Source: Mesaphorura yosii
Lineage: Eukaryota; Arthropoda; Collembola; Poduromorpha; Tullbergiidae
Direction: 5' to 3'
DNA length: 64,000 bases
Assembly: GCA_009869945.1 (NCBI GenBank)
Contig: WIXG01000084.1
Location: 186,001-250,000, forward strand
How positions within the stretch are numbered: position 1 is the first letter of the stretch; every line of letters starts with the position of its first letter. The notes beneath the pieces are model-generated. The model was not told the DNA's origin. It saw nothing but the letters and a program-made list of their open reading frames with translations, and ran no database searches. Below are positions 1 to 64,000 of the stretch, one piece after another. The translations under genes were made by a program, and so were the position numbers.

Positions 1-236
1 GAAACACTTTCGGACTGGACTGCCGAGAGTAGTTTCGATCAATTGATAAATTGTGATTCGTGATTGAGTCTTTTAATGGATCTGTCTGCAAGTGATCTTT
101 CTCCATTGATTGTCTGTAGTCTCCAACGGAGCTAACGTTCAAACCAACGGACTTGCTTCAATACCGGAAGTTCCCTAAATTAACAACAAGCAATCTCATT
201 TCGGAATTCAACAACACTTCGGAAATACTGGCGAAC
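1..236 (+). promoter_or_regulatory. MTO1 upstream region and 5' UTR
   Basis: The region lies immediately upstream of the MTO1 initiation codon. I see no coding exon and no clear TATA box. The MTO1 frame stays open upstream to about position 153, but only with non-ATG codons, so this part is read as 5' UTR and promoter. Confidence 0.4.
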
Positions 237-2820
237 ATGTACAGAGTCAGGACAAAGCTACTGCCAAGATGCAGATTAGCACGATTGCTTCGGCAGTTCC
301 ACATCGATGCAGCGTCAATAAATGCATCCACTGTTCGTTCCTCTGAAGGGCCGCTGGACAATACATCCATCATTGTTGTCGGCGGCGGTCATGCCGGTAA
401 AAATTCACACATGTGTATTCAATTCAACCTCAAAAGTGTCTAATTTCTCACTTGTTTCTAGGAGTTGAAGCCGCCACAGCAACTGCTCGAATGGGTTGCC
501 GCACACTACTGATAACTCACAAATTCTCCACAATTGGGGAAATGTCTTGCAACCCTTCGTTTGGAGGCATTGGAAAAGGTCACTTGATGCGTGAGATTGA
601 TGCTCTGGATGGAGTCTGTGGTCGAGTGTGCGATAAGTCTGGAATTCATTACAAAATCCTAAACAGGCGGAAGGGTCCTGCAGTTTGGGGCCCACGGGCA
701 CAGATAGACCGAAGTTTGTATAAGCAGCATATGCAAGAGTTGATTAGTAACACTCCAAATTTAACCGTACTTGAGTCTTCGGTCGAGGATTTGCTTATCA
801 ATGGAAATGAATGCAATGGCGTGGTGCTAAAGTCGGGTATCGTCAAGTCGTCTGCCGTGATTCTGACCACAGGCACATTCTTACGTGGACAAATCAATAT
901 TGGGTTACAAGTCTACCCTGCTGGACGAATTGGAGATGAGCCCGCAATTGGATTGGCAAAAACGCTTGAAAAAATGAATTTCCGTATGGGAAGGCTGAAA
1001 ACAGGCACGCCGCCACGCTTGAAGAAAAATTCGATAAATTTTGACAAAGTGGAGAAGCATTTACCCGACGTTCCGCCAGTGCCATTCTCATTCATGAACA
1101 AATCCGTTTGGATTAAGCCAGAAGACCAGCTCGAATGTTACATGACCTTTACTTCACCAGGCGTCGATCACATCATACGGAGCAATCTCCACCAGAATCG
1201 CCATGTTCAAGAAGAGTGCAGCGGGCCACGCTACTGCCCTTCAATCGAATCGAAGGTTCTCAGATTTCCGCACAAATCACATCAGGTGTGGTTGGAGCCT
1301 GAAGGGTTGGACAGTGAATTGATTTATCCTAACGGACTGTCTTGTACACTGCCGGAAGCGGAACAACTTGCGATGTTGAAGGTAGTTTATATCTTTCGGA
1401 GTTGAGATTTAAAATATTGACGCAGAGATCAACTTTTTCATGTCGCAGAACATCTCTGGTCTCGAGAACGTTGAAATGGCAAGACCTGGCTATGGCGTAA
1501 CATACGATTACGTGGACCCGAGGGAGTTGGACCAGCAGACTTTGGAAACCAACAAAATATCAGGATTGTATTTTGCTGGTAAGCATGTCCATTAAAGGCA
1601 TGATTCCTGCTTCGAGCTTTTAGCACTCTCAAACGAAAATAACAGGTCAGATAAATGGAACAACCGGCTATGAAGAGGCAGCCTCGCAGGGAATAATTGC
1701 TGGGACAAATGCTGCTGCCAAGGTTTGTTTCGCCAACTCGGACCTTGATTCCTGGATTTTCTAGTGCTAACTAAACAAAAATAATGCAATTCATTCTTGG
1801 TGTAGATTTTGGGAAGGCCAACTCTTGCCATTGACAGATCGGAAGGTTACTTGGGAGTACTTGTGGACGACTTGACGCGATGTGGGGTGATGGAACCGTA
1901 CAGAATGTTTACGTCAAGAGCAGAGTTTCGACTATCACTGAGACCTGATAATGCTGATTTGAGACTCACAAATAAAGGTACGGGCTACAGGGTAAAGACG
2001 TCACAATACTTTGTAAATGTGAGGCATGAAAATGATAAAAACGATCGCTTAAAACCTAGGATTCCAGATTGGTCTCGTTTCAAAAGAACGACAAGATAGA
2101 TTGGCATTTATGAAGAAAGAATTAGAGGAGAAGATTGAACTACTAAAGTCCATAACAAAGTCATGCATGACCTGGCAATCCACCCTTGTTGATAAAGTGA
2201 AGATTTCTTCGACGGGACAGAGAACGTAAGCTAGAAACTGGTGGCTCAATAAATCTTTAGCTAACAGCGGTGGTAAACCTATAACTTTTGCAGAGCATTC
2301 GAACTCTTGAGCATGGAAGGAGCCACCGTAGACAATTTAGCCAAAAGCTTACGAAAAGAACTGCCACCTGACTTCATTCGAGATCCTGAGATTGCAGACA
2401 GGCTGAAGATAGAAGCTACGTATGCCAACGCTATTGAGAGTCAACAAGAACAAGTGCACCAACTCCAGAGGGAGTCGCTGTTAAAAATTCCCAAAGACTT
2501 CAATTTTTTAGAGTAAGTTTAAATGGTAAACTCATTTTTTGCTCCAGTAAAGTTCATTCTTCACTTTACAGTCCCAGGCTAAATCTTTCACCTGAAGAGA
2601 CGGAGAAACTGACTGAATTCAGGCCGAGTGATGTAAGTACGGGCACATTAAGCACTTTAGACATTCAACCCTCACTGATCTTCCCACGGGTTTGTAAATC
2701 CCTGTTTCCAATTCACAGATCGCTTCAGCTAGTCGGGTAAGCGGAGTCACGCCTGCGACTGTGATTCGCCTTATGTACTTCTTGAAGAAGCACCACGAAA
2801 CAGGAGTGTCTGTAACTTAA
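237..2820 (+). CDS. MTO1: MTO1: mitochondrial tRNA 5-carboxymethylaminomethyluridine / taurinomethyluridine synthase subunit
   Basis: This is the GidA/MnmG family FAD enzyme. With GTPBP3 it installs the wobble-uridine modification on mitochondrial tRNAs. Nine exons: 237-396, 462-1381, 1449-1578, 1646-1722, 1806-1977, 2060-2225, 2294-2512, 2572-2632 and 2719-2820. They give 668 residues, close to the family norm. The first ATG opens an Arg/Leu-rich, acid-free stretch typical of a mitochondrial targeting peptide (residues 1-23). The dinucleotide-binding motif VVGGGHAG is at about residues 47-54. Both GidA signatures are present: GPRYCPSIE in exon 2, and [17 protein letters not shown] across exons 3-4. 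The basic Ile/Ala-rich C-terminal domain ([15 protein letters not shown]) is complete. All introns except the first exon-4 neighbour are 65-85 bp and in phase. Nothing is broken. Identification is firm from motif order and length. Confidence 0.96.
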
Positions 2821-2859
2821 CCTAAGCCAGCTATAAATTCTATTTACTATGAATCACAT

Positions 2860-2865
2860 AATAAA
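2860..2865 (+). terminator. Poly(A) signal of MTO1
   Basis: A canonical AATAAA lies 40 bases after the MTO1 stop codon. This is the usual spacing for cleavage and polyadenylation in a compact gene. Confidence 0.65.
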
Positions 2866-3316
2866 GTGCGGTTGTTGAAAGTATATTAATGACTCAATTA
2901 AATATGGACATTGACTGTTGCACTGATTGAACATTTTATTGCTAGTAAATTACGCTTCACTCTTCCAAATTGGGAACAAAGAAACGTTGCTAAGCCCGAT
3001 GACATCACGGTCCTGCAAAAAGTGCGCAACCAATGAGACCCCAATCTCATAAACAGAATAGCCACGCAGATTTTCAAAGTGTAAACTTGAATGGAATAAT
3101 CTACAAATCTGTTCACTTCAGATTCCAGACTCCAGAACCTCCAGATTTCCCTTTCCCCGAGCCCATGCCCATGCTGACTGTCCCCTAGCCTGTTTCGAAG
3201 GCGTCACAAAGCAATTATTCGTTCATCAGCTGTTACAGAGAGTTTAGGAAGCAAGCTAGAATAGTTTTATAAGTGTTTGAGTCGTGTGCTCTTCCTTATT
3301 TGGGCGTGATATACCA
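2866..3316 (+). promoter_or_regulatory. MTO1-Rab3GAP1 intergenic region
   Basis: About 450 bases separate two head-to-tail genes. I see no exon. It must hold the Rab3GAP1 promoter and 5' UTR, but I can point to no TATA box or specific element. Confidence 0.35.
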
Positions 3317-6300
3317 ATGGATTACAAGAAGGATCAACCTGGCACCGCCAGCATCACGGATGCAACTTTAGATGAGGTGAGAAACGGGGAAACCCCTCCC
3401 GAGATGGAGATTCATCTTCTGTATGTTCTAGCATAGGGATTTGAGGCGCGTTTATCTGAAGGAAATTCTTTCTCCAGAGCACGGTGAGTGGAGATCTCCA
3501 CTCACCGTGCTCCAGAGGGAAATTGTTTCCTGGAAATTCTTCCCAGAGAACTGTTCCCAGCGACTTGCTCCGAGAGAATTGTTCCCAGAGACTTATTCAT
3601 AGCGACGTTCCCGGTCACGCTGCTAGTGAAATAGTTCCCTATCAAGAGCCAATTACATATCAATACCAGTTGCATGACCTTTTGATTTCAACTGTACTGT
3701 TACTTCTTTTATCCACAGGAAGATGAGCATTACGAAGACTTTACAATTGCAACTGATTGGGAGCAGTTCATAGTTAATCTCGAGAATATTTTACTTGATT
3801 GGCGCAACAAGCCAGTGGAACAAGAGAACATTGTCAACAACTGGGTCCTGTTCAATGAACGAACGGAATTTGCAGGTACAAATAAAATGCTGCTTTTGGC
3901 TTACTATTATTTACTACAACTAGCTATGCGTTATATCTTTCCTAGGCTGGCCTTTCAAATTCATGTACTTCCGCAATCTGACTAAGCAAACTGCAACAGA
4001 AGCATCGAATGACAAAGATGAAGCTTCGAGCTCCACAAAATCACAAACAGAGCAATCTGAATCTAATTTCCCGGCGCATCTTAGTTCTTCTGTTGACCTT
4101 GATGCTGTCGAATTTCCGCCCAAGATCACGCCACACCCAATTGCGGAATATTATAACCTGGAAGAATTCGCCGTGTTAACATCGGCAGCACCGAAGCCTA
4201 TTGAGAATGAGTCCAAAATGAAGTTATTGCTAAGCTCTGCATGTATCGCCATTAATAATACCAATACGTGAGTTTGCTTAGGACACTCATAGAGTTTTGA
4301 AAGTGAGCTATACTAATTCTTGAATGGGTTTAGAAATTTTCCTATCTACGTCCAGTATCATCACTGGAGTCAAAATTACTACTGTGGGATCGCCGAGTCG
4401 TGCGGAATTCGAACGTCTTATCAAATGATTCATTTGAGGCATGTGCCAGAGCAATATTGGTATCTCTCTGGCCTTATAGACATGTTTAAGTCCAAGCTAG
4501 CGCCTACGCTTCCATCTTCAATTCAAATATCGGCCCACTTCTTTTATACGATGAACGAGTGGCACCCACTTTACACGTTTGAGACGGAGTTATTTGATGT
4601 AATCGCTTGTCTTAAACCATCCATGACAAACCCTGTTGAAAAACCTGAATTGCCAACCGACGTAGAAAGTTGGGGTGGAGCGAAGGCGTTTACAAATTTC
4701 ATTCCTTTCGGTCCCTTGGACGATCCATTCGAGAACCTCATTTTCATCGCTGGCTGGCCCCGACTTAGCGAAGACATTGTTGTGGACAGTGCCGACTACT
4801 CCGATTTATCACCAGACAATGCAGTTGAGTATTACTTCTCTATGAACGTAAACAATCAAATTGACTATCGATTGGAGGAACTCCTATCAGGGTTTTGGCA
4901 ACTGACAAAGGAGAAAAGGACTGTCGAAGATATTCTTGGGAAGAAGTTGAGTTCTGATCGAAGTGAGTTTGCTATGTGAGACGGCTGTTTGTATACGTCG
5001 TTGATATTGATGGCTCATTTTTGTTTTCGTAGACGACCCGGAGTATATGTCGGCGCTGGATCGAATTGCCAATGCGCATTTACCGCGGCCTGCCGCTACT
5101 CTGAATCGAGTTATTACAACCGTGAACAAGAGAGTACAAAAGCAATTGCTCTACTCGCCAAGCCTAATCGACACGGCGCCTTTGCCCCAAGTGGAAGTAA
5201 CATTGATTTTGGGATACTTGTTTCCTGATTCATTAAACAATCCAAGATATCCGTATCCCACTAGTCCGATATCTGACAAGACGCATCTTAAGAAACACGT
5301 GGTAAGAAGTCGTTAATCCTTCCGAAACTTCTAATGACAGTGCATTCCCAACGAATGTGATTTTAATGGGTGAGCCATTTGCAGGATGTCCTTCAAGGTG
5401 TGAAATCCGCTCCTATCGGAAGTTTGGTGTGGAGGCTGTCAGTAATCATGTCATACTTGTTCGCATTTCATCGTAATGAAGCCTCAATTGCTTACTTGTG
5501 GGTACGTCAAGCTGATAAGCCACCACCGCCGACATAACAGTGCTCTATTCATTCTCATATAATACGAATTTTATTTCAGGCTGAATTAATATTGGAGCTG
5601 CGATTCAGATTCGAAAATTCCATACTAATCGTCGGGTAAGTCATATTTTTATTTGTCAGCTTTAGCTTACATTCATAATCTTAATCTAGGCACAATTATT
5701 GCATTTCGCTTGCAATGCTTATAAATGTATCCAAAAATGCGGCATAAATATCGTACATTCTTTAAGCAAAGGACAGAGCACGGAATGTGGTCGGGAACAA
5801 GCTAACATACTACAATTCTGTAATTTTGTAATTAAGCTTATTTAGGACTGTTACGCTATCGACACATAAGCTAACGAAGTCACCTACGCTTACGCTTTAT
5901 ATTTCTATAATAACCAGTGGAAAACCTCTCGCATCCTCACCCTCTAAACCCTGTAATATAAACATAGGCTAACTTTAAAGAAAGTACAGATTGCCTTAAA
6001 GATGGCGGAAGATTTACAACGAAAATCAGTGTACATAAAATATTACAGTTGGACAAGATGATCGCGCCTTGTGTGATTTCGCGTTACATACACATCCATG
6101 TCATGATCTGTCCAATTATCTGGAGTTTCGTACCCGCTGACGGTGTTTGCAGAGTCACTGCTCAGTTTTTTTGTGCTGCCTCTTTCTCGTTTTCGCCGTC
6201 TTTGATTTTGCTCAAACTGTCTCTGTGACGTGTGACCGCTGAGTTTATTGAGACCATCCTGCGATGATCGCAGAGACCCAAGACTTGCCCGAAGCAACCG

Positions 6301-9300
6301 ACTCTGGTTGTTCAAGTAGTTGCTCATTCCTGCGGCAGCTTGGTGATTGCGGCTTGAAATGTTCTGTTTTGTGTAAGAATGATTGTGATGAGCGTGGTGA
6401 TTACTCAGATAACTGCGATGGGTGGAGTGTCCATCTGGAATTGTTCGTTGATGTCCATGTTGGTGTTGGTGTCCATACGCGTGGGTGTGAGGCAATGGAA
6501 TGATCGGACGCGACGGACCGTTTCCGATCGCTGGTCCGTCCATTGTGCCATGATAAATTTGAGCTCTGGGAATGCTGCGGACGGACATGGCGGACATTTG
6601 GTCCCATTCTTTCATGTGATTTAAAGAAGGCGGTTGGGTAGCGGACGATGTTGTGACTATCGTAGTAGGTCCTGGAGAGTTTGATGCAAAAGAACCAAGT
6701 GGCACCTTAGACGAAGTAACAAAATAATTCTAGTCAGCAGTTAGCACAAAACCATACGAGCCCAACTAATCAATGCCTACGAGGATCAGCAGAGGCAAAA
6801 TTGCTAAGACGCGTAGAATTCAACATTCAGCCATAAAGATGAAAATGCCAAGGCCACTACTTCTTTGACACTTCTTCAGAATCATGCAGCGTCCTTACCT
6901 TAGCGATTATGGACGGAGGAGGTCGACGATTTTTGGCTCGTTTTGTGATTCCAATAAATATCAGCACAGCTATCAGCACCGTAACTGTAATAAAGGCAAT
7001 AATGTTGAGACTCTTGCATTGCATCCTGCTCTGGCGTCAGACCATTCCGCTTACCACAAATTGCAGCACTTGCTCCTATCGTAATCTTGTCCATGTGATT
7101 CATGAGAGCTGAAGGAGAGTTTGGTCTCAGTTCCTTGCACTGACTTCCTGGAGGAATGGAGGAGGCACTTGGGCTGATTTCATTGTATACGATTTCCTCG
7201 TATGGAACCACGCAAATTACAATGCATTCCTGCAAAACAACGAGAAAGTCCACAAAGGCAAACATAAAGATTTTAGTCACTAAAGGATTGAAGCAACAAA
7301 GGACTCAAATGTTAGCTTACATTGTAGGGGATGTTTTGAAGAAGGTAGTCACGTTCAGACGCTGCTAATGGAGGACTTCTTTTAAATTTGTCGTCGCCGA
7401 ACAGGCGATAAATGACTCGGTACACCGTCTGCCTCTCTCCGTCCCATTGAACGATCACCGTGTCTCCATGCCGTTCAATGTTCCTGATGACGATGTCCGG
7501 CTTGTCCGCGAATATAAGATTTGGCGGTCGAACCGGGGAATAATGCGACTGCTGATGATGAGAATGTGAAATTGATGAGCTGGTGGGACTTGGCGTGGTA
7601 TAAATTGTTCTCGGACTCGGAGGTGACGTGGTTGTCGTAGTTGATGGCATTCGGACAGGAACTACGCTGCCAACGTTCGAACTCGGTGCGATCCGTGATG
7701 GTCCAACGCCAGTTATGACTGGGATTTTTGACTCGTCAATGTCGAGTGCCGTGTCAACCGACTGAGTCGGTCTGTTTCTTGGCATTTGTACTGGAGTAAT
7801 TGAAGCTGTGGAACTTGTTGGTCTAGGTTTCATTATTACACTGTTGCCAACATTTGCATTTGCCGACGCATGTTCTGTTCTTGTCGTTGTTGTGCTAGCT
7901 GGCGTTGTTGCATTTCTAGTCTGATTTCTGGTTGCGTCAGCGTTAACTGAAGACGAAGAACTTGTTGAGCTGAGGCTTGTGCTTGTCGAAGTACTTGTTA
8001 CCACTTTGGGTTTGGGCTTGAGCCGCGGTCGCAACTGCCTGAATGGTTTGATGGACTGCAAATTCCGTGGCAGTGGTGTTGTCGTTGTCGATCCTGTGGC
8101 AATTGTTAGAATTGATGGACGGACCGATGGCCGAAACGTGCTTGGCTTGTAATCATCCGAGTCTTCCTCTGTTAGTTCAAGGGAATTAGCTGTAGAAGAA
8201 GACGCGGGAGAATTTAGCAAAGGTGACCGTTCACTGGAAGACGCTTTCGCTGCTGAGGATTCGTTTTGTGTTTCTTCCCCAGCGTAGTCTCCGGCGACCT
8301 CTTCTTCGCTCTCCCCATCTTTGCCAAAATAATTTGAGTCCAGTCCCAAGAGAGCTAAATCTGAGTGGGAGAGGTTTAGGTTGTATTCTGTGGTCGTGGA
8401 TTTTGACGTAGAGGATGACACCACTGTATCGTTCTGCTTCTCGCACTTGAAATCTACAAAACAAGTTTAACAAAGAGTTTACTTTCCGAAGCTGCACTGC
8501 GCCAAAGATGTTCGCGTGCCGTACCTTCTGCTTTAAGTTGATAGAAATTGTGCTCCCGCAACTGCGGTGGATTCCCACAAAACTGCGGATCTCTTTCTCG
8601 GCTCGTGACTTGAAGGTCAAAATCACGCACCCATTCGGCGATCCATTTTACATGACAATCGCACACGAGAAACCGGCCTCCCAGGCTGATTCCGCGCAGG
8701 GTCGCGTTCAATTGTTGAAATGAGACTGCTGGCAATGTTGTGAGAGGATTTCCATCAAGCGCAAGTAGGGTCAGCGAGTTCAGCCCGTTGAACGCGTCAG
8801 CTGGAATTTCGGTCAGCAAATTGAACCCCAAGTCCAATACCTGTTAGAAAACACGAACGAATTTGATCTTCAAAACCAAGTTATCTGGATCTTTATGGTT
8901 TCTGTTGGTCACGTTTCGTAAAGTAAGTGAAAGACGTCTTGTTACATCTCCCAACATGAGCACGAACGCGGTGTTCACGTTCATGACACAGATTGATAGG
9001 TTAACTGCCTGATTATTTATGCTATTCGAGCCAACTGCCAAATGTTACGATTACGAGTGCGAGAACAATCTTTTAAAGAGTTGAGAAAGCCTGCCCGAAA
9101 GACAAAAGGTTGTTTTCTTCGAGTTGCACAATAAAATCCAGTTATGCCGTGCATCTCATCCCATGTGGCGCGTCCTGCCATTGCCAGCCAGTTTATTGCA
9201 ATATAAAATAGGTCTAATTCACGAGTGCTTGACACTTATTACGATTTGATTTGGTCGAATTTTGCTAATTTACGATTCTTCGTAATTTATGGACTTGGAC

Positions 9301-12300
9301 TGGTTCGACCTCACCCGAGCCATGTGCTAACTGCAGTTTGGGAGATTTAATGAGGTTCGAAGTATTCGAAGAATGCAGACAGGCATTGTGAAATTATGTT
9401 GGGTGTTAGTGAATCTGGACGTGAATTGTGATGCGAATGGGAAAATATTCGGCACGAGTATTTTTCCTCTTAAGGGTTTTATCATGCATTCCGTCTATTT
9501 AGCGTTTAGCTAACATTTTGCCGTTAGACTTAAGACACATGAATGGAAGGACTTACTCGTAATTCTTTTAGCGTATGAAGTGCTTCTTTTGGGAAATGAG
9601 TGATGAGATTATTGAGCAGGCTAAGTGAACTCAGCGTGTCATTCACACCAGTGAATACGGTTGGTGGCAGCGCTTGGAGTAGGTTCCTCTCGAGATTCAG
9701 CGCTGTGAGAGAATGCAGGCGAACAAAAGGAAGTGGATTCAAATCCCTGAGACGATTTTGTGCCAGATCCAAGAATGCAAGTGTTGAAAGATTCGCAATC
9801 GCATCAGGAATTGAACTGAGTCTTGTTCCTGTAAATGGCAAGTTACAATTACGGTTTGAACGATGATTTAATTCAATGGTCGCTCGTTTTCACACGGTCA
9901 TGGCCTGTTACGAGTTACGAGATGAGAATCATTTACCTTTTAAATTAAGGTTTCGTAACGTGTTCTCAAGCCCTTTGAATGCATTCGGTCCCAGTTCAAG
10001 GTTGTTGTCATTCAGCTTCAAAGTCGCAAGCTTTGTGAGCCTCTCAAAGACTCCTTGCGGGACTTTTGTGATTTTATTGTAGCTAAGATCGAGAAGCCCC
10101 AAGTTTCGCAGTCGATCGAGACTCGCCTTTGGCACGTCCGTGAGCAGATTTTGTGCGAGGCTTAGGTGCTTGAGTTGAGACTCTTGTCCGCGGAACGCGT
10201 CAGGGTGAAGCGATTTTATGTCGCATCCTGACAGCTGGAGGCTCACCTGGAATTATGATACCAAAATTAAGAAACTGTAGCTCAATAATTTCAAACTGCT
10301 AGCTGCAGGTTACCATTTTCAAATCTCGGAAAAGTCGTGCAGGAACTTGTCCATTTGCGTCGGCCACACGACTTGCATTCAGATACAGAAGTTCAAGCGG
10401 TTCTTTAGTACGATGGGCGAGCAGAAGTGGAATAAGTTGCTGCGCCTCAATTTCAAAGCATTGGACACTGAGTTGATTATTTAGCGACGGGTTTCGGGCA
10501 CAGAGGCAGTTTGTTTTAATCACTGGCGCGATGCGTGGAGTGCTTGTGCTGGGCCCTGCTGGGAACGACTCAACCTTGGCTGTAGTTGTCGGAGTGGCCC
10601 AAGGACAGTCCTCTTCTGCTCCTTCCGTTCCGGTCATTAGCAAAGAGAAACTAAAGATAATGGCAATTACGTGATGAAGTGACATTGTCTTGGTCATAGT
10701 CGTGGTCGATGAATTGGGCGATCTTTGCTTTCCGGTGCATTTGCTGCGGCTGCGACGTTTGTGACAACTTTCTCGGAACATTATTTGCTTATTTGCTCCG
10801 CTCTCCTTCTCGTTCTGGGGGCTTCGTTTGTCGTTTACGACGCGGTCGTTTTTGCTATTGCTGTTGTAGTTGTAGAATTTGCGTAGAATTTCTCCTGCCA
10901 CATCATTATCTCAAATCCGCATCAGCATATGGCAAATATGGCGCTGGTCTGTTTTGTCTTGCTGTCTTGTTACCCTACATTTGCGTACCTAATTATTCTG
11001 TATTATTCTTATTGAATGTTCGTGACTTTTTCGTAATCTTCTCTATTTGCTCTTAATTTATTCTTTTATTATTGCACTTTTTATTATTTCATTGTCTTGA
11101 ACCGTAAATATGAAGAATGAGGTGTTGATTATTCCGTTGCTCGTATTATTTCCTTCGCCTCGCTCTGCCTGCCTTCTCGTGGACTTTCCTTTTAATGAAC
11201 GAATCTGTAACAAAACAAATGTGCAAAAAATATGACAAATCAAGATTTATTATCATTATCATCAGCAGCTACAGCCACATCATCATCCTAGTTTAATACT
11301 ATTAGTTTCTCTCCGTATGCAAAATGGCCTGTGTACTGCGCTGCGCTGAGGCGCAGTTGCTGCCTCGCCTTTGCTGGGTCGTATTTGTTTTTTAAATTAA
11401 GTTGTGTTACACGTACAAAGACACTGAAAAGTCATTAACCCAATATTTTCGACATTATCGTGAGTGTAAATTGTGAGTCCATACAAAGGGAAGACAAACG
11501 AGTGACGATGAGTTTGAATTTTTGAATAATTTTCTTGAATGATCACTTTTACTGACCATACGAAGCAAATACGAGTAACGAAGGCCGGGGCGCACTGCTT
11601 TGCATTGCATCTTTGCATGTAATCAAGTTAATTTGCTCCGATCTCAGGATGGATACGCGTCAATGCGTCACACGTCTGCTGTTGCATGTGTTGGACTTTC
11701 ACATACAAGAAAAAGGATGCAAAATGTAATTGGATACAGATCTAGGAAACTAGAATATCGCGTCGTAAAAGCGAGCACTGCGATGAGCGTGAGCGCATTT
11801 TGGGGAGATTTGGTAATTAATGTGCTTAAGACTTAATTGCATACACGAAACGCTGAAACTGAAACGCATTACGCATGTTATTTGTTTTCTGAATTTTATG
11901 ATGCTTACAACTTTGGTTTTGGTGCCTGCATCGAATAAACAATAAGACATTTTTCACAGATGCTCGCTTGAGTTCTGATTGAGCACGGTAGCATATCGCA
12001 AGAAGCGAATTGACTTTCTTAAGCATGTGCTGTCTGTTGTGATGTATGCTCGTTACCTTAATGAAGCTATCAAACTCAAGGAGCCGCCAGGCTCCTATTG
12101 AATCTGTCATTTGGCTTGGCAAGTATTCTTGGACGTTGACCGCAAATTAAGGACACATATTTATTGGTCATTGGCAATTCAATGCTCAACGTGACAATTC
12201 TGAGTAGCAAAGTTTCTAGAAGATGAAAGTGGCAAGTAAATATTGGAGAGATAAAATCAAACAAGATTGGAAAGATTGTTCTTTTAAATTGACTGATGCT

Positions 12301-15300
12301 TAGTCGTGCGCGACGTTTGGTTGGAACTTGGAAAAGTTGGGAGTTGTGACATGGCATGGCTCTTCCCATCATGCATGCGCACAATAATTTCATCGTGCGA
12401 TTATGAAAGAAAAGAAGTAAAAGTGAAGTTGTTCCATTGTTACAGCGCATGAAGTACTGGTTTTGAATGTGCGCGTTGCATATTGTTAAGTGGTGGTGAT
12501 GACGATGTATCATCGAGCAAACAAGACTTCAATTTTTTAATTCAGTTTTTCACGCGAATAAAAATTGAACGCGTTCTATTTTTTGAAAACCACACAAAAG
12601 TCAGGCGTCTGTGTGGCGTGAGCGCTGAGCCGGTCTGGTCGCATGACAAAATTGACCAACTGCTGCACCAAGTGGCAAGTGCAAGGGTAAAGAAATCTAA
12701 AAATGAATTATGGCCAAAGCCACGAGCAAAGGAGAAAAATGCCTTCCTGTGCCTTGTCTATTGCCGATTGCCAGGCTGTGGCTGCTCTTTAGTTTACTTT
12801 TGTTGATGCGTCTTGATAAGCAATGGTAAACTGCTGGCTGGCTGCACGACCGGCAGTGATGAGAAATTATCCCAAATTGAATTTTTTTTTGCATCTTTGC
12901 ATTGTAACCTGCAGACAGACAGACGGTCGCATCTCATCGTCGTATTATGTTCACATTATAATAAGCTGGGAATGCTTCAACAAGTCCATGATTTATAGTT
13001 AAGAGAACATCACATCTAGGTTACGAGAGTACGACTTTGAATACTTGAAATTGGATATGAGCTCTGACGCTCTGAGTTCTTTGTACGTATCTCGAGAAGC
13101 CGATTTTTGAGTTTTGACGGCATTCGCGCAGTGAATTCGAAGAGTTCCCAATTGTCATTTTTATTTATTATTTACGTTGAGCATTCAAATTTTTTATTGT
13201 CATTCCCATTGTTGTTGATATAATCTCTACGCACGGGCAAATTGCATGCAAACGCGAACGCACGCTTGATGGACAGAGAGACAGAATACGGTTAAAGTGA
13301 GAAGGCGAACAAAAGGAGGTTCGATCTGCGAGATGAGGGCAGGAGGCGCAGGCACTTTTCCGCAGTTTACGCCACGAGTAATTGAAAACATTGTTCGGCT
13401 GGTTGTAAAGCGTAATTTGCTCAATTTTCCGAGTTTATGAACTTGACATTTCTAAAATCTTGAATCGGCGTATTTTTGCTGCCATTTTTCTTAGCAATTC
13501 TTGGCAATTGGGTCAACAGCAAAACTGCGATGGATTTCTACTCTTTTGATCAGCCTTGTCTTTTGGTTTTTGGATACAATAGATTTTGACTTGACCCATG
13601 CTACTGTCACGTAGCTTATCGAAACTGGGCTTTCCCTGTCTCATTCTTGCTGTCCATTCCGTCTTATTACTTTAATAGCGACTGCACATTGCACATTGCT
13701 CTGATTACTGTCAGCTCAAGGCACTGCGCTGGCGCGGCACGCATCACACATGATTGAGTAATTCTGTACTTTCTATGTATTCTGCTTGTGTGTTGCGGTT
13801 TTATTGCATCTGACTTCTTCGCTTTACTTTTCCCTTCTGGTAATCGTGTTTGTTGATTGTTGACAATGTGAGCGAGTTTATGTTTAGTGTGTTATTTAAA
13901 ATTGACACACCAAATTAAGCGACAACGCGAACGCCGAACACAAAGCAAAGCGGTGCAAGCCGAAGTCCTCTGCGAGTGCCGCCGTGCGCGACAAAGAGTT
14001 ACGCCTACACGCCACGTTTGCCTCGGCTTCTTTGATCTGCGGCGGCAGCAGCAGCGTGATTTTGTGCTCGTGTTTGAATTAAAATTAAGGATTTGCAATT
14101 TACAAGTCCTAAATCGGGGTGCTTTGATTCTGCAATGCTGCAATTACAATTACGTTGGCAAGAACAATATGCTCTAATCCTGCCCTGCCGTTTGTGAAAC
14201 TAAATTATTTTGACAGGGCAGCGTCCTAAAGTTGCCAAACAAGAAGTAATTAGCAGTCATGTAATTAAGTGGCCGCATCATAAAAAGTGTTGGACTAATT
14301 AAAGGTGTTTAGTCGTTCAGTGTTGTGTTTATGAGTTTTAATTCAGGGTGGAGAGAAATTGAGAGTCATGATGTAATAAGCACGTAGGACGAATAAGGGT
14401 TAATAAACGTTTTCACTTGCAAAAACTCGGCATGGCCGGAGCTAGGCTGCGTACCGAATATGAATTGAAATGTGTGCCGTACCAAAATCATTGTTACGCA
14501 TGTTCACATTCGAGTTTCGCGTACTCGACCCAGCCACAGCTGTCTGCCTGTCATTTTCAATTTAATTTGCACGTTGAGCGCTCCGCTCTTGTGCTCTAAC
14601 TCTGACTGAGATGGTATTTATCGTTATCGCTCTCGATCTGCTCTGCCGCCTTGAGTCTGATGACGCTGATTATGGAAGTGGGTGATGATGAATGAATATT
14701 GCAATTGTGAAGCAGATTGCAGAAATGAGATGATCAATCTTTGACACATGGGCATAAATTAAGTATTGGATATTGCTTGATTTCTGATTTTTCAAGCGAA
14801 AGTTTGTCTATTGGCTATAGTTGGTCTCATACTGATTGATCACACGTGAATTTGGTAAGAGTGATACGAATTTTGAGTGATAAGGGCATAAAGTCTTGAC
14901 CAATAAGGAATTTGTCCTCTTCGTGGCTCTGCTGAAACAGCGTCAGTACTTGTGTGATGCCATGCAAAATTGATTGTCATGATGATCCTTGCAGTCGAAT
15001 CAGCCCAGCAATCATCAAGTTCATTCATTAACTCGTAAACCCTGCAGTCTGAAGCTTGAATTTTGACAAGTCATTGGACACAGCTGAGAGCTGAGCCCAG
15101 AGTTGTGTCATTTTGTCCTCATTGGAATTAGAATTACGGCGCTGGGTGCTGCTGCGTCGATGCTAATGACTGATGTAACTGATGTTAAGTGGTTAATTGC
15201 CATGAAAGCTCTGTATGGTAAATCCGTTCTTATTCGACACAGACACAGAATCATTTCTATAGCCATTATTGTGAGAACTATGAGCCATTTTCAGAAAATG

Positions 15301-18300
15301 CACAATACAGCAAAGCACAGAAGCAACACGAAAGAGATTAGCCATGAATCCTTTTGCAATAAATATTGAAAATGAGAAAAGGAAATAAGCCCTGCATTAT
15401 ATCACTGCACTGTTCCGTTAAACGGGAATTATTCGCTCCACTTTTAACTTTTATCATTTGTGCAGTATTAAATTAGTGACAGGGCGACAAAACGCGATAC
15501 GCGACACAGCGGCCAGTACTCAATGCAGTGCTCTGTGAAGATGGGATTAAAGTCAAGAATTAGAAACTGCAGTAACAAAACTGCAACTTTCGCAATTCGC
15601 AATCAGGAAAATCGCCAGCCTATATGAGTCGACAGAAATAAGGAAATTTTGCTCATATTAATCCGTTCACGTAAATTGTCATTGTCAATTGTCCACTGCA
15701 TCGTGGAATTGGACACATTTTCATTTCTAATGCACAATGAGCGATCGATTCTGCGCATTGTCCATTAGCAAATGAGATCAGAACCAAATGCGAAATGCGA
15801 CTTTCGTGCCCAAAAGCGTAGCCCGGCTTGGGCTTGAATGAAATGATTTTGAAATCTAATTATTGTCTCGATCCTTAATGCACTTTTGCAGTCGAGACTG
15901 AGACGAAGCAGGGTAATAAATGATAATGACTAATTGAAAGATTCATTATTGAACGAATGCCCCATTATGATTAGATATTGGAATTCTTGGAGATTAATTC
16001 ATTCATATAGTTCCAATAAAACCATTAAACACTAAATCCATTTCATCGAAGGCGAAAGTTATTTGGCATTCCACGATCGATTCATCATTGATTTGTGATT
16101 GTGAGTCAGCAGCTCACAGTGGCAATAATGCATGCCCCGCGCAACGCAATGGTAATGATGATATTAAAAGTGATAAATGGTCTTATTGTTAAACGCCTAA
16201 GCAAAACATGTATAAATGTTATGTCATAACATTTCGGTACAAACAGACGGCTGAATGGAAGACAAGTTAAGTAGTTCTCAGCACAGTGGCCATTGAAAAT
16301 TGGAATTGAATTAATGAAATTGTATGAATTCTTTTGTGGTGCAGCGCAACTCAATTCATTATCGAACTCGAACGAAGATTAGCATTTCAAGAGTCTCAGC
16401 GAGCTCAAGTCGTCATCAAATATCATCGATTGCCAAAACCGTGCCATTTTGTGTACGACTTTCTTGTCACGTCGCGTCAGCTTAGACTGCCACTGGCTGG
16501 GCTTTCGCCTCTCGCCATTGTTCATTGAGGTGACATGCTTTTGGATTTGGATTTCGCGAATTTGCGATTAATTGATCTCAGCGTCGCGTCGCGTCGTGTT
16601 GTGCAGAGTACTTGGCTTTGGATTGATTGGAGTTCTGATGCTGATGGTCTCTCGCCATGTGAGTAAAATCCAATTTACAGAGTCACATGTGCTCTCTTTC
16701 TGGCTTGGCTGGCCAGCGATTTCCCCGCCGTTGCGTTATGTTGTTTCGCTATTTGTTTAATGATGTGATAATTGATTCAGCACAAATATTTATGTCAATC
16801 CAAGTGGTGCCACATTCAATTAAAATACCTGTATACGTGTTCTTAAACTTAAGCTCGGTAGTCAATACTTAAATTCCTGCCTAAATTTTCGGTGGTTTTG
16901 ATTTAGTTGACTAACATTAACACGCGCCGAGCAGTCGCGGGCTGCTGAATACGTGCCAATTGTGTGAGGTTGTTGGTCTGATGCTCTAATTGATTGAATT
17001 TCGGATTACATTGTTCTATAATGCGTGCACCCGTGTGCGTTGGCTTTATACTGAATATTCAAAATGCACTGCACAACTTTTGATTTCATTCTTTTACACT
17101 TTACTCCACACGTTCTGCTTCATTCTTTCTTCGAGAATCGTGAATTTATTCTTTATTTACGCGGTGCGGCAGCAGCGGGAGCACTTATGCGCTGTTAAGC
17201 TAACAAATCATTATGACATTGGGCAACAATGGTTTTTTAAGATTTTATGTAAAATTAAAACCTCGCACTCGTCCCTTGGTCAATAAAATTTCACAATCCA
17301 TTCAGCCGCTCCAAAGCCCCGCGATTCATGTTAACAATTAAGTTACACGATGAATATTAAACAGTTTACACGAACGCAGGCTGTGAAGAATGTCTTATTT
17401 GCTGGCACTAATTGTTGGACTGTTGGCGTTCCAAGAACACGCGCTCGGTATTAATAACCCGAGACCGTGCTATTATCGCAGCAATTAAGGCAATAATCAC
17501 CTCTCAGCTGCGATATTTGAGCAATTATAATATTTTGGTAACTTTTGAGGATTATTGTTATTATTATTAAACGAAGACAGCAGGGAGTCGGCCGGCCCAG
17601 CGTCGGCTGTAATTGTGTAGCAATTAAATGAACAGTGAGAAGGCTAACATGTAATTGTTACGCTTATTATTGGGCCCCATTTGGTACGTCACCATCAGGC
17701 GCCATGCCTGAATAAGTAGCAACAGCCAGCAGCAGCACAACACTTGAGACTGACATGAACATTATGATATAATAATCCACTTATCAATTATTTCATTTTC
17801 AATGAACAAAAGGAGTGCAAAAATGAAGAATTGGTTTTCTGAAAAGATGTGGCAAAAGTAGCAGGCCCCAGAGTGGATTGCCAGAGTTAGGCCAAGGCGC
17901 TCCCAAATGAAACAATTTGAGTATTGAGTCCAGCTTCAGCGTTCGGCCTTGTGAATTGTGATATTAATCGCTAAAAGGACTTAAGGAGCCTGCAGTCGAG
18001 CTGCTGCTGCCGTTATTATGGCTGGCACAGATCACCTAACCCACTCTTTACTGATGTTATAATTACATAACCCAGCAAGACATGATGATTGATACTCCTA
18101 GAGCTTAATACCAAATATAATTCGTATTGTTTTGTTAGTGACTCACTTAATTCAGCAATTCACGAACTCGTCCTTCATCCGAGAATTACGAATTGAGAAT
18201 GCCATACCAAGCCCAGCCGCCAAGCATTGTGTTAGTCTGGGCTCGCGAATTGCGAATTTTGAATTGCCAATCCGGCATGGCGTGGCATGCGGTCACTGCA

Positions 18301-21300
18301 GAGCAGACCAGAACTGACATGATAATGATAATGATAATTGAGGCTGTTCGACAATCATGATTACAATAGCAATTAAAATCGTAACGTTTTCGCTGCTCCG
18401 TGCTTCGTGGACAATCGCACTCGCGTACTGAGCCATGAATGGCAGCATAGCACAGCGCATGAAAAGATCAAGGTTTAGGCTTGGACTGAGTTCGCCTTCG
18501 CCAATTGCCAATTCGTTTCTCAGTCGGAGCATTGAAGATTGAATGAGAGATCGCGTTGATGAAATGTCAATAAAGCGGCCCAGCGAACGAGTGCATTTGA
18601 ACTTTCAAATCTGCCAGAGCCAAAGTCAAATTCTCAAATGTCATTGCCTTTAAGAAATCACATCCCAGCGCAATTCGTAAATTGATGGAAATCTGCGTGT
18701 ATTGAATTCGATTTACGTTTGCGTTTCCCATTTTGATAAGCCGCAAGAAGGAACAAGAGCAAAGAGTTGTTGATTGCTATCTTTATTCATTACCAACGCA
18801 AGTAATAAAATAGTATCAATACAGAATCTCTTTCGCATATGTTTGATTTGAGTGAGGCCGACACAACCACAATTGAATGAAATTGCGTTCGATGTAGCGT
18901 GGACGCATTTAATTTATTTCCTCGGGAAAGTTTTCTATTTTCTGTCGATCGTAATTGCTCATATTAACGTAAATGATACTCTTCACTAGAAACTGCATCG
19001 CATCCATCAAGCACCACGTTCAAGAGGTTAGTATTTCAAGAATTAACTTGTGTGAATGTGCTAATGGCTGGCTGCATAATATTGTAACTGATTATGATCT
19101 ATTAAGGTAAATTAAGGATTTGTGTACGGTCAATCTCGTTCTTGAGTCGATGGTCGATGCTCGGGGCTCAAGAGCAATAATCGCAATCGCAGTAAGCTTA
19201 GTCGAGTCATAATTTCATAATATTTATCTGAACTGGCAACAAACGAGTGACTGATTAGCCTTGAGGGGTTTAAATAGAAATTTTGTTTTCGTTTCGGCAT
19301 GCTGAGGCCATGCGGCGCAATGCGGCATGTGCAAATTTTTTGCAATAAGTGGGTAAGTCAGTCAAGTCCTTTAATTGTATTAGCAGCTGCAGCGGCAGTG
19401 GAAGAAAACTTCATCACTTTGATTTATTGTTCTGATTATGATAATAAGTGCACGGCACGATGATGAAATGCACGGCTCGAGTGGAAATCAAGGAACAGAT
19501 GTAAACTCACGCATTTGTGTTTGTATCCAAGCCGAGCCGACTAGACTGCGACTTTTACAAGTTTCATTTTTCATTTCATAGTTCGATAAATCTTGACAGG
19601 GTGTGAGTGCCGTAGCCATTGCGTTGCTGCTGCCGTGCTTGCATGCACGAGAGCCGGTTTTAATTATAGCGTTCACTGCTGCAAGTGCACTGAGCAACTT
19701 CTTGAAAGTTAACAAGATGTTATTATAAAATAATAAATCTGCACTGCCATAATAATCGTAATCGTCAATCAGGAATAAAGCGCGCTAAAGATGGAAAAGG
19801 AATTGTGTTGCGGTGGCGGTGGTCGTAAGAAGCCGAAGCAATGAATTTTAATTCATTCATTCGTTTCATTATTAATTTATTTCGCCCGTAATTCATGCAA
19901 ATAATAAAATGTGTGCCATGCCATGCCGTGGCTTGGTTGATTACTAGTTCATGATTTGTATTTCGTGGGATTTGACGCAGTGTGCGGGAAGTGGACATTT
20001 ATTGTCGACATTTTATGATTTAGTGTACCAAATGCCAATTTATTGCGAGCATTGTTTTAGTGGCACGTAAAAGCAAATACTCATTTGTACGATGTGCGGA
20101 AGGCAATATGAAATAATTGTTTTAAAGAATGCACGGCAAAATCTGCAAACTTGATTTTTAGGAGCAAAAATTGGCGATGTGGAACAAAGAAAGAAGGCAG
20201 GAGGCAGATTTTCGATGGCTTCTGCAACTCGTAAACTTGACTGGATGGTGTATGAATCGTTTAATTCGAGGCAACGCTAAATATACATCGCTTGATGCGC
20301 CGGTGAGCGTGCGCGTATGACCAACAACATGACACGAACATGAGCACGGTAATTCGTATTCTTAATGGAAAATGCCTATCATTATCTGCGCCAAGGTGCT
20401 TGAAGCTTGTGCTGAGTCGTTGAATGGTCATCATTCGTTTGCTTTGCTTTTCTGCTGACAAGACATTTAAATTGGGTTTGCATCTGGTGTCGACTGGGTC
20501 GTTGGCCTACTATTATATGATTGTTGTGTATGGTTTCTTTGAATTACGAGTCCTGAGCGAGCATTATTAGTTTTAATTTGAAATGTCGGTCGATGCCATG
20601 CCGTGTGACTTGTGCATGGATGGATGTGGCATGTGGTTCATCTTCGATGCTTAACTTCAGGCCCTTCGGTTACTTAATGTTAAAAGCTTGTAATTTGCGA
20701 TTGTTGCCTGATTTAATGATGGAATTTTACGATTCCAGTATTACGCAATACTAACGTGTCAGATACTTAGATGCCAGGGCGAGGATTGCCTTGTAATTTC
20801 ACACATGTTGGTCACTCCTAATAGCCCTTCATAAATTGATTGGGCACAGTCAATTAGTACAATTCATTAGCACCTCACTTACTACTGCAAGGCAAGGTGC
20901 AACGATTGAGAAAGAATGATGGGAATCGGACCGGATGCTAGTTGGCTCTCTTCTGCGGTCGCATCTTCCCTCAATTGGGTTAATTATCAAACCAAATGAG
21001 CCCCAAATATTAATCTGTCCGATAATTGAGTTATTACGATTTACGAGCATGACGATTTAGAATCTGTCCGTCGATAATCTGGCAGCGTTAGTTGCTTAGC
21101 TGTAAGTGTCGAACCAACTGCCACAACAAAGATCACAATTATTCTGCCTTTCACGTCTTATCTGTCGGCGTGATCTAAAATAAGAGTTTTTAAAACAGTT
21201 CTCTCAATAAACAAGTAACAAGGCTCGAAAACATTACTATTACGATTACAATAACTCTGTTTCTGTTACAATACGTCGTTACGCATTTTCACAAAAGAGA

Positions 21301-24300
21301 GTTGGAAAGGAGTCTCTAGCTTAGCTTTAGCTGCACGAGGCACGGTGAATGATTTCGTCTCTCCACACGGAAGTAGAAAGAGGCAGAGATTCAGAAGATT
21401 TATAAAGGCATTATTATTTTAAACCTTTCTCACCATGCCATGGCCGTGTCCATTGCTCTTTGTAACTTTGTTCTGACGGATTACCGTACGTTGCGCCTTG
21501 CAATCAAAAATATATTAAGTCATTTCAGGCATTCGCATTCTGACAGCGGACTAGGCTAAGGTAAAAGATAAATACTAGACACATGAAAACAAGAATAAGA
21601 ATGCCATTGCCAGCTTACAATTATTGCTATTGCATTGCTTGCCATTGCGTTTAATTTATTTGCGATTGCGCTTTAGTGTATGACTAAAACAAATAATGCT
21701 AGATACACACGAAACGACGGAAAGGATAAGGTAAAAGGTTCATGCACTTGTGCATCAGAAAGTCAAGAAATTGCATTGTGCGAACTGGTTGACTGAATTT
21801 AAGCTGCGCTCTGCGCTTGTTCGTTTTTGGCGTAAGTACGAATGAAATAAGGAAGAAAAGCTACAAGCGTTTTTAAGAGCAAGTGCAAGGCAGCGCATCG
21901 TATCTGTATCTTAGTCTGTATTGCGTTTTCACATTACTCTGCTCCAATTTCACATACAACGGAAGTCATCAGAAAAACTACGGGGCAAAAAAAAACACGA
22001 AAAAACTTATTTATTGCGTAAGATTAAGAAGGGTCAGAGAAGAAGAGCATTTTTTCGAATAAATTATAAATATTTATAATTATGGCATGGCGGAAGGTGT
22101 GTGTGTAACGGGAAAGGAACAAACATAAATTACGTGCGCAGATTTGTTCCGTTGCCTTCCACTGTACTGGCAGCGTCTGGGATCTGCGATCCAAAGTGGC
22201 CGTTTTTTTACTAATCACAACAAAAATGAGAAAGATGCGCTGGCGCTGGCTCTTTTATTCTCCTGGGACTGGGACCAAGCTGATAAATACACAATCCATG
22301 CTGTGAACATTTTTCGTATTTTTGACACATGCCTTTTGTATGAGTAAGCAAAGGGAATCTTTTCTTTTGCTTCCTCCGTATTTAGTATTTAGTTCAGTGG
22401 GCAAAGATTTATCGTGATAATGATGATCGCGAATCGCCTAAGGTTCCGGCTCATAACTGTATTGAATGAATAATTTCTTAAACAAATGCATGTGAGAGTC
22501 TCCAAATTGGAGCACACTACGAGCAAATTGCTGAGAGATCAGAGAGCAATCACGAATCATGGTTTGGCTTCATTTCATGACTTCGTAACGTTGATTTTCG
22601 TTTCGTGTGATTGATTGGCTGGATTCAGGACAGGATTCTAATTTCCAAGTCTAATGTGAACACGAATGCGGACGGCATCATAATAAATCATAAACACGAG
22701 ACGCGGAGGATGTCGTGTGCTTACTGGAAGCATGACACTGACATTCGCAGTTATGTTCACAGTCACCGTCGCAGAAACTAATTGGCAGAATTCTTGTAAT
22801 GATTGGCTTCCTGTGTGCTCTGCGCTGCACGATTGACTCTAATGACTTAATAGGGTTGGTTAGGTTCAATCCGAGCTGGCTGAGATGAGATTTATTGCAG
22901 TACACGAACCTCATTACTCATGGCAAGAGCACGACACAACGGTTGAGACACAAAATAACAATGTGAACACATGTTATTATGCTCTCGCTCGTTCGCTGTT
23001 CTCTTTCACCTTAATTGCGATTGACATTTTGGTTTAACCACAAAAACATGTAATTTTTCTGTAATAATCTCGTCTCCGCTCTTAACGAGACGAGACTTTG
23101 CTTCGGGCGACTGATTTGTCTTCGCGAGTGAAAACCGACTCGCATCGCAGCCCATTAAAAGGAGAGATTTGCTGCTGGAATTTAGTCTGCTCGTAATAAT
23201 TCTTCTTATGTCATACGAGTGTCATTGTGTCATAAATTCATGTAATCCGTGTGTAGTGTGCATGCATGCGTTTTTTGTGCGCGTTCGCGTATTTACTTTC
23301 TGTCTTCTATTTTAATGAAATTGATATGCATGTGAGGGCAAGGGCATTTCTTCCAATGCAAGACAAGGCCGAAAGGTCACTCCGTACAAATCATGACAGA
23401 GTGTGAGTATGAGCATTGTTTACGCTCTTTTGTCCATAATTTATTCGAATACGAGGCCTAGCTGCAGACAATGTGCAATGGCAATGACAATGTCAAAAAT
23501 ATATCGCTTGCGCTCGTATTATGAATTGGCTCGGGCATTGTTGGTGTTATAATTTTGGACGTCTCACACTGAAAGACTGGGCTTCTATTCAGAACGATGA
23601 CATGTAAGATGTAAATGTGAATAAGAACAAGGCAGCTGTCCGTCTCACTAATTATGCGTTATCCTAACTAATTGGCATTGACAACTGGCTTCGCCATTCG
23701 TACTGCACTGTTAAAAGATTCCGAGCAAGATTTTCTGAGGAAATTGAATTTTGAATCATATTTGATATGGTTTGGGTTTTGCCACTGAGCATGTGCGAAT
23801 GCTTTGTTATTTCCTTTGAACCAGAAAGCATTTAACTCGAAATTACGATTAACTGCCTTGCCTTTGCTGTTGCTGCATTTTCTTCAGCAATCGGTTTGGC
23901 ATGGCCGCCCTTGTGCTGCCCATCAAAATCAGTCCGTGTGGCCGGAAATCTTTCATATATACTTAGCATTAGCACCATGCGTGTGCATATTCTTATCCTT
24001 CAATCACGACATAATGCACAATTGTTGGAGCGTGCATCTTGGCTGGCTTTGTGCTCTGTATCGATACAGGTATTTATTACCTCCAATTTACTGTACTTCT
24101 GCCCAAGTACTGTTAATTGCTGCACGTACATTTTCCCTTCCATTTGAAGCAGGACGATTATTAAGTTGTCAAAATACAACAAAGCAAGTAAAAGTCTCGC
24201 ACGAAGAAGTTATGCAATTTTCCCGCATATTAACTGAAATCTCAACTATTCTGGTCTAATCTTGTACCGTATGCATTCAAAATTGAATATTGACACGTTG

Positions 24301-27300
24301 CGTATTTCGTATTGACGGCCACAGCTCAAATGTCATTCATTCATCATCGTCATCGCCAATTTGATTGTTACTAGACCATGTGACTCGTTTCGTTTTCTTT
24401 CGCACACAATAATGAAGAATTGAAAAATGAAAGACAAATTAAAGGCAATCAATCTTCCCTGCATGGATATGGAATCTTTGTGGCTCCGTGCATTATTATT
24501 TTTAATTGGCATGTTGCTAACTCTGATTAATGTATTTGATGAAGCACTTACCCGAAATATTTGACTGCTCACGCACACACACAACGGCACTCACGACTAA
24601 ATCAGCGGAGTGTTGAGGGTTGAACGTCCGTACTTTGACTTGCCTTCGTCAATGCGCTCAAAATTAGCACACGTTAATTTGCTTTTAATTATCTGTTTAG
24701 CTACGCGTACGCGTTCGCCACGAGCAATGCAGCAATGTCACATGCAAAATGTTCCGGTGCTCTTACGTAACAATAATAATGACCTAGCGAGCCTAAATGG
24801 TGTACCGTGTTGTTGCTATTTCGTTGGCCTTTACGTTGCCTTGCCTTTACGTTGACGCGTGCCTGGCGATTCGCGTGAGAACAATGAAATCTGAGATATC
24901 AATCTATAATTGCTGAATGCAGTTGACTGACTGACACTTTTTTGCACTTACGCGACGGCTACGATGATTATCGCAGTAGAGTAAAAGTACGGGACTTGGT
25001 CAAAACACCTTGTTACATTTTCTTGAGCCTGGTAGCCTGATTTATGTGAGTTTATGCCCGACGCTGTTGGATTTTATGAACTTCACCCGAATTATGAGCT
25101 TTTAATAAAAGTTATTTGTTTCCTCGATACCACATTGCACAAGTACGCTGTAGAAAGTTCGGTAAAACTGTTTCGGCACACACCAGGCCACAAAAATGTT
25201 CCGTGACTTTTCAATTGAGTTGTTGGTTGCTCGGACACTTGAAACGATCTGCTTTCGCGTTTATCTTTTCGTTGAACGAACGCCCAAACTTCTGTCAGTC
25301 TGTCTCTTTCTGCCCCTCTCATAACAATGTGAACGGTACGCGTGATACGTTTGTTCGGCTTAACCAAAATCTTCAAGTGTGAAGGAATGAGCCAGCTTGC
25401 AAGCCGCATTGCATCGAGGTAACGAGTATAGTGTAAAGTCGCGGTAGCAAAGCAAAGATTCGTTCGCAGAACTGCACCACTCTCAGCCTCTCAAATCTCA
25501 GCGTGCGAAGTGACTGCGCCTCTCTTTGAATGCGTGCCGTTAAAAGTTAAAATGCGTGCCACAGTCACAACTGTGCAACAATCAACAATGCAACGTCAAC
25601 GTGAGATTATACTAGCTACTGAAGTATTTTTAAGATCTTGCCGAAAAATTACGTACGCCTTGCCTTACGTTACGTGCTAATCTTTTTGGGACGATGCAAA
25701 GCAGCGGCAATTCGGCAACTCTTTGCTGGACTTTAATTCATAAATCAAAATATTCTCCTGAGCCAATTCCGCTTTCTATTCTCCTTCGCACCACTGCGTG
25801 AGTGATTATGATTGCGATTAGATGCACGGCTTCACTAGATTGTGGGTTTTGGCCGTTTTGGACTGCGGCGCCTTGTGGGCTTAAAAGATTCCAGCAGCAG
25901 AAGCAACCGCAAGCAGCAATAATTGCATTAAGAAAAGTTGTGAGCAATGAGCACAAAAGGGATTGGAAAGAAAGAGAATTTTAGTAACTTCATGCAGAAT
26001 GGGATTACGAAACCGTAAGTTACTTTTTGTAGTCGAAATTATAATCGGACAGAAATATGATGCATTGCAATTACAGGCACTGCAGTGCAATTAAAAGTGA
26101 ATCTTCTGACGGTAAGTCAGGCCTCGGATTTACGGCTAGAACTGCGAGATTTTAATTTATACACAAGGGCATGACACTTGATCTATTGATCCCGTGTTCC
26201 CGGTGTGATGTAACGTCATTATCATTATCACATGGCAGTGGCAGTGACGGACTTTGTTGTATTACTTCTCAGGCTCAAACTGTTACTGAGTTACGGAATT
26301 GACATTGTAGGCATTGTGTAATGTGTGTAATTGTGATCTCGATCTCTTTTCAAGAAAATCCTGTAAATCTTTTGAGCCATTGCGGGCTGACGTTGAGCGC
26401 GTCATTTGTTCAGATTTGCGGATTGCAGAGTTTGTCGAACTCTTCCACAGGATGAATTTGATATGCTACGATTTAATTACCATTACGGCAAATGTCTTGA
26501 GCAGGTAAACAAAAGCCAGTAAGAAAAGCAAAGAGCAAATAATCGTTCAGTCACAGCACACCTCAACGGATTCTGCGTTGGTTTTTCCGAGTAACCTTAA
26601 ACTTGGTGGTGGCGTGTCGTGGTTTTGAATGAGAAGACGGATCCGAGTCAGTTCAAGCACAAAATCACGTCTCGGTGTGGTAAAATAAATCTCTTCTGAC
26701 AGATTACCTGACTGAAGTTGACAAAAATGACAAGAGCTGAGCAAATATTTGTGGTTTCGTTGCGGAAAGGAAAAGTTGTCATACTAAGCCGTCTTCGTTG
26801 CATTTCTGGAAACCATTAATTAAGTCTTTACCTGTCTACAACAAATACGCCATACACGTAGTACAGCTTTCTCAAGCCAAGCCGAGAATGGGCAATTTAT
26901 ATTCATGATTCGGTCGTAAATCATCTTTATGCATACACACTTGTCTCTTGTATCTTGTTTAGCTTGCTGCCTGCTGTAACGCAACGCAACGATCGTTTTC
27001 GATTTTTAATTCTTTCATCTCCTTACAAGACCGCTGTTTCGTTTCCTTCCTGCCTTCCTTCTTTCATCCGCTGATGCTGATTTACTGCGTATGCTGTAAA
27101 GTAAAGGGCTTCTGTGTAGTCTCAAACATCTTTTTCGACTTCGGCTGCCGTGATTCGAAATTTAATGAATGAACTGCGCGCGGCTCGTGACTGCGGGTAG
27201 AGTGTTAATCCTGAATTATTTCGTATTACCCAGCGCAGCACTCAGCACCCTGCCTGTATTCCATTCCATTTTGCAATCTTAATCTGAATTGAATAGTCAC

Positions 27301-30300
27301 ACGACACATGACGACAATGGCAGCGGTGGCGACGGCGGCATCACATTAAAGGCCCAGGCCTCGACAGACACAATGGGTTCATTTCGAGCCGTGATGGCGA
27401 ATTGCCTCATAAATTGCCATTTGCCGTTTACGCAATTCACGCGTGCGCGTGCGGGCGGGTTGAATTCACTTTCAACACATGTGAGTGACACGCGACTGTC
27501 AACTCGTCAACTCAAGAATGCGTTTGGCGTTATTAAAGCGATCATGATTCATAAAATCATGATCTTCTGAGCCTGATTATTGCGGTTACGAAAAATTAAT
27601 AGTCGCGTCCTGCTGTGCATTGCGCATTTGGCAGTAGGCAGTAGCAGTAATTGAATTCCTTCAAGACACTACATTTAAGGAACAGGATTGTTGTGGGTTC
27701 GATCGAACGAGTCATACACGCGCCGGAGCGCCGAATCTGTTTGTATTTTGTCCTACTCTAATTAATTCACTCGCATCGTGTATTTTAATACCTCATTGTG
27801 TATTGTGTAGTGTACCAGTAATTATGCGAATTCCATCCTAATTCAGCATTTCTTCCACGAATTTCCCCACACAGCACACATGAAACCACTTAACCTAATT
27901 AAATTTAGTGCGAACTCCGTCTCAATTCATAAAGTGATGAGCAATGAGCCGGGCTGGTTACTAAGCAAGTTGCAATAATGGTGAAATCGTGAGATAGAAA
28001 ACCGCAAGAATAGAGCCGACTCATGGCGGTGTTGATTGTTGATGATGGCGGGATTATGATTTGGTTTATGATCTGTGATATGATGTGATGTGATGCAAAT
28101 TCAAGCTGCATTGTTCAAGCGGTGGTAACATTAATTAAATTGTGATGGCATTTACTTAATTATTTAGCTTGCACCGCACTGCACTGCACATTGCATAATC
28201 AAGTCAGATGAAACCGCGAGGCGCGTCATTAATGCGGAAATTGATATGCAAATTAGTGCGAGGGTGAACACGATGCTTGCTTCGTTAAAGGTGTTGTCAT
28301 TTTATGTTGTGATTACGTGTTGTTCTTGTGAGGTGACAAGTTTCCATTGATTTCGAACCGGATGAACTTGATTTATTCAATGACAGACGTCAATACAACT
28401 ATTATTACGTAAATAGCCGTAAATGCTTTCCATCACATGTATTGTATGTTGTTTTGATCTCTTGGGCTTTATTTTACTAGTACCCAACGATTTTGGTAGT
28501 TATTGGCACTCCCGACCCTGGCCTTCACTTCTCCTCGATTGAATGTTGGTGAATGGAAATGGGTTTAGGTTAATTAATGCGATTTGTATCGCCCCGCCGA
28601 CGACGACTTCTTTTATTCAGTCAGTCGGTCTTACCTCAATCGCAGATTTATCCTGGCGCTGTGCTGATCAAATGGCTCTTAGCAATAACAACTTGTTTGC
28701 CACAAGATGCAAACTATTGCGCGTGTCGTCTTCCTATCATTACTGGTATTAGTTAAGTTGACAAGTGGCCAGGACATCTTCAGTTTCTTCAAGCTTCCAA
28801 ATTTCATCCGGACCTTGCGAGCCCAAAGCATCACACAGGATTCAGTTTACTTCTACCTGTATGCGGATCCATCGTAAGACTTCATTTTTCCATTACCGTA
28901 CACGGATTCATACATTTTATAATGAGTCACGTCGTTGTCTGCAGCAATTTCGATTCCTTCAATGAGCTGATTACGGGAGATGTAGCCCGACTGAAAGAGT
29001 CAAAATACAGAAGCGATCTCCCGTTGACGTTCCTCATTCATGGTTTTAAAAATAATCACACAACAGATTTCTCCAAAACTCTGGTCAGAGGTAGAAAACT
29101 CAATAAGGCTTGAAGTAGTCAACGTCAAAAGTACAATGATTTTGTTTCTCCAGCCTACTTGAGTGCGCACTTTCCAGCCAACATTGTCAGCATCCACTGG
29201 ACGGGCGCAAGCCCTTTTCAGAACCCCCTTCTTCCTCAAGATTTATTCTACGCTGTAGCTGTGGATAATATTCCACCCGCTGCCAAGTTGATAGCTGAGT
29301 TCCTGAACTTTTTAATTGAACATGGTGGACTTACAAATGTAAGGATGAGCAGGATCATAATTTTTAGCGCGGCAGGTATTGTAATTGATTCGTACTGTAA
29401 ATTGCAGGAAAAAGTGCATATTATTGGCTTTAGCTTGGGTGCACACGTGGCTGGTGTGACTGGACACATGTTCTTTCAAGCAAATCATCGTAAAATCGGA
29501 AGGATAACTGGTCTCGATCCTGCAAAACCCTTGTTTCAGTTCAAGAGTAGAGACGGGAAGCTAGACAAGAGTGATGCTCAGTTCGTAGACATTGTTCACA
29601 CAAATAAGGGAATGAAGGGAACGGACGAAATCGTGGGGCATGTAAGCACACCCAAATGTTAATCTCACTGTTTAGTATTCTATGTTGTGGATGGAATCCT
29701 TTATCTTAGGTTGATTTCTTCCCGAATGGTGGAGGGCCTCACCAGCCCGAATGCGCAAATATTACTCATTTCACTGATATTGTGACCGGTGAGAAGAAAA
29801 CACTTCAAAATCTTACTGCAATGTCTTACGTTCATTCTTTCCGAAGGTACATGCAGTCACGCAGCTGCGTACAAGTATTTCTCATCCTCCATTAAAGACC
29901 CCAAAATCCAAGCCTGTCGGTGCCAATTAATGGAGACTGATGAGCCGAGAATTTCGACGATCGAATGCGTCAAGTTCGAAGACGAGTGTGTAGACCCCGT
30001 CGTATTTGGACAGTATTGTCCGCCAACGTAAGATTTGGAATTCATAAATATTACACGACACACTTGTCGGAGTTCATTTGTGTGGTGCATTTCTAATACC
30101 TGAATAGGGCACGAGGTGCGTATTATCTGAACATAACTTCGGATGGGCTAGAGCCTGAAACTTGGTATGCTGAAGATTGACTTCGGTTGGTTACGAAGAA
30201 TCTCGTCTTATGTTGTTCTACTCCGTTGTAATATTCAAACCCTTGCTTGTAAAAGAATGAAATTAAAAGCAAATGATAAACAAACCCTCATTAAATGTAT

Positions 30301-32855
30301 ATTAGCGTTCGGATCGCTGAAAGTGATAATTGTTGTGATTATGATTGTGGAAATTAATAGTTCGCTGCTTAAGCGAGGCTGAAACCATCCATTTAAGATA
30401 ATCGACTGCAGAAGCAAAGCAGTAAACCGAGGCAGATGAGAGGAGAGCGCCTGCGTCTTTTCTTCAAATTATGAAAATATGAAATCCTTTTACGCAAGCG
30501 CATTTAACTCCATGATTTATTGGCACTTGTGCTTGAGTGCTTGCAAGGCAGAGCAGATTCAGGTCGCGCGACACAATGGTGCATGAAAATGTGTGATTAA
30601 ATTAAGTCACATGTGCGAGAAGAGTGAAATTTCTAATTCTTCTAAAAATATCATCCTTCTTTCTTCTTACGCGTAGTCCATGCTGTGCTATGCTGCAGAA
30701 AGAATGTGAAAATTTAATGAAAAGTGGTCGTGTGGTGGCTTCACTGACTTTTTAGCAGTTTCGTGGTTTTTATGGTTCAGAGCCGTTTATGAAGCTCTTG
30801 TGAAACTGATCTCGCTCTCAGCGTGAGTCTGAGCACATCCACAGCCTGTACTTATGACTAGTTAGCGAGCGGTTGACTGTAGTTAACACGTTCTTATTAA
30901 TAAACTACGATAATGTGGCGTGGGGAGGATGATTTTTATTGAAATTGAAGCGAGTCGGTTTGAGAACCCATAATTTGGTGCGCTGTGCGCTTGATATTTA
31001 TGCCATTCTATTGTTTGCTTGCAGCTTTCTTGCTTTATGCGTTGGGTTGCGAAAGAAATTTTTGCAAATCTCGCCTAATTAAAGACGTGCTCACTTTAAA
31101 CATTGTTGACTGACGTTTTAGTGCGTGTATGTCTTTCAGGTTGGAATCCGGGACACCAACTCTGAGTACGTGCCTCCTCAATCAGAAATTACAAATGCTG
31201 AATTGCTGCATTGAAAGGAAAATCGCACGAGAGGAACAAGCCAAGAAGAAACCAGCGGACGAGGAATTTCTACCATCGGAAGCAGAAGGTTCTTTGCTTC
31301 TGATTAATGTGCTTAATAAAAATCTAACAAAAATGTGCCGTATGTTATAACTGAACAGAAAGCGATGATGAATTTTTCGACTGCGAAGACGCATTAAACA
31401 TCGAGGACGTTAACAAAGTTGACAAAGCCGTTGGAAGGCTTAAGAAATTTGGCAAATTCAGGTTACTGAAAACTGGAGAACCGCTTTTCGTGCCGATTAC
31501 TCAGGTACATTGTTAAGCTGTGATTCCTCTGGTCGGCTATGCACAACGTTAGAACTTGCTTCATCTTTTGTATGAATCAAGAGTAGAAATTGTGCAAAAT
31601 TAAAGAACTCGAATCAACATGCAAAATTTATTATCATTGTGCTTTTGTGAAATGCCGAGTTCAACAAATCCCAAATCCGATTGTTTAAACGAGTTTATAT
31701 TTTATTAGGACACTGGTCCCTTGACCGAGGACATAATCGAAGAACAATCAAAATTCTTAATTGAACTGGGTCCAGACGCTGAAGGAAGCGAGCAAAGAGC
31801 AAAAATTCTGAGTATTTCTCTCACGTCGGACATGCAAGCCTTTAAGGTAGGCTATAAGCCAACGAACTTCCCAACTGTTTTATCGACAATGAACTCACTT
31901 TTGTTCGTTTCTTGAGCAGGCAGCAAATCCAGGTGCTTGCCTCGAAGACTTTGTGAGATGGTATTCGCCCCGCGATTGGATTGAATTCGAAGAAACAGAT
32001 AATTTTGGAAATCCTCTCGGAGAGCTCAGTCCGAGAATGCAAGTGCCAGGAAATCTGTGGGAAGTGAACTGGTCAACCGCTCAACCTGTTCCCGTTCGTC
32101 GCCAAAAACGACTATTTGATGATACAACGGAAGCCGAGAAGGTGCGTACTAAAAGTATCCAAACCCTTTGGTGTGCAATTTCTTATAGCAATCTCTATGC
32201 GCAGGTTCTGCAATGGCTGACTTCGAGAACATTGAAGCAAATTACAGAATTGCTCTTCCCGTGCTTATTGCACGTGTCATTGTTAAAATTGCTGGACGAA
32301 GCAGATAAGCTGCCTGCGGATTATGAAATTCCTGTCACTGTCAGTCAGAAACTCGCCCAACTCCTCAGAGCCGGTGTGGTGCCTGCAGAGGATGACCTGA
32401 TGAACTCCGATGGTATTCGTGTTGGAAGCATGCTGTACTCGTTCGCCCGAATTGAGCGCGACATCTCTCAACTCCTGTCATTCAACCAGAAGTTCCCTCA
32501 TCTGCCATTGAATGATGTTTTAATGAAGGTAGACACAATACAACCGGGTCCGGGTCTCCGCCGTCTTCTTCCAAAATTCATTAAAATAGAGGACGGCCTT
32601 ACCTCCGAACTTGGGCTAAGAGTCAAGGACATTTTCCGGAAGGAGCTGGAAATTCATCAATTAGTCGAGGGTGATTTCCAGTTTGGTATCCCAAGCAAGC
32701 GAGTATTTGTACTGAAATACTTGCCTCCGTCTGATAAAAGGAAGCTAAGAAAATGTAATCCCGATTTAAGTGTACCTCATCGAATGAGTTGTTGTTTGAA
32801 AAAAGATGAATTTCTAGTCACAGGAACTTTTTCAAGTAAAGTCGACATTTGTTGA
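3317..32855 (+). CDS. RAB3GAP1: Rab3 GTPase-activating protein catalytic subunit, with a 25.5-kb gene-bearing intron
   Basis: This is the catalytic (p130) subunit of the Rab3GAP heterodimer. It stimulates GTP hydrolysis on Rab3 and exchange on Rab18, in synaptic exocytosis, autophagy and ER organisation. Exons: 3317-3376, 3719-3875, 3946-4267, 4334-4962, 5033-5301, 5385-5501, 5580-5635, 31140-31288, 31359-31504, 31709-31846, 31920-32141 and 32205-32855. The product is 971 residues; the human protein is 981. The N-terminal half has the family blocks around MKLLLSSACIAI, IRTSYQMIHLRHVP and HLSGLIDMFKSK-like sequence. The C-terminal half has CLLNQKLQMLNCCIERK, DFVRWYSPRDW, RRQKRLFDDT and a C-terminal FxxTGTFSS. 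The essential human arginine (R728) is expected near the RRQKRLFDDT strip. The junction 5635/31140 restores a GGG codon and the family sequence without a gap, so both halves are one gene. Intron 1 (343 bp) is enlarged by a repeat. Confidence 0.93.
3477..3512. repeat. Perfect 36-bp palindrome in Rab3GAP1 intron 1
   Basis: Eighteen bases (3477-3494, beginning GAGCACGGTGAGTGG) are followed directly by their exact reverse complement (3495-3512), with no spacer. Each strand carries GGTGAGT, which resembles a consensus 5' splice site. The palindrome sits at the left edge of a degenerate tandem repeat and shares CCAGAG flanks on both sides. Confidence 0.9.
3513..3640 (+). repeat. Degenerate tandem repeat, unit about 14 bp (copy 1)
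   Basis: The stretch reads as successive variants of GAATTGTTCCCAGC / GACTTGTTCCCAGA. Examples are GAACTGTTCCCAGC, GACTTGCTCCGAGA and GAATTGTTCCCAGA, one after another. It lies in intron 1 of Rab3GAP1, between the palindrome at 3477-3512 and exon 2, and accounts for most of that intron's extra length. The same family recurs near 63.6 kb. Confidence 0.75.
6043..10697 (-). CDS. Leucine-rich-repeat / fibronectin-III transmembrane receptor (Lrt/FLRT-like architecture)
   Basis: This is a type I membrane protein of 1112 residues, likely in cell adhesion or guidance. Exons, 5' to 3': 10697-10314, 10246-9937, 9828-9557, 8840-8525, 8453-7321, 7229-7055, 6984-6899 and 6705-6043. A signal peptide follows MTKTMSLHH. 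A cysteine-bearing N-terminal cap comes next, then about ten LRRs (about residues 128-360, motifs such as LGLLDLSYNKITKVP). An LRRCT cap begins CDCHVKWIAEW. A Ser/Thr-rich, probably O-glycosylated stalk spans about residues 430-720. One FN3-like domain (about 722-820) is followed by a transmembrane helix spliced from exons 6 and 7 (ITIGASAAIC + VTVLIAVLIF). The cytoplasmic tail of about 235 residues has a His-rich part and ends VQL, a possible class II PDZ ligand. An in-frame ATG at 10781 is an alternative start, but the one used here places the signal peptide at the N-terminus. The gene is antisense inside Rab3GAP1 intron 7. The exact orthologue is uncertain. Confidence 0.87.
17482..17657. 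promoter_or_regulatory. Cluster of homeodomain-type core sites
   Basis: Five CAATTA/TAATTG hexamers fall within 176 bases, starting at about 17482, 17522, 17610, 17621 and 17652. These are generic homeodomain cores. The cluster lies about 6.8 kb upstream of the LRR receptor start, inside the long non-coding stretch. A regulatory role is inference from motif density only. Confidence 0.3.
27540..27564. repeat. Short inverted repeat, 10-bp arms, 5-base loop
   Basis: GATCATGATT and its exact complement AATCATGATC flank the loop CATAA. The context is non-coding. It could form a small hairpin or be a dimeric binding site; no function can be assigned. Confidence 0.6.
28707..30180 (+). CDS. Secreted lipase / phospholipase A1-like enzyme of the pancreatic lipase family
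   Basis: This is an alpha/beta-hydrolase fold esterase acting on acylglycerols or phospholipids outside the cell. Exons: 28707-28873, 28945-29090, 29154-29338, 29408-29641, 29710-29788, 29847-30027 and 30108-30180. They give 354 residues. The N-terminus is a hydrophobic signal peptide ending near LTSGQ. The catalytic triad is complete: Ser175 in GFSLG, Asp203 in GLDPAKP and His275 in GTCSH. The oxyanion-side motif FLIHGF is in exon 2. The lid cysteines (259 and 273) enclose only 13 residues, and there is no C-terminal PLAT domain. Both features are typical of arthropod lipases and phospholipases A1 rather than classical pancreatic lipase. The gene lies wholly within Rab3GAP1 intron 7, in the same orientation, about 1 kb before the host acceptor. 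All seven exons join in frame. Substrate is unknown. Confidence 0.92.
30181..31139 (+). other. Non-coding gap between the nested lipase and Rab3GAP1 exon 8
   Basis: About 960 bases hold the lipase 3' UTR and the end of the host intron. Several ATTAAA-like hexamers occur between 30.25 and 30.30 kb, but none is decisive as a poly(A) signal. I see no further exon before the host acceptor at 31138-31139. Confidence 0.5.
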
Positions 32856-33955
32856 CTTTCATCGACTTCCACGCATGTAAAATTCGCAATTCTTTTACGA
32901 AGTTTATTAATAATACCATTGTTGAGAGTTTACTTTAGTTTTTACAAATGTCTTTCAAGTTAGATTTCTACCTTACAATATAAAGGCCACGAAGAATTTA
33001 TTGAAACTGGCGCCATGTTGACGTTTGTGAAGTTTTAGCGAAAGCCTAACACCTTACCAGCATTTACAATTTCAAAGCGTTTCAAGAAGACTTGTGCTGA
33101 CATTTTCATTTCAGGTTTTATGGGTAACATTTTCAAGATTCATGCTTGTCGTAGTGTGTCGATTAGTACAGCTTTAGTTCGACTTTCTAAAGGCACTACA
33201 TTATGGAAACAGGTCACAATAGCAATCTTTTGAGTTTACATGCACCAATTAAGATTTCAAGGTTTTTAGTTTGAAGTATCAGTTCTTTTGTAATCCTAGG
33301 TTCATTGGTAATCTACAATATGTCGCTGCCTCGTTTTAGTAAGTGTAAGCTGACAATATAAGTTCAAGATGACAAAATTGTGATATTAAACGCTGAAGGT
33401 AATTCTAATAATAAGCTCCTTTCAATGAAGGGCTTCCACGAATGCATGATTAAAACGTTAACTGCTAATTAATCAAATTATACATACATTTTAGCTAATA
33501 ATGCAATTCTATTCTGTTATTCACGAAAATCATGAATAATAATCTTGTATTCCCACATTCTCCGTAATTAAAACCAAAAGCCTGGACTATTTCATCCTAA
33601 AAACTCTTCAAATGTGCATTTGACGAGTTTTGAATCACACATCTACGTTCTAATTGGAAATGAGACGCCAAGGAAAGGAATTACTTGGAGGAGTATGCGC
33701 CTGGAGTCGATTACAAGGTGGAGGAAGACAGCGAGAGTGCATCGCCTTATTCCACAGAGTTCATGTACAAAGTTCGCAAATTACAGATTTAGCAATCACA
33801 TTTATAATTCTTTCGTCGCGTCGCATCGGGCGGACAAACTCAATACTTTTACAAAACGACGTTTCTTCAACCACTTTGCAACAAAACATTGACGTTGGGA
33901 CGTCAAGAACAAAAACTCCAGTCACAAACTCGAACTTGAGCCAATCTGCCAATCA
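32856..33955. other. Convergent 3' intergenic region of Rab3GAP1 (+) and junctophilin (-)
   Basis: The two stop codons face each other across 1.1 kb, which must contain both 3' UTRs. No clear AATAAA is seen for either gene. Two plus-strand segments look coding-like and are listed separately as a possible tiny gene (33120-33792). Confidence 0.5.
33120..33792 (+). CDS. Possible small two-exon gene, unrecognised
   Basis: A candidate first exon starts at ATG 33120, directly after a good acceptor (TTTTCATTTCAG). It encodes 31 residues that are basic and Ser/Thr-rich (IHACRSVSISTALVRLSKG), resembling a mitochondrial presequence, up to CAG|GTCACA near 33212. A second open segment (about 33681-33792, starting after CCAAG) encodes ERNYLEEYAPGVDYKVEED... 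and ends KVRKLQI-stop, with coding-like codon use. Both ends are phase 0, so joining them gives about 70 residues. Donor and acceptor are both weak, and no family is recognised. It may instead be chance within antisense 3' UTR of junctophilin. Confidence 0.25.
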
Positions 33956-60441
<26,486 letters not shown>

Positions 60442-60475
60442 TATAAAAGTGTTGACAGTTTCAGCTCACACATTC
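60442..60475 (+). promoter_or_regulatory. TATA box and initiator-like region of the cytochrome b5 gene
   Basis: TATAAAAG starts at 60442. About 25-30 bases later comes TTTCAGCTCACACATTC, which resembles an arthropod initiator. A 5' UTR then runs into an apparent 57-bp non-coding intron (60507-60563, CAC|GTAATT...CTTTCAG) before the ATG at 60593. Spacing of all parts is consistent with a core promoter. Confidence 0.55.
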
Positions 60476-60592
60476 ATTTGCAAACGAGCAGTCGAAGCAA
60501 AGTCACGTAATTCTGACGTGTGCAACGAAACTTGATATTAGCGTCATTACTTTTGCCTTTCAGAGGAGTTCAAGATTGCAAACGCAAGCAAG

Positions 60593-61606
60593 ATGAATTT
60601 GAATATAGAAGACGCACAGGATCTTACCGAAAATTCTGCAACTGAGCAACAAATAAATGGACTTGAGGGACAATTCAGCAGTCTGAGTATTCAGGTAATT
60701 CAATCTGGGATTCTGAAAGCCCGAATATTTTTGACTTTGGGATACGAGATTATGCATGAATGGCTTCATTTCTCATTGCATGTGAAGATTCCAAACGAAT
60801 GGAATTCCTTATCACATAATATTTGATAGATTTCGTGGTATTTAAGCAAGAGCCAAAGTTATTTACTTTAATTCAGAGTAAACTAACTAAACATCGAAAA
60901 ATAAGACGGAGTATAAAATGCGACTCGTTAATTCATTCAAAAATACCATTACTCAGCAAAGCTACATTTTTCGCGACATCGTGTCTGGCACGCCAAAAAC
61001 ATAGATGTGGTCCAAAGTTCATCGGACTGATTACGCTGCGGAATTGTTCGCAGGTTCTGACGATGGTTTCGGACCGTGTACGTCGAGCATTTGGTGGTTC
61101 TTCTCCCGTCAGTATTCCGCGCCCAATATCCGAACACTTCAAAATGGATCCAGCAACTCTGCGAGTCACGCGGAAAAACTCAGCTCACCTCCTCTCCACC
61201 ACTCCAAATCTTGTAACTGACTCTGATCAGCTGCCTGTCTTCACACTAGACGATGTTTCTTATCACGAGACATCGGATGATTGCTGGGTTATCATTTATG
61301 ACCGAGTTTATGATGTTACAAACTTCCTATCAGAGGTAAGGTCGATGGCCGCTTTTGGCCAAGCTAAATACATTCAACAAAGTATGATAATTATAGGATT
61401 GTAACAAATATTTTCATTTTCCTTCACAGCATCCAGGAGGCGATGAAGTGCTGCTAGAATACGCTGGACGAGATTGTACCTTGCCGTTCAGGAGCTCAGG
61501 ACATTCCAAATGGGCAGAAGATGCGCTAGAGCCATATCTCATCGGAATTCTTCCGGAACATGAGAGACTGTGGTCAAACAACTTTGGGCCAAGACATGAA
61601 CGCTGA
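60593..61606 (+). CDS. Cytochrome b5-domain protein, apparently truncated before a membrane anchor
   Basis: This is a small haem-binding electron carrier. Exons: 60593-60694, 61054-61335 and 61430-61606; 186 residues. The Ser/Thr-rich N-terminus (about 110 residues) has no known domain. The b5 domain begins LPVFTLDDVSYHETSDDCW. Haem ligands are His129 in HPGG, at the start of exon 3, and His153 in SSGHS, with the canonical spacing of 24. The frame ends at TGA 61604-61606, after GPRHER. A strongly hydrophobic, anchor-like segment follows at once in another frame (see 61609-61779), and no plausible splice restores it. The protein as written would therefore be soluble, unlike ER b5. A sequencing or assembly indel is the simplest alternative. 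TATA box and 5' UTR intron are upstream. Confidence 0.85.
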
Positions 61607-61608
61607 AC

Positions 61609-61779
61609 GAGTATGATCTGCTGTTTCCGAAGGTGGGCCCGCGCCCTGGACTATTTTTCTTTCTGTTCACACAACTTTCTCTGATAATATTTCTTACGCA
61701 ACCTTTGATCTACCGTCTACCACATACGCTTTGGTACAATTATGTCTCGAGAGAAAGGGTCGTGGGTGTTTATCGTTAA
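61609..61779 (+). other. Out-of-frame continuation encoding a transmembrane tail
   Basis: Fifty-six codons open three bases past the b5 stop codon. They read EYDLLFPKVGPRPG, then a hydrophobic helix (LFFFLFTQLSLIIFL), then a basic/aromatic end and TAA. The frame differs from exon 3 by one inserted base (or two deleted). Tail-anchored b5 proteins carry just such a C-terminal helix. I tested nearby GT and AG sites and none joins the frames. Confidence 0.6.
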
Positions 61780-62144
61780 TACAGCTTGAGACCTTTGGCC
61801 ACTTGAAATATTCCCTACAGAACCTATTAACAGAATAGATCAACCGATTTCGAAATCAGTTACGTCATTTCTCCTTCAAGCATCACGCGACAAGTATCTT
61901 ATGAAGAAGTTCTTACATGTTTCATGATCTGCAGTCCGCAATTCGAATTATGAGTATTACTTATAAGATAATTTGTAACTGCTGATGAGGTTGCAATATT
62001 CTATTTTGTATGACCTTATTATAGGGCCAGGCATTCCTATTGTTTTATCCTGAAACTTGACTAATGAAGACAATTTCTTTTGATTGATTAAGAATGGCTA
62101 ACTGATTAGTATCAATCGAGACCACCACTAAAATACCAATATAT

Positions 62145-62150
62145 TTTATT
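62145..62150 (-). terminator. Poly(A) signal of MPPE1
   Basis: TTTATT on the plus strand reads AATAAA on the minus strand, about 62 bases after the MPPE1 stop codon. The interval 61607-62211 otherwise holds the two convergent 3' UTRs and the displaced b5 tail. Confidence 0.6.
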
Positions 62151-62211
62151 CAGCTGTAAAATGGCGTGCTAAGTTAAGATGTGCATTTTTGCCCTAAGTT
62201 ACATTTCTTCG

Positions 62212-63940
62212 CTATCGTATAATTCTTGACACAAAGAATTTGTGAACGTTTAGAATCAGTCTGTAAAAAAATAAGTAGATGCATAATCCTCCAATCCCAA
62301 TCGCGTATACTAATTTCACATGGCTTTCCTTTGGCATTTGACACTTGGATAACTTGTACTTAGTTGGCATAAACGTTCCCTGTTCAGTAAGAGAAAAAAT
62401 GTTTACTAGCTGAATTGCACAATGCGAAGAGATCGTCAATAAAGTTTGCTCAAGACGTCAAACGTATGAATAAGTTATTTACCAAATAAAAACTTGGATT
62501 ATCGCGATTTCGCCAACTGAATGATGCAACGGAATATTCTGGTATCAACGATTCAACACCGCTGTGAGCCATTACAGAGTGATTATACAAACATCCATGA
62601 TGGGTATGACCTGACATGATAAGGCGGGGGCGGAGAAGATTTAATACTAAGCGAGTTGAAGACTTTGATAAGCAGTCCCAGTTTTCATGAAATCTTTTTT
62701 CCTTCTCGTCTTCTGGTGCTGTGTCGTCGCCAGTACAGGATTTGTCTGATTCTCGAAAAAGTGGAAAATGCTGAAAAAACACGACTGTATTAGGCTCTAG
62801 GCCAAACCAAATCACGGAAAGTTTAAATATTTGTTGCTTGCTTGAAGAAGGACAGGGCGAGCATATTTACGTGCTGAATCTCTTGCGGGTTTGCATTTTT
62901 TAATTATTGGGTCACGAAGGCAGTCCAACTCATCTGAAAGACAATTTTTCTTTGACATGTGAATATCGAAAGCTTCAATTCACTCCTTCATTCCACGTAC
63001 CAGCAGCTGTCTTAAGCCTGTGAATTGCATCGGAACATAAGGAGCACCCATCCTGTTCCATTGCCATACTGTTCATAAGGACAAATGGAATGGATTTGAA
63101 CCACAGCGTCTGAACAGACGACGTATTGAAGGCTTTTTCAAACCTTCGATTAAGAGTTGGCGTAATGCTGGACAAACAACATAATTTAGATTACAATTTC
63201 ATAATCACACTTCTTTTCAAGAGATAATCTTTTAGCTCACACATAGTGGAATCCTATATCATGATTGCCAACGATAACTACAAGTTTAGTGCTGGCATCC
63301 ACGTGAAACAACGAATAGAAACGGTTAACATATTGCTGGAACTCCTGTGGATTCACCCAGAGTCCTTCGTCGAAAATGTCTCCTGCATGCAGAAAAAATT
63401 ATTAGTGGATTGAGGCAGTGGCCAATCAATTTTGGAGAGTCTAGTGATGTCAATTTACCGAGAATAAATATTACTTCGGGTCGAAATAGCCAGTTTGCTG
63501 TTTGAAAAGCGCGATGCATTTGCCACTCTCTGCAGGAGTAAAATGATCAAAATAATGATAATAAATGTCGCCCTTAAACCCTTTTCCTTCAAAGAACTAA
63601 TTTCGATAAAATTGTTCGAAGATTTGTTTCCCGAGAATTATTCCAAGCGACTTGCTTTCAAAGAATTGCCTCGGAGATCTGTTTCAAGCAAATTGATTCC
63701 AGACAATTGTTCTAAGCAAATTTTTTCGGACAATTGTTTCAAGCGAAATGTTCCCAGAACCGTCTCACAGAACGCACACTCACTCTATGCTCTATTGTTG
63801 CGCGCTCCTTACCTCCTTAACTTGTCAAACCAATGCCCACGCCTGGGACCCAATAGATGAGTATCTGCCAGAACTAGAGCTCTCAGAGGATCCTGCTCCT
63901 GCCTGACTTCATTGCTTCGTTTAATCTCCGGCCACGAACA
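62212..63940 (-). CDS. MPPE1: Metallophosphoesterase 1 / PGAP5 (5' end beyond the window)
   Basis: PGAP5 is a Mn-dependent phosphodiesterase that removes a side-chain ethanolamine-phosphate from GPI anchors, helping GPI proteins leave the ER. Exons seen: 63940-63813, 63529-63459, 63382-63241, 63167-63001, 62933-62842, 62770-62483 and 62379-62212. The first begins after an acceptor (CTTGCAG), so the signal/TM N-terminus lies outside. All metal-binding blocks are present: [32 protein letters not shown] and [25 protein letters not shown] is the usual family block after the catalytic core. A single C-terminal membrane helix ([15 protein letters not shown]) follows. Order and spacing match the human protein. 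Intron 62771-62841 has a GC donor (CAA|GCAAGC). Intron 63530-63812 is enlarged by a repeat. Confidence 0.94.
63594..63770 (+). repeat. Degenerate tandem repeat, unit about 14 bp (copy 2)
   Basis: The stretch contains successive variants such as GAATTATTCCAAGC, GACTTGCTTTCAAA, CAATTGTTCTAAGC, CAATTGTTTCAAGC and GAAATGTTCCCAGA. It is the same family and plus-strand orientation as 3513-3640. It fills most of the intron between the first two visible MPPE1 exons. Just after it, CACTCACTCTATGCTC resembles the CACTCACCGTGCTC arm of the palindrome at 3477-3512. Confidence 0.7.
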
Positions 63941-64000
63941 CTGCAAGGCGTTTTAGTGATTAGTTTCCAACTAGCATTTCATAAACATTATTGGGTGCGA

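Follow-up and report, generated by a model that had tools for sequence, protein, structure and literature searches.

The locus raises the question of whether one intron of a Rab3GAP1 gene carries two further genes, or whether the long interval between the two parts of the coding sequence has another origin. The window, that is, the whole 64,000-nt stretch of DNA analysed here, was described in a first-pass annotation as holding two complete genes on opposite strands within a 25.5-kb Rab3GAP1 intron, with an insertion made by the assembly as the alternative. We examined the host gene, the integrity of the sequence, the two nested genes and the DNA between them, and compared the arrangement with known cases. 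The window spans 186001-250000 of contig C84, whose length is 250,255 bases. Coordinates are collected in Table 1.

Table 1. Predicted features of the Rab3GAP1 locus and of the other nests discussed in the text
Feature	Position	Strand	Basis or remark
Rab3GAP1 coding exons 1-7	3317-3376, 3719-3875, 3946-4267, 4334-4962, 5033-5301, 5385-5501, 5580-5635	+	spliced model, phmmer
Rab3GAP1 coding exons 8-12	31140-31288, 31359-31504, 31709-31846, 31920-32141, 32205-32855	+	spliced model, phmmer, Pfam
AATAAA	5648-5653	- (receptor strand)	10 bp from host exon 7 splice donor
LRR transmembrane receptor gene, predicted	10697-6043	-	CDS of 8 exons, 1112 aa
Receptor exons	10314-10697, 9937-10246, 9557-9828, 8525-8840, 7321-8453, 7055-7229, 6899-6984, 6043-6705	-	hand-made model
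Receptor intron, 70 nt	6985-7054	-	good splice sites; puts hydrophobic segment in frame
Stretch without convincing coding sequence, 18,009 bp	10698-28706		upstream of both nested genes
Pancreatic-type lipase gene, predicted	28707-30180	+	7 exons, 354 aa
Lipase exons	28707-28873, 28945-29090, 29154-29338, 29408-29641, 29710-29788, 29847-30027, 30108-30180	+	hand-made model
FMN-reductase-like gene, part, in junctophilin intron	about 47.5-48.3 kb	+	PF03358, E 5.2e-18
Axonemal dynein light-chain gene, part, in junctophilin intron	about 49.1-50.1 kb	-	PF10211, E 8.2e-30
tim2/timeless, TIMELESS domain	contig C55, 37387-37814	-	profile match
Later tim2 exon	contig C55, near 15.4 kb	-	human TIMELESS 767-815, E 2.3e-4
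LRR gene with Ser/Thr-rich stretch and hydrophobic segment	contig C55, about 23.3-32.5 kb	+	ORFs

The two parts of Rab3GAP1 fit one predicted transcript

Splicing the genomic sequence by hand gave a Rab3GAP1 model of 12 exons on the + strand (3317-32855) with a single open frame of 971 aa. Exons 1-7 (3317-5635) encode the N-terminal 536 2/3 codons, while exons 8-12 (31140-32855) carry the Rab3-GTPase_cat domain and the stop. In the spliced model they are separated by intron 7 (5636-31139), a phase 2 intron of 25,504 bp with GT...AG ends (donor CGTCGG/GTAAGT, acceptor TCTTTCAG/GTTGGA), which is about 75 times as long as the next longest host intron, the remaining 10 measuring 63-342 bp.

A phmmer search of PDB sequences returned human RAB3GAP1 (8vyb_A) as the sole distinct match (E 1.8e-142), with residues 12-593 and 610-788 of the 971 aligned. 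The first of these stretches crosses the exon 7/8 join (at residue 537) ungapped, and there LRFRFENSILIVG-LESGTPTLSTCLLNQKLQMLNCCIERK is aligned with MRFRWENNFLIPG-LASGPPDLRCCLLHQKLQMLNCCIERK of the human protein. Residues 789-971 gave no significant alignment to 8vyb_A in this search, and residues 942-967 resemble the human C-terminus below the threshold. PF13890 was found by Pfam search in the C-terminal half (E 1.6e-57), and a profile search of the 93-Mb, 1127-contig assembly located it at one locus only, as two exon matches that both belong to Rab3GAP1. The host is identified as Rab3GAP1 because the similarity extends over most of the protein and takes in the Rab3-GTPase_cat domain. When a 272-residue part of the protein was compared with genome_contigs and viral_contigs, 33 and 3 pattern matches, respectively, were obtained and none was confirmed.

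The splice sites, the phase and the homology across the join all fit one predicted transcript for the exons on either side of intron 7. The first-pass claim that the two halves join exactly was thus borne out by the phase 2 junction, the open 971-aa frame and the ungapped human alignment; the short size reported there for the other introns also held, except that its upper figure of 343 bp was measured as 342 bp. We also considered whether Rab3GAP1 has been split into two transcription units that give half-proteins or are united by trans-splicing. The 25.5 kb between the halves would suit such a split, but a donor and an acceptor that are both intact and agree in phase, a join like that of the human protein and an exon 8 that begins mid-codon argue against it so strongly that we find it scarcely credible.

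Misassembly of the long intron is improbable

The other explanation, in which a piece from elsewhere was wrongly assembled into a short Rab3GAP1 intron, would agree with the 63-342 bp of the other host introns. However, the window contains no N bases, and the DNA around the two intron ends (5400-6200 and 30600-31500) matched itself alone in the 93-Mb genome, in a DNA search that skips very common words. Repeats of 24 nt or longer are absent from the edges of intron 7, neither the splice sites nor the phase is disturbed, and a similar layout is seen at the neighbouring junctophilin gene and at the tim2 locus elsewhere in the genome (see below). Unique junctions, a gap-free sequence, intact splice sites and frame and the lack of edge repeats weaken the assembly-insertion alternative of the first-pass annotation, and we regard it as very improbable.

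The intron encodes an antisense LRR receptor and a sense lipase

Both nested coding sequences (6043-10697 and 28707-30180) lie wholly inside the host intron. The antisense gene, modelled by hand from the genomic sequence, has a frame that is open from ATG to stop, and there is an additional in-frame ATG upstream of the chosen start. Its leucine-rich repeats (LRRs) were recognised by Pfam (LRR_8, E 7.5e-47), and its other features were read by eye: a hydrophobic N-terminus comes before the LRRs, which are followed by a Ser/Thr-rich stretch, one hydrophobic segment (AAICVTVLIAVLIFIGITKR, the candidate transmembrane segment) and a Ser/His-rich tail. An apparent frameshift before the membrane segment disappeared once the 70-nt intron listed in Table 1 was spliced.

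The stretch before the membrane segment is FN3-like by eye only. No fn3 match was found in Pfam at E 0.01 or at E 10, although most weak matches (above about E 0.1) are removed by the HMMER filters in the E 10 run, and the comparison with PDB sequences gave two chance matches only (E 0.69 and 1.4), neither of them FN3. Hence, of the "LRR-FN3" receptor previously proposed, the LRR part stands and the FN3 part is without Pfam support. A genome search with the LRR part (437 of the 1112 residues) gave 82 matches; four of them fall on exons of the gene itself, and the best of the others shows 34% identity. At the sequence level, the LRR part has no close copy elsewhere in the genome.

The frame of the sense gene is likewise open from ATG to stop, and its N-terminus is hydrophobic. 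The product contains a lipase domain (PF00151, E 3.8e-53 in Pfam) and is matched by 15 distinct PDB sequences (e.g., 1w52 and 4qnn). Residues 46-290 align to 1w52, taking in GFSLGA as well as the CSHAAAYKYF region, with GFSLGAH aligned with GHSLGAH of 1w52; we take GFSLG to be the serine nucleophile motif. Compared with the pancreatic lipase family (PF00151; 1w52, 4qnn), the nested lipase is an ordinary member.

Pancreatic-type lipases are numerous in this genome, which gave at least 67 exon-level matches; seven are the exons of the nested gene and at least 60 lie in other places, the best-scoring of these being 41% identical. Separately, lipase exons 2-6 (28945-30027) amount to 825 nt and start and end in phase 2, as host intron 7 does, and if spliced between host exons 7 and 8 they would preserve the Rab3GAP1 frame free of stops. 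This in-frame cassette may be due to chance, as such phases are expected in about 1 in 9 cases.

The boundaries, the open frames and the family matches confirm the earlier description of two genes on opposite strands in the 25.5-kb intron. With gene structures, frames, strands and unique junctions as observed here, it is very likely that a single Rab3GAP1 intron accommodates two independent protein-coding genes, an antisense LRR receptor and a sense lipase.

The 18-kb stretch between the nested genes

Nested coding sequence, stops counted, occupies 4,404 of the 25,504 bp of intron 7, and about 70% of the intron lies between the two genes (10698-28706). Searches for Rfam families and tRNAs gave no match in the whole window, and intron 7 contains no tandem repeats and one short two-copy repeat. 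The segment 14000-20000 matched itself alone in a DNA search of the 93-Mb assembly. Between the nested genes there are nine stop-to-stop ORFs of at least 100 aa, eight of them without a Pfam match at E 0.01; a sub-cut-off match of the ORF at 11829-12146 (- strand) to Phage_Gp15 (E 8.5e-4) was regarded as chance.

We then scanned the stretch for codon usage with a model trained on other genes, with a separate background and with the known genes left out. At a threshold of 10, three small matches were found and 14 of the 27 known exons were recovered; at a threshold of 14, nothing was found in the stretch and 8 of the 27 were recovered. An earlier scan had used the stretch as its own background, which biased it towards a null result, and of the 12 host exons it failed to detect about half. 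Since the codon scan recovers at most 14 of the 27 known exons, small exons may still lie within 10698-28706.

The word YAATTA, which we take to be of the homeodomain type, exceeds its first-order Markov expectation at 14-17 kb (z 3.6), 17-20 kb (z 4.1) and 26-28.7 kb (z 4.5), is hardly in excess at 20-23 kb (z 1.6) and 23-26 kb (z 1.7), and shows no excess at 10.7-14 kb (z 0.5). There was also none in the junctophilin stretches 38.7-43.6, 44-47.2 and 50.4-56.2 kb (z -1.1, 1.5 and 0.9, respectively), and 3 of 12 bins of contig C55, which carries the tim2 locus, reach z 3.7-5.0. Since the word was chosen after looking at the sequence, its excess is a hint and no specific proof of an enhancer. 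The simplest guess is that the 18 kb would mainly be cis-regulatory DNA of the LRR receptor gene, which would explain both the roughly 75-fold length of the host intron and a nest that is hard to break up.

How host and nested genes may be expressed

According to the first-pass annotation, transcription of the host must pass through both nested genes, and this follows from the anatomy, since host exons flank them. The Rab3GAP1 pre-mRNA would run through the whole intron, which we assume to be removed in one step because intron 7 has no canonical recursive splice site (AG/GTRAGH) on the host strand, the two matches in the intron both lying on the other strand. Each of the three genes would have its own promoter and poly(A) site, and the three separate transcription units would work independently; in the cells in which the nested genes are active, they would cost host transcription some time and occasionally end it prematurely. 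As the nested genes keep 7 (receptor) and 6 (lipase) introns, they are not retrocopies; an origin by a move at the DNA level, or by growth of the intron around the genes, is likelier.

Between host exon 7 and the stop codon of the receptor gene, the AATAAA listed in Table 1 is the sole canonical one, and it may serve as the poly(A) signal of the receptor gene. Its use would place the end of the receptor mRNA at about, or just inside, host exon 7, antisense to the donor. The position of the AATAAA, 10 bp from that donor, would suit a functional coupling in which nested transcription controls Rab3GAP1, for example if antisense transcription of the receptor gene truncated or switched on Rab3GAP1 in neurons, or if transcription of the lipase gene triggered intronic polyadenylation. 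Precedents are described in several papers: in neurons of the worm, ceh-10 switches on a short form of polq-1, its host, and opposite nested pairs are said to be co-expressed not rarely (PMC12274878); transcription of Mcts2 triggers polyadenylation within an intron of H13 (PMC13309782); and interference can arise from nested genes (PMC3192792). Against this, PMC3786989 describes no functional relation between 2mit and tim2, and a comparison of 109 human and 752 Drosophila pairs is reported there to show no significant expression correlation. By analogy with these cases, interference or co-regulation between the host and the nested genes is possible, whereas actual control of Rab3GAP1 by nested transcription seems to us unlikely. 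We keep to three independently working units, and the layout makes interference between host and nested genes directly testable.

Comparison with known nested LRR genes

Nested genes in introns are a well-known animal arrangement, in which antisense LRR genes recur (PMC3933685). According to PMC3786989, about 6% of Drosophila genes are nested, 2mit is nested in intron 11 of tim2/timeout in a layout shared by Drosophila and honey bee, and 2mit mRNA is lowered by an insertion lying some 20 kb upstream of the 2mit coding region. The present locus is alike in having an antisense LRR receptor gene inside an intron of a broadly needed host. The predicted receptor (1112 aa) is close in size to 2MIT (1141 aa), for which the same paper describes a similar layout, with a signal peptide, LRRs, a Thr/Ser-rich stretch, one transmembrane segment and a Ser-rich tail; the likeness is one of described layout, not of sequence alignment. 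Far-upstream regulatory DNA inside the host intron is reported there for 2mit, whereas for the receptor we only infer it. Unlike 2mit, the receptor has Rab3GAP1 and not tim2 as its host, and a second, sense nested gene accompanies it.

In vertebrates, LRRTM genes are antisense LRR transmembrane neuronal genes in large introns of alpha-catenins, again an unrelated host. PMC3933685 reports 19 old nested structures that were not found in frog or chicken, and in 12 of them the nested gene belongs to the LRR superfamily. LRRTM is a vertebrate family with another host, and is likened to the receptor by layout and not by sequence. Literature searches found no publication on genes nested in a Rab3GAP1 intron and, among the papers listed, none other than PMC3786989 that mentions 2mit.

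The known LRR-in-intron cases are extended by the present locus with a further host and with a double nest of one antisense and one sense gene. The opposite-strand pair, the 18 kb in which no convincing coding sequence was seen and the other nests make the case somewhat more interesting; the Rab3GAP1 double nest alone alters no general view. A broader idea would be that, in this otherwise compact genome, long introns serve to house a nested gene's regulatory domain, with nervous-system LRR receptors lying antisense together with their whole enhancer territory, host exons bounding it and the nest being very long-lived (2mit/tim2, receptor/Rab3GAP1). We consider this unlikely.

Other nests in the same window and genome

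The layout is no isolated case and its rarity is unsupported, as a second intron of the window and the tim2 locus of the genome are of the same kind. Next to Rab3GAP1 lies a junctophilin gene on the - strand, whose exon at 43.7-43.9 kb matches junctophilin-2 (7rxe_A, E 1.3e-42). Its first MORN exon ends at 56212 and the next starts at 43945, leaving an intron of 12,266 bp (43946-56211) with matching phase. This intron is a second double nest of the window, with at least parts of two genes (Table 1).

On contig C55, tim2 exons lie on either side of a putative LRR gene of opposite strand, read from ORFs, with the LRR match at 28013-28327. A tim2 exon at 34.1-34.3 kb matched human TIMELESS at E 0.62 only, and a small exon next to it gave no match. 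The TIMELESS_C profile and insect odorant receptors found no match in this genome and none in the control genomes either, and are uninformative.

We also considered whether the receptor in Rab3GAP1 is 2mit relocated to a new host. We set this aside, since the tim2 intron already holds an opposite-strand gene with LRRs, a Ser/Thr-rich stretch and a membrane segment. Because this better positional candidate sits in the genome's own tim2 intron, the receptor in the Rab3GAP1 intron is probably not 2mit, and by position the LRR gene on C55 is the likelier 2MIT orthologue. The apparent tim2 nest bears on the lifetime of such nests: if the arthropod is not an insect, it would be older than the approximately 300 million years to which it is dated in PMC3786989. 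The genome is taken to be that of an arthropod from its RR-type cuticle proteins, a family that marks this group, with 66 matches to Chitin_bind_4; a search for COX1, meant to place the organism, found no match. In all, three such nest-bearing introns were seen in the inspected parts of the genome.
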